This document shows positions 1 through 64,000 of a stretch of 64,000 nt of DNA, piece after piece. Where the stretch lies: contig NZ_VLLL01000005.1 of assembly GCF_007994225.1 (NCBI RefSeq), positions 190,359-254,358 of the forward strand, given 5' to 3'. The number at the start of each line of letters is the position of its first letter. The stretch's first letter is position 1. Origin of the DNA: Stackebrandtia albiflava (GTDB taxonomy: Bacteria > Actinomycetota > Actinomycetes > Mycobacteriales > Micromonosporaceae). A model generated the notes under the pieces. That model searched no databases. It was given only the letters and a program-made list of their open reading frames with translations, and had not been told where the DNA came from. A program made the translations under genes and the position numbers.

Positions 1-38
1 CGGACCGTTTCCGTCCGGAATCTGTCGCACCGGCTCCA

Positions 39-44
39 TACACT
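39..44 (+). promoter_or_regulatory. -10 box of a leaderless promoter
   Basis: TACACT lies 7 nt before the ATG at 52 and there is no Shine-Dalgarno sequence. This is the layout of leaderless actinobacterial transcripts, in which the mRNA begins at or next to the start codon. Confidence 0.5.
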
Positions 45-51
45 GCGCCGC

Positions 52-444
52 ATGACGACAGTGGCGTTCATTGACGAGACGACCGCCGGTGCGCGAAGCG
101 ACGCCTGGCACCTGGAGATATTCGAGGAACGGCTGAGCCTGGGTGAGCTGCTTCGCCGGCGGGTCTTCCAGGAGGTCGCCGAATACAACGCGAAACAGCC
201 GGAGGTCTTCACCGGCCTGGTGCGACCGACCGACGCCGAGGTCGCCATCAACGGATTCCGGATGCGCGAGCGCCGCCGCGTCGACCCGGAGAAGCAGTAC
301 GAGTTGGCGGTGGAGTCGTTCGGCCGCAACGGTTTCGTCGTACTGGTGGACGACCGGCAGATCGAGGAGCTGGACGCCGAGATCGAGATCCGGCAGGGCA
401 CCGAGATCACGTTCCTCAAACTGGTCCCACTGGTCGGTGGCTGA
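52..444 (+). CDS. small protein with ubiquitin/MoaD-like C-terminal half ending in Gly-Gly
   Basis: This 130-residue protein has no obvious named family. Residues 1-45 look like a strand, a second strand and a helix (VAFIDETT, then WHLEIFEERLSLGELL). An insert of about 45 residues follows. The last 35 residues read as beta-grasp strands: FVVLVDDRQIEELD, then EIEIRQGTEITFLKL and the end PLVGG. The spacing G-T-E-I-x-F-L near a terminal Gly-Gly recalls MoaD, ThiS and ubiquitin-like proteins, which are activated or conjugated through that diglycine. The start is the ATG behind a leaderless -10 box. Its stop overlaps the ATG of the DUF4132 gene by one base (TGATG), so the two are translationally coupled. 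The beta-grasp assignment is inference from strand pattern and tail; a structure prediction could overturn it. Confidence 0.7.
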   Translation: MTTVAFIDETTAGARSDAWHLEIFEERLSLGELLRRRVFQEVAEYNAKQPEVFTGLVRPTDAEVAINGFRMRERRRVDPEKQYELAVESFGRNGFVVLVDDRQIEELDAEIEIRQGTEITFLKLVPLVGG

Positions 445-2936
445 TGTCCAAGACGGTCACACCCGAGCGGATCACCGCACTCGTCGAGGCGCGGGACGTC
501 GAGGGCCTGTACGAGGCGTTCGCACAGCTCGCCGCACACCGGTCACTGTTCTGGCTCACCGGGGAGGCCCCGCACGTCGCGGCGCTCGACGCCCTGCCCG
601 CCGACGAACGCAAGGCGCTCGGCGACCGCCTGCACGGCAGCACCAGGTACGGCCGGTCCCGCCCGTGGCTGGTGAAGGCGCGGCTGCGCAACCTGTGCGA
701 ACTGCTGCGGCTGCGTCACCGGGACCAGGGCGTCACCGACCGGCACCGAAAGCTCATGACGGAGGCGGCCGGTATGTGGGCGTGCTGGCCGGCGATACGG
801 CTCCAGGACGCGCTGGAACGGTATCGCGCCGCAGGCGAACCCGTGGACCCACGTGTCGTCGCGACGGCGCGCCGGACGGCCTCGTCGGGCGACGAGAGTG
901 ACCAGTTCCGGCTTTTCATGGCTACTTGGAGGGAACCCGTGCTCAACCCCGGTGAGGTCTGGTCCGACGAGGTCATCGCGGATCTGAAGTCCCTGCCACC
1001 CGCGTGGACCGACCTGGTCTTCCACGCCGCCACCGTCAGCGGCTCCAAACCGACCCGCAAGTGGCTGACGGAGGCGGAACGCCTCGTCGCGGCGGTCGGC
1101 CCCGGCGAGGAGACGGTGGAGCGGATCGGTCGATGGCTGGCGTTGGTCGGCGCGGGCCGTAGTGAGGCGACGACGATAGACGCCCAGTACTACGTCGACC
1201 ACATCGACTCCTACAACTCCGAGGTCGCCCGGGGTCTCGCGTGGACGCTGGGCCTCCTGCCGGGTACCGCGGAGTCGGCGCGCGTTCTGGGCGCGACGGT
1301 GGAGGCGATGCTGCGGAAGGTGCCCGGCGTCGGACCGTACTCCCCGAAGATCGCCAACGCGGCGGTGTACGCGCTGGCCGCCGCCGACGGCGAACACGCG
1401 CTGGCGCAACTGGCGCGGCTGGCGTCGACGGTCAAGTTCAAGGGCACCCTGAAGGTCATCGGCAACCAACTCGACGCCAAGGCCGAAGCCCTGGGCATCA
1501 CCCGCGACGAGATCGAGGAGATGTCCGTCCCGGGCTACGGGATGACGGAGGTCGGTCGGCTCGACCGCGAGCTGGGCGACTGCCGCGCCATACTCACCGT
1601 CACCGACGCGCCCCGCCTCACCTGGGTGAACGCCGCCGGCAAGACGGTGAAGACCGCGCCCGCCGCCGTCCGCCGCGACCACGCCGAGTCCGTGAAGGAA
1701 CTGAAGGGCCTCGTCAAGGACGTTTCCAAGATGCTCACCGCCCAGTCCGAACGACTCGACCGGCAGTTCCTCGCCTGCCGGACGTGGCGGGGCGAGACGT
1801 GGCGACGCCGGTACGCCGAGCATCCGCTGCTGGGCGTCCTCGCCCGGCGGCTCATCTGGCGGGCCGGCGACGTGGCCTTCGGCTTCGCCGAGGACGCCTG
1901 GCGCGACGTCGACGGTGAGCCGGTCGAGGTCGCCGACACCGACGAGGTGACGTTGTGGCACCCGATCGGGCGGGAGATCGACGAGATCATCGCCTGGCGC
2001 GACTTCCTGGAGCGGTACCGGGTCGTGCAGCCGTTCAAACAGGCGTACCGGGAGGTCTACCTGCTCACGGCCGCCGAGGAGAACACCCGTGTCTACTCCA
2101 ACCGGTTCGCCGCGCACATCATCAGACAGCACCAGTTCCACGCCCTCACCGCGGCACGCGGCTGGCGGAACAAACTCCGGTTGATGGTCGACGACGAGTA
2201 CCCGCCGGCCCACAAGGAGCTTCCACAGTGGGGACTGCGCGCCGAGTTCTGGGTGGAGGGCGTCGGCGACCAGTACGGCGTGGACAGCACCGAGACGGGG
2301 AGTTACCTGCGGCTGGCGACCGATCAGATCCGGTTCTACCGGATCGACGCGCCCGAGAATCTCGCCCACGCGGGCGGCGGGGGCTACGAGCAGTGGGTGT
2401 CGCAGGACCAGCGACCGGCGGAGCCGCTGCCGTTGGCGGAGGTACCGCCGCTGGTGCTCAGTGAGATCCTGCGGGACGTCGACCTGTTCGTGGGCGTCGC
2501 CAGTGTCGGCAACGATCCGACGTGGTCCGACGGCGGCCCCGACGGCCGGTTCCGGGAGTACTGGCAGTCGTACAGCTTCGGGGAGTTGACGGCGACCGCC
2601 GAGACCCGCAGGACACTGCTGGAGCGGCTGGTTCCCCGCCTGGCGATCCGGGATCGGGCACATGTGGAGGGGCGGTTCCTGGTGGTGCGTGGCGACATCC
2701 GCACCTACAAGATCCACCTCGGGTCGGGGAACATCCTGATGACGCCCAACGACCAGTACCTGTGCATCGTGCCGGGGCAGTTCGTCGCGGGCAGCGGCGC
2801 GCCGGACTTCCTGCCGTTCGAGGGTGACCGCCTGTTGTCGGTGATCCTGTCGAAGGCGCTGCTGCTGGCCAAGGACACCGCGATCACCGACCCGACCATC
2901 ACCTCGCAGATCGGCGCCGCCCCGGTGGCGGTGTGA
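444..2936 (+). CDS. DUF4132 domain-containing protein
   Basis: This is an 830-residue cytosolic protein. The N-terminal half is helical and repeat-like, rich in Leu/Ala/Arg. The middle (roughly residues 405-560) carries the DUF4132 signature, including AESVKELKGLVKDVSKML and WRRRYAEHPLLGVLARRLIWR, as in the MolR/WGR family. The C-terminal 270 residues are beta-rich and end near FEGDRLLSVILSKALLLA. No WGR domain is seen. The biochemical role of DUF4132 is unknown; E. coli MolR was once described as a molybdate regulator. It is coupled to the upstream Gly-Gly protein, which suggests the two act together. In other actinomycetes such proteins often lie near MoxR/VWA/SWIM genes; those would be outside the left edge here, if present. 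Confidence 0.85.
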   Translation: MSKTVTPERITALVEARDVEGLYEAFAQLAAHRSLFWLTGEAPHVAALDALPADERKALGDRLHGSTRYGRSRPWLVKARLRNLCELLRLRHRDQGVTDRHRKLMTEAAGMWACWPAIRLQDALERYRAAGEPVDPRVVATARRTASSGDESDQFRLFMATWREPVLNPGEVWSDEVIADLKSLPPAWTDLVFHAATVSGSKPTRKWLTEAERLVAAVGPGEETVERIGRWLALVGAGRSEATTIDAQYYVDHIDSYNSEVARGLAWTLGLLPGTAESARVLGATVEAMLRKVPGVGPYSPKIANAAVYALAAADGEHALAQLARLASTVKFKGTLKVIGNQLDAKAEALGITRDEIEEMSVPGYGMTEVGRLDRELGDCRAILTVTDAPRLTWVNAAGKTVKTAPAAVRRDHAESVKELKGLVKDVSKMLTAQSERLDRQFLACRTWRGETWRRRYAEHPLLGVLARRLIWRAGDVAFGFAEDAWRDVDGEPVEVADTDEVTLWHPIGREIDEIIAWRDFLERYRVVQPFKQAYREVYLLTAAEENTRVYSNRFAAHIIRQHQFHALTAARGWRNKLRLMVDDEYPPAHKELPQWGLRAEFWVEGVGDQYGVDSTETGSYLRLATDQIRFYRIDAPENLAHAGGGGYEQWVSQDQRPAEPLPLAEVPPLVLSEILRDVDLFVGVASVGNDPTWSDGGPDGRFREYWQSYSFGELTATAETRRTLLERLVPRLAIRDRAHVEGRFLVVRGDIRTYKIHLGSGNILMTPNDQYLCIVPGQFVAGSGAPDFLPFEGDRLLSVILSKALLLAKDTAITDPTITSQIGAAPVAV

Positions 2937-2939
2937 CGC

Positions 2940-2978
2940 ACGAGGCCCGTCCGGGCCGGACACCCGGACGAGCCTCGT
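2940..2978. terminator. bidirectional hairpin terminator
   Basis: CGAGGC and GTCCGGG on the left pair with CCCGGAC and GCCTCG on the right around a 7-nt loop. It lies between the converging DUF4132 and cold-shock genes and lacks a long U-tract, as is common at high GC. Confidence 0.6.
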
Positions 2979-3053
2979 CATGTCAGTGGGCGATCACACC
3001 CGAAGCCGGCTTCGGACCCGGTCCGCGTGGGACGCGGGTGCGAAGAACGGCCC

Positions 3054-3257
3054 CTACACCGGGCGGACGTTCTCCGCCTGGGGGCCCTTGTTGCCCTGGC
3101 CCACCTCGAACTCGACCGCCTGACCCTCACTGAGTTCCCTGAACCCCTGAGACTGGATCGCCGAGAAATGCACGAACACGTCCGGCTGGTTGCCGCCCTG
3201 TTCGATGAAGCCATAACCCTTTTCGGCGTTGAACCACTTCACTGTGCCGTTTGCCAT
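3054..3257 (-). CDS. cold-shock protein (CspA family)
   Basis: A 67-residue single OB-fold (CSD) protein that binds single-stranded RNA or DNA and melts mRNA structure. RNP1 is KGYGFI at residues 13-18 and RNP2 is VFVHF at 27-31. The acidic/Gly end [14 protein letters not shown] is typical of actinobacterial Csp. The start [10 protein letters not shown] was chosen over a longer in-frame upstream start because every family member begins this way and AAGGGA precedes it. It is transcribed alone, towards the DUF4132 gene, with a 240 bp upstream region that may hold a structured cold-inducible leader; nothing else is recognisable there. Confidence 0.95.
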
Positions 3258-3485
3258 CTGCTGGTTCCCTTTGTACGGATTTTCGATCCCGCTTCGCGAT
3301 ACCGACCGGCCCGAACGGGCCAACCGCAGCTTACGGGGTGAGATGGGCGGAATGGGCAGGATTCGTCACGGTCGATGTGCCGTGCGTCACGGATGCGCCG
3401 CGACACGCCGACGTCGCGACCGTTTCCGCCGGTCGGCCCGCCGCGGCGGCACCGCCGCCGGATTGTGGGCCGTGACACCGGCGGC

Positions 3486-3491
3486 TAGCCT
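3486..3491 (+). promoter_or_regulatory. -10 box of a leaderless promoter
   Basis: TAGCCT is followed after 6 nt by the GTG start at 3498, with no ribosome binding site. It fixes the start of the TPR-like gene. Confidence 0.55.
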
Positions 3492-3497
3492 CGCCAC

Positions 3498-4199
3498 GTG
3501 AACAGATTGCGGTTGCGGGGATGCTGGGACGAGATCGTGGGCCTGTTGGTGGACGGGGCGCAGCACACGCCCGGCGACGCCGTCGAGCTGGGGGCGACCC
3601 TGGTGGAGAAGTCCACGTACACCCTGGACGGCTGGGCGCTCGCGGAGGACGCGCTGCGCCAGGCCGAGCAACTGGCCGAGGACGACCGGCAACTCGTCGG
3701 GGCGGTCCACTCCGAGCGCGCGTTGCTGTACTGGGCGATGACCCGCCACCGCGTCGAGGACCGGGGTGCCGACGCGCGGACGGCACTGGCCATGGCGGAG
3801 GAGTACCTGCCGCTCCACTCGCCGCGCCGCCGCACACTGACCTTCCGGCGGGGACTCGTCGTGGAGTACCTGGACGCCGATCCGGCCGGGGCGGTGCCGC
3901 ACTACGAGGCGGCCCGCCAGGCCGCGCGGGACGGCCGGGACGAACTACTGGCGTCGCTGAGCTGGCGGCAGCTCGGTTCCTGCGCGCAGGCGGTGGACGA
4001 CGTCGCCACCGCCGCCGAGGCGTACCGGGAGGCGCTGCGGGCGGCCACGTCGGCCGGGTACCTGGTCGGCCTGGCGCCGGCGCTGGCGGCGCTCGCGGAG
4101 GTCGCCGCACCGGAGGAGGCCGACCGGTTGCGCAGCGAGGCGGGCCGGCTCGTGTCCGCCTTCGACGGCCTGCCCGTCTGGCTGGCCCACCTCACCTGA
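3498..4199 (+). CDS. TPR-like helical repeat protein, function unknown
   Basis: A 233-residue protein made almost wholly of amphipathic helix pairs. Segments such as YTLDGWALAEDALRQAEQLAED, LAMAEEYLPL and VATAAEAYREALRAATSAG follow the TPR spacing of Ala/Gly and aromatic residues, giving roughly four to five repeats. It has no signal peptide or membrane segment and resembles the TPR tails of SARP/LuxR-type regulators without their DNA-binding part. It stands alone, with a leaderless promoter in front and a palindromic repeat element just after the stop. A scaffolding or regulatory role is a guess. Confidence 0.75.
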   Translation: MNRLRLRGCWDEIVGLLVDGAQHTPGDAVELGATLVEKSTYTLDGWALAEDALRQAEQLAEDDRQLVGAVHSERALLYWAMTRHRVEDRGADARTALAMAEEYLPLHSPRRRTLTFRRGLVVEYLDADPAGAVPHYEAARQAARDGRDELLASLSWRQLGSCAQAVDDVATAAEAYREALRAATSAGYLVGLAPALAALAEVAAPEEADRLRSEAGRLVSAFDGLPVWLAHLT

Positions 4200-4218
4200 C
4201 CCCGCCCCCTCCCCGTTC

Positions 4219-4324
4219 CGCCTTGGGTGGTCTGAGGCCCGCCTTGGGTGGTCTGAAGCCCGCGAGAATTCGGACATCCGGGCTTATTCGAGGCATGTCG
4301 ATCGGCCCCCGCCCACCCAAGGCG
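4219..4324 (+). repeat. palindromic intergenic element, copy A
   Basis: The element starts with two 21-bp direct repeats (4219-4239, 4240-4260; one mismatch), each beginning CGCCTTGGGTGG. It ends with the inverted copy CCACCCAAGGCG (4313-4324). Inside, GACAT and ATGTC form a second stem around the conserved loop GGGCTTATTCGAGGC. The same design occurs at 5653-5747, 31176-31274 and, reversed, 38574-38680. It lies between the TPR-like gene and ahpD. Confidence 0.8.
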
Positions 4325-4410
4325 ATGGTGTGGAGGCATGGGAACGGCCCGCGCCCCGGGGAAGGGGACACGGGCCGGGAAGTGCCACGGCGCGGTCGCG
4401 CACCGTCGGG

Positions 4411-4944
4411 TCAGCCCGCCAGGGCGGCCTCCGCGTCGAGGGTCACCGCGGCGGCGTGGACGACGGCGGCGATCCGCAGTGCGTCGTGCACGTTGTCACG
4501 GGACATGCCCGCACCCGTCAGCGTCTTCTCGTGCGACTCCAGGCAGGTGCCGCAACCGGTGACGGCCGAGACCGCGACCGACCACAGTTCGAAGTCGATC
4601 TTGTCGACGCCGGGGCGGCCGATGATCTGCATCCGCAGCCGGGCCGGAAGCGACTGGTAGGCGTCGTCGCCGATCAGGTGCTTGGCCCGGTAGTAGACGT
4701 TGTTCATCGCCATGATGGAGGCCGCGCCCTTGGCCGCCGTCATCGCCTCGTCCGACAGGTGCTTGGCGGCCTCGTCGACGATCTCGCGCAGCACGACCGG
4801 GTTGCGGGCGGCGAACGCGGTGGCGACGAGGGTGCCCCACAGCTGCTGTTCGGTGAGTGACGACGTCGTGGTCACCGAGCCGAGGTTCAGCTTGGTGTCC
4901 TTGGCGTACTCCGGCAGTGCCGACTTGATGTCCTCGATAGCCAT
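4411..4944 (-). CDS. ahpD: alkyl hydroperoxidase AhpD
   Basis: A 177-residue CMD-family thiol peroxidase that reduces AhpC through lipoylated dihydrolipoamide acyltransferase in mycobacteria. The redox motif is C131-G-T-C134 with His138 (CGTCLESHEKTL). Length and sequence are typical for the family. The start MAIEDIKSALPEY was chosen over a 21-residue upstream extension because it overlaps the AhpC stop by one base (TGATG), the usual coupled arrangement. It is the second gene of an ahpC-ahpD operon. No oxyR gene adjoins the pair. Confidence 0.95.
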   Translation of the reverse strand: MAIEDIKSALPEYAKDTKLNLGSVTTTSSLTEQQLWGTLVATAFAARNPVVLREIVDEAAKHLSDEAMTAAKGAASIMAMNNVYYRAKHLIGDDAYQSLPARLRMQIIGRPGVDKIDFELWSVAVSAVTGCGTCLESHEKTLTGAGMSRDNVHDALRIAAVVHAAAVTLDAEAALAG

Positions 4945-5495
4945 CAGGCCGCCATCAGCTTCTTGGCGTCCAGGGTCTCGCCGTCCTTGTTCCAGTTGCA
5001 CGGGCACAGCTCGTCGGTCTGGAGCGCGTCGAGCACCCGCAGCACCTCGGAGACGTTGCGGCCGACGGAACCGGCGGTCACCATGACGAACTGGATGACG
5101 TTGTCGGGGTCGACGATGAAGGTGGCGCGCTGGGCGACGCCGTCCTCACCGAGGACGCCGGCGGCGGCGGTCAGCTCACGCTTGACGTCGGACAACATCG
5201 GGAAGGGCAGTTCCTTCAGGTCCGGGTGGTCCTTGCGCCACGCGTAGTGCACGAACTCGTTGTCGACCGACCAGCCCAGGACCTGGGCGTCACGGTCGGC
5301 GAACTCGCCGTTGAGGCGGCCGAACTCGGCGATCTCGGTCGGGCACACGAAGGTGAAGTCCTTCGGCCACGCGAACAGGACGCGCCACTTGCCCTGGTGG
5401 GACTTGTGGTGGATGGTCTCGAAGGCGTTGTCCGGGTCGAGCGACACGCAGGCGGTGAGCTCGTACTCGGGGAAGTGGTCGCCAACGTTCAGCAC
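4944..5495 (-). CDS. ahpC: peroxiredoxin AhpC
   Basis: A 183-residue 2-Cys peroxiredoxin that reduces H2O2, organic peroxides and peroxynitrite in the cytosol. The peroxidatic Cys51 is in FTFVCPTE and the resolving region is CPCNW (Cys164/166), as in mycobacterial AhpC, which has a three-cysteine arrangement. The start is GTG at 5495, preceded by GAGGAG. It leads directly into ahpD. The upstream region to 5650 holds TTGAAC and similar boxes on the minus strand, but no clear OxyR site could be assigned. Confidence 0.96.
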   Translation of the reverse strand: MLNVGDHFPEYELTACVSLDPDNAFETIHHKSHQGKWRVLFAWPKDFTFVCPTEIAEFGRLNGEFADRDAQVLGWSVDNEFVHYAWRKDHPDLKELPFPMLSDVKRELTAAAGVLGEDGVAQRATFIVDPDNVIQFVMVTAGSVGRNVSEVLRVLDALQTDELCPCNWNKDGETLDAKKLMAA

Positions 5496-5652
5496 GGATC
5501 GTCTCCTCGCGGATGTCTTGGGAACCGCCGGGCCAACAGCACCGGCTTATCTGGAATCGTTCAAGAATGTACCCGTCGAGTGCGTCATCGGCGCATCCGG
5601 TACGCGTGGGTGTGGGAAGGGTCTCGCCCCCTCCGTCCCGCCCCGCCTTCTG

Positions 5653-5747
5653 CGGCTTGGTTGGTCATAATGCGCGCTTGGTTGGCCGTACGACGGAAAG
5701 AAAGCGCTCTCTCGGGCGTGTCGCTCGTCGTATGACCAACCAAGCCG
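5653..5747 (+). repeat. palindromic intergenic element, copy C (shortened core)
   Basis: CGGCTTGGTTGG (5653-5664) recurs as GCGCTTGGTTGG exactly 21 bp later, and the inverted copy CCAACCAAGCCG closes the element at 5736-5747. The inner part CTCTCGGGCGTGTCGCTCGTCGTA aligns with copy D at 38574-38680, but about 14 bp of the inner stem and loop are missing. It lies upstream of ahpC in a region with no genes. Confidence 0.75.
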
Positions 5748-5755
5748 TACATGAG

Positions 5756-5795
5756 CGGCCGCCTGCGGTCTCGGGAGGAGGACCGCAGGCGGCCG
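5756..5795. terminator. perfect 15-bp hairpin
   Basis: CGGCCGCCTGCGGTC pairs with GACCGCAGGCGGCCG around a 10-nt loop. It sits 113 bp past the end of the minus-strand gene at 5908 and next to repeat copy C. A second, shorter hairpin lies nearer that gene. The rest of 5496-5907 holds only the repeat and these hairpins; no gene is seen. Confidence 0.5.
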
Positions 5796-5864
5796 ACCGC
5801 GGGATCACCGGCCGCGCCCACCCGCGCCGGAGTTCCCGCCGCCCGGCCTGCCACCGGGCGTGGA

Positions 5865-5891
5865 CCGACCGTGAGCGGAAACCACGGTCGG
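5865..5891 (-). terminator. hairpin terminator of the 5908-6213 gene
   Basis: CCGACCGTG pairs with CACGGTCGG around a 9-nt loop, 17 bp beyond the minus-strand stop at 5908. Confidence 0.55.
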
Positions 5892-5907
5892 CCGGGTCTC
5901 GCGCGGG

Positions 5908-6213
5908 TCAGCCGTCACACAGCCTGATCGGCCGGGGACGCGATTCGTATACCTCCAGCGCCCGGGATTCAAACCGCCGCTTCCACTCCGGGAAGTTCGA
6001 CACCCACGGCGCACCCCACGACGTGCGCGGAAAGCCGTCCACGCCCGCGATGGTGCACACCATTGCCCGCTGCTCACCGTCGAGCGCGTACACCCTGACC
6101 GTGTGCGGTGCCGCCGACGAGGTCACCACGTACTCCCGCGTCGGGTCGCTGAACCGGCCGTACTCGATCTCGCCCGGAACGCCGAGCCCGGTGTCGCCTG
6201 GAATGCCGGTCAT
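5908..6213 (-). CDS. small protein of unknown function beside an XRE/DUF397 locus
   Basis: A 101-residue soluble protein with no recognised family. It has an N-terminal Gly-rich stretch, then beta-like EREYVVTSS-type segments (REYVVTSSAAPHTVRVYALDGEQ) and a Trp-rich middle (FPRTSWGAPWVSNFPEWKRRF). The start MTGIPGDTG was chosen because GGAGG lies 5 nt upstream and its ATG overlaps the stop of the small CxxC gene (ATGA), so the two are coupled. They diverge from the XRE-DUF5753 regulator. The setting resembles actinobacterial whiJ-like clusters, in which small proteins of unknown role accompany such regulators. Confidence 0.7.
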   Translation of the reverse strand: MTGIPGDTGLGVPGEIEYGRFSDPTREYVVTSSAAPHTVRVYALDGEQRAMVCTIAGVDGFPRTSWGAPWVSNFPEWKRRFESRALEVYESRPRPIRLCDG

Positions 6214-6362
6214 GCCCGCCTCCCCACCACCACGCCGCACGGCCACTCGGTCCGGCACACCTGGCACGTCCGTCCATACACCACATCCGGAAAATGCGGC
6301 CGATACCCGTCCGGCTCCCCGCCGGGCTGGCGTGGAACGCCATTCGGTCCTACGCTGTTCAT
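6210..6362 (-). CDS. 50-residue CxxC...WPC protein
   Basis: This short open frame encodes 50 residues beginning MNSVGPNGVPRQ and containing YRPHFPDVVYGRTCQVCRTE followed by WPC. The C-x-x-C-x5-C pattern with WPC is a recurrent feature of tiny actinobacterial proteins and could bind zinc, but that is inference. Its TGA overlaps the ATG of the next gene by the ATGA arrangement, which supports real translation. A weak GGAG lies 10 nt before the ATG. It diverges from the XRE regulator at 6580. Confidence 0.65.
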   Translation of the reverse strand: MNSVGPNGVPRQPGGEPDGYRPHFPDVVYGRTCQVCRTEWPCGVVVGRRA

Positions 6363-6511
6363 GCCATCCATCTCGACTCCAATCGTTGCTGGATGGTCCT
6401 CATCCGGGGTGGTCTCTCGTTGGTCGCGGTGACCATCCCGGATTTCGCGGCACCGCCGCTCGTGATTCCACGCTAAACGCCGCAGCCTCGAAGAAGGAAG
6501 CGATCCGCGTC

Positions 6512-6554
6512 CGTACAGTTCGGTCAGTACAAAAAGTACGGCCGATTCTGCACG
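6512..6554. promoter_or_regulatory. imperfect dyad in the divergent promoter region (possible XRE operator)
   Basis: CGTACAG...CAGTAC, an AAAAA centre and GTACGG...CTGCACG form an imperfect inverted repeat of 43 bp. It lies between the CxxC gene and the XRE-DUF5753 gene, 25 bp before the latter. It is a plausible autoregulatory site; there is no direct evidence. Confidence 0.35.
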
Positions 6555-6579
6555 TTGACAGCCGTGTTATCACTTAGCC

Positions 6580-7392
6580 ATGACGTCACAACCCGGCTTC
6601 ACACAGTGGTTGCTGGCCAGTGTGCTGGAACGGCTCCGACTCGACGCCGGGATGACGTGCGGGGACGCGGCCATGGCGATCGGAGTGGCTCGGCAGACCG
6701 TCTCGCGGTGGGAGGCGGGGTTGCACAGGATCCCCGCCAGCGCCGTGAAGAACCTCTGCGAGGTGTACGGAGCCACCACGGAGGAGACCAACGAGCTCTA
6801 CAGCATGACGCTGCGCCCCAAGGATTCGATCGGCAACGTTTGGGAACGTGCGCGGCAGAACCGAACCTGGCGAGCGATCATCGTCGCCGAATCGTTGGCC
6901 AGGCACATCTACAACGTCGAACCGCTGTACGTTCCGGGATTGCTGCAGACTCCGGAGTATTGGTGGCACCTCAACATCACGTCACCTGACCCGAAAGCCG
7001 CGTCGGAGAACGGGTTCGCGTTCCGAAGAGAACGGCAACGAACGGTCTTCCAACGAAGCGAGCCGCCTTTGATGACCTTCCTGGTCGGTGAGCCCGCAAT
7101 GCGGTACATGTTGTCCCTGGAAGGCGTGAGCGAGTCCCAGACGGCCAGGTTGCGGGCAGCGAACAGGTACGGGAACGTGGACATACGGGTGTTCAGTCAT
7201 CCGGTGGAGAGCGCGTTCGCGGTGTTCGAGTCCGGCAGTCGCGTGCGTGGCACCTTCGTGTGCGTCGATCAGATCGACGGAACGAGATACACGGACAACA
7301 GGGAGGCGGTCGCGAGCCACATGCGAATGTACCGGCATCTGGTTGCAGATGCGGTTCCGCTTGACCAGTATCTAATACAGCGGCAATCGTGA
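6580..7392 (+). CDS. XRE-family regulator with DUF5753 (whiJ-like)
   Basis: A 270-residue transcription regulator. An N-terminal helix-turn-helix spans about residues 12-66 (MTCGDAAMAIGVARQTVSRW). The DUF5753 domain fills residues 90-265, with the hallmark YVPGLLQTPEYWWH and the later VRVFSHPVE-type segment. The family includes WhiJ-like proteins that act with small acidic and DUF397/BldB-like partners in actinomycete development. The ATG has no clear Shine-Dalgarno; TATCAC lies 6 nt upstream, so it may be leaderless. The DUF397 gene follows after 16 bp. Confidence 0.93.
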   Translation: MTSQPGFTQWLLASVLERLRLDAGMTCGDAAMAIGVARQTVSRWEAGLHRIPASAVKNLCEVYGATTEETNELYSMTLRPKDSIGNVWERARQNRTWRAIIVAESLARHIYNVEPLYVPGLLQTPEYWWHLNITSPDPKAASENGFAFRRERQRTVFQRSEPPLMTFLVGEPAMRYMLSLEGVSESQTARLRAANRYGNVDIRVFSHPVESAFAVFESGSRVRGTFVCVDQIDGTRYTDNREAVASHMRMYRHLVADAVPLDQYLIQRQS

Positions 7393-7408
7393 GCGGAGGG
7401 AGTTTGCA

Positions 7409-7585
7409 ATGAAGGCAAGTGCGTGGCGTAGGGCGAGCCGGAGTTCTGCCGGCGGTTACAACTGTGTAGAGGCTCGTCTGACCGGCCACGGCCCTGAACT
7501 CCGGGACAGCAAACTGGGTGACCGCTCGCCCGTTCTGCACATGACCCGCACGGACTTCGCCGCGTTCCTGCGGCTCGTCACCTGA
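7409..7585 (+). CDS. DUF397 domain-containing protein
   Basis: A 58-residue protein that is nearly all DUF397: WRRASRSSAGGYNCVEARL, then LRDSKLGDRSPVLHMTRTDF and the end FLRLVT. These proteins are the usual partners of XRE-DUF5753 regulators and some pairs behave like toxin-antitoxin or regulator-antagonist modules. GGAGGG lies 9 nt before the ATG. It follows the regulator by 16 bp on the same strand, almost certainly in one transcript. Confidence 0.92.
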   Translation: MKASAWRRASRSSAGGYNCVEARLTGHGPELRDSKLGDRSPVLHMTRTDFAAFLRLVT

Positions 7586-7602
7586 CCACCCGGCGGCCCG
7601 TC

Positions 7603-7959
7603 ATGCTTCCATCGATCGATCCGCCGCCGGGGTATGAACCGCGCCTGGTCGAGATTCGGCAGATGCCCGGTTACGGCTGGCACATCCTCGGGCAGCGGTT
7701 GGGAGTTCCCGTCCTGATCACCGGCTTCGCGGGCAGTATGGCGGGGGACGACATACTCGGACGGAACATCTTCCTGGCAGCGTGGTGCTACCTGGCGGTG
7801 GTGATCCTCAGCGGACACTGGATCAGCTATCGGTTGTACCTGCGGCGGAGGGAGTCGTTTCCGGTCGTGTTGCGGGGTGGATCCCGGGTCCTCATCGGTG
7901 ATGTCTTTCGTCTCCGGATCTGGCGGCCGCGGGCGTGGCGTGCGATGGCGGGGGAGTGA
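7603..7959 (+). CDS. small membrane protein, first of a related pair
   Basis: A 118-residue protein with two membrane segments, near residues 33-55 (VPVLITGFAGSMAG...) and 57-75 (FLAAWCYLAVVILSGHWI). It ends with a basic tail containing DVFRLRIWRPRAW. The next gene ends with the closely similar DVFRLTRWRPGDW, so the two appear to be diverged duplicates. The ATG at 7603 is 17 bp after the DUF397 stop, and its own TGA overlaps the next ATG (TGATG). Function unknown. Confidence 0.72.
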   Translation: MLPSIDPPPGYEPRLVEIRQMPGYGWHILGQRLGVPVLITGFAGSMAGDDILGRNIFLAAWCYLAVVILSGHWISYRLYLRRRESFPVVLRGGSRVLIGDVFRLRIWRPRAWRAMAGE

Positions 7960-8306
7960 TGGCCCCGGCCGGTGTGCTCGTGGCGGTGCGTTGTGCGCGG
8001 GGCTATGCCCGGTTCGTCGTCGCCAACCGGGCGTATGTGGCGGGGGTGGGGGTCTACTGCCTCTCCGGGGTGTGGCTGTCCCGCGGACCCGGCGCGATCG
8101 TGTTCTTCTGTCTGTTGTTCGCGGGGGCGTTGGCGTTGGCCGGGTTCGGTTACCGGTTCGCCTACCTGGTGGCCCGGGCGACGGGTACCACCTTCCCGAG
8201 CGCGCTGGGGTGGATGTCGCGACTCGTGCGCCGAGACGTCTTCCGCTTGACCCGGTGGCGGCCCGGGGACTGGTGTGAGTCGACCGGCTCCGACCGGTCC
8301 GCCTGA
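7959..8306 (+). CDS. small membrane protein, second of a related pair
   Basis: A 115-residue protein with two hydrophobic segments (AYVAGVGVYCLSGVWL and AIVFFCLLFAGALALAGFGY) and a basic tail with DVFRLTRWRPGDW. The start MAPAGVLVAV was chosen because its ATG overlaps the previous stop by one base; a longer frame would overlap the preceding gene. Conserved tail motifs and coupled translation suggest a hetero-oligomeric membrane pair. Function unknown. Confidence 0.72.
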   Translation: MAPAGVLVAVRCARGYARFVVANRAYVAGVGVYCLSGVWLSRGPGAIVFFCLLFAGALALAGFGYRFAYLVARATGTTFPSALGWMSRLVRRDVFRLTRWRPGDWCESTGSDRSA

Positions 8307-8450
8307 AGTCGGGGACATCGCCGTCGAGGCCACCGGAATGACGTCGAAGTCGGGTGACTTCGGCCGAGGAGGATCCGACGGGGACCGGATGGATCGGATC
8401 GCCCATCGCGCCGCCGCACCCGTGGCAGCGGGCGCGACGAGACCGGCGCC

Positions 8451-9113
8451 CTACCGGCCGGCGTGGTCCTGGACTGTCTCGATGACCTCGTCCGGGCCGC
8501 TGATCGCCTCCAGGGTCAGCCCCGACGTTCCCGGCGAGTCCAGCACGGCCAACAACAGTTCCGCGACGTCGTCGCGGGGGATCTCGCCGTGTCCGGTGGA
8601 GTCGGACAGTGTGATCCTCCCGGTGCCCGGTTCGTCGGTGAGCCGCCCCGGCCGGATGATGGTCCACCGCAACGACTCCCGCTGACGCAGGTCCCGGTCG
8701 GCGGCGCCCTTGGCGCGCAGGTAGGTGGCGAACACCGGGTCCATGTCGGGGCTCGGCTCGTCGTCCGCGCCCATCGCGGAGACCATCACGTACCGGTGGA
8801 CTCCGGCGGCCACCGCCGCGTCGGCCAGCAGGATCGCGGCGTTCTTGTCCACGGTCTCCTTGCGCGCCCCGCCGCTGCCGGGTCCCGCCCCGGCGGCGAA
8901 CACCACGGCGTCGGCGCCCCGCAGGTGCTCCACGACGCCGTCCACCGACGCCGTCTCCAGGTCGCACACGACGGCCTCCGCCCCGGCCGCCTGCAGGTCG
9001 GCGCGTTGCTGCGGGTTGCGGATCAGCCCGACCGCCTCGTCGCCCCGGCCGCTGAGCAGCCGTTCCAGCCGAAGCGCGATCTTGCCATGGCCTCCCGCGA
9101 TCACGACACGCAT
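8451..9113 (-). CDS. NAD(P)-binding atypical SDR (YwnB/NmrA-like)
   Basis: A 220-residue Rossmann protein. The dinucleotide-binding loop is VIAGGHGKIALRL at residues 4-16, a GxxGxxG variant of the atypical SDR class. FAAGAG and VSAMGADDEPS correspond to later cofactor and substrate-site segments. It lacks the YxxxK pair of classical SDRs, although a Tyr-x-x-x-Lys-like YLRAKGAAD is present near residue 145. TAGGCT lies 6 nt before the ATG, so translation is probably leaderless. It is transcribed alone. Substrate unknown; such proteins often act as quinone or flavin reductases or redox sensors. Confidence 0.87.
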   Translation of the reverse strand: MRVVIAGGHGKIALRLERLLSGRGDEAVGLIRNPQQRADLQAAGAEAVVCDLETASVDGVVEHLRGADAVVFAAGAGPGSGGARKETVDKNAAILLADAAVAAGVHRYVMVSAMGADDEPSPDMDPVFATYLRAKGAADRDLRQRESLRWTIIRPGRLTDEPGTGRITLSDSTGHGEIPRDDVAELLLAVLDSPGTSGLTLEAISGPDEVIETVQDHAGR

Positions 9114-9119
9114 GGGACG

Positions 9120-9125
9120 AGCCTA
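9120..9125 (-). promoter_or_regulatory. -10 box of a leaderless promoter (SDR gene)
   Basis: TAGGCT on the minus strand is followed after 6 nt by the ATG at 9113. Confidence 0.5.
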
Positions 9126-9209
9126 TTCGGCCGCCGGAGACGCCGCACCCCTTTCCCCGATACCACCGTCGCCGCAGGGCCGGTCAGACGGAGCCATGGG
9201 CGCCCGGTG

Positions 9210-10154
9210 TCACTCGAAGAGGATGCTCAACGACTCGCGGTGGTGGATGCGGCGGATCGCCTCGGCGAACAGCGGCGCGACCGACACGGTCCGCACCAGC
9301 GGTGACCGTTCCACGGGGCTGTTCTCCACCGAGTCGGTGACGTAGAGGGCCTGGATCGCGGAGGCGTCGAGCCGTTGCATGGCCTTGCCGGTGAAGACGC
9401 CGTGGGTGACGGCCGCCCGGACCGAGCGCGCGCCCTTGTCCATGAGGCAGTCGGCGACCTCGGCGAGGGTGCCCATCGTGATGGTGAAGTCGTCGACGAT
9501 GACGGCGTTGCGGCCTTCGACCTCACCGATGAGGTCCACGACGCGGGCGTTCTCGGTGTGGTCGACGCGTTCCTTGTCGGCGATGGCCAGTGGCGCGCCG
9601 AGTCGCTTGGCGTACTGCTTGGCCTTCTTCGCGAATCCGGCGTCGGGGGACACGATCACCAGGTCGTCCAGTTGCTCGGCGGCGATGGCGTCGGTGAGGA
9701 CGGGGAGGGCGTAGAGGTCGTCGACGGGGACTCCGAAGAAACCCTGGATCTGTGGTGCGTGGAGGTCGAGGGTGACGACGCGGTCGGCTCCGGCGGCCTC
9801 GATCGACTGCGCGCACACGCGGGCGCGGATCGAGACGCGGGGTTCGTCCTTCTTGTCGCCCTTGGCGTAACTGAAGTAGGGGATCAGCACCGTCACCGAC
9901 GCCGCGGACGCCCGTTTGAGGGCGTCGATCCAGAACAGCAGTTCCATGAAGTTGTCGTTGGCGGGGAAGACGGTGGACTGCACCAGGTACACGTGCCGAC
10001 CGCGTACGTTCTGGCCGACCTTGACGAAGAGGTTGCCGTCGGAGAACTGCAACACCTCGCCCCGTCCTACCGGTACGTCGAGGATCTCGCAGATCTCCTG
10101 TGTCAACAGTGGATTCGCCGACCCACCGATGACCACCAATTCGTCGTCGCGCAT
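9210..10154 (-). CDS. ribose-phosphate pyrophosphokinase, divergent paralogue
   Basis: A 314-residue PRPP synthetase-family protein that would transfer pyrophosphate from ATP to ribose 5-phosphate. Usual landmarks are present: the N-terminal IGGSANPLL, IPYFSYAKGDKKDEPR (residues 91-106) and DLHAPQIQGFF (130-140). Two key segments are altered. The catalytic flexible loop is AKGDKKDEPRV where ARQDRKDRPRV is usual, and the PRPP loop at 220-230 is VDDFTITMGTL where VDDMIDTGGTL is usual, losing an Asp and a Gly. It therefore looks like a second, specialised paralogue and not the housekeeping enzyme, which normally follows glmU. AGGA precedes the ATG. Confidence 0.85.
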   Translation of the reverse strand: MRDDELVVIGGSANPLLTQEICEILDVPVGRGEVLQFSDGNLFVKVGQNVRGRHVYLVQSTVFPANDNFMELLFWIDALKRASAASVTVLIPYFSYAKGDKKDEPRVSIRARVCAQSIEAAGADRVVTLDLHAPQIQGFFGVPVDDLYALPVLTDAIAAEQLDDLVIVSPDAGFAKKAKQYAKRLGAPLAIADKERVDHTENARVVDLIGEVEGRNAVIVDDFTITMGTLAEVADCLMDKGARSVRAAVTHGVFTGKAMQRLDASAIQALYVTDSVENSPVERSPLVRTVSVAPLFAEAIRRIHHRESLSILFE

Positions 10155-10291
10155 CTGTTCTTCCTCAGCATCGCTCCGGCGGAAAACGGTCCGATCCTCT
10201 CATGCCGTCGCGCGGGTGACTTTCAGGTAGCTGACACTCGGACGGGTTGGTCACATCGACGTTAACGGGTGTCGTCGCAGCTCACGAGGGG

Positions 10292-10981
10292 TCACGTATC
10301 GGTGTCGTTCTGCGGCGGGACGGAGGCGCGTATCCCGTGGAGCAGTCGGCGGAGTCCCACGTCGAAGAAGTCGGCGAGCGGGTCGGAGTCGTGTGCGCGT
10401 GCGGTGTCGGCGAAGGAGCTGACCAGCGGGAACCGGTTCCTGTCCACCGCCGAATGGCCGAACCGGGGCGCGCGGCGGTGGATCTCCGGTTGGACGGCCC
10501 CCCGGACGTAGCTGCTGACGGCGAGGGCGTTCTTCATGGCGTCGGCGAGTGGCTGCCGTAGCCGTGCGAGCGCGGTGAGCTCCGCCTCCAGCCAGGCGGT
10601 CTCGTTGGGGCCGACGACACCGGGGGAGATGGCGGGATCGGTCAGCCAGGGGTGGGCGTGGAAGACGGTGCGCAGGGCGTGCGCCCAGCGGTGGAGCGCG
10701 GTGTACCAGTCGTCGCCGGTCTCGGTGTCCGGTGGCTCGCCGTAGGCGGTGTCGGCCATGAGCGCGACGAGTTCGTCCTTGCCCGGCACGTGGTGGTAGA
10801 GCGACATGACGCCGGACTCCAGTTCCTCGGCGAGGCGCTTCATGGACAGCGCCGCCAGTCCCTCCCGGTCGGCGATCCGCATCGCGGTGGTGACGATGCG
10901 GTCGAGGCTCAGTTTCGGGGGACGGCCGCGTGGTGCCGGTGCGCGGCGGCCCCACAGCAGGTCTTCCATGTCGTCCGGCAC
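10292..10981 (-). CDS. TetR-family repressor of the first DUF2306 module
   Basis: A 229-residue regulator. The helix-turn-helix is near residues 25-65 (RIVTTAMRIADREGLAALSM, then GVMSLYHHVPGKDEL), followed by a C-terminal ligand-binding domain with the conserved WLEAEL...ALAVSSYVRGAV found in the TetR_C family of tetracycline-type repressors. GTG at 10981 was chosen because GGAGGG lies 7 nt upstream; a longer frame would run through the operator. It diverges from a DUF2306 membrane gene across two palindromes at 11084-11117. A paralogue with the same arrangement lies at 11880-12560. Confidence 0.92.
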   Translation of the reverse strand: MPDDMEDLLWGRRAPAPRGRPPKLSLDRIVTTAMRIADREGLAALSMKRLAEELESGVMSLYHHVPGKDELVALMADTAYGEPPDTETGDDWYTALHRWAHALRTVFHAHPWLTDPAISPGVVGPNETAWLEAELTALARLRQPLADAMKNALAVSSYVRGAVQPEIHRRAPRFGHSAVDRNRFPLVSSFADTARAHDSDPLADFFDVGLRRLLHGIRASVPPQNDTDT

Positions 10982-11083
10982 TGCCCCGCCCTCCGGTTCT
11001 CTCGTCTCGGGAGTCAGGTTACGGGTCGCGGGGCGGACCCGGCCGACGCCTTGTCGCCGGGCTCCGAGGTCCGGCCCGATTTT

Positions 11084-11117
11084 CGTATGTCGTACGTTTA
11101 ATATCGTATGGCATACG
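11084..11117. promoter_or_regulatory. tandem TetR operator, first module
   Basis: CGTATGTCGTACG (11084-11096) and CGTATGGCATACG (11105-11117; a perfect palindrome about its central base) are separated by TTTAATAT, which contains a TAATAT -10-like box. Spacing is 21 bp centre to centre. The same 13-8-13 geometry recurs at 12628-12661. Confidence 0.75.
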
Positions 11118-11144
11118 AAAAGTGCCGATCCGATGGGAGACCTC

Positions 11145-11864
11145 ATGACACGCGCAACGCTCACCCCTCAGGGTCCGCCGCCCGTCACGGTGGAGCCGCC
11201 GGCCCGGACGCCGTGGTGGCGGCGGCCGTGGATCGTTCCACTGTGGGCGTTGTGTGGCGCCTTCCTGCTCTGGCGGACCCCCGCCTGCCTCGGCTTCACC
11301 CCCGAGGCGTCGCTCGTGGTGCTCCGCTCCCACACCCACTACCTGCTGCTGTCGGCCCACGTGGTCATGGGGACCGTCACGATGGTGTGCTGTTGTCTCC
11401 AGGTGTGGCCGTGGCTGCGCACCACCCGCCCGGCGGTTCACCGGCTCACCGGCCGTATCTACGTGATCGTGGTGGTCCCGGCGGCACTGCTCGCCCTGGT
11501 CTCCAGCGTCTTGCAGGACGTACCGGTTCCCGGCAGGATCGGGAACGCGACCTTGGCGGTCCTGTGGCTGGTGACGACCCTCGCCGGGTACCGGGCGGCC
11601 CGGCGGCGTCGGTTCGCCGAACACCGCAGATGGATGCTGCGCAGTTTCGCGCTGTGCTTCTCCATCGTGGTCAACCGGTTGTGGACGGGTGTCCTCGTCG
11701 CGGCGTTGCAGCCCGCCCTGGAGGGCTACTACGGCGGTGACGCCCAGGCGCTCTTCGTCGACGCCGGTGTCGCGGGCATCTGGATCAGTTGGGTCGTCAA
11801 CCTGCTGGTCGTCGAATGGTGGATCGAACGCGGTTCCCGGGTCCGCCGCGCCGTCGCCCGCTGA
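11145..11864 (+). CDS. DUF2306 family membrane protein, first copy
   Basis: A 239-residue integral membrane protein with about six membrane segments (e.g. PWIVPLWALCGAFLLW, YLLLSAHVVMGTVTMVCCCLQ, IYVIVVVPAALLALVSSVL, ILATLAVLWLVTTLAGY-like). Conserved His residues in RSHTHYLLLSAHV and AVHRLTGRIYV, and RRRFAEHRRWMLRSFALCFS, are typical of DUF2306. The start ATG is preceded by GGGAG 5 nt upstream; an in-frame ATG 12 nt earlier lacks this. It is probably repressed by the divergent TetR protein. The substrate or function of DUF2306 proteins is not known. Confidence 0.9.
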   Translation: MTRATLTPQGPPPVTVEPPARTPWWRRPWIVPLWALCGAFLLWRTPACLGFTPEASLVVLRSHTHYLLLSAHVVMGTVTMVCCCLQVWPWLRTTRPAVHRLTGRIYVIVVVPAALLALVSSVLQDVPVPGRIGNATLAVLWLVTTLAGYRAARRRRFAEHRRWMLRSFALCFSIVVNRLWTGVLVAALQPALEGYYGGDAQALFVDAGVAGIWISWVVNLLVVEWWIERGSRVRRAVAR

Positions 11865-11879
11865 GTCGGTGGGCGGTCG

Positions 11880-12560
11880 TCAGGCGCGCGACCGTGCCGC
11901 CTCGATCCCGTCCAACAGGCGGTCGAGCCCGAACTCGACGTAGTGCCGCAGCTCGGCCGCCTCACCGAAGTCCGGCGCCAGCACCGTCGCGGTGACGACC
12001 GGGAAGCGTTCGCGGGCGTCGGCGTACTCCAGGTGGCTGAACTCCGGCACGTGGCCGGGGACCTCCGACTGCATGGCGCCGCGGATGTAACTGCTGACCG
12101 CCAACGCGGTGCTCATCGTCGCCCCGGCGCTCAGGCCCAACGGGGCCAGCGCGCGCAGCTGCGCCTCCAACCACGCCGTCTCCCTGGGACCCACCGGCCG
12201 GGTCTCACTGGAGGCGGCCACCGCCCACGGGTGGGCGTGATACATGGCGCGCAACGCCATGGCCAGGGTGCGGGTGTCGCGCCGCCAGTCGCCGGAGTCG
12301 GTCCGCGGCGGCTCCCCGAAGGCGTTGTCGAGCATGAGGGCCACGAGTTCGGCCTTGCCGGGGATGTGCCGGTACAGCGACATGACTCCGGAGCCGAGTT
12401 GTTCGGCGAGGCGTTTCATCGACAGGGCGGCGAGTCCCTCGGCGTCGGCGACGGCGGTCGCCTCCGCGACGATGCGCTCGGTGCTCAATGTGGCCGGACG
12501 GCCGCGTGTGGGCGGAGTCCGACGGCCCCACAACAGGTCACGGCCGTCGATGGTCGCCAA
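11880..12560 (-). CDS. TetR-family repressor of the second DUF2306 module
   Basis: A 226-residue paralogue of the regulator at 10292-10981, with the same opening DLLWGRR, the helix-turn-helix segment SMKRLAEQLGSGVMSLYRHI and the C-terminal ALAVSSYIRGAM. The start is TTG at 12560, supported by AAGGAG 7 nt upstream and by alignment with the paralogue. It diverges from the second DUF2306 gene across 12628-12661. Its 3' end converges with the first DUF2306 gene, 15 bp away. Confidence 0.92.
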   Translation of the reverse strand: MATIDGRDLLWGRRTPPTRGRPATLSTERIVAEATAVADAEGLAALSMKRLAEQLGSGVMSLYRHIPGKAELVALMLDNAFGEPPRTDSGDWRRDTRTLAMALRAMYHAHPWAVAASSETRPVGPRETAWLEAQLRALAPLGLSAGATMSTALAVSSYIRGAMQSEVPGHVPEFSHLEYADARERFPVVTATVLAPDFGEAAELRHYVEFGLDRLLDGIEAARSRA

Positions 12561-12627
12561 TGGATGGCTCCTTCCGATGGGGCTGACGGTTCGGTCTGCA
12601 GGCTCGGAGGATATTGCACCGATTATG

Positions 12628-12661
12628 CGTATGCTATACGCTCTAATGCGTACGACATACC
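12628..12661. promoter_or_regulatory. tandem TetR operator, second module
   Basis: CGTATGCTATACG (12628-12640) and CGTACGACATACC (12649-12661) are separated by CTCTAATG. Sequence and 13-8-13 spacing match the operator at 11084-11117, so cross-regulation by the two TetR paralogues is possible. Confidence 0.72.
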
Positions 12662-12679
12662 CTTAAGGTTGGAGTCCAC

Positions 12680-13405
12680 ATGAACCCGGCACCCACCGTC
12701 GCCGACCGGGATCCGGGACCGCCCGGCCTCGCGGCACGCGTTCCCTGGTGGAGACGTCCCTGGATCGTGCCGCTGTGGGCCGTCACCGCGATCTTCATCG
12801 TGTGGCGCGTCCCGGACTATCTCGGCTTCACCCCGGAGAAGTCCCTTGTGGCACTGCGGTCCCACGAGCACTACCTCGTGATGTCGGCACACGTCGCCCT
12901 CGGGACGGTCGCACTGGTCTGCTGCTGCCTCCAGATGTGGCCCTGGCTGCGCCGGAACCGCCCCCGGGCACACCGGATCTCCGGGCGGATCTACGTCGCC
13001 GCCGTCATCCCCGGCAGCCTGCTCGCGCTCGCCACCAGCGTGCAGTCGATGGTGCCCGTACCCGGACGCATCGGGAACGTCATGCTGTCGCTGCTGTGGC
13101 TCGGCACCACGCTGGTCGGATTCCGGATGGCCCGCCGCCGCCGGTTCGCCGAACACCGCCGCTGGATGATCCGCAGCTTCGCGCTGTGCTTCTCCATCGT
13201 GGTCAACCGGCTGTGGACGGCGCTGTGGTTCGCGGTACTCATGCCGTTCTACCCCGCCGTCGACGTCGCGTTCTGGATGGACGTGGCGGTCGCGAGCATC
13301 TGGAGCAGCCTGCTGGTCAACGTGCTGCTCGCAGAATGGTGGATCGAACGGACCTCACGTCCCCGGCGCCCCACCGGCCCCCGACGTGACACGCCGGTCC
13401 CATGA
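12680..13405 (+). CDS. DUF2306 family membrane protein, second copy
   Basis: A 241-residue paralogue of the protein at 11145-11864, sharing PWWRRPWIVPLWA, YLGFTPEKSLVALRSHEHYL, CCCLQMWPWLRRNRPRAHRI and RRRFAEHRRWMIRSFALCFS. It has about six membrane segments. GGAG lies 5 nt before the ATG. The two TetR/DUF2306 pairs lie head to tail, so a segment of about 1.6 kb seems to have been duplicated and to have diverged. Confidence 0.9.
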   Translation: MNPAPTVADRDPGPPGLAARVPWWRRPWIVPLWAVTAIFIVWRVPDYLGFTPEKSLVALRSHEHYLVMSAHVALGTVALVCCCLQMWPWLRRNRPRAHRISGRIYVAAVIPGSLLALATSVQSMVPVPGRIGNVMLSLLWLGTTLVGFRMARRRRFAEHRRWMIRSFALCFSIVVNRLWTALWFAVLMPFYPAVDVAFWMDVAVASIWSSLLVNVLLAEWWIERTSRPRRPTGPRRDTPVP

Positions 13406-13441
13406 TCCGGGAGGATCCGGCCGGATGCTGGAATGTGCTGG

Positions 13442-13447
13442 CATACT
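13442..13447 (+). promoter_or_regulatory. -10 box for the cimA leader transcript
   Basis: CATACT is followed after 7 nt by the GTG of the leader peptide, so the leader transcript probably starts at or beside that codon. Confidence 0.45.
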
Positions 13448-13454
13448 TCGGTCC

Positions 13455-13505
13455 GTGACCCTCTCGCTGATCATTAGCGACAGGCGCGCGGCACCGCCCG
13501 GCTGA
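13455..13505 (+). CDS. cimA leader peptide (attenuator control)
   Basis: A 16-codon frame, GTG to TGA, encodes MTLSLIISDRRAAPPG. It has two Leu and two consecutive Ile codons near its start, which are end products related to the citramalate route, and is followed by a pausing-type hairpin (GCCCG GCTGA CGGGC, flanked by GGCGCG/CGCGCC) and then a strong terminator before cimA. Ribosome stalling at Leu/Ile codons could prevent terminator formation. The leader role is inferred from the layout; it matches classical branched-chain amino acid attenuators. Confidence 0.65.
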   Translation: MTLSLIISDRRAAPPG

Positions 13506-13523
13506 CGGGCACCGCCACGCGCC

Positions 13524-13554
13524 AGACCTCTCGTGTCCCACGAGGGGTCTTTTT
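13524..13554 (+). terminator. attenuator terminator upstream of cimA
   Basis: AGACCTCTCGTG pairs with CACGAGGGGTCT (12 bp with one G-T) around a TCC loop and is followed by TTTTT. It is the most canonical intrinsic terminator in the window, and it sits 39 bp before the cimA start, not after a gene. Confidence 0.8.
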
Positions 13555-13592
13555 CGTTGGTACGCCACCGATCCACTCGCAGGGAGAACCCA

Positions 13593-15173
13593 GTGACACC
13601 CGCCGAATTCCACGTCTACGACACCACGCTCCGCGACGGCGCGCAACGCGAGGGCATCAGCTACTCGGTGGCCGACAAGCTCGCCATCGCGCGGCTGCTC
13701 GACGAACTGGGCGTCGGATTCATCGAGGGCGGCTGGCCGGGAGCGCTGCCCAGCGACACCGAGTTCTTCGCGCGCGCCGCCGACGAACTACGGCTCAAGC
13801 ACGCCACGCTCGTGGCCTTCGGCGCCACCCGCAAACCCGGGACGGTCGTCACCGAGGACCCACAGGTGGCGGCGCTGCTGGACTCCCGCGCCCCCGCGTG
13901 GTGTCTGGTCGCCAAGTCCGACGTCCGGCACGTGACCCGGGCGCTGCGCACCACGCCGCAGGAGAACCTGGCGATGATCGCCGACACCGTCGGCTACGGG
14001 GTGTCGCAGGGACGCAGGGTGTTCCTCGACTGTGAACACTTCTTCGACGGCTACGCCGCCGACCCCGACTACGCCGTCGCCGTCGTCGAGACCGGCTTCG
14101 CGGCCGGCGCCGACGTCGTGGTCCTGTGCGACACCAACGGCGGCATGCTGCCCAGCGGCGTCACCCGGGTCGTGACCGAACTGCGCGCCCGGCTCGGCGG
14201 CGACCCCAGGCTCGGCATCCACTGCCAGGACGACACCGCGTGTGCGGTCGCCAACACCGTCTCGGCGGTCGAGGCCGGCGTGATGCACATCCAGGGCACC
14301 GCCAACGGCTACGGCGAACGCCCCGGCAACGCCGACCTGTTCGCGTGCCTGGGAAACCTCGCCTGCAAGCTCGGCATGGACGTCCTGCCCGGCGACGGGC
14401 TGGCACACCTCACCAGGGTGTCCCACGCCGTCGCCGAGATCGCCAACCTCGCACCCGACGCCCACCAGGCGTACGTCGGGCACGCCGCGTTCGCCCACAA
14501 GGCGGGCCTGCACGCGAGCGCGATCAAGGTGGATCCGCAGTTGTACAACCACATCGACCCCGCGCGGGTCGGCAACGACATGCGGATCCTGGTGACCGAG
14601 ATGGCCGGCCGGGCCAGCATCGAACTCAAGGCCCGCGAAATGGGCCTCGACCTGGCCGGCCATCCCGACGCCACCGGGCGCATCGTTACCCGGGTCAAGG
14701 AACTGGAGTCACGCGGCTGGTCCTTCGAGGCCGCCGACGCCTCCTTCGAACTGCTCGTCAAGGACGAACTCGCCACCGGCCTGCCCCGGCACTTCGCGCT
14801 GGACAGCTACCGGGTGATCGTGGAACACCTCGGCGACGGCACGGTCGTCAGCGAGGCCACCGTGAAGCTCCGTGTCGGGCGGCGCCGGATCATCGCCACC
14901 GCCGAGGGCAACGGCCCCGTCAACGCGCTGGACTCGGCGCTGCGGCAGGCGTTGTCGTCCCACTATCCGCAGTTGAGCGAGGTCTCGCTGGCCGACTACA
15001 AGGTCCGGATCCTGCCGGGCGGCACCGGGACCGACGCCGTCACACGGGTCCTCGTGGAGTCCACCGACGGCGCGCGGGAATGGACGACCGTCGGTGTCCA
15101 CGACAACGTCGTGGAGGCCAGTTGGCACGCCCTCGCCGACGCGCTCGTCTACCGGCTGGAACGCCGGACGTGA
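13593..15173 (+). CDS. cimA: citramalate synthase
   Basis: A 526-residue enzyme of the LeuA/HMGL superfamily that condenses acetyl-CoA and pyruvate to (R)-citramalate, the first step of the threonine-independent route to isoleucine. The catalytic start VYDTTLRDGAQREG (residues 8-21), the FLDCEHFFDGY segment and VGHAAFAHKAGLHASAI typify the CimA clade; the C-terminal 130 residues form the LeuA-type dimer/regulatory domain (feedback by Ile or Leu). The GTG at 13593 has AGGGAG upstream and is in register with the family; a longer frame would run through the attenuator. It is controlled by the leader peptide and terminator just upstream. Confidence 0.93.
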   Translation: MTPAEFHVYDTTLRDGAQREGISYSVADKLAIARLLDELGVGFIEGGWPGALPSDTEFFARAADELRLKHATLVAFGATRKPGTVVTEDPQVAALLDSRAPAWCLVAKSDVRHVTRALRTTPQENLAMIADTVGYGVSQGRRVFLDCEHFFDGYAADPDYAVAVVETGFAAGADVVVLCDTNGGMLPSGVTRVVTELRARLGGDPRLGIHCQDDTACAVANTVSAVEAGVMHIQGTANGYGERPGNADLFACLGNLACKLGMDVLPGDGLAHLTRVSHAVAEIANLAPDAHQAYVGHAAFAHKAGLHASAIKVDPQLYNHIDPARVGNDMRILVTEMAGRASIELKAREMGLDLAGHPDATGRIVTRVKELESRGWSFEAADASFELLVKDELATGLPRHFALDSYRVIVEHLGDGTVVSEATVKLRVGRRRIIATAEGNGPVNALDSALRQALSSHYPQLSEVSLADYKVRILPGGTGTDAVTRVLVESTDGAREWTTVGVHDNVVEASWHALADALVYRLERRT

Positions 15174-15220
15174 CCGTGGCGTTGGGTACCGGGCGGGCCG
15201 GTGGCGGATACGGTGGTGCG

Positions 15221-15550
15221 GTGACCGACTACGGATCCGCGCGGGTGCGCACCGCCGCGAAGCCATCCGGACAGGTGTACGCGCGCCGACGCCTGATCGC
15301 CGGACTCGTCGCCGGTGCGCTCGGACAGTTGCTCGTGGCGACCCTGCTCGGGTTCCTGCTGGCGGGCGGCCTCGCCTACGGCGTGCGGGTGATGGCCACA
15401 CTGTTCTCGGGCATGATCGCGACACCGCTGCTGTTCACCGCCGGATTCGCGTTGATGTTCAAGAACGACTCGCGGTCGTTGGGCGGCGGCGTCGTGCTCG
15501 GGGCGTTTCTCGCGTCGCTGCTGCTGGTGGTCCTCTATCTGCTGTTGTGA
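15221..15550 (+). CDS. small integral membrane protein
   Basis: A 109-residue protein with three hydrophobic segments: IAGLVAGALGQLLVATLLGFLLAG, VMATLFSGMIATPLLFTAGFALMF and GVVLGAFLASLLLVVLYLLL. There is a basic N-terminus before the first. GTG at 15221 is preceded at 6 nt by TACGGT, a leaderless-type box, so it probably has its own promoter 48 bp after cimA. No family was recognised. Confidence 0.75.
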   Translation: MTDYGSARVRTAAKPSGQVYARRRLIAGLVAGALGQLLVATLLGFLLAGGLAYGVRVMATLFSGMIATPLLFTAGFALMFKNDSRSLGGGVVLGAFLASLLLVVLYLLL

Positions 15551-15666
15551 CCACCGCCGGTCCGCCGGGGACACCGGGAGGGACGACCTCGCGCGGGCCG
15601 TAAGCTACTGACGAGTCGTGGCGGCCGTCCGGCCGCCGTCACCAGACGAACCAGGGGAGCAACACT

Positions 15667-16446
15667 GTGCGGATCGCGCGAGTCGCCCACGCCCGGGGCA
15701 TGTCGTTCGGTGTGCTGAACGGTGAGGGGGCCGGTGCCACGGTCTCCGAGATCGAAGGCCACCCGTTCGGCTCGATCACCACGACCGGGCAGCGGTGGGC
15801 GCTGGACGACGTCCGTCTCATGGCGCCGATCCTGCCCAGCAAGGTCGTCTGCGTGGGACGCAACTACGCCGCGCACGCCGCCGAACGCGGTGCCGAGGTG
15901 CCCTCCGAACCGCTGTTGTTCCTGAAGCCGTCGACCTCGGTGATCGGCCCCGGGGATCCGATCCGGATCCCGCCGCAGTCCCAGCAGGTGGAGCACGAGG
16001 CGGAACTGGCGGTCGTCATCGGTGTCACCGGCGCGCGCCGGGTCACCGACCGGGCACAGGCCGAGGCGGCGATCTTCGGATACACCTGCGCCAACGACGT
16101 GACCGCGCGGGACCTCCAGAACTCCGACAACCAGTGGACCCGCGCGAAGGGCTTCGACTCGTTCTGCCCGATCGGCCCCTGGATCGACACCGACCTCGAC
16201 GTGTCCGACGTGGAGGTCCGCTGCGAGGTGAACGACTCGGTGCGGCAGCTCGGCCGCACCAAGGACATGGTGTTCTCGCCCGCGACACTCGTGTCCTATG
16301 TGTCACACATTATGACCCTGCTGCCCGGTGACGTCATCCTGACGGGCACACCGGAAGGCATCGAACCCGTCGTGCCGGGAGACACCGTGGAGGTCTCCGT
16401 GGAAGGCATCGGCACTCTGACCAACCCGGTGGTGTCCCTTGACTGA
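15667..16446 (+). CDS. fumarylacetoacetate hydrolase family protein
   Basis: A 259-residue FAH-fold enzyme, which typically hydrolyses or decarboxylates acylpyruvates or 2-hydroxyhepta-2,4-diene-type diacids. Landmarks are [10 protein letters not shown] (residues 62-71), [30 protein letters not shown] (metal-binding Glu pair), [10 protein letters not shown] and [12 protein letters not shown] near the end. The GTG start has GGGGAG 7 nt upstream. Its last 8 bases overlap the gltX start, a conserved pairing in actinobacteria. Confidence 0.93.
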
Positions 16447-18007
16447 GGTCCGTACCCGTTTCTGCCCCTCACCGACCGGGACGCCGCACGTCGGCCTGGT
16501 CCGTACCTGCCTGTTCAGTTGGGCCTACGCCCGCCACCACGGCGGTAAGTTCGTGTTCCGCATCGAGGACACCGACGCCGCCCGCGACTCCGAGGAGTCC
16601 TACCGGCAGTTGGTGGAGGCGCTGTCCTGGCTCGGCATGGAGTGGGACGAGGGCCCCGAGGTCGGCGGCCCGCACGGCCCGTACCGGCAGAGCGAACGCC
16701 GCGGCGTGTACGCCGACGTGATCGCCCGGCTGGTCGACGGCGGTCACGTCTACGAGGCGTTCTCCACCGCCGAGGAGGTCGAGGCGAGGCACCGCGCCGC
16801 CGGGCGCGACCCCAAGCTCGGTTACGACAACTTCGACCGCGAGCTGACCGAACAGCAGAAGGCCGCCTACCGGGCGGAGGGCCGGGTCCCGGTGCTGCGG
16901 TTGCGGATGCCCGACTCCGAGATCGGCTTCGTGGACGGCGTCCGGGGCAAGATCACCTACCCGGCCGGTTCGGTGCCGGACTTCGTGATCGCCCGCGGCG
17001 ACGGTTCGCCGCTCTATACCCTCACCAACCCGGTCGACGACGCGTTGATGCGCATCACCCACGTCATCCGGGGCGACGACCTGATGGCGTCGACGCCGCG
17101 CCAGATCGCGCTGTACTGGGCGCTGATGGAGATCGGCCTGGCGCACCGGGTGCCGGAGTTCGCGCACCCGCCGTTGATCGTGGACGAGCGCGGCAAGAAG
17201 ATGTCCAAACGGGACCCGCGTTCGAACCTGCTGCTGTACCGGGAGAACGGTTATCTCCCGGAGGCGTTGCTCAACTACGTCGCCACGCTGGGCTGGGCGA
17301 TCTCGGCCGACCGGGACGTGTTCAGCGTGTCGGAGTTCATCGAGGCGTTCGACCTGTCCGATGTGAACTCGAACCCGGCGCGGTTCGACGAGAAGAAGCT
17401 CGACGCGATCAACGCCGCCCACATCCGGCAGTTGCCGCCCGAGGTGCTCGCCAAGCGGCTGCTTCCGGTGTTGCAGCGGATGGGACTGCTCCCATCCGAG
17501 CCGAGCGAGGAGCAGTTGCGCATCCTGTCGCTGGCGACGCCCCTGGTGGCCGAGCGCACCGGCACCCTGGTGCAGGGCGCCGAGATGCTGCGATTCCTGT
17601 ACGTGGGCGACGCCTTCACCATGGACGAGGCCAGCGCGGCCAAGACCCTCAAGGGTGACGCCGCCCAGGTGCTGGACGCCGCCGTCGAGGCCCTCTCGGA
17701 GATCCCCGAGTGGACGACCGAGGCGATCGAGGCGGCGTTGAAGGGCAGGCTCGTCGACGAGCTGGGAATCAAGCCGCGCAAGGCCTTCGCGCCGGTGCGG
17801 GTGGCGGTGTCCGGTAAGACGGTCTCGCCGCCGTTGTACGAGTCGATGGAACTGCTCGGACGGGATGTGAGCCTCGCGCGGTTGCGTGCGGCTCGGGCGG
17901 TCACCGTCTCCTTAGAGGCTGTCTTCGAACCTGCTGTTCTACTGCGCGACGACCGGTCGGCGCCTCGCGGCGTTGTCGAAGGTCCTGCGTACAACACCGG
18001 TACGTAG
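16439..18007 (+). CDS. gltX: glutamyl-tRNA synthetase with an element-derived C-terminus
   Basis: A 522-residue class I synthetase that charges tRNA-Glu. The HIGH-type motif is [10 protein letters not shown] (residues 10-19) and KMSKR is at 254-258; the anticodon-binding domain fills the C-terminal third. The start is TTG at 16439, overlapping the FAH gene by 8 bases; no in-frame ATG or GTG is nearby. The family normally ends shortly after SLARLRAAR. Here the frame runs on into a 164 bp MITE from residue 493, adding 30 foreign residues ([13 protein letters not shown]... to YNTGT) before a TAG inside the element. The core enzyme is intact, so activity is probably retained. Confidence 0.93.
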
Positions 18008-18078
18008 GACCTTCTCCGCCTTGCGAATGCACTCGACCGGACCGCCGCTGGCCACGAACGAGGTTCAAAGACAGCCTC
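17915..18078 (+). mobile_element. MITE-like element inserted in the 3' end of gltX
   Basis: A 164-bp non-coding element. The left end GAGGCTGTCTTCGAACCT and the inverted right end (GAGGCTGTCTTTGAACCT on the other strand) match over 18 bp with one mismatch. TTA flanks both ends (17912-17914 and 18079-18081) as a target-site duplication. TNA duplications and GAGGCTGTCTT-like ends suggest mobilisation by an IS5-family transposase; no transposase is encoded here. The left arm supplies the last codons of gltX. Confidence 0.8.
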
Positions 18079-18086
18079 TTAATCGT

Positions 18087-18129
18087 CACGGGGGTGGGCT
18101 CGGCATTCGACGCCGGGCCCACCCCCGTG
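18087..18129 (+). terminator. gltX terminator hairpin
   Basis: CACGGGGGTGGGC pairs perfectly with GCCCACCCCCGTG (13 bp), with an inner CGGC/GCCG stem. It lies just beyond the MITE and was probably the terminator close behind the original gltX stop. Confidence 0.75.
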
Positions 18130-18157
18130 TGTCTCCGGCCGGTGGCGGGCGCGCCGG

Positions 18158-18331
18158 TCAGCGGCGCCGGCCCTTTCGGGACTTGAGCCTGCGGATGAGT
18201 TCGCGTCGGGCGGCCATGGCGTCGTCCGCCGGGGGAGTGGTGTCCCCGGTGCCGCCACGCAGGTCCTGCCGGGAGAGGTGGCGGCGCTGTCCGCCGACGC
18301 CGAGCATTCCGGTTCCGATTCCCTTGGTCAA
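18158..18331 (-). CDS. DUF6243-like small basic protein
   Basis: A 57-residue protein: MTKGIGTGMLGVGGQRRHLS, then RQDLRGG, an acidic linker and the basic end REL IRRLKSRKGRRR. The LGVGG-R-LSR-L-GG pattern resembles the DUF6243 family of Streptomyces and relatives. The start is TTG at 18331 with AAGGAG 6 nt upstream. The gene faces away from a TetR gene, and two of three shared 20-bp repressor sites flank its probable transcription start. Function unknown. Confidence 0.68.
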   Translation of the reverse strand: MTKGIGTGMLGVGGQRRHLSRQDLRGGTGDTTPPADDAMAARRELIRRLKSRKGRRR

Positions 18332-18343
18332 GGGTGTCTCCTT

Positions 18344-18457
18344 CTAACGAGTCCGTCGTTGCCTTCGTCGGTGCCGAGCCGCCTCGCGGGGTGGCTCGGC
18401 GGTCACCTGAGCCGCATGTCGTTCTCCTGTCGTGAGTCGAGACGTCTCGTCTCGCAT
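18344..18457 (-). CDS. possible leaderless upstream ORF, 37 residues
   Basis: An ATG at 18457 lies 7 nt after TATCGT on the minus strand and opens a 37-codon frame rich in Arg and Glu. Its TAG falls just before the AAGGAG of the DUF6243-like gene, so the ribosome would end beside the next start. A second tiny frame (MRLR) with its own GGAG lies within it. Whether either is translated is unknown. Confidence 0.3.
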   Translation of the reverse strand: MRDETSRLTTGERHAAQVTAEPPREAARHRRRQRRTR

Positions 18458-18498
18458 GAACACGACGATAGCCGATACGAGACGAAACGTCTCGTCTC
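18434..18498. promoter_or_regulatory. two 20-bp TetR-type operators
   Basis: GAGTCGAGACGTCTCGTCTC (18434-18453) and GAGACGAAACGTCTCGTCTC (18479-18498) differ at two positions. They bracket the probable start site (near 18457) of the DUF6243-like gene transcript. A third copy is at 18574-18593. Confidence 0.65.
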
Positions 18499-18573
18499 AT
18501 TCGTGTGACGTCCGTCACCGTCGAGGCCGCGGCTCATGTGGGCGGGCCGGTGGCGTGCCCGGTGGCGGCGGAC

Positions 18574-18606
18574 GAGACGGAACGTATCGTCTCAAGGCGC
18601 TACGAT
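18574..18606 (+). promoter_or_regulatory. third operator and -10 box of the TetR gene
   Basis: GAGACGGAACGTATCGTCTC (18574-18593) matches the two sites upstream at 18 of 20 positions to the nearer one. It overlaps the -35 region of TACGAT (18601-18606), which is 6 nt before the ATG at 18613. The pattern implies autorepression. Confidence 0.65.
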
Positions 18607-18612
18607 CGACGC

Positions 18613-19215
18613 ATGACCACGAACTCCGCCGCCAGACCCGCCCGCCGTAGTGACCGTTCCCGGCAGGCGATCCTCACCGCGGCCCTGGAACTGCTCGACG
18701 AGGTCGGGTACCACAAGCTCACGATCGAGGCCATCGCCGCCCGCGCGGGTGCGGGAAAGCAGACGATCTACCGGTGGTGGCCGTCGAAGATCGCGGTCGT
18801 GACCGACGCCTTCCGCCACAGCCTGGGCGGTGAACCGGCGGTCGCGCCCCTCCCCGACACCGGTGACCTGCGGGCCGACATGCGCGAGGTGCTGCACGCG
18901 ATCGTCGCCGAACTGCACGACCCCCGTTACGAGATGCCCGCGAGGGCCATGATCGCCGAATCGCAGCACGATCCGGAGCTGAACGCTCAGATCACCGAGC
19001 TGATGCTCCGGCCGGCGCTCGACGCCTCCGCCGCCCGGATCCGCGTCGCGCAGCGGGCGGGACGGTTGCGCGACGACGTCGACGCCGAGACGGTGGCCGA
19101 ACTGCTGTACGGGCCGCTGCACTACCGCTGGCTCAACCGCACCGGCACGCTTGACCGGGAGTACGCGGACACCGTCCTGTCCGCCGTCCTCGACGGACTC
19201 GCCGTCGGGGACTGA
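18613..19215 (+). CDS. TetR-family transcriptional regulator
   Basis: A 200-residue repressor. The helix-turn-helix covers residues 15-60 (QAILTAALELLDEVGYHKLT, then RAGAGKQTIYRWWPSKIAVV). The C-terminal domain, with ARAMIAESQHDPEL and LYGPLHYRWLNRTG, is of the TetR_C_16/AcrR-like type that binds small hydrophobic ligands. The ATG was chosen over a longer frame because TACGAT lies 6 nt upstream and the longer frame would cover an operator. Probable targets are its own gene and the divergent DUF6243-like gene. Confidence 0.92.
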   Translation: MTTNSAARPARRSDRSRQAILTAALELLDEVGYHKLTIEAIAARAGAGKQTIYRWWPSKIAVVTDAFRHSLGGEPAVAPLPDTGDLRADMREVLHAIVAELHDPRYEMPARAMIAESQHDPELNAQITELMLRPALDASAARIRVAQRAGRLRDDVDAETVAELLYGPLHYRWLNRTGTLDREYADTVLSAVLDGLAVGD

Positions 19216-19218
19216 CCG

Positions 19219-20190
19219 TCACTCGACCCGGCGACGCCACTGGAGGCCGGGGAGCACGATGCGACTCGACACCTCGCCGTCCCACTCGGCGGTCAGGCCG
19301 TGTTCCTCCAGTGCCGCGACCACCTGCCGGGCCACCGTCGCGGCCGTCTCCGGGTCGCCCGAGTACGCGCCGAAGCCCAGATGGAGGGGTTCGCCCTCGG
19401 CGACGTGCCCGGTGTCCTGCTGGTGGAAGAAGGTGTAGCCGTGGTCGGTCTCGGCCGCCTCCGAGCGGATCTCGGCCACTCCGCACGACATGCAGCACGC
19501 GAAGTTCTCTCGGGCGGTGACCCCCACGTCGGCCAGGGCGGTGAACGCGGCCGACAGCCGGTCGCAGTCGGTGAGCTCCGGCCACTTCTCCTGCTCGGAG
19601 AGCCGCTCCAGCCACAGGGGTTCGAGTAGTTCCTCCGCCTGCCAGGTGTCCAGGGAGCCGTCGGGTTCGGCCAGCTCCGCCAGGGCGGCGGCGATACCGT
19701 CATAGGACCAGTAGCCCTGGGCCAGCAGGTCACGGGCACGTTCCTCGGCCCGGGCCTTGACCTTCGGGTCGGGGGCGGCGATCCGTTGCGGGACGAAGCC
19801 GGTCGGCCGCCATTCGCGCGCCCGCCACGCCGGACGGTCCTCGGCCCATTCGCACAGCAGCCGGAGCAGGTCCTCGGGGTCGTCCACCTCCACGCCCATC
19901 TGCGGTCGGCCCGGTTGCAGCATCTCGACCTGGTTCACGCCGTCGCCCTCCCGGTAGGACTGGATGTAGTCGTTGGGGCGGAACGGGTGTGGTTTGACCA
20001 CGATCCAGTTGTCCTCGGCGTCGCCCAACCGGAACACGAGTGTGGCCAGTTCACCGACCGTGGGGCGCCGCAGCTCGTCGCCCGCCTCGGCGTTGACCGA
20101 CACCGGCAACACGCTGTGCGCGGCGAGGCCGAGCGGAGACACAATGGACTCGACATGGTCGGTCGTGGGTTCCTGATGAGAATCGGTCAC
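19219..20190 (-). CDS. DUF6891-like protein with a CCxxC motif
   Basis: A 323-residue soluble protein. The N-terminal half (REGDGVNQVEMLQPGRPQMGVEVDD) looks like an immunity or T3SS-chaperone type alpha/beta domain. The C-terminal 200 residues include CDRLSAAFTALADVGVTARE, FACCMSCGVAEI and FFHQQDTGHV, which match DUF6891 and could bind a metal. GTG at 20190 was chosen because CACAAT lies 6 nt upstream, a leaderless layout; upstream in-frame starts overlap the divergent PadR promoter. It converges with the TetR gene, 3 bp apart. Confidence 0.8.
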   Translation of the reverse strand: MTDSHQEPTTDHVESIVSPLGLAAHSVLPVSVNAEAGDELRRPTVGELATLVFRLGDAEDNWIVVKPHPFRPNDYIQSYREGDGVNQVEMLQPGRPQMGVEVDDPEDLLRLLCEWAEDRPAWRAREWRPTGFVPQRIAAPDPKVKARAEERARDLLAQGYWSYDGIAAALAELAEPDGSLDTWQAEELLEPLWLERLSEQEKWPELTDCDRLSAAFTALADVGVTARENFACCMSCGVAEIRSEAAETDHGYTFFHQQDTGHVAEGEPLHLGFGAYSGDPETAATVARQVVAALEEHGLTAEWDGEVSSRIVLPGLQWRRRVE

Positions 20191-20266
20191 CACCGCATTG
20201 TGCCAATCTCCACCGTGTCGTGACGGCACCACTACCCGACCGGCGCGTGCCTCGCGGTGGCCGACC

Positions 20267-20286
20267 ATAGAGCATTGCGCTATAGT
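20267..20286. promoter_or_regulatory. dyad over the PadR gene promoter
   Basis: ATAGAGCA-T-TGCGCTAT (20267-20283) is an inverted repeat with one mismatch per arm of eight. It overlaps TATAGT (20281-20286), a good -10 box about 30 bp before the ATG. It is a likely PadR autoregulatory site. Confidence 0.5.
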
Positions 20287-20318
20287 GCGACTTGCCATAT
20301 CTAGTCGAGGAGGTGGAC

Positions 20319-20954
20319 ATGGCGGGCCGCAGAGCCGGGCCGGACCTGGTGGGCACGACCGTGTTGGCGGTCCTGAACCACGGCCCACGCCACACCTACG
20401 ACCTGCACCGATTCCTCGTCGACACGCACAAGGACTACGTGACGGGACTGCCGCGCAGCCTCTACCACGCCGTGGACCGGCTCGTGGCCGACGGCCTCGT
20501 GATCCCGGTGGAGACCACCCGGGAGGGACGCCGCCCCGAACGAACCGTCCACCGCATCACCGCCCCGGGCAGGGAGGAACTGGCCGAGCGGCTGCGTCGC
20601 CTGCTCACCACGATCGGCCGCGACACCACCCCCTTCGTCGCCGCCGTCTCCCTCATGGGCGGACTGCCGGCCGGCGAGGCGGCCCGGGCGCTGCGAGAAC
20701 GCGCGGCCGGCCTTCGGCAACGGGTCGACGCCGCCACACGGACCCTCGCCGAACTCACCCGGGCGGGGCTGCCGCGGCTGCCGCTACTGGAGATCGAATA
20801 CGAACGCTCCCGCCACGCCGCCGAACTCGCCTGGGTCGAGTCGTTGGCGGACGAGATGACGGACGGGCGGATCGACTGGGGGATACCGCCTCCGGCACCG
20901 ACCGGACCACCACCGGAGGACGCCGGGAGCCACGGAGAGGACGATCCACGATGA
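20319..20954 (+). CDS. PadR-family transcriptional regulator
   Basis: A 211-residue winged-helix repressor. Residues 10-85 are the PadR domain (LVGTTVLAVLNHGPRHTYDL, LYHAVDRLVADGLVIPVETT), and the C-terminal half is a helical dimerisation arm (Vir_act_alpha_C type) with LLEIEYERSRHAAELAWVESL. The ATG at 20319 has GAGGAGG 4 nt upstream and was preferred to an upstream frame start. Its stop overlaps the next start by ATGA, so the SRPBCC-like gene is its partner and probable target. Confidence 0.9.
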   Translation: MAGRRAGPDLVGTTVLAVLNHGPRHTYDLHRFLVDTHKDYVTGLPRSLYHAVDRLVADGLVIPVETTREGRRPERTVHRITAPGREELAERLRRLLTTIGRDTTPFVAAVSLMGGLPAGEAARALRERAAGLRQRVDAATRTLAELTRAGLPRLPLLEIEYERSRHAAELAWVESLADEMTDGRIDWGIPPPAPTGPPPEDAGSHGEDDPR

Positions 20955-21400
20955 GACGCCGACTGAAGGCGGAGCTCACCGCCGTACTGGAGGTCCCGCC
21001 GGACCGGGCCGAGCAGACGATCCTCGACGTGACGCCCGGACCGCCGGGCAGCGGCCGGGTGTGGTTGCTGGGGGACTCGGTCGGCGAGGTCGAAGGCGGA
21101 CCGGAACGGTTCACCGTCCGGCAGGACGGCTACCCGCTGACGGTCCATCTCGACCGTTCCCGCCGCACCATCGCCGTACAGGGCGGCTGGTGGTACCGGG
21201 CCGAGTACACGCTGGAACCCGAGAACGGCCACACCGCGCTCGTCCTGCGGGTGTACAACGTGGCCGGTGCCGGCTCGCGTTGGCTCGTGCCCCTGGCGAA
21301 CCGGTTCTTCATCGGATTCCAGGAGCAGACCCGCGCGCGGTTCGCCGACACGGTACGCGACGTCGGTCAGCGGTTGGGCTGCCGCGCGTATCCGCGGTAG
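20951..21400 (+). CDS. SRPBCC-like small protein
   Basis: A 149-residue protein whose pattern of an N-terminal strand, helices, six beta strands (VWLLGDSVGEVEGGPERFTV, LTVHLDRSRRTIAVQGG, YRAEYTLEPENGHTALVLRV) and a long C-terminal helix (FQEQTRARFADTVRDVGQRL) fits the START/SRPBCC fold. Such proteins bind hydrophobic ligands. It is translationally coupled to the PadR regulator (ATGA), which suggests that the ligand bound here is related to the inducer. Function not established. Confidence 0.75.
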   Translation: MRRRLKAELTAVLEVPPDRAEQTILDVTPGPPGSGRVWLLGDSVGEVEGGPERFTVRQDGYPLTVHLDRSRRTIAVQGGWWYRAEYTLEPENGHTALVLRVYNVAGAGSRWLVPLANRFFIGFQEQTRARFADTVRDVGQRLGCRAYPR

Positions 21401-21486
21401 CCGTCCGGCCCCGGGGCCGCCGAGACCACGCCACGTTCCCGGCACGGTCACCTGGTGACGCGGTCACGGTTCCGAAGCGGGCGCGG

Positions 21487-21807
21487 TCAGCCGATCCGGT
21501 AACTGTGGCCGTCCACGTGGGCGACCAACTCCAGCTCGCCCCCGAGCGCACTGACGTACGCCCGCAGCACGTCCACACCGGTCCGTCCTATGTCACCGTG
21601 CTCGATCTCGTGGACGCGCGGCTGCGACACCCGCATCCCCTTGGCCACGCCCCGCTGCGTCAGGCCGTGCGTCTTGCGCAACTGCTGAAGCCGCCACAGC
21701 GTCACCGGCGCGCGGCACGGCCGCGGCTGCTCGGCCGGCTCGCTCGGGTAGAGCACGGTCGTCGCGCCGCCCGCGGTGTTCATATCGCCGTCGGTCATGG
21801 TCGTCAT
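21487..21807 (-). CDS. XRE-family helix-turn-helix protein
   Basis: A 106-residue DNA-binding protein. Residues 36-88 are the HTH_3 domain (LWRLQQLRKTHGLTQRGVAK, then RVSQPRVHEIEHGD), with a short C-terminal strand LELVAHVDGHSYRIG similar to HigA/antitoxin-like regulators. No toxin-like partner is beside it. The ATG at 21807 is the furthest in-frame start; MNTAGG eight codons later is an alternative. Confidence 0.82.
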   Translation of the reverse strand: MTTMTDGDMNTAGGATTVLYPSEPAEQPRPCRAPVTLWRLQQLRKTHGLTQRGVAKGMRVSQPRVHEIEHGDIGRTGVDVLRAYVSALGGELELVAHVDGHSYRIG

Positions 21808-21843
21808 TCTGCCCCGCCGACCCGGCCGATCGGTGTTTCCCGG

Positions 21844-23466
21844 TCACGTGGCGTTGCGCGCCCGCGGCCTCCGGCGCCACCACCGGCGGTCCGCGAGCAC
21901 CTGCCGGACCACGTTGCGGCCGGGTACCCCCGTGACACCGCCGCCGCCGTGCGTCGCCGACCCGGCCTGGTACAGGCCCGATATCGGGGTTCGCAGGTCG
22001 GCATAACCGGCGGCGGGCCGGGTGTGGAACATCTGGCCCGGTGTCAACTCGCCGTGGAAGATGTTCCCGCCGACCAGGTGGTAGTCGCGTTGCATCTCGT
22101 GCGGACCGATGACCTGCCTGTGCAGTATCGAGTCGGTGAAGCCGGGCGCGACGGCGTCCATCCGCGCGACGACCCGGTCGGCGTAGGCGTCCAGGGCCGC
22201 GTCGTCGGGCGCGTCCGCCCAGGTGTGCGGGACCCACTGCGTGAACATCGACACCACGTGGTGACCCTCCGGGGCCAGCGAGTCGTCGAACACGCTGGGG
22301 ATGCAGACGTCCGCGAACGGCGACTCCGCGGCCCGGCCCGCGACCGCCTGCTGGTACGCCGTCTCGATGTCGTCCAGCGACTCGGCCAGCGCGATCGTGC
22401 CGCCGTGGACCTGCGGATCGAACTCCGGATGCGAGGCGAACACCGGCAACCGGTCGACCACGAGGTTGACCTTCACGGTGCCGCTGCGGGTCTTCCACCT
22501 GCGTATGTCGGTCAGGAAGTCGGTCGGCAACGCGGTCGGGTCCACCAGTCGCAGGAACGCGATGGACGGGTGCACGGTGGTGATGACGGTCGGCGCGCGC
22601 AGCTCGTCACCGCCGGTGAGGCTTACCCCGGTGACCACGCCGTCCCTGACGTTGATCGCGCCGACCTCGGCGAGCGTCCGGATCTGCGCGCCGAAACCGC
22701 GCGCGGCCCGGGCGAGCGCCTGCGTCACGCCGCCCATCCCGCCGCGCGGGAACCCCCACGCCCCGGCGGCGCCGTCCAGTTCCCCGACGTGGTGGTGCAG
22801 CATGACGTAACCGGTCCCGGCCGAGCGGGGACCCGCCCACGTCCCGATGCAACCCGACACCGACAGCAGCCCCCGCAACGCGTCGGACTCGAACCGGTCC
22901 TCCACGAGGTCGGCGATCGAGTCGGTCAACAGCCTCGTGATGTCGGCGGCGGCGCGGACGTCGACACCCCGCAGGTCCGCCAACAGCCGCGCCTGCCGGA
23001 GCAGGTCGGCGGGCCGCCGGGAACCCAACGGCGCGGGTATCCGCTCCAGCAGGGGACCGAGGATGCCACCCAGCCGCGACATGTGGGCGTCCCAGTCGTC
23101 GTAGCGTTCGGCGTCGCGGTGCGAGAACTTCGCGATCTGGTCGAAGCGGGCCACCCGGTCGGTGGGCAGGGCGAGATACCGGCCGTCGCGGCGGGGCGCG
23201 AAGTACGGTCCCTGCGGGTACACGTGGTAGCCGTGCGCGGTGAGCCCGAGGTCGGCGACCAGACGCGGCGGCAGCAGGCTCACGACGTACGACAGGCTCG
23301 TCACCGTGTACGCGGGACCGAACGGGTGCTCGCTGACGGCGGCGCCGCCGACCACCTCCCGCGCCTCGCAGACGCACACCTTCATGCCCGCCTTCGCCAG
23401 GTACGCCGCCGCGACGAGTCCGTTGTGTCCTCCGCCGACGACGATCACGTCGTAGTTGCCGTCCAT
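21844..23466 (-). CDS. phytoene desaturase-like FAD-dependent oxidoreductase
   Basis: A 540-residue flavoprotein of the CrtI/PYROXD2 amine-oxidase-like superfamily. The FAD-binding motif is YDVIVVGGGHNGLVAAAYLAKAG with the following Glu in CEAREVVGGAA. The C-terminal GGGGVTGVPGRNVVRQVL, and HEMQRDYHLVGGNIFHGEL, mark the NAD(P)/FAD oxidoreductases that resemble carotenoid desaturases but act on other substrates. No phytoene synthase is beside it, so a carotenoid role is doubtful. ATG at 23466 has GGAG 5 nt upstream; the GTG two codons earlier overlaps that site. Confidence 0.9.
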   Translation of the reverse strand: MDGNYDVIVVGGGHNGLVAAAYLAKAGMKVCVCEAREVVGGAAVSEHPFGPAYTVTSLSYVVSLLPPRLVADLGLTAHGYHVYPQGPYFAPRRDGRYLALPTDRVARFDQIAKFSHRDAERYDDWDAHMSRLGGILGPLLERIPAPLGSRRPADLLRQARLLADLRGVDVRAAADITRLLTDSIADLVEDRFESDALRGLLSVSGCIGTWAGPRSAGTGYVMLHHHVGELDGAAGAWGFPRGGMGGVTQALARAARGFGAQIRTLAEVGAINVRDGVVTGVSLTGGDELRAPTVITTVHPSIAFLRLVDPTALPTDFLTDIRRWKTRSGTVKVNLVVDRLPVFASHPEFDPQVHGGTIALAESLDDIETAYQQAVAGRAAESPFADVCIPSVFDDSLAPEGHHVVSMFTQWVPHTWADAPDDAALDAYADRVVARMDAVAPGFTDSILHRQVIGPHEMQRDYHLVGGNIFHGELTPGQMFHTRPAAGYADLRTPISGLYQAGSATHGGGGVTGVPGRNVVRQVLADRRWWRRRPRARNAT

Positions 23467-23585
23467 CGCCACTCCGATCGATTCATGTCGATCAGTGCAT
23501 TATGGGGGTCGGCGGGGGCGGCTGTGAACCCGTTCACCCCGGAAATCGATGGCGCGGCAGGTCGCGGCGTGATTGGCTCACCTGC

Positions 23586-24629
23586 GTGATCATCCATCGC
23601 CGTCCTCCCAAACCCAGCCCCGGCGACCACGTCGCGCTGGTGTCGCCCTCCTCCGGCCTACCCGGCATCCTGCCCCTGCCGTTCGAACTCGGCAGCCGGC
23701 GCATCGCCGAGGACTTCGGCCTCATCCCGGTGGAGTACCCCACCACCCGGCGGATGAACGCCGCGCCGGCCGACCGGGCCGCCGACCTGCACGCCGCCTT
23801 CTCCGACCCCCGGATCAAGGCCGTGATCTGCAGCATCGGCGGCGACGACCTGATCACCGTCCTGCCGCACCTGGACCCGGAGGTGTTCCGCGCCCACCCC
23901 AAGCCGTTCTTCGGGTACAGCGACTCCACCGTCATGCACGCCTACCTGTCCCGGCTCGGGATCGCCAGCTACTACGGCGGCGCCGTCATGACCGACTTCG
24001 GCCGCGGCGGCCGGATCCACCCCGAGGTGGAACGGAGCCTGCGGGCCGCGCTGTTCCAATCCGGTGAGTACGAACTGCTCCCCGAGACCGACATCGCCGA
24101 AGTGGACCGCGACTGGGCCGACCCGGCGTCCCTGGAGACCGAACCCGACACCACCCCCACCGGCGGATGGCGGTGGCACCACGCCGACCGCGTCGTCACC
24201 GGCACCGGCTGGGGCGGCTGCCTGGAGGTCGTCTCCTGGATGCTCATGGCCGACAAGGCCGTACCCGCCACCGCCGACCTGACCGGCGCGGTGCTGTTCT
24301 TCGAGACCACCGAGGAGCTGCCGCCCGCCGTCGAGGTGTACAGGATGCTCCGCAACATGGGCGAACGAGGCTGGCTTGCCGCCTGCGGTGCCCTCCTGAT
24401 GGGCCGCCCGAAATGCTGGTCCTTCGACCACCTCAACGACGAGGCCGCGCGTGCCCGGTACCTGGCCGACCAGAACGCCGCCGTCATGCGCGCCATGACC
24501 GAGTACGCGCCGGAGACCCCGGTGGTGCTCAACGTCAACTTCGGACACACCGACCCGAACCTGGTGCTGCCGTACTCCGGCCCCATCCGGGTGGACGGGC
24601 CGGCCCGCCGACTGACCGTCACGTACTGA
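23586..24629 (+). CDS. S66 family peptidase (LD-carboxypeptidase/MccF-like)
   Basis: A 347-residue serine peptidase of family S66, which includes LD-carboxypeptidase A (murein recycling) and MccF (hydrolysis of microcin C-type toxins). The opening GDHVALVSPSSGLPG, CSIGGDD and the nucleophile region KPFFGYSDSTVMH are clear; the Glu and His of the Ser-Glu-His triad should lie in LFFETTEELPP and VLNVNFGHTDP. It has no signal peptide, so it acts in the cytosol. Length and the FFETTEE segment lean to the MccF-like branch. GTG at 23586 was chosen by family register. Confidence 0.92.
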   Translation: MIIHRRPPKPSPGDHVALVSPSSGLPGILPLPFELGSRRIAEDFGLIPVEYPTTRRMNAAPADRAADLHAAFSDPRIKAVICSIGGDDLITVLPHLDPEVFRAHPKPFFGYSDSTVMHAYLSRLGIASYYGGAVMTDFGRGGRIHPEVERSLRAALFQSGEYELLPETDIAEVDRDWADPASLETEPDTTPTGGWRWHHADRVVTGTGWGGCLEVVSWMLMADKAVPATADLTGAVLFFETTEELPPAVEVYRMLRNMGERGWLAACGALLMGRPKCWSFDHLNDEAARARYLADQNAAVMRAMTEYAPETPVVLNVNFGHTDPNLVLPYSGPIRVDGPARRLTVTY

Positions 24630-24635
24630 CCGGCG

Positions 24636-25616
24636 TCACGGCACCAGCAGCACCTTCCCCATGGTCGCCCTGTCCTCCAGGGCCGCGTGCGCCCGGGCGG
24701 CGTCGGCCAGCGCGAAACCCTGCCACGCGGGGATGAGCGTGTCGTCGGCCGCCGCCGCCAGCGCCGCCTTCTGCAGTTCGGCGGGACTGCTGCGCGGTGT
24801 CGGCGGCGTCGGCCGCAGCGCCGAGTCGAAGGTGATCGCGCGCTGCGACAGTTCACCGTCCTCGGGGGCGAACGGTTCACCCGAGCTGAAGCCGTACACC
24901 AGGAACCTGCCACCGTGCGCGACCAGGTCGAACGCGTCCCGGCTCAACCGGCCCCCGACACCCTCCAGGACCAGCGTGACGCCCCGGTCGCCCAGCCAAC
25001 CCCGGATCCGTTCGGTCCAGTCCGGCCGCGTGTAGTCCACCGCGAGGTCGGCGCCCATGCCCTCACACCGGCGGGTCTTCTCCGCGCCGCCGGCCGCCGC
25101 GATCACGGTCGCGCCCACGTTGCGCGCGTGCTGCAACAGCAGGCTTCCCACACCGCCCGCCGCCGCCAGCACCAGCACCACGTCCTCGGCGGTCATGACG
25201 GCGGCCTCGATGATGCCCATGGTGGTGCGGCCGGTGCCGATCATCGCCACCGCGGTCTCGTAGTCGAGGTTGTCGGCCACCTGGAAGATCCGCGAGGCGT
25301 CGACGACCGCGAGCTCGGCGTACCCGCCGCCGTCGTCGCCCAGGTGCGCGGCGACCCGCCTGCCCACCAGATCGGCCGGAACCCCCGGACCCACCGACTC
25401 GACCAGGCCCGCGACCTCCCGGCCCGGGATCGCGGGCAGCGGCGGCAGCGTGGCCGGTCCCATCCGCCCGCCGGCCCGCAGCACGGTGTCCACCAACTGC
25501 ACCCCGGCCGCCTTCACCTGTACGCGCAGCCGGCCCTCGCCGGGGACCGGATCGGGAACCTCCTCGTATCGCAGGTTCTCCGGTGGGCCGAACTCGTGTA
25601 GCCGGATCGCGCGCAT
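24636..25616 (-). CDS. zinc-type quinone oxidoreductase (MDR family)
   Basis: A 326-residue NADPH:quinone reductase-like enzyme of the medium-chain dehydrogenase superfamily. The GroES-like domain begins MRAIRLHEFGPPENLRYEEV, and the Rossmann motif is AAAGGVGSLLLQHARN near residue 155, followed by GAEKTRRCEGMGADLAVDY. The catalytic and structural zinc cysteines are absent, as in quinone reductases. It converges with the S66 gene 6 bp away and is transcribed alone. Confidence 0.93.
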   Translation of the reverse strand: MRAIRLHEFGPPENLRYEEVPDPVPGEGRLRVQVKAAGVQLVDTVLRAGGRMGPATLPPLPAIPGREVAGLVESVGPGVPADLVGRRVAAHLGDDGGGYAELAVVDASRIFQVADNLDYETAVAMIGTGRTTMGIIEAAVMTAEDVVLVLAAAGGVGSLLLQHARNVGATVIAAAGGAEKTRRCEGMGADLAVDYTRPDWTERIRGWLGDRGVTLVLEGVGGRLSRDAFDLVAHGGRFLVYGFSSGEPFAPEDGELSQRAITFDSALRPTPPTPRSSPAELQKAALAAAADDTLIPAWQGFALADAARAHAALEDRATMGKVLLVP

Positions 25617-25761
25617 GTGACCTCCTCGCGGTGGGGCGGTGGGTGTGCCGGCGCCCGTGTGCCGTTCGGGTACCGGCCTACAGTCTGCGACCTGGACTTA
25701 AGTGCAAGTCAATCCGACGTGACGCGGCCCACGCGGCCGAACGCCCGGTACTGTGTCCTGC

Positions 25762-26517
25762 GTGACGGATGAGGTGCTGCACGGTGGCGTCAACCGGGTG
25801 GTGCGGGTGGCTCATACGGTCCACCGGCCGGTCGGGGACTGGTCGGAGACGGTGCACCGGCTGCTCAACCACGTCACCGGACTGGGCTTCACCGGCGCGC
25901 CCCGCGCCCACGGCATCGACCCGCTCGGGCACGAGGTGCTCGACTTCGTCGCCGGGGACACCCCCGACGAACGGGACGACGCGCTCATCCGCGACGACGC
26001 CAACCTCACCGCCGTCGCCGCGATGCTGCGCGCCTACCACGACGCCACCGCCGACTTCCCGATGCAACCGGCCGACCACTGGTACTTCCCGCCCCGGGAA
26101 CCCGCCGAGGTGATCTGCCACGGCGACGTCGCACCGTACAACACCGTGTACCGCGACGGCCGGCCCGTGGCGTTCATCGACTTCGACACCGCCCACCCCG
26201 GACCGCGGGTGTGGGACGTCGCCTACGCGGCCTACCGGTTCGTGCCACTGAGCCAGGACGGCCCACCGGTGGACGAACAGGCACGGCGACTCCGGTTGTT
26301 CGCCGACGGATACGGACTGTCCCTACCGGACCGCGAACAGCTCGTGGACGTCGCCGTGGAACGCCTCCGGCACCTGATCGCCCACATGCGCGACCGGGCC
26401 GGCGCCGGACACCCCGCGTTCGCCTCCCACCTCGCCGACGGCCACGACCGCCTCTACGAGACCGACCGCGCCCACCTGCGGGCGCACCGCGACCACCTCA
26501 CCGCCGCCCTTCGATGA
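25762..26517 (+). CDS. aminoglycoside phosphotransferase-family kinase
   Basis: A 251-residue small-molecule kinase of the APH/choline kinase fold. The catalytic loop is ICHGDVAPYNTV (H-G-D-x4-N) and the metal-binding DFDTAHPG follows 18 residues later. Its N-terminal lobe is short. Substrate unknown; chromosomal members act on homoserine, choline, aminoglycosides or macrolides. GTG at 25762 lies 7 nt after TACTGT, a leaderless layout. A 15-codon frame (MTTPPVYRHTEAGTS) between this gene and the next ends in ATGA at the next start and may serve only for coupling. Confidence 0.9.
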   Translation: MTDEVLHGGVNRVVRVAHTVHRPVGDWSETVHRLLNHVTGLGFTGAPRAHGIDPLGHEVLDFVAGDTPDERDDALIRDDANLTAVAAMLRAYHDATADFPMQPADHWYFPPREPAEVICHGDVAPYNTVYRDGRPVAFIDFDTAHPGPRVWDVAYAAYRFVPLSQDGPPVDEQARRLRLFADGYGLSLPDREQLVDVAVERLRHLIAHMRDRAGAGHPAFASHLADGHDRLYETDRAHLRAHRDHLTAALR

Positions 26518-26571
26518 ACGGACCCCCATGACGACACCACCCGTGTACCGCCACACCGAGGCGGGCACGTC

Positions 26572-27054
26572 ATGACCGAACCCGTGAAGGTCGATCCGCG
26601 CCGCAGTCGACTGCGCCGGATGATCAGCCTCGGCAATCGTCCCGTCCGGCTGCTCCTGAAGTCACCGCTGCACCGCCCGCTCAGCCGGCGGCTCATGCTG
26701 CTGCGGTACACCGGAACCAAGACCGGACGCCGCTACGAGATCCCGATCGGCTACCACCGGTGGGAAGGCGGCCGCCTCCTGGCCCTGTCGGCCGGAACCC
26801 GTTGGCCGCAACGGGTTCGGAACCTCACCGTCGAACTGCGGGTCGCCGGGGCGGAGCTTCCCGCCACCGTCGAGGTGGTGGAGGACCGGGACGGTGTCGC
26901 CGCGCTGCTCGACGCCTTCGTCGCCCGTCACGGTCCCGCCGCGGCGTCCCGGCTCCTGATCGGGTTGCCGCGTGACCGCCGCCCGACCCGGGACGAACTG
27001 CACGCCGCCGCACTCCGGGCCAGGCTGGTGCTGTTCACGCCGGTCGAGGACTGA
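26572..27054 (+). CDS. nitroreductase/F420-binding (DUF385, Ddn-like) family protein
   Basis: A 160-residue protein of the split beta-barrel F420- or FMN-dependent family. The segment LMLLRYTGTKTGRRYEIPIGY near residues 42-62 is the signature (G-x-K-S/T-G-R-x-R-x-x-P). Length and a basic, hydrophobic N-terminal helix (RLLLKSPLHRPLSRRL) match Ddn-like deazaflavin-dependent reductases of mycobacteria. Its 3' end overlaps the convergent MOSC gene by 20 bp. Confidence 0.85.
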   Translation: MTEPVKVDPRRSRLRRMISLGNRPVRLLLKSPLHRPLSRRLMLLRYTGTKTGRRYEIPIGYHRWEGGRLLALSAGTRWPQRVRNLTVELRVAGAELPATVEVVEDRDGVAALLDAFVARHGPAAASRLLIGLPRDRRPTRDELHAAALRARLVLFTPVED

Positions 27055-27712
27055 GGCGCTCCGGACGGTGATCGCGCGCCAGCTCGGCGACCTTCACCGG
27101 CAGGTACCGTTCCGCCGCCAGCAGGCGCGGCAGCAGCGGACGGTCGGTCGTCAACGCCTTGAACATCGTGGTGATCGTGACGTCGTGGTCGGGACGGAAC
27201 TCGACGGTGATCGGATCGCCGGGGCTCACGTGCCCGGGCTCGACCACCCGCAGATACGTGCCCGTCCTCGCCTCGACGGTGAAGTCCCGCAGCCAGCCCT
27301 TCACACCGATCCACCCCCGGAACGTCGCACACGGGATCCGGGGACACGACACCTCGAACACCGCCTCCCCGCCGACCCGCCAACGTTCCCCGACCAGTGC
27401 GCCGTTCCAGTCGACGCCCCGGGTGGTGAAGTTCTCCCCGAAGCCGCCCGGCCGGAGTTCCCGGTCGAGCCGGCCACTCCAGAACTCCAGGTCCTCGGCG
27501 GCATAGGCGTAGACCGCCTGGTCGTCGCCGCCGTGGTGGTCCACGTCGTACACCCGGTCACCCGCCAGGCCGACCGCACCGGTCCCCTTCGGGCCCGGCG
27601 CAGACGCCCACACCGGCCCCGCGACCGGCCGCTTGTCGATCCCGGTCGACTCCACCCTCGGGTCCCAGGGGTTCGGGCGGACCCGTCCGATGTTCAGCGA
27701 CTCCAGTCTCAT
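27035..27712 (-). CDS. MOSC domain protein (YiiM-like)
   Basis: A 225-residue protein with a MOSC beta-barrel, related to the C-terminal domain of molybdenum cofactor sulfurase. DHHGGDDQAVYAY, LRPGGFGENFTTRG and the conserved Cys of EVSCPRIPCATF near residue 130 are the hallmark residues of the YiiM/YuaD group that reduces N-hydroxylated or nitro compounds through Moco. The C-terminal 3-alpha domain follows. ATG at 27712 was chosen because TACCGT lies 6 nt upstream. Confidence 0.92.
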   Translation of the reverse strand: MRLESLNIGRVRPNPWDPRVESTGIDKRPVAGPVWASAPGPKGTGAVGLAGDRVYDVDHHGGDDQAVYAYAAEDLEFWSGRLDRELRPGGFGENFTTRGVDWNGALVGERWRVGGEAVFEVSCPRIPCATFRGWIGVKGWLRDFTVEARTGTYLRVVEPGHVSPGDPITVEFRPDHDVTITTMFKALTTDRPLLPRLLAAERYLPVKVAELARDHRPERLSPRPA

Positions 27713-27818
27713 GCCGACACGGTAGGCCGCTCCTCCGGCGAACGCCAACCGTTATGGCTACCGTGGGAGGGCGGCACGACCACGACCCCCCGCCGTGCGC
27801 CCGAAAGCGAGGATGACG

Positions 27819-28838
27819 ATGCCCTCCCACCCGCGTTCCCGCCTGCCCCTCGTCGTGACCGAGGGGGGCTGGTCCGGTGACGGAACGGCCCACCGGGCCG
27901 CCGCCGTCGTGATCGCGGTCCTCACACTCGCCAGCGCGGCGACGTGGACCGTGCTGCGGCTGGTCCGGGCCGGCGCCGGAGCCGGTGAGACCGTGGCGGT
28001 CGCCGCCGTCGTCCTGGGCTGCCTCGTCGCCGCCGTCCTGGCGTGGTCGGCCGGAAGGCGACGCGGATGGCTCACCGGGCAACGGCTCTGGGTATCGGGG
28101 GACGAACTGGTCGTGGAGATGCCGGGCACACCCGCCGTCAGGCACCGGTTGGACGGGCTGCGTTGCACGGTACGTCTGGAGGGCGGAGTCGCCCACCGCG
28201 ACGGCAACGGCCTGGCCACGCCGTTCCGCACCCGGGGCACGCAGGCCGTCCCCAACCGGCGAGGACCCGTCCACAGTGCCATGTCGATCCGTCCCGGCGA
28301 GTACTTCGTGCCGTTCCACCCGGTGTTGCGGTTGCGCGGCGACGGCACCGATCCGATCACCGTGGAACTGTGCCACCTGGCCAGCCGCCGGATGCGCGAC
28401 CGCGACCAACTGCTCACACTGGCGGAGCTGGTGGCACGCACCGCCGGACCGGACGCGACCCGCGCCGCCGGACGGCTCCGCACCCTGGCCGACTGGCAGC
28501 GGTTGCCCCATATCACCGACGCCGATCCCGACGCCGTCCCCGAGACACCCGCCGACCGGCCCGCCCACGAGCCGGTGATACCGACGCCGGTGCGCGCCGG
28601 CGTACCCGCCGCCGAGATCCACATCCCCGGCGCCCGGGACCACGCCCCCGACGCGGTACGCGAGTCCGCACCGCAGGAGGGACCGGGCCAGCCCGGGATC
28701 CCGGGCGGCGCCCAGGCCGGTGGCGCCGACGTGTCGCCGCACGCCGGACAGCCGGGCGGCTCGCAACCCGCCGCCGACCAGGAACCACCCCACCGCTCCG
28801 AATCCGACGAGCCGGGAAGGTCCGACCGGTCGAGCTGA
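27819..28838 (+). CDS. two-segment membrane protein with a long Pro/Gly-rich tail
   Basis: About 339 residues. Two membrane segments lie near residues 27-46 (AAAVVIAVLTLASAATWTVL) and 58-77 (TVAVAAVVLGCLVAAVLAWS), followed by a PH-like beta-rich domain (LWVSGDELVVEMPGTPAVRHR to ITVELCHLA). The last 120 residues are Pro/Gly/Ala-rich and low in complexity. The start was set at the ATG 7 nt after GAGG; ATGs 6 and 12 nt upstream are alternatives. Function unknown. Confidence 0.72.
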   Translation: MPSHPRSRLPLVVTEGGWSGDGTAHRAAAVVIAVLTLASAATWTVLRLVRAGAGAGETVAVAAVVLGCLVAAVLAWSAGRRRGWLTGQRLWVSGDELVVEMPGTPAVRHRLDGLRCTVRLEGGVAHRDGNGLATPFRTRGTQAVPNRRGPVHSAMSIRPGEYFVPFHPVLRLRGDGTDPITVELCHLASRRMRDRDQLLTLAELVARTAGPDATRAAGRLRTLADWQRLPHITDADPDAVPETPADRPAHEPVIPTPVRAGVPAAEIHIPGARDHAPDAVRESAPQEGPGQPGIPGGAQAGGADVSPHAGQPGGSQPAADQEPPHRSESDEPGRSDRSS

Positions 28839-28863
28839 TCGCGGTCGCCGGGGAGCCCGGCGT

Positions 28864-28869
28864 TAGGCT
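28864..28869 (+). promoter_or_regulatory. -10 box of a leaderless promoter (RluA-like gene)
   Basis: TAGGCT is followed after 6 nt by the GTG at 28876; there is no Shine-Dalgarno. Confidence 0.55.
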
Positions 28870-28875
28870 CGCGCG

Positions 28876-29640
28876 GTGACCGATACCGACTGGGCGGCGT
28901 TGCGCCGTGACACCACGTTGCTGGCCGAACCCGGGGTCCTGGCGCTCGACAAGCCCGCCGGGGTGTCGGTGACCGGTGAACGCCACGGCACCGACCTGGT
29001 GCGGATGGCGGCCGACGCGGAGGAGCGGTTGTATCCGGTGCACCGCATCGACAAGGCGACGTCCGGGCTGGTGCTGCTGGCGACCGCGCTGGCCGCGCAC
29101 GGCCCGTTGACCCGCCAGTTCCAGCGCCGCACCGTCGAGAAGTGGTACCTGGCGGTCACCCCGACACGCGGCCTGCCCGACTCGGGGGAGATCGACCTGC
29201 CGTTGGCGACCGGCCGCAAGAACCGGATCCGGGTCGCCGCGCCGCGCGAGGCGATCACCCGAAACGGCGACACCTGGCGGGTCGCGGCGGACGACGTATC
29301 GCCCGGCCGCAACTACCCGTCCCTCACCCGGTTCCGGAAGCTCTGGCAGAACCGGGAATCGACGTTGCTCGCGGTGTCGCCGGTCACCGGTCGACGCCAC
29401 CAGATCCGCGTCCACCTCGCCTGGATCGGGCATCCCATCACCGGGGACCCGTTGTTCGGTGAGAGTGAGGCCACGCGGACGGCGCTGCACTCGTGGCGAC
29501 TCTCCCTGGACGCGACCTGGCGGGACGGTTCACCCCGTGTCACCCTCGTCGCGCCGCCCGGCCCGGACTTCTGGCTCCCCGTACCGGGAATCGACGTCGA
29601 CACCGTCCTGACTCGCGCCGAGGGCCTACTGGGCGCCTAG
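28876..29640 (+). CDS. RluA-family pseudouridine synthase
   Basis: A 254-residue enzyme that isomerises uridine to pseudouridine in rRNA or tRNA. The catalytic motif is HRIDKATSGLVLLA with Asp59. LDKPAGVSVTG (residues 24-34) and VSPVTGRRHQIRVHLAWIGHPITGDPLFG complete the RluA signature. It lacks an S4 domain, so it resembles RluA/TruC more than RluD. Transcribed singly from a leaderless promoter. The following 190 bp (29641-29831) holds no gene that I can see. Confidence 0.94.
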   Translation: MTDTDWAALRRDTTLLAEPGVLALDKPAGVSVTGERHGTDLVRMAADAEERLYPVHRIDKATSGLVLLATALAAHGPLTRQFQRRTVEKWYLAVTPTRGLPDSGEIDLPLATGRKNRIRVAAPREAITRNGDTWRVAADDVSPGRNYPSLTRFRKLWQNRESTLLAVSPVTGRRHQIRVHLAWIGHPITGDPLFGESEATRTALHSWRLSLDATWRDGSPRVTLVAPPGPDFWLPVPGIDVDTVLTRAEGLLGA

Positions 29641-29831
29641 ACGGGTAGAGCCGCGGGCCGCGCCTTTTCCAGGGGCGCAAGAGTGTCCCGTGGCGGTCCG
29701 CGTGGCGGGGCGCGACCGGTAGCGACACGAGACCGTCCGGAGTGGACGACTCGGTCATTCGGAGGGCGAGCCGATCCGGTGGTGCGATGCGGTGGAGGCG
29801 TGCGCAGGGGGACGCGACGCGGGTCGTCCGG

Positions 29832-30527
29832 TCAGGTAGTGAGCGCGGCCAGTTCCGCCCGCTGCCGTACGACGAAGTCCGCGTCCACGACCGCACCGTG
29901 CCCCGGAACCACCGGTCCGGTCGCCTCGGGGAGCAAGGCGTCCAGTGCCAACGGCCACCCCGCCAGGTCCGCGCCGTCGGTGTCCGGTGGCGCGCCCTCC
30001 TCGACAAGGTCGCCCGCGACCAACACCCCGGCGGCCGCCACCACCAGGTCGCCCCGGGTGTGCGCTGGGCCGAGGTGACGCACCGACGCGACCACACCTC
30101 CCAGGTCGATGTCCACTCGGGACGCCACGGGACGGTTCGGCACCAGGACCTCGGTATCGCGGACCTCCTCGGCGATGGCCAGATCACGGGCCAGGCACCA
30201 CCGGTAGGCGTCGGCCCGGATCTCGGCGGCGTCGCGGGACAGCCGGGTGACGACGAACGGATGCGCCCAGAAGTCCGCCACCTCCAACAACCGCGCGATC
30301 GTCGCGTTCCCGAAGACGTGGTCGAAGTGGTCGTGGGTGTTCACCACCTGGACCGGAAGGCCCGTCACCTCCCGCACCGCCTCCGCGAGCCGGATCGCCT
30401 GTGAGGCGCAGGAGAGCGTGTCCACCAGGAGCGCGCACTCCCGGCCCACGACGAGTGTGGAGTTGACGTCGAGCACCGGGTGCCGCAGTACGTGGACATC
30501 CGAGGACACCGGCTGGAAGCGGATCAT
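29832..30527 (-). CDS. MBL-fold metallo-hydrolase
   Basis: A 231-residue metallo-beta-lactamase-fold protein. The zinc motif is NTHDHFDHVFGN (H-x-H-x-D-H) near residue 80; LVDTLSCASQA before it, GAPPDTDGADLAGWPLALDAL-type downstream segments and VPGHGAVVD supply the remaining metal ligands. It resembles the quinoprotein-relay or glyoxalase-II-like groups; substrate unknown. The start at ATG 30527 lies 6 nt after TAGGCT on the minus strand; the GTG one codon earlier would be too close to that box. Confidence 0.9.
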   Translation of the reverse strand: MIRFQPVSSDVHVLRHPVLDVNSTLVVGRECALLVDTLSCASQAIRLAEAVREVTGLPVQVVNTHDHFDHVFGNATIARLLEVADFWAHPFVVTRLSRDAAEIRADAYRWCLARDLAIAEEVRDTEVLVPNRPVASRVDIDLGGVVASVRHLGPAHTRGDLVVAAAGVLVAGDLVEEGAPPDTDGADLAGWPLALDALLPEATGPVVPGHGAVVDADFVVRQRAELAALTT

Positions 30528-30613
30528 CACCGCAGCCTAGTGGCAGAGGGCGGTCGCGGCGGCCGTACCGAGTCGAGGGAGGCGAACACCTCACCGCTCA
30601 TTAAGGTGTGCAC

Positions 30614-31156
30614 ATGTCCGGTGATGTGCTGCTGGTGGGTGCCAACCCGATCGTCCGATTGTTCGAGGCGGGGCGGGTGACCGTGCTGGCCTCGGTGTGG
30701 CGGGTCGACTGGTCGGTGCGTGGAAACGGTACGGCGCTCGTGTTGTGGCACGACGGTGCGGTGCGGTTGCTGGGCGACAACCCCGACCTGGCCCGATGGC
30801 TGTGCCGCGACTTCACCCGCCACTTCCCCGAGGCGGCCGGCCTGCCGTGGAACGAACCGGACGTCGAGAACACGCCGGTGGAGGTGTCGGTGAACCTCGC
30901 CGAGGGAGTGAGGGCGAAGGCGGGTGACGTGACCGTCGAAGCCCACGGGCCACTCGGACACCGCCGGTTCAGCACCGAGGACTTCCGGTTGGCGGGCAGG
31001 CCGCACGGACTCTCCCTGGTGTCGGCGCCGATGGCGGAGGCGGGTGTGACCGTCGCCGGCCGGGCGGTACCCGGAGCGGTGCGGCGCGAGGGCGACCGGA
31101 ACCGTCCGGTGTCCTCCGCGTTCGCGACCGAGGCCGAGACCTGGTGGCTGCCGTGA
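30614..31156 (+). CDS. protein of unknown function
   Basis: A 180-residue soluble protein, conserved in style with actinobacterial hypotheticals but not assigned to a family. It is alternating beta with Trp-rich segments (LASVWRVDWSVRGNGTALVL, LARWLCRDFTRHFPE) and a C-terminal TVAGRAVPGAVRREG. No signal or membrane segment. The ATG at 30614 lies 6 nt after TAAGGT, so it is probably leaderless. A palindromic repeat element starts 20 bp after its stop. Confidence 0.72.
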   Translation: MSGDVLLVGANPIVRLFEAGRVTVLASVWRVDWSVRGNGTALVLWHDGAVRLLGDNPDLARWLCRDFTRHFPEAAGLPWNEPDVENTPVEVSVNLAEGVRAKAGDVTVEAHGPLGHRRFSTEDFRLAGRPHGLSLVSAPMAEAGVTVAGRAVPGAVRREGDRNRPVSSAFATEAETWWLP

Positions 31157-31175
31157 CACCACCCACCCCCTGATT

Positions 31176-31274
31176 CGCCTCGGGTGGTCCAGAGCCGGCC
31201 GCCGGCTCCGTGGTGAAAAACGGATGTTCGGGCCTGTTCGGGGCGCGTCGACGGGTCTGTGCCCACCCGAGGCG
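31176..31274 (+). repeat. palindromic intergenic element, copy B
   Basis: CGCCTCGGGTGG (31176-31187) is closed by the inverted CCACCCGAGGCG (31263-31274). The inner GATGT/GCGTC stem pairs with two G-U wobbles, and the loop TTCGGGCCTGTTCGGGGC matches the core of copies A and D. The second direct repeat of the arm seen in A, C and D is not preserved. Confidence 0.75.
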
Positions 31275-31330
31275 CGATGAGTTGCGCCACCGTGAGGGCC
31301 GGGCTGCGGCGGGTCCGGTGACGGATCGGT

Positions 31331-31336
31331 GACAAT
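31331..31336 (+). promoter_or_regulatory. -10 box of a leaderless promoter (DinB gene)
   Basis: GACAAT is followed after 6 nt by the ATG at 31343. Confidence 0.45.
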
Positions 31337-31342
31337 CGCCGG

Positions 31343-31855
31343 ATGACTGAGATCGAGCGCCCCATGCCGGCCCTCAACACCGACGAACGCGCGACGCTGG
31401 AGGGGTGGCTGGACTTCCATCGGGCCACCCTGGCGATGAAGTGCCAGGGTGTGGACGACATCCAGGCCGCCACCGCGTCCACGCCGCCGTCCCTGTTCAC
31501 CCTCACCGGTCTCGTGCAGCACATGGCCGAGGTGGAACGGAACTGGTTCCGGCGCATCCTGGCGGGGGAGGACGCGCCGCCCATCCACGATCCGCAGGCG
31601 GATCCCGAAGGACCCGACGGCGGCTTCGACGTGGCGCCGGGCGCGACCCTGGCCGAGGCGTTCACCACCTGGCGCACCGAGATCGAACACGCACGACGCA
31701 ACTGCGCCGCACGGGAACTCACCGACACCGGAAGGTTCATGGGGCAGGAGGTCAACCTCCGGTGGATCTACGTCCACATGATCGAGGAGTACGCCCGGCA
31801 CAACGGGCACGCCGACCTGATCCGGGAACGCATCGACGGGGTCACCGGCGTCTGA
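31343..31855 (+). CDS. DinB-family protein (DUF664), first copy
   Basis: A 170-residue four-helix-bundle protein of the DinB/mycothiol-dependent superfamily. Metal-ligand histidines are in LVQHMAEVERNWF (near residue 63) and VHMIEEYARHNGHADLIRE near the C-terminus, the three-His pattern of metal-dependent thiol S-transferases that use mycothiol or bacillithiol. A second member of the same type is at 39366-39875. Substrate unknown. Confidence 0.88.
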   Translation: MTEIERPMPALNTDERATLEGWLDFHRATLAMKCQGVDDIQAATASTPPSLFTLTGLVQHMAEVERNWFRRILAGEDAPPIHDPQADPEGPDGGFDVAPGATLAEAFTTWRTEIEHARRNCAARELTDTGRFMGQEVNLRWIYVHMIEEYARHNGHADLIRERIDGVTGV

Positions 31856-32203
31856 CCGCCCTCCACGCGGCGCCGACCCGCCCGCCGGCTCCCGTGACCG
31901 GCTTTGGTGGTGGCTGTCCCGTCCGCCGGCTCCCGTGACGGCCTGGGGTGATCTGGGGCGGTGTGTAGGTGTCCCACCGGGTGCCGCCTGGACCAGACCT
32001 CGGCCCGGAGACGCCCGCACGGGAGGCGTCGGGGGCGGCTAGGCGCGAATCGCCGCCGCGATCCCCGCTGTCCGAGAGCGGGGAGTCGGTGTGCCACCTC
32101 ACCTGCGCCGACGATTCCGGCCGGAGGTGAGGACCGCCACGGCGGAACCCGGGTGCGGGGCCTTGTCGGGCTCATGTACGCTTACTGAGGTTCCAAACGA
32201 CAG
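31856..32203. other. 348-bp gene-free region with a decayed palindromic element
   Basis: No gene is supported. Two units CGGCTTTGGTGGTGGCTGTCC (near 31900) and CGGCCTGGGGTGATCTGGGG (31939-31958), with a CCGCCGGCTCCCGTGAC direct repeat before each, resemble the head repeats of copies A and D, but no clear closing arm or core follows. The last 40 bp before the tRNA contain its promoter region, without unambiguous -35/-10 boxes. Confidence 0.4.
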
Positions 32204-32279
32204 GCTCCCGTCGTCTAGTGGCCTAGGACGTCGCCCTCTCAAGGCGGTAACGGCGGTTCGAATCCGCTCGGGAGTACCA
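32204..32279 (+). tRNA. tRNA-Glu (anticodon CTC)
   Basis: A 73-nt cloverleaf plus encoded CCA. The acceptor stem GCTCCCG pairs with CGGGAGT (first pair G-U). The D arm has TCTAGTGGCCTAGGA, the anticodon stem-loop is CGCC-CTCTCAA-GGCG with CTC at 34-36, and the T arm is GGCGG-TTCGAAT-CCGCT. It decodes GAG, the dominant Glu codon at this GC content. No integrase or attachment-site repeat was seen beside it. Confidence 0.95.
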
Positions 32280-32294
32280 CGCAACACCCCAGCT

Positions 32295-32318
32295 AGACCG
32301 GCACATCGGTGCCGGTCT
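32295..32318 (+). terminator. tRNA-Glu terminator
   Basis: AGACCGGCAC pairs with GTGCCGGTCT around a 4-nt loop and is followed by TCTTGGTTTT, 15 bp past the tRNA. Confidence 0.75.
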
Positions 32319-32454
32319 TCTTGGTTTTCGGGGTGCTGTGGTGGCACGGTGGTGGCACGGTGGTGGCACCGACCGAGGGTAGGACTCGCAGAACCCGACA
32401 CCCGCATCAGTCCGGTGGAGAGGTCAAGCGGTGTAGACCTCGCGGTGGTCGTGG

Positions 32455-33372
32455 TCATCTCCTGGTTCCGTCGCCCGGCCCGAAGATTCCGGCGATCGCG
32501 GCGAACACCGAGGCGAACACCGAGAACGTCCGCTGACCGGTGCTCTGCCCGGCACTCGGGTCGACCCGTTGGGCGGCTTCGGCGAACTCCGGCACTGTCG
32601 ACAACCCGTGCAGGGCAACCCGGTGCAGAACGCGATCGTGCTTCGGCTCGGGAGACACTCTCGCCGTGGCGGCGAGCAGCTCGCGGCCGGCCGGTGTCGT
32701 GGCATGTAGCCGACCCCCCGTGCGGTTGCGCGTCACCGCGGTCACCACCACGTAGAAGAGGAACAGGCCAACGATCACGCCGGTGACCTGAGCCTTTTCT
32801 CCAGCGGAACGCGCACCGACCGACGCTACACCCATGCTCCCCGCGACGCCCATGATCGCCACCGACATCAGGGCCGTATACACGCCGGTGACGCGGCGGC
32901 GGGTAAGGGTGACACGCTCGGCCACCTCATTGACCAGACCGGCGGAGATCAGCCGTCGCTGTGCGTCCGAGAAGTCGGTTCGCCGCCGCGCGGCGTGCAC
33001 GATGTCGGGCAGATGCATACCCCGCCTGTCGCGAAGCCGGTCCAGCACCGCCCGCCGGGCGGACTGCGCCGAGCCCTCCTTCGCGGTGTCGGTGGGCTCG
33101 TCGACCAGACTGACCCAACCGCCCACCCTGACGTGCCCCTCCAGCCACAGCCGTGCCAATGCCACCTCGACCAACCGCCGGTCGCCTTCCGCGAGCATGC
33201 CCAGCTCCTCGTGCGACAGGTCGGGTGAGGCGAGGTCTGGTTCGGTGGCCGGGAAGTCTCTCACCGCCCTTCGGTGAGCTCGGCCGGTCAGGATCATCAT
33301 CACGACGAACCAGGCCTGCGTCGCGGCCGAGAACACGACCGCCACCACTACATGAGGTGCCGTCCAGTCCAT
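32455..33372 (-). CDS. TIGR04222-domain membrane protein
   Basis: A 305-residue protein with an N-terminal membrane segment (VVVAVVFSAATQAWFVVMMIL), a cytosolic helical domain (LSHEELGMLAEGDRRLVEVA, LARLWLEGHVRVGG) and two central membrane segments (VYTALMSVAIMGVAGSMGVASV and VTGVIVGLFLFYVVVTAV). This order and the GG-x-R-L-x-A-T-T-P-x-G segment match the TIGR04222 family, common in actinobacteria and unknown in function. The start MDWTAPHV was set by AAGGTGG 7 nt upstream. Confidence 0.85.
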   Translation of the reverse strand: MDWTAPHVVVAVVFSAATQAWFVVMMILTGRAHRRAVRDFPATEPDLASPDLSHEELGMLAEGDRRLVEVALARLWLEGHVRVGGWVSLVDEPTDTAKEGSAQSARRAVLDRLRDRRGMHLPDIVHAARRRTDFSDAQRRLISAGLVNEVAERVTLTRRRVTGVYTALMSVAIMGVAGSMGVASVGARSAGEKAQVTGVIVGLFLFYVVVTAVTRNRTGGRLHATTPAGRELLAATARVSPEPKHDRVLHRVALHGLSTVPEFAEAAQRVDPSAGQSTGQRTFSVFASVFAAIAGIFGPGDGTRR

Positions 33373-33699
33373 TATGGTTCCACCTTCGATCCGAGAGGCC
33401 GACGATCGCGCGGGACCCCTGGAAGCCAAGGGCGACACGGCGATCGAACAGTTTCATGCCGGATGTCGAGCATGCGATGAGCCGACCGGGACCGGTCCCG
33501 CCCGGCCAGGCCGGGCGGTGGGTCCCCGTGGTGTCGGGGCGGCGCACGGGGAAGTGCGTGTCCTGGGCCGGCCGAGGCCAAGACTGGGCTTTACGTACTG
33601 CTGGGCGACGGCCCTGAAGGTTCGGCCACCCTGTGACGGCGGTCGTGGTTTCTGTGCCACCGATCGCGGATGTGAGTCACCACGGTCGGCGAGAATCGC
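33373..33699. other. 327-bp region without a gene
   Basis: It holds a perfect hairpin, CCGCCCGGCC/GGCCGGGCGG with a one-base loop near 33505-33530, and the end of a decayed gene at its right side. No credible reading frame, tRNA or repeat copy is seen. Confidence 0.4.
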
Positions 33700-34167
33700 T
33701 CAGGCCGGCCCGAGGGTCGTGATGTTGTCCGCCAACCATTCGGCGTACGAACGGGGCCGACGTCCCAGAATCCGGGCGAGCGCGTCGACACCATCGCGCA
33801 TCGAACGCAGATCCTCCGCGTTCGGCTCGCCGTCGGTCTCCGGGAGCCACGCCTCGATCTCCTCGTCGCTGATTCCGGCACTTCGATACCGCTGCGCGAT
33901 CTGTTCGGTCGTCAACGCCTCGACGGGGATGGTCCGTCCCAGGGCCGCCCCGATCAACTCGACCTGACCGCGGAGGCTGATCGGTTCCCCATTGACCGTC
34001 AGGACCCGATTGACATGGTCGTCGGTGAGCAGCGCTTCGCGGGCGACCGTGGCGATATCGGCTTCGTCGGTCAGTGAGTACACGGAGTCCGGTGCGATTT
34101 CCCGGATCACCTCTCCGGCGCGAATGGCGGCCACCAGATCCGAGGCGGCACGGGCCCTGGCGAACAC
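33700..34167 (-). pseudogene. NmrA-like SDR, 5'-truncated remnant
   Basis: About 155 codons match the C-terminal half of NmrA/atypical SDR proteins: ARAASDLVAAIRAGEVIREI, DEADIATVAREALLTDDHVN, RVLTVNGEPISLRGQVELIG and LGRRPRSYAEWLADNITT. The N-terminal Rossmann half with GxxGxxG, about 130 residues, is missing; the frame instead runs back into the 3' end of the methyltransferase gene in another register. A GTG at 34167 could start a short product, but it could not bind NAD(P). It is therefore called a remnant. Confidence 0.7.
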
Positions 34168-34201
34168 CGTGGACCGACTCACCGCGTCGTGATGGGTGGT
34201 G

Positions 34202-34819
34202 TCAGTGTGGCTTCGTGGCTTCGATACGTTCCACGGTGCCCGCCTTGAGTCGCCGCGATTCGATACCGGCGAATCCCGCAGCGACCACCACCGGGAGTTG
34301 GCGGCGGGTGTAGTGCTCGCCCGCCGTGCGGACGGTGAATCGCTCGACCAGCATCTGTCCCCACCGTATCGGCGGCCACGTGCTCGCGACGTGATCCAGC
34401 AGCAGCAGCCGGCCGCCCGGACGCAGCACCCGGTACATCTCCGCGACGGCTGCCGTGTTGTCGGGAATTCCGCACAGCGACAGCGTGCAGACCACCGTGT
34501 CGAAGCTCGCGTCCTCGAACGGCAGGGCCTGCGCGTCCGCGCGCCGCAGGACGGGCCGAATCCCGAGCGAGGCGGCACGTATCTCGGCCTGTCGCAGCAT
34601 GGCGGGACTGAAGTCCACTCCGGTGACCCGGACGCCGGCCGGGTAGTGCGGCAGGTTCAGTCCGGTGCCGATCGCGACGTCCAGGACTTCGCCCACCGCC
34701 CGGGCCCCGACCCATTCCCGGCCTCCGGTGAACCATCGTCGCTCGAAGAACCGCATCGCGGCGTCGTAACGGGGGGCGAAACGATCCCATACCTCTCGAT
34801 GACCGTCACTCTCGCTCAT
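34202..34819 (-). CDS. class I SAM-dependent methyltransferase
   Basis: A 205-residue methyltransferase (Methyltransf_11 type). Motif I is VLDVAIGTGLNLPHY near residues 45-59, VTGVDFSPAML is motif post-I, and LPFEDASFDTVVCTLSLC is motif II. WPPIRWGQMLVERF and the C-terminal GFAGIESRRLKAG resemble phosphatidylethanolamine/arsenite-type enzymes, substrate unknown. GGAG lies 5 nt before the ATG. It follows the P450 gene by 33 bp in the same operon, so it may methylate the P450 product. Confidence 0.92.
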   Translation of the reverse strand: MSESDGHREVWDRFAPRYDAAMRFFERRWFTGGREWVGARAVGEVLDVAIGTGLNLPHYPAGVRVTGVDFSPAMLRQAEIRAASLGIRPVLRRADAQALPFEDASFDTVVCTLSLCGIPDNTAAVAEMYRVLRPGGRLLLLDHVASTWPPIRWGQMLVERFTVRTAGEHYTRRQLPVVVAAGFAGIESRRLKAGTVERIEATKPH

Positions 34820-34852
34820 GGTGTCTCCTTACTCGTGTGGGGATCGGGGGCG

Positions 34853-36046
34853 TCACCAGGTGACGGGGATTCCGGTCAGGGAGCGGGTCAGTCTGTCGGT
34901 GTGGACGGTCAGTGTCTCGGCGGGCCGGGTGAGTCGCATCGTCGGGAATCGGGTGACCAGTGCCCGGATCGTCGATCGCATCTCGATGCGGGCCAGTGGC
35001 GCGCCGATGCAGTAGTGGCCGCCGTGTGAGAAACCCAGGTGGCGGGTCGGGGTGGCGCGGTCGATGTCGAACCGTTCCGGCGCGGGAAAGGCGGCGGGGT
35101 CGTGGTTGGCGGCACTGATGTCCAGCAGGACCAGGTCACCGGCGGGGATGGGCGTTCCGGCGATGTCGATGTCGACGCGCGGGTAACGCAGCAGCCCGCC
35201 GGTACCGGAGCCGGGGAAGCGCAGGCACTCCTCGACCGCACCGACGACCTTCGCGGGGTCCTCGGCGACTTCCCGGCGTTGTACCTCGTTCGACAGTAGG
35301 AGCACCGTGGCGTAGCCGATCTGGGCGACGGTGGTCTCGTGGCCGGCGAAGAGCAGCATGGCGGCCAGCCCGGCGACGGTGTCGTCGTCGAGGCCGTCGA
35401 TCGCGCACAGGCCGGACACGACGTCGTCGGCGGGCGCGGTCCGCTTCGCCTCGACGAGCCGCCGCATGTATCCGAACAGGTCGGCGAGTCCTCGTTCCGA
35501 TGTGGCGGTGTCGGTGGTGGAGGCGGCCGCGTTGCTGTAGGACCGGAACTCCGCCCGGTCGGCGTACGGCACGCCCAGCAGCTCGCAGATCACCAGGATC
35601 GGCAACGGCAGCGCGACCGCCTCGTGGAGGTCGGCGGGGTTCGGCCCGGCGGACAGCGCGTCCATGAGGTCCGCCACCAGCGCGTCGACCCTCGGTTCCA
35701 GGGCACGCATGCGTTTCGCGGTGAAGAACGGTGCCAGGAGCCGCCGCATCCGTGCCCGGTCGGCGTGTTCGGTGTCGAAGTTCCCGGCCGGTCGTCCGCC
35801 GAACAACGCCGAGTCGCTGATCGTGGCGGCATTGCCGGGGTCGGGGTGTGACATGCCGAGCCGGTCGTCCGAGAGCAACGCCTTGACACGGTCGTAACCG
35901 GTGACCAGCCACGCCGTGTCGCCGGTGGCCGTCCTGACCCGGTGGACCGCGCCGGTGTTGTGAAGCCGCCGCAGTACCGGCGGCAGCAGCAGGGGGTGGG
36001 GTTGTGCGAACGGCAGGGTCGGTACGGCGGTGTCCGTCTGGCTCAT
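34853..36046 (-). CDS. cytochrome P450
   Basis: A 397-residue bacterial class I P450. The I-helix motif is LLFAGHETTVAQ, the K-helix ExxR is in VEECLRFPG, and the haem ligand loop is LGFSHGGHYCIGAPLARIE near residue 345. These are typical of CYP105/107-like actinomycete enzymes that hydroxylate antibiotics, terpenes or xenobiotics using ferredoxin in trans. No ferredoxin gene adjoins it. The start ATG has GGAG 5 nt upstream; a much longer frame would run through the operator region. The divergent TetR gene probably represses it. Confidence 0.95.
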   Translation of the reverse strand: MSQTDTAVPTLPFAQPHPLLLPPVLRRLHNTGAVHRVRTATGDTAWLVTGYDRVKALLSDDRLGMSHPDPGNAATISDSALFGGRPAGNFDTEHADRARMRRLLAPFFTAKRMRALEPRVDALVADLMDALSAGPNPADLHEAVALPLPILVICELLGVPYADRAEFRSYSNAAASTTDTATSERGLADLFGYMRRLVEAKRTAPADDVVSGLCAIDGLDDDTVAGLAAMLLFAGHETTVAQIGYATVLLLSNEVQRREVAEDPAKVVGAVEECLRFPGSGTGGLLRYPRVDIDIAGTPIPAGDLVLLDISAANHDPAAFPAPERFDIDRATPTRHLGFSHGGHYCIGAPLARIEMRSTIRALVTRFPTMRLTRPAETLTVHTDRLTRSLTGIPVTW

Positions 36047-36057
36047 GACCACTCCAA

Positions 36058-36106
36058 GTTTACTCTTGTGTGTATAACTATGAGTAAACATAGCTTTTGT
36101 ATACTC
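36058..36106. promoter_or_regulatory. AT-rich operator between P450 and TetR genes
   Basis: GTTTACTC (36058-36065) and GAGTAAAC (36082-36089) are perfect inverted repeats. GTATACTC (36099-36106) forms a second, weaker pair with the latter. The segment is strikingly AT-rich for this genome and separates the two divergent starts; it is the probable site of the adjacent TetR protein. Confidence 0.6.
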
Positions 36107-36139
36107 ACCTGTCAACAAGTGGTGTGGACAGGAGGAACG

Positions 36140-36715
36140 GTGCCCGAACCGACACCGGCACCGCGGCGACTGCCGCGCGCCGCACGCCGTGACCAGATCC
36201 TGGCCGCCGCCACCCGGGCGTTCGCCCGCACCGGATACACCGACACCGCCGTCGACGACATCACGGCGGAAGCCGGGATCAGCAAGGTGATCCTCTACCG
36301 GCACTTCGAATCCAAGGCCGACCTGTACCGCTCCGTCCTCGACCGCACCTGCACCCGGCTGGCCGAATCGGTCGGCAGCCGCGACCACGACGCCGGCTCG
36401 ATACCGGCACTGGTCCGTGCCGCAGCCGCCGACCCCGACGGCTTCCGGCTGCTGTTCCGATACGCCGCCCGCGAACCCGAGTTCGCCCCGTACGCGCAGG
36501 ACCTCGCCGGACAGTCCACTCAGATCGCACTACGTCAACTGGTCGACGAGATCCCCGATCCCGGATGGGCGGACTGGGCCGCCCGGATGGCACCCGTCAT
36601 CGCCATCGAGGGCACCCTGGCCTGGCTCGACGCCGGAGAACCCGAGCCCGAGACCGCCGCCCGACGCATAGGACACACCGTCGCCGCCCTCATCGACGCC
36701 GCCAGACGGGCGTGA
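36140..36715 (+). CDS. TetR-family regulator of the P450 operon
   Basis: A 191-residue repressor. The helix-turn-helix is at residues 15-62 (RRDQILAAATRAFARTGYTD, then AGISKVILYRHFESKADLY). The C-terminal domain is short and contains WAARMAPVIAIEGTLAWLDAG. GTG at 36140 has GGAGG 4 nt upstream; a longer frame would cover the operator. Divergent from the P450-methyltransferase operon. Confidence 0.92.
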   Translation: MPEPTPAPRRLPRAARRDQILAAATRAFARTGYTDTAVDDITAEAGISKVILYRHFESKADLYRSVLDRTCTRLAESVGSRDHDAGSIPALVRAAAADPDGFRLLFRYAAREPEFAPYAQDLAGQSTQIALRQLVDEIPDPGWADWAARMAPVIAIEGTLAWLDAGEPEPETAARRIGHTVAALIDAARRA

Positions 36716-36757
36716 GAGGTCCGCCGTCGGCGTGACCCCGTGCACGGTGCGCCCGGG

Positions 36758-37135
36758 TCAGGCGAAGACGAGGGGGACGTCGTGGGCCACACAGAATCGG
36801 AGGACGGTGATCAGACGGTCGAGGTCTTCGAGGTGCGACCGGAGGACCGGGTCGTCGCCGACGGGTAGATCGCGGATCGCCTCCAGGCGCGGCAGCATGG
36901 CCGCGCACCGGTCGGGTGTGAGGTCCGGGCCGTCGTCGTCGGGATGGTCGAGCAACGGTCTCAGCGGCGTGGCGACCTCGGACCACGGACGGTCTCCGCC
37001 GAACCCCGCCATCCCGGTCAGTTCCAGTCCCTCGACCCGCGCCAGCCATTCCCGGAACATGTGGAAACCGTGGTAGGACCACGACACGTCCGGGTGGGTC
37101 ACGTCGTAGCCGCCCGGGAAGAGCATCAGACCCAT
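36758..37135 (-). CDS. conserved protein of unknown function
   Basis: A 125-residue protein opening MGLMLFPGGYDVTHPDVSWS and YHGFHMFREWLARVEG, followed by helical, acidic segments (LDHPDDDGPDLTPDRCAAML, LRSHLEDLDRLITVLRF). I know of no function for this type. GAGGAGG lies 7 nt before the ATG. It follows the alpha-galactosidase gene by about 50 bp on the same strand. Confidence 0.72.
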   Translation of the reverse strand: MGLMLFPGGYDVTHPDVSWSYHGFHMFREWLARVEGLELTGMAGFGGDRPWSEVATPLRPLLDHPDDDGPDLTPDRCAAMLPRLEAIRDLPVGDDPVLRSHLEDLDRLITVLRFCVAHDVPLVFA

Positions 37136-37186
37136 TCCCGCGCCTCCTCGGCGGCGAGCGGCGGGTGTGCGACCACGGCGCCCGCC

Positions 37187-38470
37187 TCAGGCCGACGGGA
37201 ACGGGGTCGGCGCGGGAACGTGGGTCAGCAGCCGCCGCGTCGTCTCCAGCCCCCAGTCGTCGAGGTCGGCGATCCGGTCCGACGCCGAACGCAGGCCACC
37301 GAACCGCTCCACGACGTCCGCCCACTCCTCACGGCGTTCCACCGCCGGACGCGCGACGACGCAGTCGGAGTCGTTGACCCAGAACCGCCCGTGCTGCCAG
37401 GCGCGGCCGAGTGTGTTCATGACGGCGCCCTGCTGCGACGGGGTCGAGGGGTCGCCGTCGCGTGGCGCGTAACGGGTGGCGATGTCGGGTCCGATGCGCA
37501 TCGCGTCGCACAGCCCGACACTGGGCAGGACGGGGGCGCCACACGCCAACAGGTAGGCGTCGTCGCCGACGACCCGCCGGATGTGCGCCATCCCGTCCCG
37601 GTAGGCGCCGATGCCGCCGATGGCACCGGCGTACAGGAAGTCCAGTTTGAAGTAGTCGAAACCCGCCTCGCGCAACATGGTGAACACGTCGGTCAGGTAC
37701 CCCGACGCCGCGTACGGGTCGACGCCGCGTGTCTCGGCTCCCCAGTTGTGCCCGGCGGCACCCGGCAGCAGCCAGTCGGGGTGACGCCGCGCCAGCGCGC
37801 TGTCGGGCAGGGTGAGGAACGGCGCCAGCCAGATCCCGGCGCGGCGGCCGGTCGCGGCGATACGGGAAGCGATGCCGCGCAACGACTCGAACCGGTCCGA
37901 GACGGTCAGCCAGTCACCCACCTTCGACTGCCACCCGTCGTCGATCTGCACCACCTCGACCGGTAGGCCGGCTTCGTCGAGGGCGTCCAGGTTCTCGACG
38001 ACATCGGCCTCCGTGACCCGGGTGAAGTAGTGGTACCAGGAACACCACACCGTAGGCGGGGTCCGGAACGGACCGGCACCCGCCGCGGCGGCGAACCGGT
38101 CGCCGAAGTCGGTGAGCGCGGTGGCGATGTCGGGGGCCGTGGTGACGGCGACGGGTTCCCCGGAGGCGACGACGAGCGTTCCGCCGTCGAGTCGCGCGGT
38201 GACGGAAGGGATCCGGTCGGGGGATTCGGCGGCGAAGCAGGTCGTGGTGCCCGCGCCGTCGTCCACGACGAGCAGCCCCTCGCCCTGGAACCCGTGTGGG
38301 GGCTGGGGTCTGCCGATCCGGTAGTGCTGCCGGGCGGAGAGGTCGCCGCTCGCCCGCCACGAGGTGGCGTCGGCCGGGTACGTCGTGGACGGGCTCCAAC
38401 TCTGCCAGCCGTGCTCGTACACCCGGGCGTGCACGGGATCGACGTCGAGCCGGGCGATCTCATCCACCAT
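37187..38470 (-). CDS. alpha-galactosidase-like glycoside hydrolase (GH36)
   Basis: A 427-residue cytosolic hydrolase. YEHGWQSWSPSTTY and VWCSWYHYFTRV begin the beta-sandwich and TIM barrel; VVQIDDGWQSKVGDW is the conserved barrel strand. The nucleophile is Asp in FDYFKLDFLYAG, the general acid is Asp in CDAMRIGPDIATRY, and FWVNDSDCVVAR follows. This is the GH36/Sip-type layout, shorter than the 700-residue enzymes. No signal peptide, so it acts on imported galactosides. The ATG at 38470 was preferred; an ATG eight or more codons upstream is possible. Confidence 0.88.
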   Translation of the reverse strand: MVDEIARLDVDPVHARVYEHGWQSWSPSTTYPADATSWRASGDLSARQHYRIGRPQPPHGFQGEGLLVVDDGAGTTTCFAAESPDRIPSVTARLDGGTLVVASGEPVAVTTAPDIATALTDFGDRFAAAAGAGPFRTPPTVWCSWYHYFTRVTEADVVENLDALDEAGLPVEVVQIDDGWQSKVGDWLTVSDRFESLRGIASRIAATGRRAGIWLAPFLTLPDSALARRHPDWLLPGAAGHNWGAETRGVDPYAASGYLTDVFTMLREAGFDYFKLDFLYAGAIGGIGAYRDGMAHIRRVVGDDAYLLACGAPVLPSVGLCDAMRIGPDIATRYAPRDGDPSTPSQQGAVMNTLGRAWQHGRFWVNDSDCVVARPAVERREEWADVVERFGGLRSASDRIADLDDWGLETTRRLLTHVPAPTPFPSA

Positions 38471-38573
38471 CGCGACAGTCTCACACGAGACGGCCGACAT
38501 GCACGCCCCCGGCAGAGGCGGGCGGTCGAGGGGGCGGGGGCACCCCTGACGAGGTGTCGATCGTGAACAATGT

Positions 38574-38680
38574 CGGCTTGGTTGGCCGTACGACGATCGA
38601 CATGCCTCGAATAAGCCCTGATGTCTCGATTTTTCGCGAGCTTTCAACCAACCAAGCCGGGCTTTCAACCAACCAAGCCG
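38574..38680 (-). repeat. palindromic intergenic element, copy D
   Basis: Read on the minus strand, two 21-bp direct repeats beginning CGGCTTGGTTGG (38680-38660 and 38659-38639) are followed by the inner GACAT/ATGTC stem with loop GGGCTTATTCGAGGC, and closed by CCAACCAAGCCG (38585-38574). The core is nearly identical to copy A although the arms differ in matched fashion. A third, decayed repeat unit lies at 38681-38701. It sits upstream of the GH36 gene. Confidence 0.82.
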
Positions 38681-38760
38681 CGCTTTCCACCGATCAGGCC
38701 GTCGATCGGCGGGGCCGGGTGTCTCGGTCACGCCGCTCCGGCCCGGTGTCCGCCGGGCCG

Positions 38761-39129
38761 TCAGGCGGGTGCGTCCCAGTCGGTGAGCTCGCCGCCGGGG
38801 GTGGACACGAATCGTTGACCGCGCGGGCCGGTCACGTTCCACGCCTCGTGGTCCGGATCGGGTGGGGCGGTGACGGTGGCTCCCGTCGTGGTGGTGATGG
38901 TGAGGCCGTCCGTCTCGTCCATCCGGCTGGCCTGGATGGTCTCCCCGGTGAGGTTGGCCAACGCCGACGCGGCGTCGGAGGCGTCACCGCTGGATCGGAG
39001 TGTGCCGCCGTCGAGCGCGGTGTAGGCGAAACCGGACTCGATCGTGATGATCCACCCGCCGTCGGTGTGGATGGTCAACTGGCCGCCCCCGGTGACGCGG
39101 GTGATCTGCTGGCCGGTCAGGTCGGTCAT
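38761..39129 (-). CDS. DUF6188-like small protein
   Basis: A 122-residue all-beta protein: LTGQQITRVTGGGQLTIHTD, GGWIITIESGFAYTA, and LTITTTTGATVTAPPDPDHEAWNVTGP. It resembles DUF6188, small actinobacterial proteins of unknown role that describe a repeated Gly-x-x-L-x-I sheet. GGAGG lies 6 nt before the ATG. The 236 bp upstream (39130-39365) carries no other gene. Confidence 0.78.
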   Translation of the reverse strand: MTDLTGQQITRVTGGGQLTIHTDGGWIITIESGFAYTALDGGTLRSSGDASDAASALANLTGETIQASRMDETDGLTITTTTGATVTAPPDPDHEAWNVTGPRGQRFVSTPGGELTDWDAPA

Positions 39130-39353
39130 GTGGTTCCTCCCGGTGTCGGCCGCCTCGGCGGTGACGGGTGTCGGGCCGCGGTCGCGTCGGCGTGCGTGCG
39201 GAACGGGGCCGTAGCCGTGAGGGTAACGCCCCGTGGCGCCGCCGCGCCGGGTTTCCCGGTGTCCCCGGCACCCGCGCGGGCCACCGTGTCGGGCGCGCGG
39301 GCCGTCCGGTTCGCCTGCTCCCGCACACGCGGGAAATCGTCACACCCGCGGGT

Positions 39354-39359
39354 TAGATT
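39354..39359 (+). promoter_or_regulatory. -10 box of a leaderless promoter (second DinB gene)
   Basis: TAGATT is followed after 6 nt by the GTG at 39366. Confidence 0.55.
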
Positions 39360-39365
39360 CCGGCC

Positions 39366-39875
39366 GTGACCTCATCGAGTGAACGACCCGCTGTGCCCCG
39401 GATCGCCGACGAACGCACGGCCCTGACGTCCCGGTTGGACTGGCTGCGGGCCACCGCGGTGGCCAAGGTCGCCGGATTGACCGAGGAACAGGGCCGCACC
39501 GCGGTGTCGCCGTCCGACATGACGCCGATGGGGCTGCTGCACCACATGACCGCGACCGAACGCTGGTGGTTCAGCATCGACTTCGCCGCGTCCCGGGAGG
39601 TGCCGCCGCCGTGGCCGGAGGACGAGCAGCACGACGGTTTCACGTTCCCCGACACCGCGACGGTGCCGGAACTCGTCGCCGCCTACGAGGCCGAGTGCGA
39701 ACGTTCCCGCGCGGTGGTCGCCGCCACCCCCGGTCTCGACGCGGTGTCCCAGAGCCCCACCGAGCCGCCGTTCGACCTGCGGTATCTGCTCGTCCACATG
39801 ATCGATGAGACGTCCCGGCACTGTGGCCACCTCGACTACATGCGCGAGGCGCTGGACGGCGGGAGAGGCTACTGA
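39366..39875 (+). CDS. DinB-family protein (DUF664), second copy
   Basis: A 169-residue four-helix DinB-type protein related to that at 31343-31855. Metal ligands are in LLHHMTATERWWF and VHMIDETSRHCGHLDYMRE. The family includes mycothiol-dependent S-transferases and isomerases. The GTG start is fixed by the -10 box. Two members in 8 kb suggest a mycothiol-using organism with several xenobiotic transferases; the substrate is not predictable. Confidence 0.88.
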   Translation: MTSSSERPAVPRIADERTALTSRLDWLRATAVAKVAGLTEEQGRTAVSPSDMTPMGLLHHMTATERWWFSIDFAASREVPPPWPEDEQHDGFTFPDTATVPELVAAYEAECERSRAVVAATPGLDAVSQSPTEPPFDLRYLLVHMIDETSRHCGHLDYMREALDGGRGY

Positions 39876-39922
39876 GGCCGCGTGAGTTTAGGCGTGGTGG
39901 TCCGGCGGGTAGTGATTGGCGC

Positions 39923-40336
39923 GTGATGACGAAGCAGGAGGACACCACCGGTTGCCGCGTGCCCGCGAACGGAGGGTCGTGGCGGGAACCGGTGTGGTTT
40001 CGGGCGATGGTGCGGCGTGCGGTGACCGACGTCCTGCGTGGGACCGCCGCCGTCACGGCCGTCGCCGCCGGGGGCGCGCTGATCGCCGCCGGAAGCCCGG
40101 TGACGGGCGCGATCGTCACCGTCACGGCCGCCTGGTTCGCGGCGGGTCCGTTCCGGCGGGTCCGGCCGTACCTGCGACGCGGCACCGCCGCGCCGACCCG
40201 GGCACCGGTGGCCGCACTGCCGGTCGGTGAGGCCGCCACGAGGGAACCCGCTGGCCGTCCGACCGTGCCGGACACGCCGGCGGAACTGGTCGAACGGCCG
40301 GTGCCGGTCGTGGCGTCCGAGGACACCGTGCGGTGA
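39923..40336 (+). CDS. small membrane protein
   Basis: A 137-residue protein with one or two hydrophobic segments (VLRGTAAVTAVAAGGALIAAG and VTGAIVTVTAAWFAAG) and a Pro/Ala-rich C-terminal tail of 60 residues. No family recognised. GTG at 39923 and ATG at 39926 are equally likely starts. Coding seems real because of strand and third-position GC, but support is modest. Confidence 0.55.
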   Translation: MMTKQEDTTGCRVPANGGSWREPVWFRAMVRRAVTDVLRGTAAVTAVAAGGALIAAGSPVTGAIVTVTAAWFAAGPFRRVRPYLRRGTAAPTRAPVAALPVGEAATREPAGRPTVPDTPAELVERPVPVVASEDTVR

Positions 40337-40347
40337 GGCGGCCGCCG

Positions 40348-41439
40348 TCAGCTCGGCGTTTCCACCTCCATGCCGAGCCAGCGGGCCAGTGCCTCGATCT
40401 CGGCGCCTATCTCGGCCGTCATGCGCGGGGTGAACTCGACGTCGCGGTGTAGCGCGTGCACCCGCAGTACCCCGGCCCTACGGTCGGCGGTGGCGTCGAG
40501 TTTGCCGACCATTCGGTCGCCGTACAGGACGGGCAGCGCGTAGTAACCCCAGCGTCGCTTCGCCACCGGCTTGTACATCTCCAGCTGGTACTCGTAGCCG
40601 AAGAGTTCCTTGAGACGGCCGCGGTCGTGGACCAGCCGGTCGAAAGGCGACAACAGCGCCGCCCGGCCCGTGAACGGACCGTCGAGCAGTGACGGATCGA
40701 CCCGCCATTCGCCCTTGGTGCCGGCGACCACGGCACGTTCACCGACCTCGGCGACGTGAGCGGGTTCGCCGGGCAGTACCGCGGTGGTGGCCCGGGCGAT
40801 TCCGAGGTAGCGAAGCCGGCGGCGGTTCCTGGCGACCCTCGCCTCGTCCGGTGGCAGCGCGGGCACGTCGGGATACACCCGCGACGCCAGATCCCACAGC
40901 CGTTCCCGGCCCTTCCTGCCCGCGACGGCGACCTCGCCGGCGGAGGTCAGGAACTCCAACATCTGGGTGACGTTCTTGTTGTCGGTCCAGCCGGTCGACC
41001 GCCACGGCTCCACGCAGGTGTCGGGAAGCGCGCGCGACGGCGAGGGACCGTTCTCCGCCAGCCGCCGCAGGATGTCGCGACGGCAGGCGTCGTTGGCGAC
41101 CACCCAGGCGTGTTGCCGCCGCCGCCAGTCGGCCTCGCCCGGCCAGGCGGCCATGTCTCCACGGTGGAGGACCATGTCCTCGGCGGGCCGCAGCATGGCG
41201 CGGTACTCCACGAGGGAGCGGTCGGCGATCGCCTCGACCAGGTGCTCGCGCGAGTACGCGTCACCGAGCCGGCTCCACGCGACCAGATCGGCGCTGGGGG
41301 CGACGGCGGCGACCGGGTCGAGTTGCAGGAAGGACAGGTGCCGTACGACGTCGAGTAGCCCGGTGGTGTGGCGTTCACCGTCGAGGAGTTGGGCGCGGAC
41401 GGCGATGCGCCGGGCATCGGTGGGGGAGAGTTCGTGCAT
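40348..41439 (-). CDS. YcaQ/AlkX-like winged-helix DNA glycosylase family protein
   Basis: A 363-residue HTH_42 protein, related to E. coli YcaQ (AlkX) and to AlkZ, which unhook interstrand crosslinks and excise bulky alkyl lesions. The catalytic triplet appears as FLQLDPVAAV (Q-L-D), the AlkX form, while AlkZ has Q-x-Q. HRGDMAAWPGEADWRRRQHA, LLSPFDRLVHDRGRLKELFGYEYQLEMYKP and RRWGYYALPVLYGDRMVGKLDATADR are the family hallmarks. The ATG at 41439 was preferred to the GTG two codons upstream because GGAAG lies 7 nt before it. Confidence 0.88.
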   Translation of the reverse strand: MHELSPTDARRIAVRAQLLDGERHTTGLLDVVRHLSFLQLDPVAAVAPSADLVAWSRLGDAYSREHLVEAIADRSLVEYRAMLRPAEDMVLHRGDMAAWPGEADWRRRQHAWVVANDACRRDILRRLAENGPSPSRALPDTCVEPWRSTGWTDNKNVTQMLEFLTSAGEVAVAGRKGRERLWDLASRVYPDVPALPPDEARVARNRRRLRYLGIARATTAVLPGEPAHVAEVGERAVVAGTKGEWRVDPSLLDGPFTGRAALLSPFDRLVHDRGRLKELFGYEYQLEMYKPVAKRRWGYYALPVLYGDRMVGKLDATADRRAGVLRVHALHRDVEFTPRMTAEIGAEIEALARWLGMEVETPS

Positions 41440-41511
41440 GGCCACTTCCGGGTAGACGGTACGGACCGGTCACCCTAGAGCCGCCGTACGACATCGGGCC
41501 GGAGCCCGCCG

Positions 41512-41811
41512 TCACTCCACCCGGACCGACGGGTCGAACGCGACGTAGCCGCCGAAGTCCCGACCCACCCGTTCGAGCGCGGTGGGCATGGGTTCGGGGT
41601 AGCTCCACGCCGCGTCGCCGTAGAGTCTGTCGCCGACCCGTATCGACCAGTACTGGCATTCGCCCTTCCACGGGCAGAAGTACGGAGTGGGACTCTTCTC
41701 GAACCGGTCGCCGTCCGTCGCGGACGGCGGGAAGTACGAGTTGCCCTCGATCTCGATCACGTCGGCGTCGTCCGCCTCGGCCACCACCGTGCCGTCGAGT
41801 ATCGCTCTCAT
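41512..41811 (-). CDS. DUF427 family protein
   Basis: A 99-residue single-domain protein. SYFPPSATDGDRFEKSPTPY, FCPWKGECQYWSI and AWSYPEPMPTALERVGRDF are diagnostic of DUF427, a beta-tent fold of unknown function common in actinobacteria. GGAG lies 7 nt before the ATG at 41811. It is divergent from the first SARP gene. Confidence 0.92.
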   Translation of the reverse strand: MRAILDGTVVAEADDADVIEIEGNSYFPPSATDGDRFEKSPTPYFCPWKGECQYWSIRVGDRLYGDAAWSYPEPMPTALERVGRDFGGYVAFDPSVRVE

Positions 41812-41950
41812 CACCGTTCTCCGTTCGTGGGGCCGTCTCCGGCGCGTGTCTCGGACGATTCTCTCCCCCCGGCGGCCGTGCCGTGGCGGTTTCACCGCCG
41901 GGCGGTAGGTTGTGGTTGTCGTACCAGGTGACATACGAGGTGAGGGTGCC

Positions 41951-44927
41951 GTGGAGTTCCGCATTCTCGGGCCGCTGGAGGTGGAGGACGAGTCCGGGGC
42001 CGTAGAGGTGAGGGGAAGGCACCATCCCGGGCTGTTGGCGATGCTGACCCTGGACGCCGGACGTGTCGTGCCGATGAGCCGCCTGGTGGACGCGTTGTGG
42101 GACGAGAATCCTCCGGCGACGGCCCGCCGGCAGGTGCAGAACGCCATGGCGTCGCTGCGTCGTATTCCGGGCCTGCCGGTGGCGGCCGTCGGCGACGGGT
42201 ACCGGCTCGACACCGACCGGGTCGACGCGTTGCGGTTCGCGGAGGCGGTGCGGGAGGCGGAGGGCCGGCGGGCGCGGGGGAGACCCGCCGAGGCGCACGA
42301 GTCGCTGTGCCGGGGGTTGGACCTGTGGCGGGGACCGGCACTGGCGGGGGTGCCGGGTGACCTGATCGCCTCCGGGGCGGCCAGGCTGGAGGAACGGCGG
42401 CTGGACGCCCTGGAGACCCGCATGGAACTGGAACTGGAACTGGGGCGGCCGGGGAGGGTCGTCGGGGAGGCGCGCGAGCTGCTGGACGCTAACCCGTACC
42501 GGCAGCGACTGGTGGGCCTGCTGATGCGCGCGCTGCACCACGGTGGACGCAGTGACGAGGCGCTGCGTGAGTTCGCGCGGCTGCGGCGTCGCCTGGCCGA
42601 CGACCTCGGGATCGACCCGGTGAGTCCACTGCGGGCGCTGCACCGTGACATCCTCCGCGACGACGTCGACACGGCTCGGCGCACACCCGTACCCGCCACC
42701 GCCTCCGGTGTCCCGGCCCAGCTTCCGCACCTGGGTGGCTTCACCGGGCGGGTCGACGCCCTGTGGGCACTGGACGCGCTGCGCGACGACGCATCGGCCG
42801 CCGGGCTGGTGACCGTCACGGGCACCGGCGGCGTCGGCAAGACCGCGCTGGCCGTCGAATGGGCGCGCCGTAACGCCGACCGTTTCCCCGACGGGCAACT
42901 GTTCGTCGACCTGCGCGGCTTCGACGAGGCCGAACCGTTGAGCGCGCACGACGCCCTCAACCGCTTCCTTCGGGCACTCGGGCACCCGGAGGGGATGATC
43001 CCGGCCGACCTCGACGAGGCGGCCGCGCTGTACCGTTCGCTGCTGCGCGGCCGGACGATGCTGGTCGTGCTGGACAACGCGAACTCCGTGAACCAGGTGC
43101 GGCCGTTGCTTCCCGGTGTCGGCGGCTCGTTCACGCTGGTGACTGGAAGGAACGACCTGACGGGTCTCGTGGCGCTCGACGGCGCCCGGGTCGTCGACCT
43201 GGACGTCCTGTCGCACGAGGAGTCCCTGGCGCTTCTGGCGGGCTTCACCGGCGCTCGACGTATCCGGGACGAGGCCGCCGCCGCCGACCGGATCGCCGCG
43301 CTGTGCGGGCGGTTGCCCTTGGCGCTGCGGATAGTCGGCGCCCTGCTGGCGTCCGATCCGTCACGGCGGTTGGCGGACATGGCGGAGGAACTGGCCGATG
43401 AGGACCGGCTCGACCGGCTCGCCGTCCCCGGTGACCCGCGCGCGGCGGTGTCCCACAGTATCGAGTCGTCCCATCGGCGCCTGGACGCCGACACGAAGCG
43501 GCTGTTCCTGTCGTTGGGGGTGGTTCCCGCCGTCGGCCTCACGACCGGGTTGGCGCGGGCGGTCGACGGCGGAGACGCCGCCACTGTGGACGCCGGCCTC
43601 GACAGGTTGGCGGCGTCCCGGTTGTTGGAACGGCACGGGGACCGGTGGCGGTTCCACGACCTGGTGCGTTGCTACGCGAGCCGCCGCGCCGTCGCGGAAC
43701 TGGATCCCGGCGAGCTCGACGCCGCCCGACGCCGGATGCTCGCCTGGTACGGGGAACCCGGCGGTGACCACGTCCACGAGGACGTCCTCGCGGTGGCGTC
43801 CGCGCTGCCGGGGCATCCGTGGGTGTGGCGGGCGGTGTCGGCGTTGCACCGGTCGGTGCATCAGGGCAGGGATCCGGTCGCGATCCGGCGGGCCGCCGAG
43901 GACGCGCTCTCCGTGGCGCGCCGGGAGGGCGACGCCGCGGGCCTGTCCGTCATGCACAACCTCGTCGCCGGTACCCACTGGGCGGAGCGACGACTCGACC
44001 TGGCCGAGGCGGAGACCCGGTCGGCGGTGCGGTGGGCGAGGGAGTCCCGCGACGACGTCCTGTTGAGCCGGCATCTGGGCAACATGGCGGAGTTCGCCCG
44101 CCTCCGGGGGGACAACTCCGAGGCCGCCCGGATCACCGCCGAGTCGCTGACCCTGGCCGAACGCACCGGCAGTCCACACGCGATCGCGGCGCGGCTGCTG
44201 AGACTGGGCGAGATCCACACCGCCATGGGCGAGTACCCGCAGGCGGAGGAGACGTTGCTGCGGGCGGTGCGCCTCGCCTCCACGCCGGGCCACCTCCCCG
44301 CCTCGCAACTACTCGCGCTGGGCGACCTGTATCTGGACCTCGGCAGGTACACCGAGGCCGAGCGGTGCGCGGAACGCGTCCTGGCGGGGGCGAGTTCCCG
44401 GCGGATGCACGCGCTGATACTCCGCGGCCGGATCCGGCGTGCCACCGGCGATCCGGCGGCCGGTTACGCCGACCTCGTCGGGGTGTACCGGGCGCGCCGG
44501 GAGAACCGGTACGTCGGCACCGTGGCGCGGCTGCTCGTGCCGTTGGCGTACTGCCTCGACGACCTGGACGACTCCGAGACCGCGTTGCGGTACGCGCGGG
44601 AATGTCTCGACGCGTGCCCGGGAGGGTGGCCCGCTGCGCGACCTGGCGGCGGCGCACCTGTTGCTCGCCACCGTCCACAACGGCCGGTCGGAGTGGGACG
44701 TCGCCGCCGGGCACGCGGAGTCGGCAGCGGAGCTGTACACGCGGATGCGGGAACCGTTGCGGGCGGGCCGGTCGTTCGCGGCGTGGGCCGACGCGCTCGC
44801 CGGGCTGGGCGACACCCCGGCGGCGGAACGCGCGCGACGCCGTGCCGCCGAGGTGTCCGCCGGGCCGGGCGTGACGTCGCCCGGGTCGCCGTCCGGCCCG
44901 GCCGCGGCCGTGGCACCGGCGGGCTGA
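41951..44927 (+). CDS. SARP/AfsR-type regulator, frameshifted near the 3' end
   Basis: About 990 residues when the frame is repaired. Order: OmpR-like winged helix (VEFRILGPLEV, HHPGLLAMLTLDA), bacterial transcriptional activation domain (to about residue 245), NB-ARC ATPase with P-loop GTGGVGKTALAVEW and Walker B TMLVVLDNA, then TPR repeats. After CLDAC the reading frame turns to unrelated Arg/Gly-rich sequence ending at 44968; the neighbouring frame continues the TPRs (GPLRDLAAAHLLLATVHNGR...) to a stop at 44927. One extra base in the CCCGGG run near 44617-44622 explains it. It may be a sequencing error, a mutation or a programmed +1 shift. GTG start set by the family opening. Confidence 0.85.
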
Positions 44928-44993
44928 GGCGAAATCCGTGGCCGGACGCCGTCGCACGGCCCGGTTAGATTGGAGACGGAGTCGGGAGTTTTC

Positions 44994-47954
44994 GTGGAGT
45001 TTCGTATCCTTGGGCCGCTGGAGGTGAGGGACGCGTCCGGCGTCGTACCGATCCCGGGGCGTCACCACCCGAAACTGCTGGCCATGCTGTTGCTGGACGC
45101 CGATCACGTGGTGCCGTTGTACCGCCTGGTGGAGGCCCTGTGGGACCAGGATCCGCCGGTCACCGCCCGCCGGCAGGCGCAGAACGCGATGGCGACGTTG
45201 CGAAGGCTGCTTCCGGGCCGGATCGAGTCCGTCGGGGAGGGTTACCGCCTGACACTGGCCACCGATCGGCTCGACGCGTCGGTGTTCACCACCCACGTCC
45301 GCGCGGCACGGCGGTTCACGGCGGCGGGACGGCACGCCGAGGCACACGAGAGGTTGTCGGCGGCGCTGGATCTGTGGCGGGGACCCGCGCTCGCCGGTAT
45401 GAGCGGCCGGTTGCCGGAGTCGGCGGCCGAACGTTGGAACGAGGAGCGGCTGGTCGCGCAGGAGGCGCGGATGGCGGCGGAACTCGCCATGGGACAGCCG
45501 GGCAGGGTCGTCGGTGAGGCGCGCCGTCTTCTGGAGGCGCATCCGTACCGGCAGGGCCTCGCCGTCATGTCCATGCGGGCGCTGCACCAGAGTGGACGTA
45601 CCGAGGAGGCGCTGGCGGTGTACCGCGGGGTCCGGAGACGGTTCGCGGCGGACCTCGGCATCGAACCGGGGCGGCCGCTGCGCGACCTGCACCGCGAGAT
45701 CCTGCGACAGGGGCCCGAACCCGCCCGCCCGCCGGTGCCCGTGACGGCCGCCCCCACCGTGCCCATCCCGGCGCAGCTTCCGCAGGGCGGCGGCTTCACC
45801 GGCCGCGCGGACGAGTTGGCGGCCCTGGACGTGTCGTCGGCCGACGGCACCGGCCCGGTGGTGATCTCCGGGCCGGGCGGTGTCGGCAAGTCCGCGTTGG
45901 CCGTGGAGTGGGCGAGCCGCCACCTGGACCGCTTCCCGGACGGACAGTTGTTCGTGGACCTGCGCGGATACGACGAGGCCGAACCGCTCACCGCGCAGGA
46001 CGCGCTGGACCGGTTCCTCCGTGCCCTCGGCCACCCGCCCGACGCCATCCCCACCGACGTCCAGGAGGCCGCCGCCCTGTTCAGGTCCCGTGTCAGCGAA
46101 CGACGGATGCTGGTGCTGCTGGACAACGCCGCCTCGGTCGACCAGGTGCGGCCGCTGCTGCCGGGCGGCAGGGGCTGCCGGGTTCTGGTGACGAGCCGGG
46201 ACCGGTTGGCGGGCCTGGTGGCGCTCGACGACGCCCGCGCGGTGTCGGTGCCGGTCATGGAGACCCGGGACTCCGTGGACATGCTGCGCCGGGTAGTGGG
46301 AGACGAACGGGTGGCGGCCGAGCCCGCCGCCGCGGCCCGGTTGGCCGAGTTGTGCGGTCACCTGCCGTTGGCGCTGCGCATCGCGGCGGCGAACCTGGCG
46401 GGCAACCGGCACCGGCGGCTCGGCGACCTGGTGGCGGAACTGGAGAACTCCGACCGGTTGGCGGTCCTGGCGATCGAAGGCGATCTGCGGGCGGCCGTAC
46501 GCGCCAACCTGGACCTCTCGCACCGCGCGCTGACACCCGACGCCCGGGACCTGTTCTGCCGGTTGGGGATCGTGCCCGGTGAGGACTTCTCCCACCCGCT
46601 CGTCGTGGCGGTCTCGGGGCGTTCCGAGCCGGAGGCCGGGCCGCTGGTGGCGCGGCTGCTGAGCGGGCACCTGCTGGAGGAGTACCGCCCCGGCCGTTAC
46701 CGCATGCACGACCTGGTGCGCCTGTACGCCGCCGACCGGGCGGACCGCGAACTGCCGCCCGACCGTCGCGCCGCCGTCGTCGACGCGGTCATCGACTGGC
46801 ATCACGAACGCGCCTACGACCCGGGGGCCGCCGAGGCGCACAACATGCTGCGCGCGGCCGAGACGCTCGGCGACCATCCCCGTCTGTGGCGGCTGGTGTT
46901 CGCCATGCGGCAGGTCCTCAACGAGGGCAGGTCGCTCGCGCGGGTCAGGAAGGCCACCGAGAACGGCCTGGCCAACGCGGAACGGGCGGGAGACCGCGTC
47001 GGCGTGTTCCGGATGACCTCTCAACTCGCCAACGTGATGCGCAAGGAGGGCGACCTGGAGTCGGCGTTGCGTTGGGGGAGCCGGGCGGTACTGCTGTCAC
47101 GCGGTATCGGTCCCAGGGAGGAGGCGGCGGCCAAGGGGAACCTGGGCGTGTACCTCTCCGGGGCGGGGCGGGCCGCCGAGGCGGAGAAGCTGTTGACCGA
47201 GGCCGTCGACCTCGCCGCGGCCACCGGCAACGTGCGGTCGCAGCTCATCTTCGTGAACACGCTCCTTCAGGTGTGCACGATGGTCGGTGCGTTCGACAAG
47301 GCGTATGCCTATCTCGCCGACGCCGACGCGGCGGACCTCGCCGAGGGCGGCCACTTCCAGGCCCGCCTGCGGATCTACCGGGGGACCCTCCTCACCGCCC
47401 AGTTCCGCACCGATGAGGCGCTGGAGGTGCTGGCGGAGGCCCACGCCATGGCGAAGGCGGCCGGGGACGGTTACCTGCAGGGCTGGTGCCTGGCGATGCA
47501 GGCCGAGAGCCACCGCCGTGCCGGGCGGCTCGACGTCGCCAGGCGGCTCTACCGGGAGGAACTGCGGTCGGGACGTTCGGCGGAACGGACCACGGTGGAG
47601 TTCGAGAGCCTCTGCGACCTCGCCGAGGTGGAGGCCGCCATGGGCGACTACGAGCAGGCCGCCGCACTGATGTCCGAGGCGGCGGTGTCCGGTCCCGCGC
47701 CGTCGGAGTCCGGCAGGGCCCAGTGGGACCTGATCCGGGCGATGATCCACAACGGACACTCTCGGCACCGGCCCGCACTGGAGTCGGCCACCTCGGCGCT
47801 GCGGCGCTACCGCGCCATGCCGTGGCTCATCAGGCAGGCCGACGCACTCCGAGTGCTGGCCGAGGCGCACGACGGCCTGGGAGACCACGAGGCGGCAGTG
47901 CGCTGCCGGGCGGAGGCCGAAGCGCTTGAGACCACGCCGCGCGAGCCGGACTAG
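44994..47954 (+). CDS. SARP/AfsR-type regulator, intact paralogue
   Basis: A 986-residue regulator with the same order as its upstream neighbour: winged helix (VEFRILGPLEVRDASGV), BTAD domain, NB-ARC with GPGGVGKSALAVEW and RMLVLLDNAASVDQV, then TPR repeats over the last 400 residues. Such proteins activate secondary-metabolite or developmental genes after phosphorylation or ligand sensing. GTG at 44994 has GGGAG 5 nt upstream, and TAGATT at 44966-44971 is a probable -10 box. It lies 66 bp after the first copy; the two form a tandem duplication. No biosynthetic cluster adjoins. Confidence 0.95.
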   Translation: MEFRILGPLEVRDASGVVPIPGRHHPKLLAMLLLDADHVVPLYRLVEALWDQDPPVTARRQAQNAMATLRRLLPGRIESVGEGYRLTLATDRLDASVFTTHVRAARRFTAAGRHAEAHERLSAALDLWRGPALAGMSGRLPESAAERWNEERLVAQEARMAAELAMGQPGRVVGEARRLLEAHPYRQGLAVMSMRALHQSGRTEEALAVYRGVRRRFAADLGIEPGRPLRDLHREILRQGPEPARPPVPVTAAPTVPIPAQLPQGGGFTGRADELAALDVSSADGTGPVVISGPGGVGKSALAVEWASRHLDRFPDGQLFVDLRGYDEAEPLTAQDALDRFLRALGHPPDAIPTDVQEAAALFRSRVSERRMLVLLDNAASVDQVRPLLPGGRGCRVLVTSRDRLAGLVALDDARAVSVPVMETRDSVDMLRRVVGDERVAAEPAAAARLAELCGHLPLALRIAAANLAGNRHRRLGDLVAELENSDRLAVLAIEGDLRAAVRANLDLSHRALTPDARDLFCRLGIVPGEDFSHPLVVAVSGRSEPEAGPLVARLLSGHLLEEYRPGRYRMHDLVRLYAADRADRELPPDRRAAVVDAVIDWHHERAYDPGAAEAHNMLRAAETLGDHPRLWRLVFAMRQVLNEGRSLARVRKATENGLANAERAGDRVGVFRMTSQLANVMRKEGDLESALRWGSRAVLLSRGIGPREEAAAKGNLGVYLSGAGRAAEAEKLLTEAVDLAAATGNVRSQLIFVNTLLQVCTMVGAFDKAYAYLADADAADLAEGGHFQARLRIYRGTLLTAQFRTDEALEVLAEAHAMAKAAGDGYLQGWCLAMQAESHRRAGRLDVARRLYREELRSGRSAERTTVEFESLCDLAEVEAAMGDYEQAAALMSEAAVSGPAPSESGRAQWDLIRAMIHNGHSRHRPALESATSALRRYRAMPWLIRQADALRVLAEAHDGLGDHEAAVRCRAEAEALETTPREPD

Positions 47955-47960
47955 TGCGGC

Positions 47961-48899
47961 TCACGACGACGCCTCGGCCAGTACCCCCATTCCGCCGTTG
48001 GCGAGGTCGAGCAGCACGTTGGTGAGCACCTCCGGCTTCGGGGCGACGGCCAGATCGCTGTACCGGACACTCAGGACCGCCCAGCCGACCAGGTTTCCGT
48101 TGCGGAAGGTCATCGCGACGTCGAGGTCACCTTCCGACTGGTCCTCCTTGATACCGACCTGCGCCTCGTCTCCCAGCGCGATGGGTTCGGGGGGCTGGTA
48201 GCCGTCGAACTGCCAGATGCCCTCGTACAGTTCCTCCGCCGTCGCCTGGTCGGCTTCGGCGTACATGAACAGGTCGAACACCCCGACCGGGTTGCGATCG
48301 TCGTGTTCGACGGCGCTCTGCCGAAGCTGCCCGCTGCACGAGAAACTGCCGGTGCCGTCGTCGTTGGTGTCGGTCTCGGCCTTCGGGTTGCCGTCCAGCG
48401 GCATGACCTGCTCCACCGGTGACAGGTCGAGGAGGACACAGATCTCCCAACTGTCGGGCTTGTCGATGAAGAACGTGGTGCCCGCCGGCACCGCGGCCAC
48501 CGCCGGATCGTAGGAGGCCGGCCACGGGTTGGCGGGCTCGCCGGGGCCGCTGCCGGGGCCGAGCAGGAAGTACCAGCCGCCGACACCGCCCAGGCACAGC
48601 ACCGCCAGGACGCCCGCGATCAGCCCGATGACCAGTCCGGCGCTCGACTTCTTCGGCGGCGGCGGCGGCCGGAAGCCGGGAGCCCCGGGAGGCGGCGGGG
48701 GACCCGCTCCCATGGGCGGCGGCGGGTGGCCCGGGCCGGGGCCCATGGGCGGCGGTGGGCCGTGAGGTGCCGGGTGGGGCGGTTGACCGCCGGGGCCGTA
48801 CTGCTGTCCACCCATCACGGGGGGAGCGCTTCCGGGGTCGTACCGGAAGGCGGGGTCACCCGGTTCGGGCGGCGGCGGGTACGGCGGATGTGGGTTCAC
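47961..48899 (-). CDS. Pro-rich single-pass membrane protein
   Basis: A 312-residue protein. Residues 1-85 are a cytosolic Pro/Gly-rich stretch (repeated GPPPPMG-type units), then a KKSSAG turn and one membrane helix (LVIGLIAGVLAVLCLGGVGGWYFLL), then an extracytoplasmic domain of about 180 residues with two Cys (WEICVLLDL and SFSCSGQL) that could form a disulfide. This layout is common in actinobacteria and resembles the substrate-binding or DUF3558-like group, but a family was not assigned. GTG at 48899 was chosen on AGGTG upstream. Confidence 0.8.
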   Translation of the reverse strand: MNPHPPYPPPPEPGDPAFRYDPGSAPPVMGGQQYGPGGQPPHPAPHGPPPPMGPGPGHPPPPMGAGPPPPPGAPGFRPPPPPKKSSAGLVIGLIAGVLAVLCLGGVGGWYFLLGPGSGPGEPANPWPASYDPAVAAVPAGTTFFIDKPDSWEICVLLDLSPVEQVMPLDGNPKAETDTNDDGTGSFSCSGQLRQSAVEHDDRNPVGVFDLFMYAEADQATAEELYEGIWQFDGYQPPEPIALGDEAQVGIKEDQSEGDLDVAMTFRNGNLVGWAVLSVRYSDLAVAPKPEVLTNVLLDLANGGMGVLAEASS

Positions 48900-49123
48900 G
48901 GGACACCTGTGCGTTGCGGCGGGTGGGACGCCGCCGAGGATAACGACCGCGATACCGGATCCGGCACGAGAACCCGTGGCCGATCCGTGCACCGATCGTG
49001 CCGCCGCCGGTGATCATGATGAGGCCGTGTCCGGCCTTTCGTTGAGGGACAGTTCACAGGACGGGACACGGTGCGCTCAGCCCGGCGGTGGCACCTGGAA
49101 CGGCCGGTGGTGAGGTACGGGGC

Positions 49124-49165
49124 GCTGGGGTGGACGGGACTCGCCCGTCCACCGTCCACCCCAGC
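49124..49165 (-). terminator. hairpin terminator with two exclusive pairings
   Basis: GCTGGGGTGGAC (49124-49135) pairs with GTCCACCCCAGC (49154-49165). Alternatively, GGTGGACGGG pairs with the nearer CCCGTCCACC (49129-49138 with 49144-49153). The two cannot form together. It lies just after the GNAT gene stop at 49175 (minus strand). Confidence 0.6.
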
Positions 49166-49174
49166 ATGGCCCCG

Positions 49175-49609
49175 TCACGCGGGATGGTCCGGCCAGGTGA
49201 GTGCCATCCACCGGTAGTGGTCCTCGGCGACGGGTGTGAAGCCGTACCGGCGGTACAGCTCCTCGGCGTCGTCGGTTGCCAGCAGTACGCGGCGCAGGCC
49301 GAGGCTCTCGCAGTCCGCCACGACGCGGTCCAACAGGATCCTCGACACGCCCCTTCCCCGCACCGTCCGGTCCACGTACACGTCGGACAGCCACGCGAAG
49401 GTCACCGAGTCCGTCACCAGGCGGGCGAAGCCGACCTGTCGCCCATCGGGACCGAACACGCTGTAGCAGCGCGAGTTCCGGACCAGGGCGGTGACCCGTT
49501 CCCGGCTCCGCCCGATCGCCCAGTAGGTGTCGGTCGACAGCCGGTCGTGGAGCCAGTCCAGGTCCACGGCCGCGGCGCCGAGCCGCAACGTGAAATCGTT
49601 CTGTGACAC
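49175..49609 (-). CDS. GNAT-family N-acetyltransferase
   Basis: A 144-residue acetyltransferase. The acetyl-CoA-binding motif A is LSDVYVDRTVRGRGVSRIL (R-x-x-G-x-G/A), followed by LRRVLLATDDAEELYRRYGF. It is close to the ElaA/YafP-like group with a Trp-rich N-terminus. Substrate unknown. The GTG start lies 7 nt after TAGGCT (49617-49622, minus strand), a leaderless layout. Confidence 0.92.
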   Translation of the reverse strand: MSQNDFTLRLGAAAVDLDWLHDRLSTDTYWAIGRSRERVTALVRNSRCYSVFGPDGRQVGFARLVTDSVTFAWLSDVYVDRTVRGRGVSRILLDRVVADCESLGLRRVLLATDDAEELYRRYGFTPVAEDHYRWMALTWPDHPA

Positions 49610-49654
49610 GGTGTCCAGCCTATGGCGACGGCGGATGTTCCGGTACCGGCGGTT

Positions 49655-50029
49655 TCAGCCGGTGCGTTCGGACCGGCCGCGTTCGACGCAGAACTCGTTG
49701 CCCTCCGGGTCGTGCATGGTCACCCAACCGCGGCCGTCGGGCAGGCGGTGGTCCTCGTGCACGGTGCCGCCCAACCCCAGGATCCGTTCCACCTCGTCGT
49801 CGCGGACGCGTTCGGTCGGCATCCAGTCGAAGTGGACCCGGTTCTTCACGGTCTTCGACTCCGGTACCCGGATGAACAGCAGGGACGGCACCGGATCGGG
49901 CGCCTCCAGCAACACCTCGTCGTCGCCCGGTTCGTCGATGTCGGAGATCGGCCATCCGGTCACCGCACTCCAGAAGGTGGCCAGCCGGTGGGGATCGGCG
50001 CTGTCGATGGTGACGTGTCGAAGGATCAT
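49655..50029 (-). CDS. VOC-family (glyoxalase/bleomycin resistance-like) protein
   Basis: A 124-residue VOC fold protein of the Glyoxalase_6 type: ILRHVTIDSADPHRLATFWS, KNRVHFDWMPTERVRDDEVE and WVTMHDPEGNEFCVERG. The metal-ligand pattern is H-x-D and E near the C-terminus. Function probably isomerase, dioxygenase-like or sequestering. The ATG at 50029 lies 7 nt after TACCTT; an upstream start 18 codons earlier is less likely. Confidence 0.88.
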   Translation of the reverse strand: MILRHVTIDSADPHRLATFWSAVTGWPISDIDEPGDDEVLLEAPDPVPSLLFIRVPESKTVKNRVHFDWMPTERVRDDEVERILGLGGTVHEDHRLPDGRGWVTMHDPEGNEFCVERGRSERTG

Positions 50030-50142
50030 GCCGCCGAAGGTAACGTGGCCGCCCCCGGGTGTCACCCCGGTTACGGCGGCCACCAGCCACCACCGTGGCC
50101 CTCGTCACGAGTGTCCGCCGCGAACCGGATCGAGGCGGCGAT

Positions 50143-50171
50143 GCAACCGATTCCGCGCCGGCGGCCGTAGA
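50143..50171 (+). promoter_or_regulatory. ECF-type promoter of the sigma factor gene
   Basis: GCAACC (50143-50148), a 17-bp spacer and CGTAGA (50166-50171) match the AAC...CGT form of ECF sigma promoters. It is upstream of the ECF gene at 50198, which suggests autoregulation. Confidence 0.5.
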
Positions 50172-50197
50172 GAGCGTGACGAAGACAGGAGTCGCCC

Positions 50198-50698
50198 ATG
50201 ACCCCCGAGCTCGAAGCCGAGTTTCGCGATTACGTCGCCGCTCGCCGTGAGTCGCTGCACCGCATGGCGTATCTGCTGTGCGGTGACTGGCACCGTGCCG
50301 AGGACGCCGTACAGACGTCGCTCGTCAAGCTCTACGCGGCGTGGAACCGGACGCGCCGTGAGACCGCGGGCGCATACGTGCGCAGGATCATCACGAACAC
50401 CTTGATAGACGACAGCCGCCGGGGCTGGTTCCGGCGGGAACGCGTCACGCTCGCACCTCCGGAGAGCCCGGTGGAGACCGGGCACGACGACCGGCTCACC
50501 GCCCTGTCGGCGCTGTCCGCCCTGCCGCCGAGGCAGCGGGCCGTGCTGGTCCTGCGGTTCTGGGAGGACCTGTCGGTCGTGGAGACCGCCCGGATCCTCC
50601 GCTGTTCCACCGGAAACGTCAAGAGCCAGACCGCGCGGGGGCTCGAGGCGCTGCGCCGTCGCTACACGAGTGAAAGCCTTACAGGAGCCGTCAGATGA
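50198..50698 (+). CDS. SigE-family ECF RNA polymerase sigma factor
   Basis: A 166-residue ECF sigma factor of the TIGR02983 SigE group. Region 2 (residues 10-80) has LHRMAYLLCGDWHRAEDAVQ, TSLVKLYAAW and VRRIITNTLIDDSRR; region 4 (95-155) has LPPRQRAVLVLRFWEDLSVV and TARILRCSTGNVKSQTARGL. AGGAG precedes the ATG. Its stop overlaps the next ATG (ATGA), and that gene encodes a membrane protein likely to act as its regulator. Confidence 0.94.
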   Translation: MTPELEAEFRDYVAARRESLHRMAYLLCGDWHRAEDAVQTSLVKLYAAWNRTRRETAGAYVRRIITNTLIDDSRRGWFRRERVTLAPPESPVETGHDDRLTALSALSALPPRQRAVLVLRFWEDLSVVETARILRCSTGNVKSQTARGLEALRRRYTSESLTGAVR

Positions 50699-52011
50699 AG
50701 CCAGAGGAAGTGAAGAGCGTCTTCCACGACGCACTCGACCAGGTGACGCCGGTCGCCCGTTCCACCACCGACGACATCGTCGTCCACGGCCGCCGGAAGG
50801 TCCGGTGGCGGCGTACGCTCACCGCCGGTGTCACCGCCGCCGTGGTCGGCATAGGCGTGGTCGGTGTCGCCGTGGCGATGCCGACGGCGCCACCACCCGC
50901 CCCGGCGGGGGAGGCCGCCTCGGAGAACGCCACGACCGGGGAGTGCGCACCGGTGTCGGGTGTGGCCCCGGGCGAGCCGGATCCGGTCGCGAAGATGTAC
51001 CAGGACGCCCTGGTCGCCGAGGCAGCCGAGTACTCGTTCCTCCTGCCGGAGTACTTCCTCGGCGACCCCCGCCACGACATGCCGGCCGAGGGCTTCGTCT
51101 ACGACCCGGCGGCGTGCGGGTACGTGCTCGACACGGTGGCGGGTTTCGAAGGCGGACACCAGACCGACATGCTGGCCGCCTTCGTGGCCGTCTACGACCC
51201 GGCCGAGGGGGACGTCGCCGACCGGATGGCCGGAATCGCCGGTTGCGGCGAGATCGACGGTGAGTGCGAATGGGCGCAGGACGCCCCCGAGGACCGGCCC
51301 CGTCTCCTCGTGGACGAGGTGAGGCGGATCCAGGTCGACGAGGACGAGGGCGAACCGCAGCCCATCGACTTCCGTGCGACGCTGACGGCGCTGGAGGATG
51401 GCACGATACTCCACATCGAGGTGTCACCGCAGTTCGGTGAGGGCTTCGAGATCGGTCTCGACCACACGCAGTTGACGGCCATGCTGGCCGCCATCCCGGT
51501 GGGGGAGGAGGCCCCCGAGCTGCCCGGGATTCCCGGCTCCGAGAACCCCGACGACGAGACCCGGCTGATCGAACTCTTCCTGTCCGCGACCGTGGCCGAG
51601 ATCCCGGGCGCCGAGTTGTCGGACACCGACATCACCTTCGAGGACACCGGTGAGGACGGCATCCGCGTCGCCTCCACGACGCTCACCGTGGACGGTGGCG
51701 AGGTCGTCGAGATCGACCTGTGGTCGGCGCCCATCGACGCCCCCGGCGACGGCGGAGCCACCGAGGAGCCCGCCCGGCACTACGCCTTCTGTGACGCGGT
51801 GCCCGGCACGGAATGCGTCTTCACGGCGATCGACGACATGACCGCCGGTATCCACAAGACGGTCCCGGGTGACGCCACCGAACTGTCCGCGTGGCGGTTC
51901 CGCGTCGACACCGCCTACAACTACGGGGTGATCGTCAGGTACGCCGACGCGTCGGGTACCCCGCCGATCGACTTCGCGCAGCTCGACGCCATCGTCGACC
52001 AGTTGAAGTGA
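50695..52011 (+). CDS. membrane protein coupled to the ECF sigma factor (probable anti-sigma or sensor)
   Basis: A 438-residue protein. Residues 1-45 are cytosolic (DALDQVTPVARSTTDDIVVH, then GRRKVRWRR), residues 46-65 form one membrane helix (TLTAGVTAAVVGIGVVGVAVA), and the rest is an acidic exported domain with several Cys (CAPV, CGYVL, CGEIDGEC, CDAVPGTEC). It lacks a clear zinc anti-sigma motif (HxxxCxxC). Coupling by ATGA and topology point to partnership with the sigma factor; the biochemical role is inferred. Confidence 0.82.
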   Translation: MKPEEVKSVFHDALDQVTPVARSTTDDIVVHGRRKVRWRRTLTAGVTAAVVGIGVVGVAVAMPTAPPPAPAGEAASENATTGECAPVSGVAPGEPDPVAKMYQDALVAEAAEYSFLLPEYFLGDPRHDMPAEGFVYDPAACGYVLDTVAGFEGGHQTDMLAAFVAVYDPAEGDVADRMAGIAGCGEIDGECEWAQDAPEDRPRLLVDEVRRIQVDEDEGEPQPIDFRATLTALEDGTILHIEVSPQFGEGFEIGLDHTQLTAMLAAIPVGEEAPELPGIPGSENPDDETRLIELFLSATVAEIPGAELSDTDITFEDTGEDGIRVASTTLTVDGGEVVEIDLWSAPIDAPGDGGATEEPARHYAFCDAVPGTECVFTAIDDMTAGIHKTVPGDATELSAWRFRVDTAYNYGVIVRYADASGTPPIDFAQLDAIVDQLK

Positions 52012-52141
52012 ACACTGCGGCGGTCGCCGGACGACCGCCGACGCCGCCCGCCGGGTTAACGGTCGTCGCACCGGCCACCCGGCGGGCACGGTCGCGCCAC
52101 CCCACTACAGTGCCGTGTCCCGCAGGACGAAGGTGGAGACG

Positions 52142-52690
52142 ATGGGTCTGGGAGTGACGGTGGGCCAGGTGATCGACCGGTTGGCCGCGCTGGAGGTGGT
52201 GGACGCGCCGGAGGCCGTCTCCCGGTTGAGATACGGCACGCCGGACGACGACCTGGGGTACTTCGGGCATGACACGGCGACGGCCGTGGTGGAGTTGCTG
52301 ACGGCGATCGGCGTGGCGGTATCCGTCCACTGTAGTGATCTGGAGGTCGGTTCCGCGTACGAGGGCCTGGCACGGGACGTCACCGCGTGCACCGGGGGCG
52401 CGGTCGCCGTCACCGACGTGGAACTCGACTACCGCGACGGCCGGGACGGCCTACTGCGCTTCCGCCGCAACGGTGAGCCGTGCGAGTGGGAGGTCGACCA
52501 CGAGGATCTCGAGTACTGCGACCTGTCGACCATCACGGAGCGCTTCGGCGAGTTCGATCCGCCCGACGCGCGACGGTGGTCGCTGGTCACGAATCGCGAG
52601 ATCCACGACCGGTACTTCATCCTGGCCGAGCCCGAGGCGCTGGCCGCCATCGCCCGGGAGTACGGGCTCGACCTGTTGGGCTACGACTGA
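52142..52690 (+). CDS. protein of unknown function
   Basis: A 182-residue acidic soluble protein (many Asp/Glu), with VGQVIDRLAALEVVDAPEAV, LGYFGHDTATAVVELLTAIG and a C-terminal ARRWSLVTNREIHDRYFIL. No known family was recognised; the composition recalls immunity or SMI1/KNR4-like proteins, but that is only an impression. The ATG at 52142 follows GGTGGAG; a GTG 27 nt upstream lies too close to its -10 box TACAGT. Confidence 0.68.
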   Translation: MGLGVTVGQVIDRLAALEVVDAPEAVSRLRYGTPDDDLGYFGHDTATAVVELLTAIGVAVSVHCSDLEVGSAYEGLARDVTACTGGAVAVTDVELDYRDGRDGLLRFRRNGEPCEWEVDHEDLEYCDLSTITERFGEFDPPDARRWSLVTNREIHDRYFILAEPEALAAIAREYGLDLLGYD

Positions 52691-52714
52691 CTCCAGCCCC
52701 GGCCCCGAACGGAA

Positions 52715-52745
52715 CCGGCCGGACGCCGCGAGGACGTCCGGCCGG
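52715..52745. terminator. bidirectional hairpin terminator
   Basis: CCGGCCGGACG pairs with CGTCCGGCCGG around a 9-nt loop between two converging genes. Confidence 0.65.
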
Positions 52746-52759
52746 GATGAGTCACCGTT

Positions 52760-54319
52760 CTAGTGGATCAGGACCGGGGCCTTGACCTTGTCGTCGGAGT
52801 CGCCCGCATCCGGTCCGGGCTGCTCCAGCTTCTTCTTACGCAGGAACAACGCCGGGATCAGCGTCGCCAGGATCAGCCCCCACGCCACCCAGTAGGTGGA
52901 CGCGAACGCGCCGGCGGCGTCGGCGAGTCCGGCGGCGACCCCCTCGGGGCCGAGCTGTTCGGCGATCCGGGGGTCCATCCGCGAGGCGATCGCACCCTCC
53001 GCCAACGGCGATTCGGTCAGGCCGTTGGTGAGCAGCACCGACATGATCGCCACACCGATGGAACTGGCGATCTGCTGGGTGATGTTCAACAGGGTCGAGC
53101 CGCGCGCCACCTTCTGGTCGGTGAGGGTGCGCAGCGCGGCCGTCATCAGCGGCATCATGGTGGCGCCCATGCCCAGGCCCAGCACGAACAGGCAGGACAG
53201 CAGGAAACCGTACGAGGAGTCCACGTCGATCTGGGTGAGCGGGAACATGCCCGCCGCGATCAGCGCGAGACCGACCGGCACGATCCGGCCCACCGGGAAC
53301 CGGTCGCTGAGGGCTCCGGCGATCGGCATGGTCAGCATCGCGCCCAGGCCCTGCGGCGCGACGAGCAGTCCGGCGGTCAGCGTGTCCTCGCCGCGGATCT
53401 GCTGGAAGTAGGTCGGTACCAGCAGCAGGCCGCCGAAGAACGCCGCTCCGAACAGCGTCATCGTGATGACCGACACGGCGAGGTCCCGGTTGGCGAACAG
53501 GCGCAGGTCCAGCAGCGGGTGCTTGGGACGGAACGAGTACAGGACGAACGCCACGATCAGTACCAGGCCGGTCACCATCGGCACCCACACGCGGGTCGCG
53601 GTCATGGTGCCCTCTTCGGGGATGGTCGAGACGCCGAACAGGAACAACGCCAGACCGGGGGACATCAGCAGCATCCCGATGAAGTCGAACGACTCGGAAC
53701 GGCGCGGGGAGTCCTTGGGGAGCGCGAAGAACGCGTACACCAGCGCGATGATTCCGATCGGCAGGTTGATCAGGAAGATCCAGTGCCAGGTGACGACGTC
53801 GATGAGCCAGCCGCCCAGGATGGGGCCGAGGATCGGCCCGAGCAGCATCGGCACGCCCATGATGGCCATGAGCCGGCCCATCCGCTGCGGTCCGGCGGCC
53901 TTGGTCATGATGGTCATGCCCAGCGGCATCAGCATGCCGCCTCCGAGGCCCTGCACCACCCGGTAGGCGATGAGCATGTTGATGCTGTCGGCGGCGGCGC
54001 ACAGCACCGAGCCGCCGGTGAACAGGACCAGCGCGATCAGGTACAGGCGTTTGGTGCCGAACCGGTCGGCGGCCCAGCCGGTCAACGGGATGACGGTGGC
54101 GAGCGACAACGTGTACGCGGTCACGGTCCAGGCGACGTGCGCGTAGGAGATCGGGTCGTCCGGTGAACCCAGTTCGCTCTGGAACGTGGGCAGTGCGACG
54201 TTGACGACGGTGATGTCGAGAATCGACATGATCGCGCCGAGGACGACGACACCGGCGACCTTCAGCACTGCTCCGTCTAGTTTCGTATCGGCAGCCGCGC
54301 TGCGGGGGCTGTCCGTCAT
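52760..54319 (-). CDS. DHA2-family MFS multidrug exporter (14 segments)
   Basis: A 519-residue drug/proton antiporter. The DHA2 signatures are SILDITVVNVALPTFQ in segment 1, LTGWAADRFGTKRLYL in the loop 2-3, and GPILGPILGGWLIDVVTWHWIFLINLP in segment 5 (antiporter motif C-like G-x-x-x-G-P-x-x-G-G). Fourteen hydrophobic segments and length fit EmrB/QacA-type transporters. AGGAG lies 5 nt before the ATG. No regulator adjoins. It is transcribed singly, ending at a shared terminator. Confidence 0.95.
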   Translation of the reverse strand: MTDSPRSAAADTKLDGAVLKVAGVVVLGAIMSILDITVVNVALPTFQSELGSPDDPISYAHVAWTVTAYTLSLATVIPLTGWAADRFGTKRLYLIALVLFTGGSVLCAAADSINMLIAYRVVQGLGGGMLMPLGMTIMTKAAGPQRMGRLMAIMGVPMLLGPILGPILGGWLIDVVTWHWIFLINLPIGIIALVYAFFALPKDSPRRSESFDFIGMLLMSPGLALFLFGVSTIPEEGTMTATRVWVPMVTGLVLIVAFVLYSFRPKHPLLDLRLFANRDLAVSVITMTLFGAAFFGGLLLVPTYFQQIRGEDTLTAGLLVAPQGLGAMLTMPIAGALSDRFPVGRIVPVGLALIAAGMFPLTQIDVDSSYGFLLSCLFVLGLGMGATMMPLMTAALRTLTDQKVARGSTLLNITQQIASSIGVAIMSVLLTNGLTESPLAEGAIASRMDPRIAEQLGPEGVAAGLADAAGAFASTYWVAWGLILATLIPALFLRKKKLEQPGPDAGDSDDKVKAPVLIH

Positions 54320-54686
54320 TGAGACTCCTGTGGCGGTGATCCGCAGGGGTAGGGGCCTGCGGGGTTGTTGATGCCGAGTGGGCCGACCCCCCTGGGCCGT
54401 CACTTGGCCGACGCGCGATCCCCGTCACGCGCCCGCTCTCGACAGGTGCCGTGCGATGGTAACCCGTCTCCGGGAGTCTGATACACGGTTTATCCTCGCA
54501 GCTCACGCGCGTGGAAACGGCTGTGCCGCAACGGTTCTGGCCGAATCGGACGGTAGAGTGCCGGACATGATCTCGGCCACAGTGGGCGCCGCGTGGGCGC
54601 GGGCGGCACGCCGTCCGTGGTGAACGCCGTGCGCGCGGTGGCGTGGTCATGCCGGAGGCGCCGGTGAGCTTGCTCACCGCCGGACG
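54320..54686. other. 367-bp region with hairpins and a possible leaderless 18-codon frame
   Basis: The plus strand has TAGAGT (54554-54559), then after 7 nt an ATG at 54567 opening MISATVGAAWARAARRPW, stop at 54621-54623. A GGTGAGC/GCTCACC hairpin (54663-54678) follows. No gene continues; a short RNA ending at 54723 is possible. Otherwise nothing is recognised between the MFS gene and the YbaB-like gene. Confidence 0.35.
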
Positions 54687-54723
54687 CGGAACGGCCCGCG
54701 ACCATCGGTCGCGGGCCGTTCCG
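54687..54723. terminator. perfect 17-bp terminator hairpin
   Basis: CGGAACGGCCCGCGACC pairs with GGTCGCGGGCCGTTCCG around ATC, 7 bp after the minus-strand stop at 54730. It is among the strongest hairpins in the window. Confidence 0.8.
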
Positions 54724-54729
54724 GTGGTG

Positions 54730-55254
54730 TCAGCGCAGGACGGGGGTGGTCCCGCCCAGTGTCTTGCTCTTGACCCGCCGCATCGTGCTGAAGTACTGCT
54801 GGTTGGCGAGCCGGATGGCGATGTTCACCTCGGAGAGGAACTTCTGCGCCGTGAGGGTCTGCAACGCGCCGGGACGGATCCGCACCCGCCACCGTTTGAG
54901 GCCCCGGGTCGCGACCCGGACGTTCGCGCCGGAGAATCCCTCCACCGGGTTGTCGTTGATCTCCTGGTACATCCGCCGCATGTCGCCGTTCCAGTGCTCA
55001 CCCATCGACCACGGCTGCCGCGCGAACCGGTCGACGACCTTTCGGCGTCCCTCCTCCAAGCCCTGGGAGGCGCGATCCAGCGCCGCCGAGACCTCCGAGG
55101 CCAGTGTCTCGGCGTCGCGGTAGTCGGCGAACGCCTCCGGGTCCGCGAACGAGACCGTAGGTTGGCCGCGCCCCCTGATGAGGACGCGGATCCGCCGGTC
55201 GGGCGAGACGGCGCGGATCGTCATCTCGTTGAGGTGTCTGCCCAGTTGTCCCAT
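54730..55254 (-). CDS. YbaB/EbfC-like protein beside a type VII substrate
   Basis: A 174-residue protein. Residues 15-75 resemble YbaB/EbfC: SPDRRIRVLIRGRGQPTVSF, then ADPEAFADYRDAETLASEVS and AALDRA. In actinobacteria such proteins occur in ESX/type VII gene groups with WXG100-like partners. The C-terminal 100 residues are basic and unassigned (NVRVATRGLKRWRVRIRPGA). It is third in the group after the large substrate gene (55985-57727) and a lipoprotein, in the order of transcription. Confidence 0.72.
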   Translation of the reverse strand: MGQLGRHLNEMTIRAVSPDRRIRVLIRGRGQPTVSFADPEAFADYRDAETLASEVSAALDRASQGLEEGRRKVVDRFARQPWSMGEHWNGDMRRMYQEINDNPVEGFSGANVRVATRGLKRWRVRIRPGALQTLTAQKFLSEVNIAIRLANQQYFSTMRRVKSKTLGGTTPVLR

Positions 55255-55294
55255 TACCTCTCCTGCTCACTCCGTTTCGGTCGCGGTGGCCCGC

Positions 55295-55870
55295 TCAGAC
55301 GGTGTCGCCGTCGTCGAGGACGCACCAGCGCTCCACCACCGGGACGGCCTCCAGGGTGGTCTTGCCTCCGTTGCTCTCCGCCCACTCGGGGGTGGGCGGC
55401 ATGTCGATCGTCGTCTCCTCGGAGCGGTACTCGATGCCCTCCTCGTCGGCGACCGCCGCGGGGAGCATGACGTCGATCGTGTAGGGCCGGAACTGCGCCA
55501 GCGTCTCCTGCGCGGGCAGTTCGTCGGTGATCTCCTCGCCGTCGAAGAAGAACCGGAAGTCGGCGGTCACGTTCACCGCGACCAGGTCGGTCTCGTTGCG
55601 CCACTGCGCGTCGAAGACGATGTAGCCGTCGACCTCCTCCCACACGGCACTGCCGACGTAGGCGTTGGTGGTGATCGGTTCGTCGACTCCGGGTGCCTCG
55701 GCCCATTCCGCGCACTCGGCGGGCAGCCCCGCCGTGTCGGAGGGCGACGCCGAGCCGGTGGGGTCGTCGCCGGGTGTGTCGCCGGAACACGCCGACAGCA
55801 GCAGCAGCAGACCGACGACGGCACCGGTCGCCAGATGCCTCGCGGTGAAGAGGTGCGTCCTGCGGTTCAC
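55295..55870 (-). CDS. lipoprotein of the type VII-related group
   Basis: A 191-residue exported lipoprotein. The signal peptide ATGAVVGLLLLLSACSG ends in the lipobox LLSAC, with Cys28 the likely lipidation site. A Pro/Ser/Thr linker follows, then a beta-rich domain (GYIVFDAQWRNETDLVAVNV, TADFRFFFDGEEI) with FRPYTIDVMLPAAVADEEG. GTG at 55870. It sits between the large substrate gene and the YbaB-like gene, 41-115 bp from either. Confidence 0.85.
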   Translation of the reverse strand: MNRRTHLFTARHLATGAVVGLLLLLSACSGDTPGDDPTGSASPSDTAGLPAECAEWAEAPGVDEPITTNAYVGSAVWEEVDGYIVFDAQWRNETDLVAVNVTADFRFFFDGEEITDELPAQETLAQFRPYTIDVMLPAAVADEEGIEYRSEETTIDMPPTPEWAESNGGKTTLEAVPVVERWCVLDDGDTV

Positions 55871-55945
55871 GCGGTCCGCCTTTCCGATGGGTTTCCGATG
55901 GAGGGTGACGGGGGACCGCGTACGGTACCACCGTCCGATGTGGCG

Positions 55946-55977
55946 GTGCGTGACCCGGTCGGGACCGGGTCACGCAC
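55946..55977 (-). terminator. perfect 15-bp terminator hairpin
   Basis: GTGCGTGACCCGGTC pairs with GACCGGGTCACGCAC around GG, just past the stop of the large gene at 55985. Confidence 0.75.
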
Positions 55978-55984
55978 CCGCCGA

Positions 55985-57727
55985 TCAGCCTTCCAGTTCG
56001 ACGAGCTCCTGGTAGATCGGGTCGAGCTTGGCGCGGGCCTCGCCGTCGGTCTGCGCGTAGTCGATCGCCGTGGCCTTGAGGGCCTCGGCCGCCGCGGTGT
56101 AGTTCTGCTGCGAGGTGGTCATCATCTCCTCGTAGGCGGCGTGGACGTCCAGCCACGGTTGGAGGGCGGCGCCGTTGCTCTGGCTGGCGTAGCTGGTGCC
56201 GCCGCTGTAGGGCGGCGTCTCGTAGACCGTTCGCTGCGTGGCCGCCGTCATGTCGCCGTCGGCGTCCCGGGTCGCCTGCCGGCCGTAGATGCTCGCGACC
56301 TCGGGCAGGTGGACCGTCGACGCCTTGAACAGTTCGTTGAGGTCGGCGGCGAACGCGGCGCCGTTGTCGCCGTTGGGGGTGGAGACCCCCATGCCGTCCC
56401 GGCTGCCGGGGGAGAAGCTGCCGTCGCCGAGACCCTTCGGGGCGAAGAACGACTGGTACTCGGTCAACTGGACCGTGTCGCCGAACGACGTCTCCAGGGA
56501 GGCGCCGGTGTTGGACTTGCTCTCGTCGACGCGGGACCGGTAGGCGGTCAGGACCTCGGCGAGCACCTGTTCGGTGTTGAGCACGGTGTCGACGAACGCC
56601 TGGATCTGGTTGTACCAGTTCCAGTAGATGTCGGAGACCTTGTCGCCCTCGATCTTGATCGGGTTGTTCTTCTTCTCCTCGTGGGCGGGGCTCTGGACGA
56701 TGTTGGCCGCCAGGGCGGTGCCACCGGCGACGATGGTGGCGATGGCGGCGATCGGCGCGGTCGCCGGGGTGAAGGTGGAGGCACCCGCGACCATGGTCGC
56801 CACGCCCGCGACGCGGTTGAGCAACAGCGGCCAGTTGGTCTCGCCGCCGCCCCCACCGCCGTCGTGGAACGGGTACATCTCGAAGATGTCCTCGGCGTCG
56901 TACATCCGCATCGAGGACTCGGAACGGACGTTGGTGTAGGCCGATTCCAGGATCTCCACCGACTGGTGCAGCACCTTGGCGGTCATCGCCTGCCCGAGCA
57001 GGATCGACGGCCGCCGCTCCAGGTACGCCCACTTGAAGATCTGTGCGCCCCGGCCCTGCCAACCCTCCAGGAACCGGTCGGCCGTGCGGGCGTCCTCCCA
57101 GTTGTCGTTGGTGTTGAGCCGGTTGTTCAGGTCCTCGGAGAACTGCTCGGAGTCCGAGGTGGACACGTCGATGCTCGACAGTTCGTCGACGTCGCCGTCG
57201 GTGATCTGGCCGACCGGGACCAGGTCGTCCACGGCGAACTCCATCCGCATCCGGGGCGAGATGAAGCCGTGCTGCTGGAACGACCAGGCCGACTCGTAGG
57301 GCTTCTTGATGCCCTCGAACCAGCTGCGGATCTCGTTCCACTTGGGACTCTTGCGCTTGATGAAGACGTAGGGCGTGTCGTACGCGGCGCCGGAGAACTG
57401 GATGACGAGTTGACCGTCGCCGGTCTCGTACGCCGTACCCCCCGCCATGCCCTCCTGGCTGTTCGCGCCGGACGCCTGTCCGCCGCGCATGAAGTACTCC
57501 TTGGCCTCGGCCGGTGAACCGGAGAAGCCGCCCCGTTCGACGACCCACTCCCACGGGTACATGTCGTCTTCGTACACGTGGTGGTCGGTGCCGCCGTCAT
57601 AGATGTCGCCACCCATGTCGAACTGGATGAAACGGTCGGTCACCAGGTCGATGATGGTGTCCAGATAGCTCATGTTCGAGGCGTTGGCCTCGTCCTGTGT
57701 GGGGACGTCCTCGTCAGGGATCGCCAT
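55985..57727 (-). CDS. probable type VII (ESX-like) secretion substrate
   Basis: A 580-residue protein without a signal peptide. A WQG turn lies in DRFLEGWQGRGAQIFKWAYL, two hydrophobic segments (NRVAGVATMVAGASTF and APIAAIATIVAGGTALAANI) sit in the middle, and the C-terminal helix LKATAIDYAQTDGEARAKL contains YAQTD, the YxxxD export signal of ESX substrates. The N-terminal 200 residues are a new type of domain with Trp-rich and acidic segments (DDMYPWEWVVERGGFSGSPA). No EccC or other secretion gene is in the window. ATG at 57727 has CAGGAG 9 nt upstream. Function, possibly a toxin or surface protein, is unknown. Confidence 0.7.
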   Translation of the reverse strand: MAIPDEDVPTQDEANASNMSYLDTIIDLVTDRFIQFDMGGDIYDGGTDHHVYEDDMYPWEWVVERGGFSGSPAEAKEYFMRGGQASGANSQEGMAGGTAYETGDGQLVIQFSGAAYDTPYVFIKRKSPKWNEIRSWFEGIKKPYESAWSFQQHGFISPRMRMEFAVDDLVPVGQITDGDVDELSSIDVSTSDSEQFSEDLNNRLNTNDNWEDARTADRFLEGWQGRGAQIFKWAYLERRPSILLGQAMTAKVLHQSVEILESAYTNVRSESSMRMYDAEDIFEMYPFHDGGGGGGETNWPLLLNRVAGVATMVAGASTFTPATAPIAAIATIVAGGTALAANIVQSPAHEEKKNNPIKIEGDKVSDIYWNWYNQIQAFVDTVLNTEQVLAEVLTAYRSRVDESKSNTGASLETSFGDTVQLTEYQSFFAPKGLGDGSFSPGSRDGMGVSTPNGDNGAAFAADLNELFKASTVHLPEVASIYGRQATRDADGDMTAATQRTVYETPPYSGGTSYASQSNGAALQPWLDVHAAYEEMMTTSQQNYTAAAEALKATAIDYAQTDGEARAKLDPIYQELVELEG

Positions 57728-57839
57728 CGGTGGTCGCTCCTGCATACGTGGTAGGGATCGTGATGCCGATTGGTAACCTAGCCCACCGGTACCACTCGGC
57801 TCCATATCGTTTCCGACCGGTCCGACAACCCGGTTGACC

Positions 57840-58712
57840 TCAGCGAACGCCGCCGCCCGCGGTGATCCCCCGGACGATGTGTCGCTGTGCTATGAAGAAG
57901 AGCACAACGACGGGCACGGTGGTGACCACACCGGCCGTGACGACGAGCTCCCAGTGCCACTGACCGCCGAAACCGAACTGGTCGAGCATCGCCTTCAAAC
58001 CCCTCGGCACCGTGAAGGTGTCGCTGTCCCGCAGGTAGATGAGCGGCCGCATCAGGTCGGTCCAGACGGCCTGGAACTCGAAGACGGCCGTCACGACCAG
58101 CGCCGGCTTCGACAGCGGCAGCGCGATCCGCCGGAACAGGGTCCACGCGCTCGCACCGTCGACCGTCGCCGCCTCGAACACCGAGCGCGGCAGGCCCCGG
58201 AAGAACTGCCGCAGCAGGAACACGTAGAAGGCGCTGCCGAACAGGTTCTGCGCCCACAGCGGGGTCAGCGTGCCCACCTGGTCGAGCTGGTTCCAGATCA
58301 GGAACACCGGGATCATGGTGACCGCGCCGGGAAGCATCATCGAGCCCAGCAGCAGCCAGAACAGCAGGTCGCGTCCCGGGAACTCGTAGTAGGCGAAGCC
58401 CCACGCGACCAGGGTGCTGGTCAGGGTCACGCACACCGTCGCCAGGACCGTGACGAAGGCGGTGTTGGCCAGCCACAACGCCAACGGCGCCTCCTGCCAG
58501 ACCGACAGGTAGTTGTCGAAGGTGAAGGTCTCCGGCAGGATGCGGTTGTCGAAGACCTCGCCCCGGGGTTTGAAGGACGCGCTGATCAGCCAGACGAACG
58601 GATAGACGAACGCCAGCGAGATCGCGGTCAACGCGATGCCGACCAGCCATCGGGCGACCCGCCGCCGGGGCCTCGCCGGTCGCCGTTCTCCGGCTGACGC
58701 GGATGCGGTCAT
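57840..58712 (-). CDS. carbohydrate ABC transporter permease (MalG type)
   Basis: A 290-residue inner-membrane permease with six segments. The EAA motif, which contacts the ATPase, is FEAATVDGASAWTLFRRIALP near residues 185-205. The N-terminal WLVGIALTAISLAFVYPFVWLISASFKP is typical of MalG/LacG permeases. Its ATG overlaps the stop of the preceding permease gene (ATGA). Third gene of the substrate-binding protein and permease operon. Confidence 0.95.
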   Translation of the reverse strand: MTASASAGERRPARPRRRVARWLVGIALTAISLAFVYPFVWLISASFKPRGEVFDNRILPETFTFDNYLSVWQEAPLALWLANTAFVTVLATVCVTLTSTLVAWGFAYYEFPGRDLLFWLLLGSMMLPGAVTMIPVFLIWNQLDQVGTLTPLWAQNLFGSAFYVFLLRQFFRGLPRSVFEAATVDGASAWTLFRRIALPLSKPALVVTAVFEFQAVWTDLMRPLIYLRDSDTFTVPRGLKAMLDQFGFGGQWHWELVVTAGVVTTVPVVVLFFIAQRHIVRGITAGGGVR

Positions 58713-59617
58713 CGGTCCCCCTCGTAGTGGACGAGTCGCCGGCTCACCACGAGCTGTACGGCGGTGATCACCGCGACGACCAGGAACAGCAGCCACGCCA
58801 TCGCCGAGGCGTAACCCATGTGGAAGAACTCGAAACCCTGCTGGAACAGGTAGATGACGTAGAACAGCGCGGCGTCGTTGCCGTACGTGGAGTTCCCCGC
58901 CCCGAAGTACGCCGTGTACGCCTCGGTGAAGGTCTGGAAGGCGCCGATGGTGTTGACGACCACCACGAAGAACAGCGCGGGGCTGATCATAGGGACGGTG
59001 ATCCGGGTCGTGCGGTACCAGCCGCTCGCGCCGTCGATGACCGCCGCGTCGTACAGCTCCTCGGGGACGGCGCGCAGCGCCGCCAGCAGGATGAGGACCG
59101 ACGACCCGACCGTCCACAGGCTCATGAGGATCAGCCCGGGTTTCACCCACGCGGAGTCCGTCGTCCAGTTGGGACCGTCGATGCCGAACCAGCCGAGGAA
59201 CTCGTTCAACGCGCCCTGCTGCCCGTTGAGCAACAACAGGACCAGCACACCGACGGCCACCGGCGGTGTCATCTTCGGCAGCAGGAAGGCGGTGCGGAAC
59301 CATCCCGCCCCCCGGCCCGCGCGGTTGAGCAGCAGCGCCAGGGCCAGCGACACCAGTACGTACAGCGGCACCTGGACGACCGTGTACACGAAGGTGTTCC
59401 ACAGCGCCAGGCCGACCTTCGGGTCCTCGAACATCCGCACGTAGTTGTCGAAGCCGACGAAGTTCGGATCGTTGACGACGTCGTAGTCGGTCAGGGACAG
59501 GTAGCCGCTGTACAGGACGGGCCAGGCGGTGAACACCGCGAAGCCGAGCAGCCAGGGTGCGATGAACAGCCACGGGGCCAGACGCGGGCGCACCGATCGG
59601 CGGCGCGCCGCCCTCAC
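58709..59617 (-). CDS. carbohydrate ABC transporter permease (MalF type)
   Basis: A 302- to 306-residue permease with six segments. LAPWLFIAPWLLGFAVFTAWPVLYSGYLSL begins the first segment and LYDAAVIDGASGWYRTTRIT is the EAA loop. The GTG at 59617 overlaps the stop of the binding protein by GTGA and is preferred; an ATG four codons upstream at 59629 is possible. No ATPase gene follows; in actinomycetes a shared ATPase (MsiK-like) usually serves such transporters. Confidence 0.93.
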   Translation of the reverse strand: MRAARRRSVRPRLAPWLFIAPWLLGFAVFTAWPVLYSGYLSLTDYDVVNDPNFVGFDNYVRMFEDPKVGLALWNTFVYTVVQVPLYVLVSLALALLLNRAGRGAGWFRTAFLLPKMTPPVAVGVLVLLLLNGQQGALNEFLGWFGIDGPNWTTDSAWVKPGLILMSLWTVGSSVLILLAALRAVPEELYDAAVIDGASGWYRTTRITVPMISPALFFVVVVNTIGAFQTFTEAYTAYFGAGNSTYGNDAALFYVIYLFQQGFEFFHMGYASAMAWLLFLVVAVITAVQLVVSRRLVHYEGDR

Positions 59618-60987
59618 CGCTGCGCCCATTGCGCCCACGCCGTGTCCAGCGCCTCCTGGGCGACGGTCTGCGCCTCCCGCAACGCCTCGGCGGGGGCCGC
59701 CTCGCCGTTGAGGACCCGGTTCACGGCGTCCTGCCAGGCGGCCTCGAACTCGGCGTCGGCGGGATTGGCGGGGAGGCTGAACGTGTGCGCGTTCGCGGTG
59801 TAGGTGGCCGTCACCGCCTCGGCCCACACCGAGTCCGTCGTCTCGTCGACGAACCGGTCACGGATCTGCGCGTCCGCCTCGACGTTGCACGTGAGCAGGC
59901 CCGTGAACGGTTTCCCCTCCTCGGCGCGGGCGTCCGCGCGGGCCTGGGCGGCCGCCAGCCAGGTGTCGGTCGCGGTCATGGTCTTGAGGAACCGGCACGC
60001 CGCCTGCGGGTTCGCGCTGCCCTCCGGAATCGCCCACGCCGAGCCGGAGGCGAACGCCAGCGGCTCTCCCCGGCGGTCGCGGAAGGTGTCGAAGGCCAGC
60101 GGCGCGTCGGGTGACACGTCGTTGAGGATGTTGACGTACCACTGCTCGAACGGCATCGCGCCCAGCGAGCCGGAGGCGAACTGGTTGCCGGAACCGAAGA
60201 AGTCGGCCGAGTCCCGCAGCGCCTTGACCGCCCCGAATCCGCCCTGTTCCTCGTAGATCGCCACGGCGAACTCCAGCGCCTCGATCACCGCCGGGTCGTC
60301 CAGGTGGGCGGTACGGCCGTCGGCCGACAGCAGGTCCGCTCCGTTCGCCTTCGCCCACAGTGGAAGGAACTCGGGAAGTTTCGAGTCGAAGCCGATGACC
60401 GACAACCCGTCGTCCTCGGTGTGGTGCAGTTCCCGGTTGGCGGCGGTCACCGCCTCCCAGTCCGAGCCGTTGACGTCCGCGACGTCCAGGCCGGCCTCCG
60501 CCAACAGGTCGGCGTTGGCCATGGTGATCTGCACCTGGTTGAACTCCGGCACCCCGTACACCGAATCGCCGAACGACACCTGGGCCACGGCCGGTTCCCG
60601 GAACAGTCCGATGTCGATCCCCTCGCCGTCGAGGCAGTCGTCCAGCGGCATGATCGCGCCACGGCTGGCGAACGTGCCGATCTGGTCGCGGTTGGCGTAG
60701 ATCAGGTCCGGTGGTTCGCCCGTCGACACCGCCGACATGAACTGCTGCACGTCGAGTTCGCCCTCCACGAGGGATACGTCGACGTCGGGCATGGCCTCGC
60801 CGGCGGCGTCGAGCCTGGTCTGGCCGATCTCGTCCTGCGCGGCGAAACCCATCACGTTCAACGCGCCGGCGACCGGGGAGTCGGCGTCGAAGTGGACGTC
60901 GGCGCCGTCGCGGTCGGCGATGCCCTGCGCGCATCCGGCGGCCAGCGACACCGCCAACACGGCGGACGGGAGAAGGGTGCGTGTCAT
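59614..60987 (-). CDS. extracellular sugar-binding lipoprotein (SBP_bac_1)
   Basis: A 457-residue binding protein that delivers a sugar or oligosaccharide to the permeases downstream. The signal peptide LLPSAVLAVSLAAGCAQ has the lipobox LAAGC with lipidated Cys19. Family segments include GEPPDLIYANRDQIGTFASR, AIMPLDDCLDG, GVPEFNQVQITMAN, LPLWAKANGADLLS and GSLGAMPFEQWYV. AGAGGA precedes the ATG at 60987. First gene of a three-gene operon. The sugar cannot be read from sequence. Confidence 0.95.
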   Translation of the reverse strand: MTRTLLPSAVLAVSLAAGCAQGIADRDGADVHFDADSPVAGALNVMGFAAQDEIGQTRLDAAGEAMPDVDVSLVEGELDVQQFMSAVSTGEPPDLIYANRDQIGTFASRGAIMPLDDCLDGEGIDIGLFREPAVAQVSFGDSVYGVPEFNQVQITMANADLLAEAGLDVADVNGSDWEAVTAANRELHHTEDDGLSVIGFDSKLPEFLPLWAKANGADLLSADGRTAHLDDPAVIEALEFAVAIYEEQGGFGAVKALRDSADFFGSGNQFASGSLGAMPFEQWYVNILNDVSPDAPLAFDTFRDRRGEPLAFASGSAWAIPEGSANPQAACRFLKTMTATDTWLAAAQARADARAEEGKPFTGLLTCNVEADAQIRDRFVDETTDSVWAEAVTATYTANAHTFSLPANPADAEFEAAWQDAVNRVLNGEAAPAEALREAQTVAQEALDTAWAQWAQR

Positions 60988-61177
60988 CGAGGTGTCCTCT
61001 CCATCGAAGTGCCCGAGGGCGACGCAGAGCGGCCGAGTGACAGCGGTCGGTTGCCATTCGGGCTGTGAAAGCTGTATACCCGGTAGTGCGGCACGACACA
61101 ACCCGTCGCATCCCGTTCCGCCGCCGCCCGCCGGTCGACGGCGGATGCCGGGAGCGGTGACCTGTAAGGAGACCCGC

Positions 61178-61537
61178 ATGTCGAACCAGACAGGACCCCT
61201 CGACGCCCGAGAACACGAACAACTCCGCGCCAGGCTGCGGCGGGACGCCGCCCGACTGCGCGACCACCTCGCCGGTGTGGCGATGAGCCGGCGGCTCCGG
61301 TCGTCCACACCGCACCCGGAACGCGCCGACACCGACGAGGACCTGCGCGCCGCCCGCAACGCACTCCGCGTCCGGCGGGCACTGGACGGCACGCTCGCCG
61401 CGCTGCGCCGGATGGCCGACGACGAGTACGGCCGTTGCGTCCACTGCGGAGAACCCATGGAGGCCCGCCGCCTGCGGGTGGAACCCACCGTGACCGCCTG
61501 CCCCGACTGCGAGAGGCCGGACCGGGACCCGGTTTGA
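61178..61537 (+). CDS. TraR/DksA-type C4 zinc-finger protein
   Basis: A 119-residue protein with an N-terminal coiled coil (HEQLRARLRRDAARLRDHLA) and a C4 zinc finger CVHC-x17-CPDC (with ACPDCE at the end). This is the DksA/TraR layout that binds RNA polymerase through its secondary channel, but the acidic tip is weak, so the activity may differ. AAGGAG lies 7 nt before the ATG. Divergent from the sugar transporter operon. Confidence 0.9.
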   Translation: MSNQTGPLDAREHEQLRARLRRDAARLRDHLAGVAMSRRLRSSTPHPERADTDEDLRAARNALRVRRALDGTLAALRRMADDEYGRCVHCGEPMEARRLRVEPTVTACPDCERPDRDPV

Positions 61538-61599
61538 CCCGGGGCGCCCCGGGTAGAGGACCCGGGACCGACGGGACGGGCGGAGAGGGGCCGGAGTCG

Positions 61600-62790
61600 A
61601 TGAAAGCGGTGACGTGGCAGGGACGTGAGGACATCCGGGTCACCGAGGTCGCCGATCCGCGACTGCAGGAACCCACCGACGCCGTCATCCGGGTCACCTC
61701 GACCGCCGTCTGCGGCTCGGACCTGCACCTGTACAGCGTGCTCGGCATGTACCTCACACCCGGTGACGTCCTCGGGCACGAGGCGATGGGGATCGTCACC
61801 GAGGTCGGGCCGGAGGTCGTGAACCTGCGGCCCGGCGACCGGGTCGTGATCCCGTTCAACATCTCCTGCGGCCACTGCTGGATGTGCGACCGGGGCCTGA
61901 TGTCGCAGTGCGAGACCACCCAGGTCCGGGACCAGGGCACCGGCGGCGCACTGTTCGGCTACACCTCCCTGTACGGGGCGGTCCCCGGCGGACAGGCCGA
62001 GTACCTGCGCGTCCCGCACGCCGGGTTCGGCCCGATCAAGATCCCGCAGGAGGGACCCGACGAGGACTACCTGTTCCTGTCCGACGTCCTGCCCACCGCC
62101 TGGCAGGGCGTCCGTTACGCAGGTGTGGAACCCGGAACCAACTGCCTGGTCGTCGGCCTGGGGCCGGTGGGGCAGATGGCGGCGCGGATCGCCCGTCACC
62201 TGGGTGCGGACCCCGTGGTCGCCGTGGACTCGGTACCCGAACGACTCGCCATGGCGCGTCGCCACGGCGTGGACGTCATCGACTCCGGTGAGGTCGACGA
62301 CGTCGCCGCCGCCGTCCGGGACCGCACCCACGGCCGGGGCGCCGACGCGGTCGTGGAGGCGGTCGGCATGGAGGCGCACGGCGCGCCCGTGCAGGAGTTC
62401 GCGCAGAAGGCCGCCGGGATCCTGCCCGACCGGCTCGCGAAGTCCACGATGGAGAAGATGGGCGTCGACCGGATGGCCGCGTTGACGCTGTGCTTCGACG
62501 CGGTCAGGCGTGGTGGGACCGTCTCCATCCTCGGCGTCTACGGCGGACAGGCCGACCCGTTCCCGATGATGACCCTGTTCGACAAGCAGGTGACCATTCG
62601 GATGGGGCAGGCGAACGTCAAGCGCTGGATCGACGACATCATGCCGGTGCTGACTTGCCCCGGTGACCCGCTCGGTGTCCGTGACCTCACGACACACCGG
62701 GAACCGCTGACCAACGCCCCCGAGGCGTACCGCATGTTCCAGCGCAAGACCGACGGTTGCGTCAAGGTGGTGCTCAAACCCGGCGGCTGA
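61600..62790 (+). CDS. zinc-dependent alcohol/formaldehyde dehydrogenase-like enzyme
   Basis: A 396-residue enzyme of the FdhA-like MDR subfamily (glutathione-independent formaldehyde dehydrogenase/PDH type). Catalytic zinc ligands are in VCGSDLHLYS (Cys38) and GHEAMGIV (His62, Glu63), and the structural zinc cysteines are in CGHCWMCDRGLMSQC. The Rossmann motif is GLGPVGQMAARIA near residue 185. The lengthened VRDQGTGGALFGYTSLYGAVPGGQAEY loop is typical. In actinomycetes such enzymes may use mycothiol or oxidise alcohols and aldehydes. Confidence 0.93.
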   Translation: MKAVTWQGREDIRVTEVADPRLQEPTDAVIRVTSTAVCGSDLHLYSVLGMYLTPGDVLGHEAMGIVTEVGPEVVNLRPGDRVVIPFNISCGHCWMCDRGLMSQCETTQVRDQGTGGALFGYTSLYGAVPGGQAEYLRVPHAGFGPIKIPQEGPDEDYLFLSDVLPTAWQGVRYAGVEPGTNCLVVGLGPVGQMAARIARHLGADPVVAVDSVPERLAMARRHGVDVIDSGEVDDVAAAVRDRTHGRGADAVVEAVGMEAHGAPVQEFAQKAAGILPDRLAKSTMEKMGVDRMAALTLCFDAVRRGGTVSILGVYGGQADPFPMMTLFDKQVTIRMGQANVKRWIDDIMPVLTCPGDPLGVRDLTTHREPLTNAPEAYRMFQRKTDGCVKVVLKPGG

Positions 62791-62849
62791 AACCGGACTC
62801 GCCCGAGACGACCGGTTTGAAAACGTCCCGGCCGGGAAGTCACCGGGGC

Positions 62850-63830
62850 ATGACAGGCACCGACGCCCCGCTGAACATCCTGATGTGGCACGTACACGGC
62901 TCCTGGAGCACGTCGTTCGTCCAGTCGTCACACCGTTGCCTCATCCCGGTGCTACCGGAGGGCGCGCCCTGGGGACTGGGCCGGGCGGGACGGCCGTGGC
63001 CGGACACCGCCGTCGAGGTCACCCCGGCGGAACTGGCCGACACGCCCGTGGACCTGGTGATACTCCAACGCCCCGAAGAGCTCGCGCTCGCGGAGCGCTG
63101 GCTGGGCCGTCGTCCCGGCATCGACGTCCCGGCCGTCTACGTCGAACACAACACGCCGGTCACGCCCACCGGCAGCCGCCACCCCGTCGCCGACCGCCGC
63201 GACATCCCGATCGCGCACGTCACCCACTTCAACCGGATGATGTGGGACAACGGCGACGCCCCGTGCGTCGTGGTGCCGCACGGCATCGTCGACCCCGGGT
63301 ACCGCTACACCGGTGAGATCGCCCGGGCGGTGGCGCTCATCAACGAGCCGGTGCGGCGAAACCGGGTCACCGGCACCGACCTGCTGCCGCTGTTCGGGCA
63401 GGTCGCGCCGGTGGACGTGTTCGGCATCCACGTGGAGCGACTGGCCGACGATCCCGCCTTCGCCGCCGCCGGGGTCAACCCGGTCGCCGACCTCGGCCAC
63501 GCCGAACTGCACCCGCAGATGGCGGCGCGGCGCGTCTACCTGCACACCGCCCGCTGGACCTCGCTCGGGCTGTCCCTGTTGGAGGCGATGACGCTGGGAA
63601 TGCCCGTCGTGGCGGTGGCGTCCACCGAGGCCCCCATGTCGGTGCCGCCCGAGGCGGGTGCCGTGTCGGCCGACGTCTCGGTCCTCCAGGACCGGCTCTA
63701 CAAACTCATCGCCGACCCCGACGCGGCCGTGGAGGCGGGCCGACACGCCCGGGACCACGCCCTGCGGCACTTCGGCCTACAGCAGTTCCTCACCAACTGG
63801 GACAACGTCATCGCCAAGGCAGTCCGGTAA
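62850..63830 (+). CDS. glycosyltransferase (GT4-like)
   Basis: A 326-residue GT-B type glycosyltransferase. ILMWHVHGSWSTSFVQSSHR at the N-terminus and CVVVPHGIVDPGYRYTGE at the domain junction suit the GT4 group. The donor-binding C-terminal domain has YLHTARWTSLGLSLLEAMTLGMPVVAVASTEAP, with the E-x7-E arrangement partly present. The ATG at 62850 was chosen by the family opening (a longer frame is non-homologous); no clear Shine-Dalgarno precedes it. The next gene starts 18 bp later, so the two form an operon. Confidence 0.87.
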   Translation: MTGTDAPLNILMWHVHGSWSTSFVQSSHRCLIPVLPEGAPWGLGRAGRPWPDTAVEVTPAELADTPVDLVILQRPEELALAERWLGRRPGIDVPAVYVEHNTPVTPTGSRHPVADRRDIPIAHVTHFNRMMWDNGDAPCVVVPHGIVDPGYRYTGEIARAVALINEPVRRNRVTGTDLLPLFGQVAPVDVFGIHVERLADDPAFAAAGVNPVADLGHAELHPQMAARRVYLHTARWTSLGLSLLEAMTLGMPVVAVASTEAPMSVPPEAGAVSADVSVLQDRLYKLIADPDAAVEAGRHARDHALRHFGLQQFLTNWDNVIAKAVR

Positions 63831-63848
63831 CCGCTCAGGAGGCAACGC

Positions 63849-64000
63849 ATGCGCATCGCCATGGTCTCGGAACACGCCAGCCCGCTCGCCGCCCTGGGCG
63901 GTGAGGACGCCGGCGGCCAGAACCTGCACGTCGCGGAGCTGGCCGCCGCCATGGGCCGTCGTGGCCACGAGGTCGTCGTGTACACCCGCCGTGACGGCCT
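63849..64000 (+). CDS. glycosyltransferase, N-terminal part (cut by window end)
   Basis: The first 50 residues: MRIAMVSEHASPLAALGGED, then AGGQNLHVAELAAAMGRRGH and EVVVYTRRD. The GGEDAGGQNLHV loop is the GT4 acceptor-binding turn found in sucrose-phosphate synthase-like and mannosyl/UDP-sugar transferases. GGAGG lies 6 nt before the ATG. With the preceding gene it forms a glycosyltransferase pair; the frame is open to the last base. Confidence 0.88.
   Translation, partial: MRIAMVSEHASPLAALGGEDAGGQNLHVAELAAAMGRRGHEVVVYTRRDG

What the first reader, a model, noticed from the sequence alone, without database searches (positions are those of the whole stretch)
4219..38680. Family of ~100-bp palindromic intergenic elements with co-varying arms
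Four copies (4219-4324, 5653-5747, 31176-31274, 38574-38680 reversed) share one design. A 12-bp arm is repeated in tandem with a 21-bp period on one side (two units in A, C and D) and closed by its inverse on the other. The arms differ between copies but stay complementary: CGCCTTGGGTGG/CCACCCAAGGCG in A, CGCCTCGGGTGG/CCACCCGAGGCG in B, CGGCTTGGTTGG/CCAACCAAGCCG in C and D. An inner stem GACAT/ATGTC (A, D) becomes GATGT/GCGTC (B), still pairing with wobbles. The loop GGGCTTATTCGAGGC is nearly fixed. Compensatory change in two stems with a constant loop argues for a folded RNA or a protein-recognised cruciform, not a plain terminator. All copies are intergenic.
Basis: partly seen in the sequence, partly recalled or inferred. 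Interest (0 to 1): 0.78.

Follow-up and report, generated by a model that had tools for sequence, protein, structure and literature searches.

The report
Palindromic elements with nuclease partner genes
An actinobacterium carries about a hundred short palindromic DNA elements, mostly just after its genes; they look like selfish repeats served by an unusual DNA-binding nuclease-like protein instead of the known transposase, and similar gene-repeat pairs turn up in distant actinobacteria.

Summary
The four palindromes are real members of a large family: 56 elements in this genome at E<=1e-4, none in 353 other genomes of the taxonomic family. Arm types I and II share one core; a third arm type (III, at least 38 clusters) shares the geometry. 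Arms repeat every 21 (or 31-32) bp and the innermost inverted pair usually spans 78-80 bp. Elements lie mostly after stop codons, are rare in divergent gaps (5 of 105) and show no clear target duplication. Within a family arm changes are rarely compensated, which speaks against a conserved RNA fold. New finding: the only two genes found in 1.19 of 5.55 Mb for an AbiEi-like protein with a DUF559-type nuclease-like end lie between two family I and between two family III elements. Four distant homologues, found by protein similarity alone, are also flanked on both sides by a shared palindromic repeat (one more weakly), and those repeats recur in the same species; nine AbiEi+AbiEii loci are not. 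Best reading: a REPIN-like selfish repeat system with an AbiEi-nuclease instead of a RAYT. The association is shown; mobilisation is inferred.

The parts
4219..4324 (+). Element A, family I, 106 bp: units 4219-4239 and 4240-4260, core 4271-4304, inverse arm 4313-4324
   Evidence: convergent gap, 19 bp after a stop codon
5653..5747 (+). Element B, family II, 95 bp: two units, degenerate core, inverse arm 5726-5747
   Evidence: between two minus-strand genes
31176..31274 (+). Element C, family I variant (CGCCTCGGGTGG), 99 bp, one unit, degenerate core
   Evidence: 19 bp after a stop codon, tandem genes
38574..38701 (-). Element D, family II: inverse arm 38574-38585, core 38594-38627, two good units up to 38680 and a third degenerate unit to 38701
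   Evidence: between two minus-strand genes

Best explanation
The elements are non-autonomous, REPIN-like selfish repeats: inverted pairs of protein-binding arms, often with extra arms at whole helical turns. They are served in trans by a protein that joins an AbiEi-type DNA-binding part to a DUF559/PD-(D/E)XK-like nuclease part, and whose gene sits between two copies of its own repeat. I infer that the AbiEi part binds the arms as double-stranded DNA and that the nuclease part cuts DNA so that repair copies the element into gaps after stop codons, where it does least harm. Shown: family structure, spacing, placement, restriction to one species among those searched, gene-repeat association at six loci in three genera, invariant nuclease-like residues. 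Inferred: binding, cutting, copying, selfishness.
For: 56 elements at E<=1e-4 and at least 38 family III clusters; none in 353 family genomes (stricter filters). Shared 78-80-bp span and 21/31-32-bp arm spacing in families with different cores. 41 of 105 elements in convergent and 5 of 105 in divergent gaps against 71 and 75 of 371 gaps. Two partner genes, each between elements of one family; AbiEi_4 and DUF559 domains; 5 of 6 aligned proteins match PADLOC AbiEi; D224, E235, D237, K241 invariant in 6 of 6. Four homologues found by protein only share a repeat on both sides: 45.5, 55.5, 72.5 and 27; nine AbiEi+AbiEii loci score 7-22.5; 1 of 195 testable genes reaches 40, and that one is the Collinsella solo gene. 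The repeats recur within the species and in no other record of the collection.
Against: No insertion, excision or empty site was seen; no clear target duplication. The copies are not recent: the best match to copy A elsewhere is 91% identical. Family II has no partner gene in its flanks. L188 is weak: 10 without the gene's 3' end, 27 with it, and one ordinary own-genome gene scores 28.5. The two own genes were found because element flanks were fetched, so they are not independent tests. The Pfam nuclease model matches only the two own proteins, one of them below cut-off. Seven fetched Tsukamurella copies lie in 2 convergent, 3 tandem and 2 divergent gaps, so the 3' bias is not clear there.
Confidence: 0.55

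Rival explanations
1. The arms are operator arrays of a dispersed regulator or chromosome-organising protein (perhaps the AbiEi-nuclease protein itself), kept by selection to block or insulate transcription after genes rather than spreading selfishly.
For: Arms stay constant while interiors vary; helix-phased spacing; 3' placement; AbiEi-type proteins are known to bind arrays of inverted repeats (PMC7319586, passages).
Against: Found in one species only of those searched; each repeat family flanks its partner gene on both sides rather than only in a promoter; most convergent gaps in C1 have no element (3 of 75 do).
Confidence: 0.2
2. Miniature inverted-repeat elements (MITEs) of an unidentified transposase; the AbiEi-nuclease genes are passengers between two copies.
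For: Sharp ends and terminal inverted repeats, dispersed intergenic copies.
Against: No clear target duplication; arms occur almost only in these short elements, not at the ends of a longer one; the same gene family is flanked by repeats at six loci in three genera.
Confidence: 0.12
3. A structured RNA or a bidirectional transcription terminator acting through the transcript.
For: Predicted folds are more stable than shuffles, z -3.0 to -6.8 for the four copies; 3' placement.
Against: Hardly any compensatory change within families; inner folds differ; orientation to the upstream gene is mixed, 22 of 39 tandem cases one way (my count); no T-run in the flank consensus; no Rfam match.
Confidence: 0.07

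Closest known systems
REP/REPIN repeats with their RAYT (TnpA_REP) transposase
   Same: Species-specific, many-copy extragenic palindromes arranged as inverted doublets with a variable spacer, and a dedicated enzyme gene lying between two copies of its own repeat (PMC2817692 passages, PMC3116915 abstract)
   Different: Enzyme is an AbiEi-nuclease, not a tyrosine (HUH) transposase; no GTAG or CGTC end tag; arms read as phased double-stranded sites; flanking repeats in direct orientation in 5 of 6 loci where RAYT papers report inverted
AbiE type IV toxin-antitoxin system (AbiEi regulator and its inverted-repeat operators)
   Same: AbiEi-like DNA-binding protein next to arrays of inverted repeats (PMC7319586 passages)
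   Different: No AbiEii toxin gene beside the six solo genes; repeats on both sides and dispersed over the genome; extra nuclease-like domain
MITEs
   Same: Short, dispersed, terminal inverted repeats
   Different: No clear target duplication, no parent transposon found, fixed helical spacing with repeated arms
BOX elements of streptococci (recalled)
   Same: Modular intergenic palindromes with a variable number of inner units
   Different: Other sequences; I know of no AbiEi-nuclease partner there

Membership tests
REP/REPIN-RAYT | RAYT (Y1_Tnp) gene flanked by the repeats | tested here: not met
   One partial Y1_Tnp match in the genome, with no family I/II arms in its 3-kb locus; family III arms not looked for there
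REP/REPIN-RAYT | GTAG or CGTC tag at one end | tested here: not met
   Elements start CGGC/CGCC and end GCCG/GGCG; CGTC occurs only inside family II
REP/REPIN-RAYT | inverted doublets with spacer, many extragenic copies | tested here: met
REP/REPIN-RAYT | dedicated enzyme gene between two copies of its repeat | tested here: met
   Families I and III and four distant loci, but with another enzyme; not met for family II
MITE | terminal inverted repeats | tested here: met
MITE | target site duplication | tested here: not met
   Lengths 2-12 tested; best z 2.3 at 4 bp, others up to 1.6
MITE | parent transposon with the same ends | tested here: inconclusive
   None seen among arm matches of the whole genome, but only 1.19 Mb read in full
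Structured RNA | compensatory changes within families | tested here: not met
Intrinsic terminator | T-run after the hairpin | tested here: not met
   Flank consensus is A/G-rich on one side and C-rich on the other
AbiE toxin-antitoxin | AbiEii partner gene | tested here: not met
   None among the neighbours of the six solo genes; present beside the nine controls
PD-(D/E)XK-type nuclease | conserved acidic and lysine residues | tested here: met
   D224, E235, D237, K241 invariant in 6 of 6; the motif reading is recalled; activity not testable here

The most novel reading that the evidence does not exclude
Solo AbiEi-nuclease proteins are the dedicated enzymes of a second, RAYT-independent class of REPIN-like selfish palindromes in actinobacteria: each paralogue recognises its own phased double-stranded arms and spreads them by nuclease-triggered repair.
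Probability: 0.45. Interest if true: 0.88.

Novelty: new variant of a known kind. Interest (0 to 1): 0.75.

Why it matters
Many bacterial palindromic repeats have no known enzyme; a 2013 survey states that CGTC repeats apparently lack a dedicated transposase (PMC3733652, passages). A repeat-flanked AbiEi-nuclease is a concrete candidate from a different enzyme class. It would also give a role to AbiEi-like genes that have no toxin partner, and since each gene lies beside its predicted DNA target, binding and cutting can be tested directly.

Tried and rejected
RNA fold and terminator readings. RAYT. Target duplication. Copies elsewhere: 0 in the 84,980-species collection for the I/II core and for the III arm pair (records near the window's genome may be left out there), 0 in viral contigs, no plasmid or phage match for one family II element, 0 of 353 family genomes. 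The single weak hit among 40 relatives shows no CTTGG arms.

Two gaps orthologous to elements A and B in four congeners could not be aligned, so no empty site was read. A family II partner gene was sought in all element flanks held: one weak profile hit (E 0.0013) beside a family II copy is a uridine-kinase-like protein. Viral scans for the partner protein gave none. No useful PDB relative. The first gene caller was poor and was replaced; there is no independent annotation of this genome. The output of the palindrome scan was mostly an N run and was cut.

Not examined: 5 of the 11 plasmid records; of the 23, six more were fetched. Others (more Rhodococcus and Streptomyces, Mycolicibacterium, Dietzia, Thermus) were left, so the toxin-antitoxin controls are nine, not all. 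The arm listing was cut, so 38 family III clusters is a lower bound.
Full report
OBSERVATION. The four palindromes are at the stated places. The genome (5.55 Mb, 13 contigs) gives 117 covariance-model matches at E<=1, including reverse readings of the same palindromes; 56 distinct elements reach E<=1e-4, and the model was built from 41 copies. Forty-nine cores match CGGACAT-N9-TTCGAGGCATGTCGATSG with up to 3 changes, 0 in the reversed control; 48 lie in family I or II elements and one (C3:70409) has other arms. The genus is probably Stackebrandtia: recalled from the size of the congener G004 (6,841,557 bases).

ANATOMY. A standard element is 106 bp: two 21-bp units, a core and one inverse arm. 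Single-unit forms are 84-85 bp; one element has seven units. Of 67 elements tabulated, 34 are family I, 29 family II and 4 other. No element has an exact I arm on one side and an exact II arm on the other. A few keep arms and span but have another interior (C1:117310, C1:341202, C4:43277, C3:56525, C3:57957). A palindrome scan showed a third arm type, GCTTGGTCCCCGCC: 157 arms here with up to one mismatch against 7 for the reversed pattern, and in 100 other genomes at most 21, near their own control counts. Fetched regions gave 38 family III clusters.

SPACING. In family III adjacent same-strand arms are 21 bp apart 63 times, 31-32 bp 14 times, 41-42 bp 4 times, and 15 or 19 bp 7 times: 81 of 88 near whole turns. 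Innermost inverted spans are 78-80 bp in 18 of 36 clusters, 89-90 in 7, 99-101 in 8, and 68, 115 and 122 once each. In families I and II the span is 78-79 bp in 26 of 34 and 24 of 29 elements. Tandem duplication by itself copies a 21-bp spacing, so those counts are not independent; the stepped spans, and the shared span of families with different cores, are better evidence for recognition as double-stranded DNA.

PLACEMENT. By a home-made gene caller families I/II lie in 25 convergent, 39 tandem and 3 divergent gaps of 67, family III in 16, 19 and 2 of 38 with 1 undetermined. All positive gaps of C1:1-454000 are 71, 225 and 75. In tandem gaps the median distance to the upstream stop codon is 22 bp (I/II, n=39) and 30 bp (III, n=19), and position in the gap is not uniform (KS p 1.7e-6 and 0.02). 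Convergent gaps minus the element have a median of 44 bp (I/II, n=25) and 68.5 bp (III, n=16), close to element-free ones (47.5 bp, n=72), so the element adds to an ordinary gap. Ends are sharp; among target-duplication lengths 2-12 the best z is 2.3 at 4 bp.

NO RNA COVARIATION WITHIN FAMILIES. Two-sided changes: 4 cells in family I, 1 in family II, with 85.7% and 92.5% of cells paired. At one outer pair 6 of 24 family I copies are G-G, and the GACAT/ATGTC stem breaks repeatedly. Over both families RNAalifold counts two-sided change at 5 of 24 pairs, with 16-17 sequences each: that is one split into two lineages. Predicted inner folds differ between copies.

PARTNER GENE. In genes between close element pairs one family stood out: C3:111490-112362 (start perhaps 111373) between two family I elements, and C3:139058-139972 between two family III elements; the products are about 50% identical. 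Pfam finds AbiEi_4 and DUF559, one of each below cut-off in one of the two. No further paralogue appears in 922,703 own bases taken as long stretches, in 520 kb of G003 or in 480 kb of other relatives, or in the other element flanks. These two genes were seen because element flanks had been fetched, so alone they prove little. Other genes between same-family pairs exist, such as a duplicated surface-protein gene (C3:56623-57807) and a phosphatase-like gene (C6:158407-158850, functions recalled).

INDEPENDENT TEST. Homologues were sought in the plasmid collection by protein alone. Four are solo: one in Collinsella aerofaciens (L186), three in Tsukamurella tyrosinosolvens (L187, L188, L192); these 'plasmid' records carry housekeeping genes and may be chromosomal (inference). 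The first three showed palindromes in both gaps; L192 was found and fetched after that. Alignment of upstream with downstream gap scores 45.5, 55.5 and 72.5 for L186, L187, L192, and 10 for L188; with the gene's 3' end included L188 scores 27 against a shuffle maximum of 15.5. The own genes score 64 and 93. Nine AbiEi genes with an AbiEii partner score 7-22.5. Among ordinary genes 0 of 120 (own, maximum 28.5), 0 of 44 (G003) and 0 of 9 (G004) reach 40; 1 of 22 in Collinsella does, the solo gene itself. The repeats recur in the same species and in no other record of the collection: 14 places in the Collinsella record, and 4, 5 and 12 places in 2, 3 and 6 Tsukamurella records. Tsukamurella arms are mostly 18-22 bp apart, some 38-40. 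Seven fetched Tsukamurella copies lie in 2 convergent, 3 tandem and 2 divergent gaps, so the 3' bias is not clear there.

MECHANISM. Five of six proteins match PADLOC AbiEi profiles, and E195, D224, E235, D237 and K241 are invariant in all six, as for a working PD-(D/E)XK-like nuclease (recalled motif). AbiEi and Rv2827c bind arrays of inverted repeats (PMC7319586, passages). The simplest reading is that the AbiEi part binds the arms and the nuclease part promotes copying; cutting and copying are inferred. Against recent movement, the best match to copy A elsewhere is 91% identical. Family II has no partner gene in its flanks.

COMPARISON. REPIN-RAYT systems share the plan of inverted doublets and an enzyme gene between two copies (PMC2817692 passages; PMC3116915 abstract), but the RAYT and the end tags are missing here, so it works like one and is not a member. 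Literature searches (listings only, 12 of 34 papers shown) showed no report of AbiEi-nuclease genes flanked by palindromic repeats; most subscription papers are not in that library.

Noticed in passing
own genome C3:56525-56608 and C3:57957-58040 (L078): Two nearly identical single-unit elements with the same left flank, 1.4 kb apart, beside duplicated surface-protein-like genes: a tandem gene duplication that carried its element along.
   Followed up: partly
own genome C1:874229-874501 (L097): A family II element is split by an insert whose ends carry AGAGCTCCTG/CAGGAGCTCT-like inverted repeats, perhaps another miniature element.
   Followed up: no
own genome C3:70409-70497 (L087): An element with the family I/II core but quite different, still complementary arms (TTCCGGTGTGG/CCACACCGGA), possibly a fourth arm type.
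   Followed up: no
own genome C2:557950-558160 (L094): A family I element with seven tandem 21-bp units.
   Followed up: partly
own genome C1:208272, 335824, 342788, 440893 and others: A separate dispersed repeat starting AGAGGCTGTCT with inverted ends, IS- or MITE-like.
   Followed up: no
G003 C1:4430088, 4445642, 4488644-4489226 (L111, L106, L108): The congener G003 has its own palindromic repeat around GCCTACGGTTTTGGTAGGC, unrelated in sequence; its enzyme was not found in the 520 kb examined.
   Followed up: partly
L193 (Collinsella NZ_OY725717) 18237-18455 and 33075-33292: Further three-copy arrays of the Collinsella palindrome with an 80-81-bp period, away from the partner gene.
   Followed up: partly
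own genome C1:66333 region; G004 C1 about 2122362-2122640: Short-period tandem repeats (GCTTGAGGG units in the own genome; TTGGGC and GACTTGGCCTTCG units in G004).
   Followed up: no
own genome C1:1757367-1757528 (L077): A partial Y1_Tnp match beside a 443-aa TnpB-like open frame, probably an old IS200/IS605-type element (TnpB reading recalled).
   Followed up: partly
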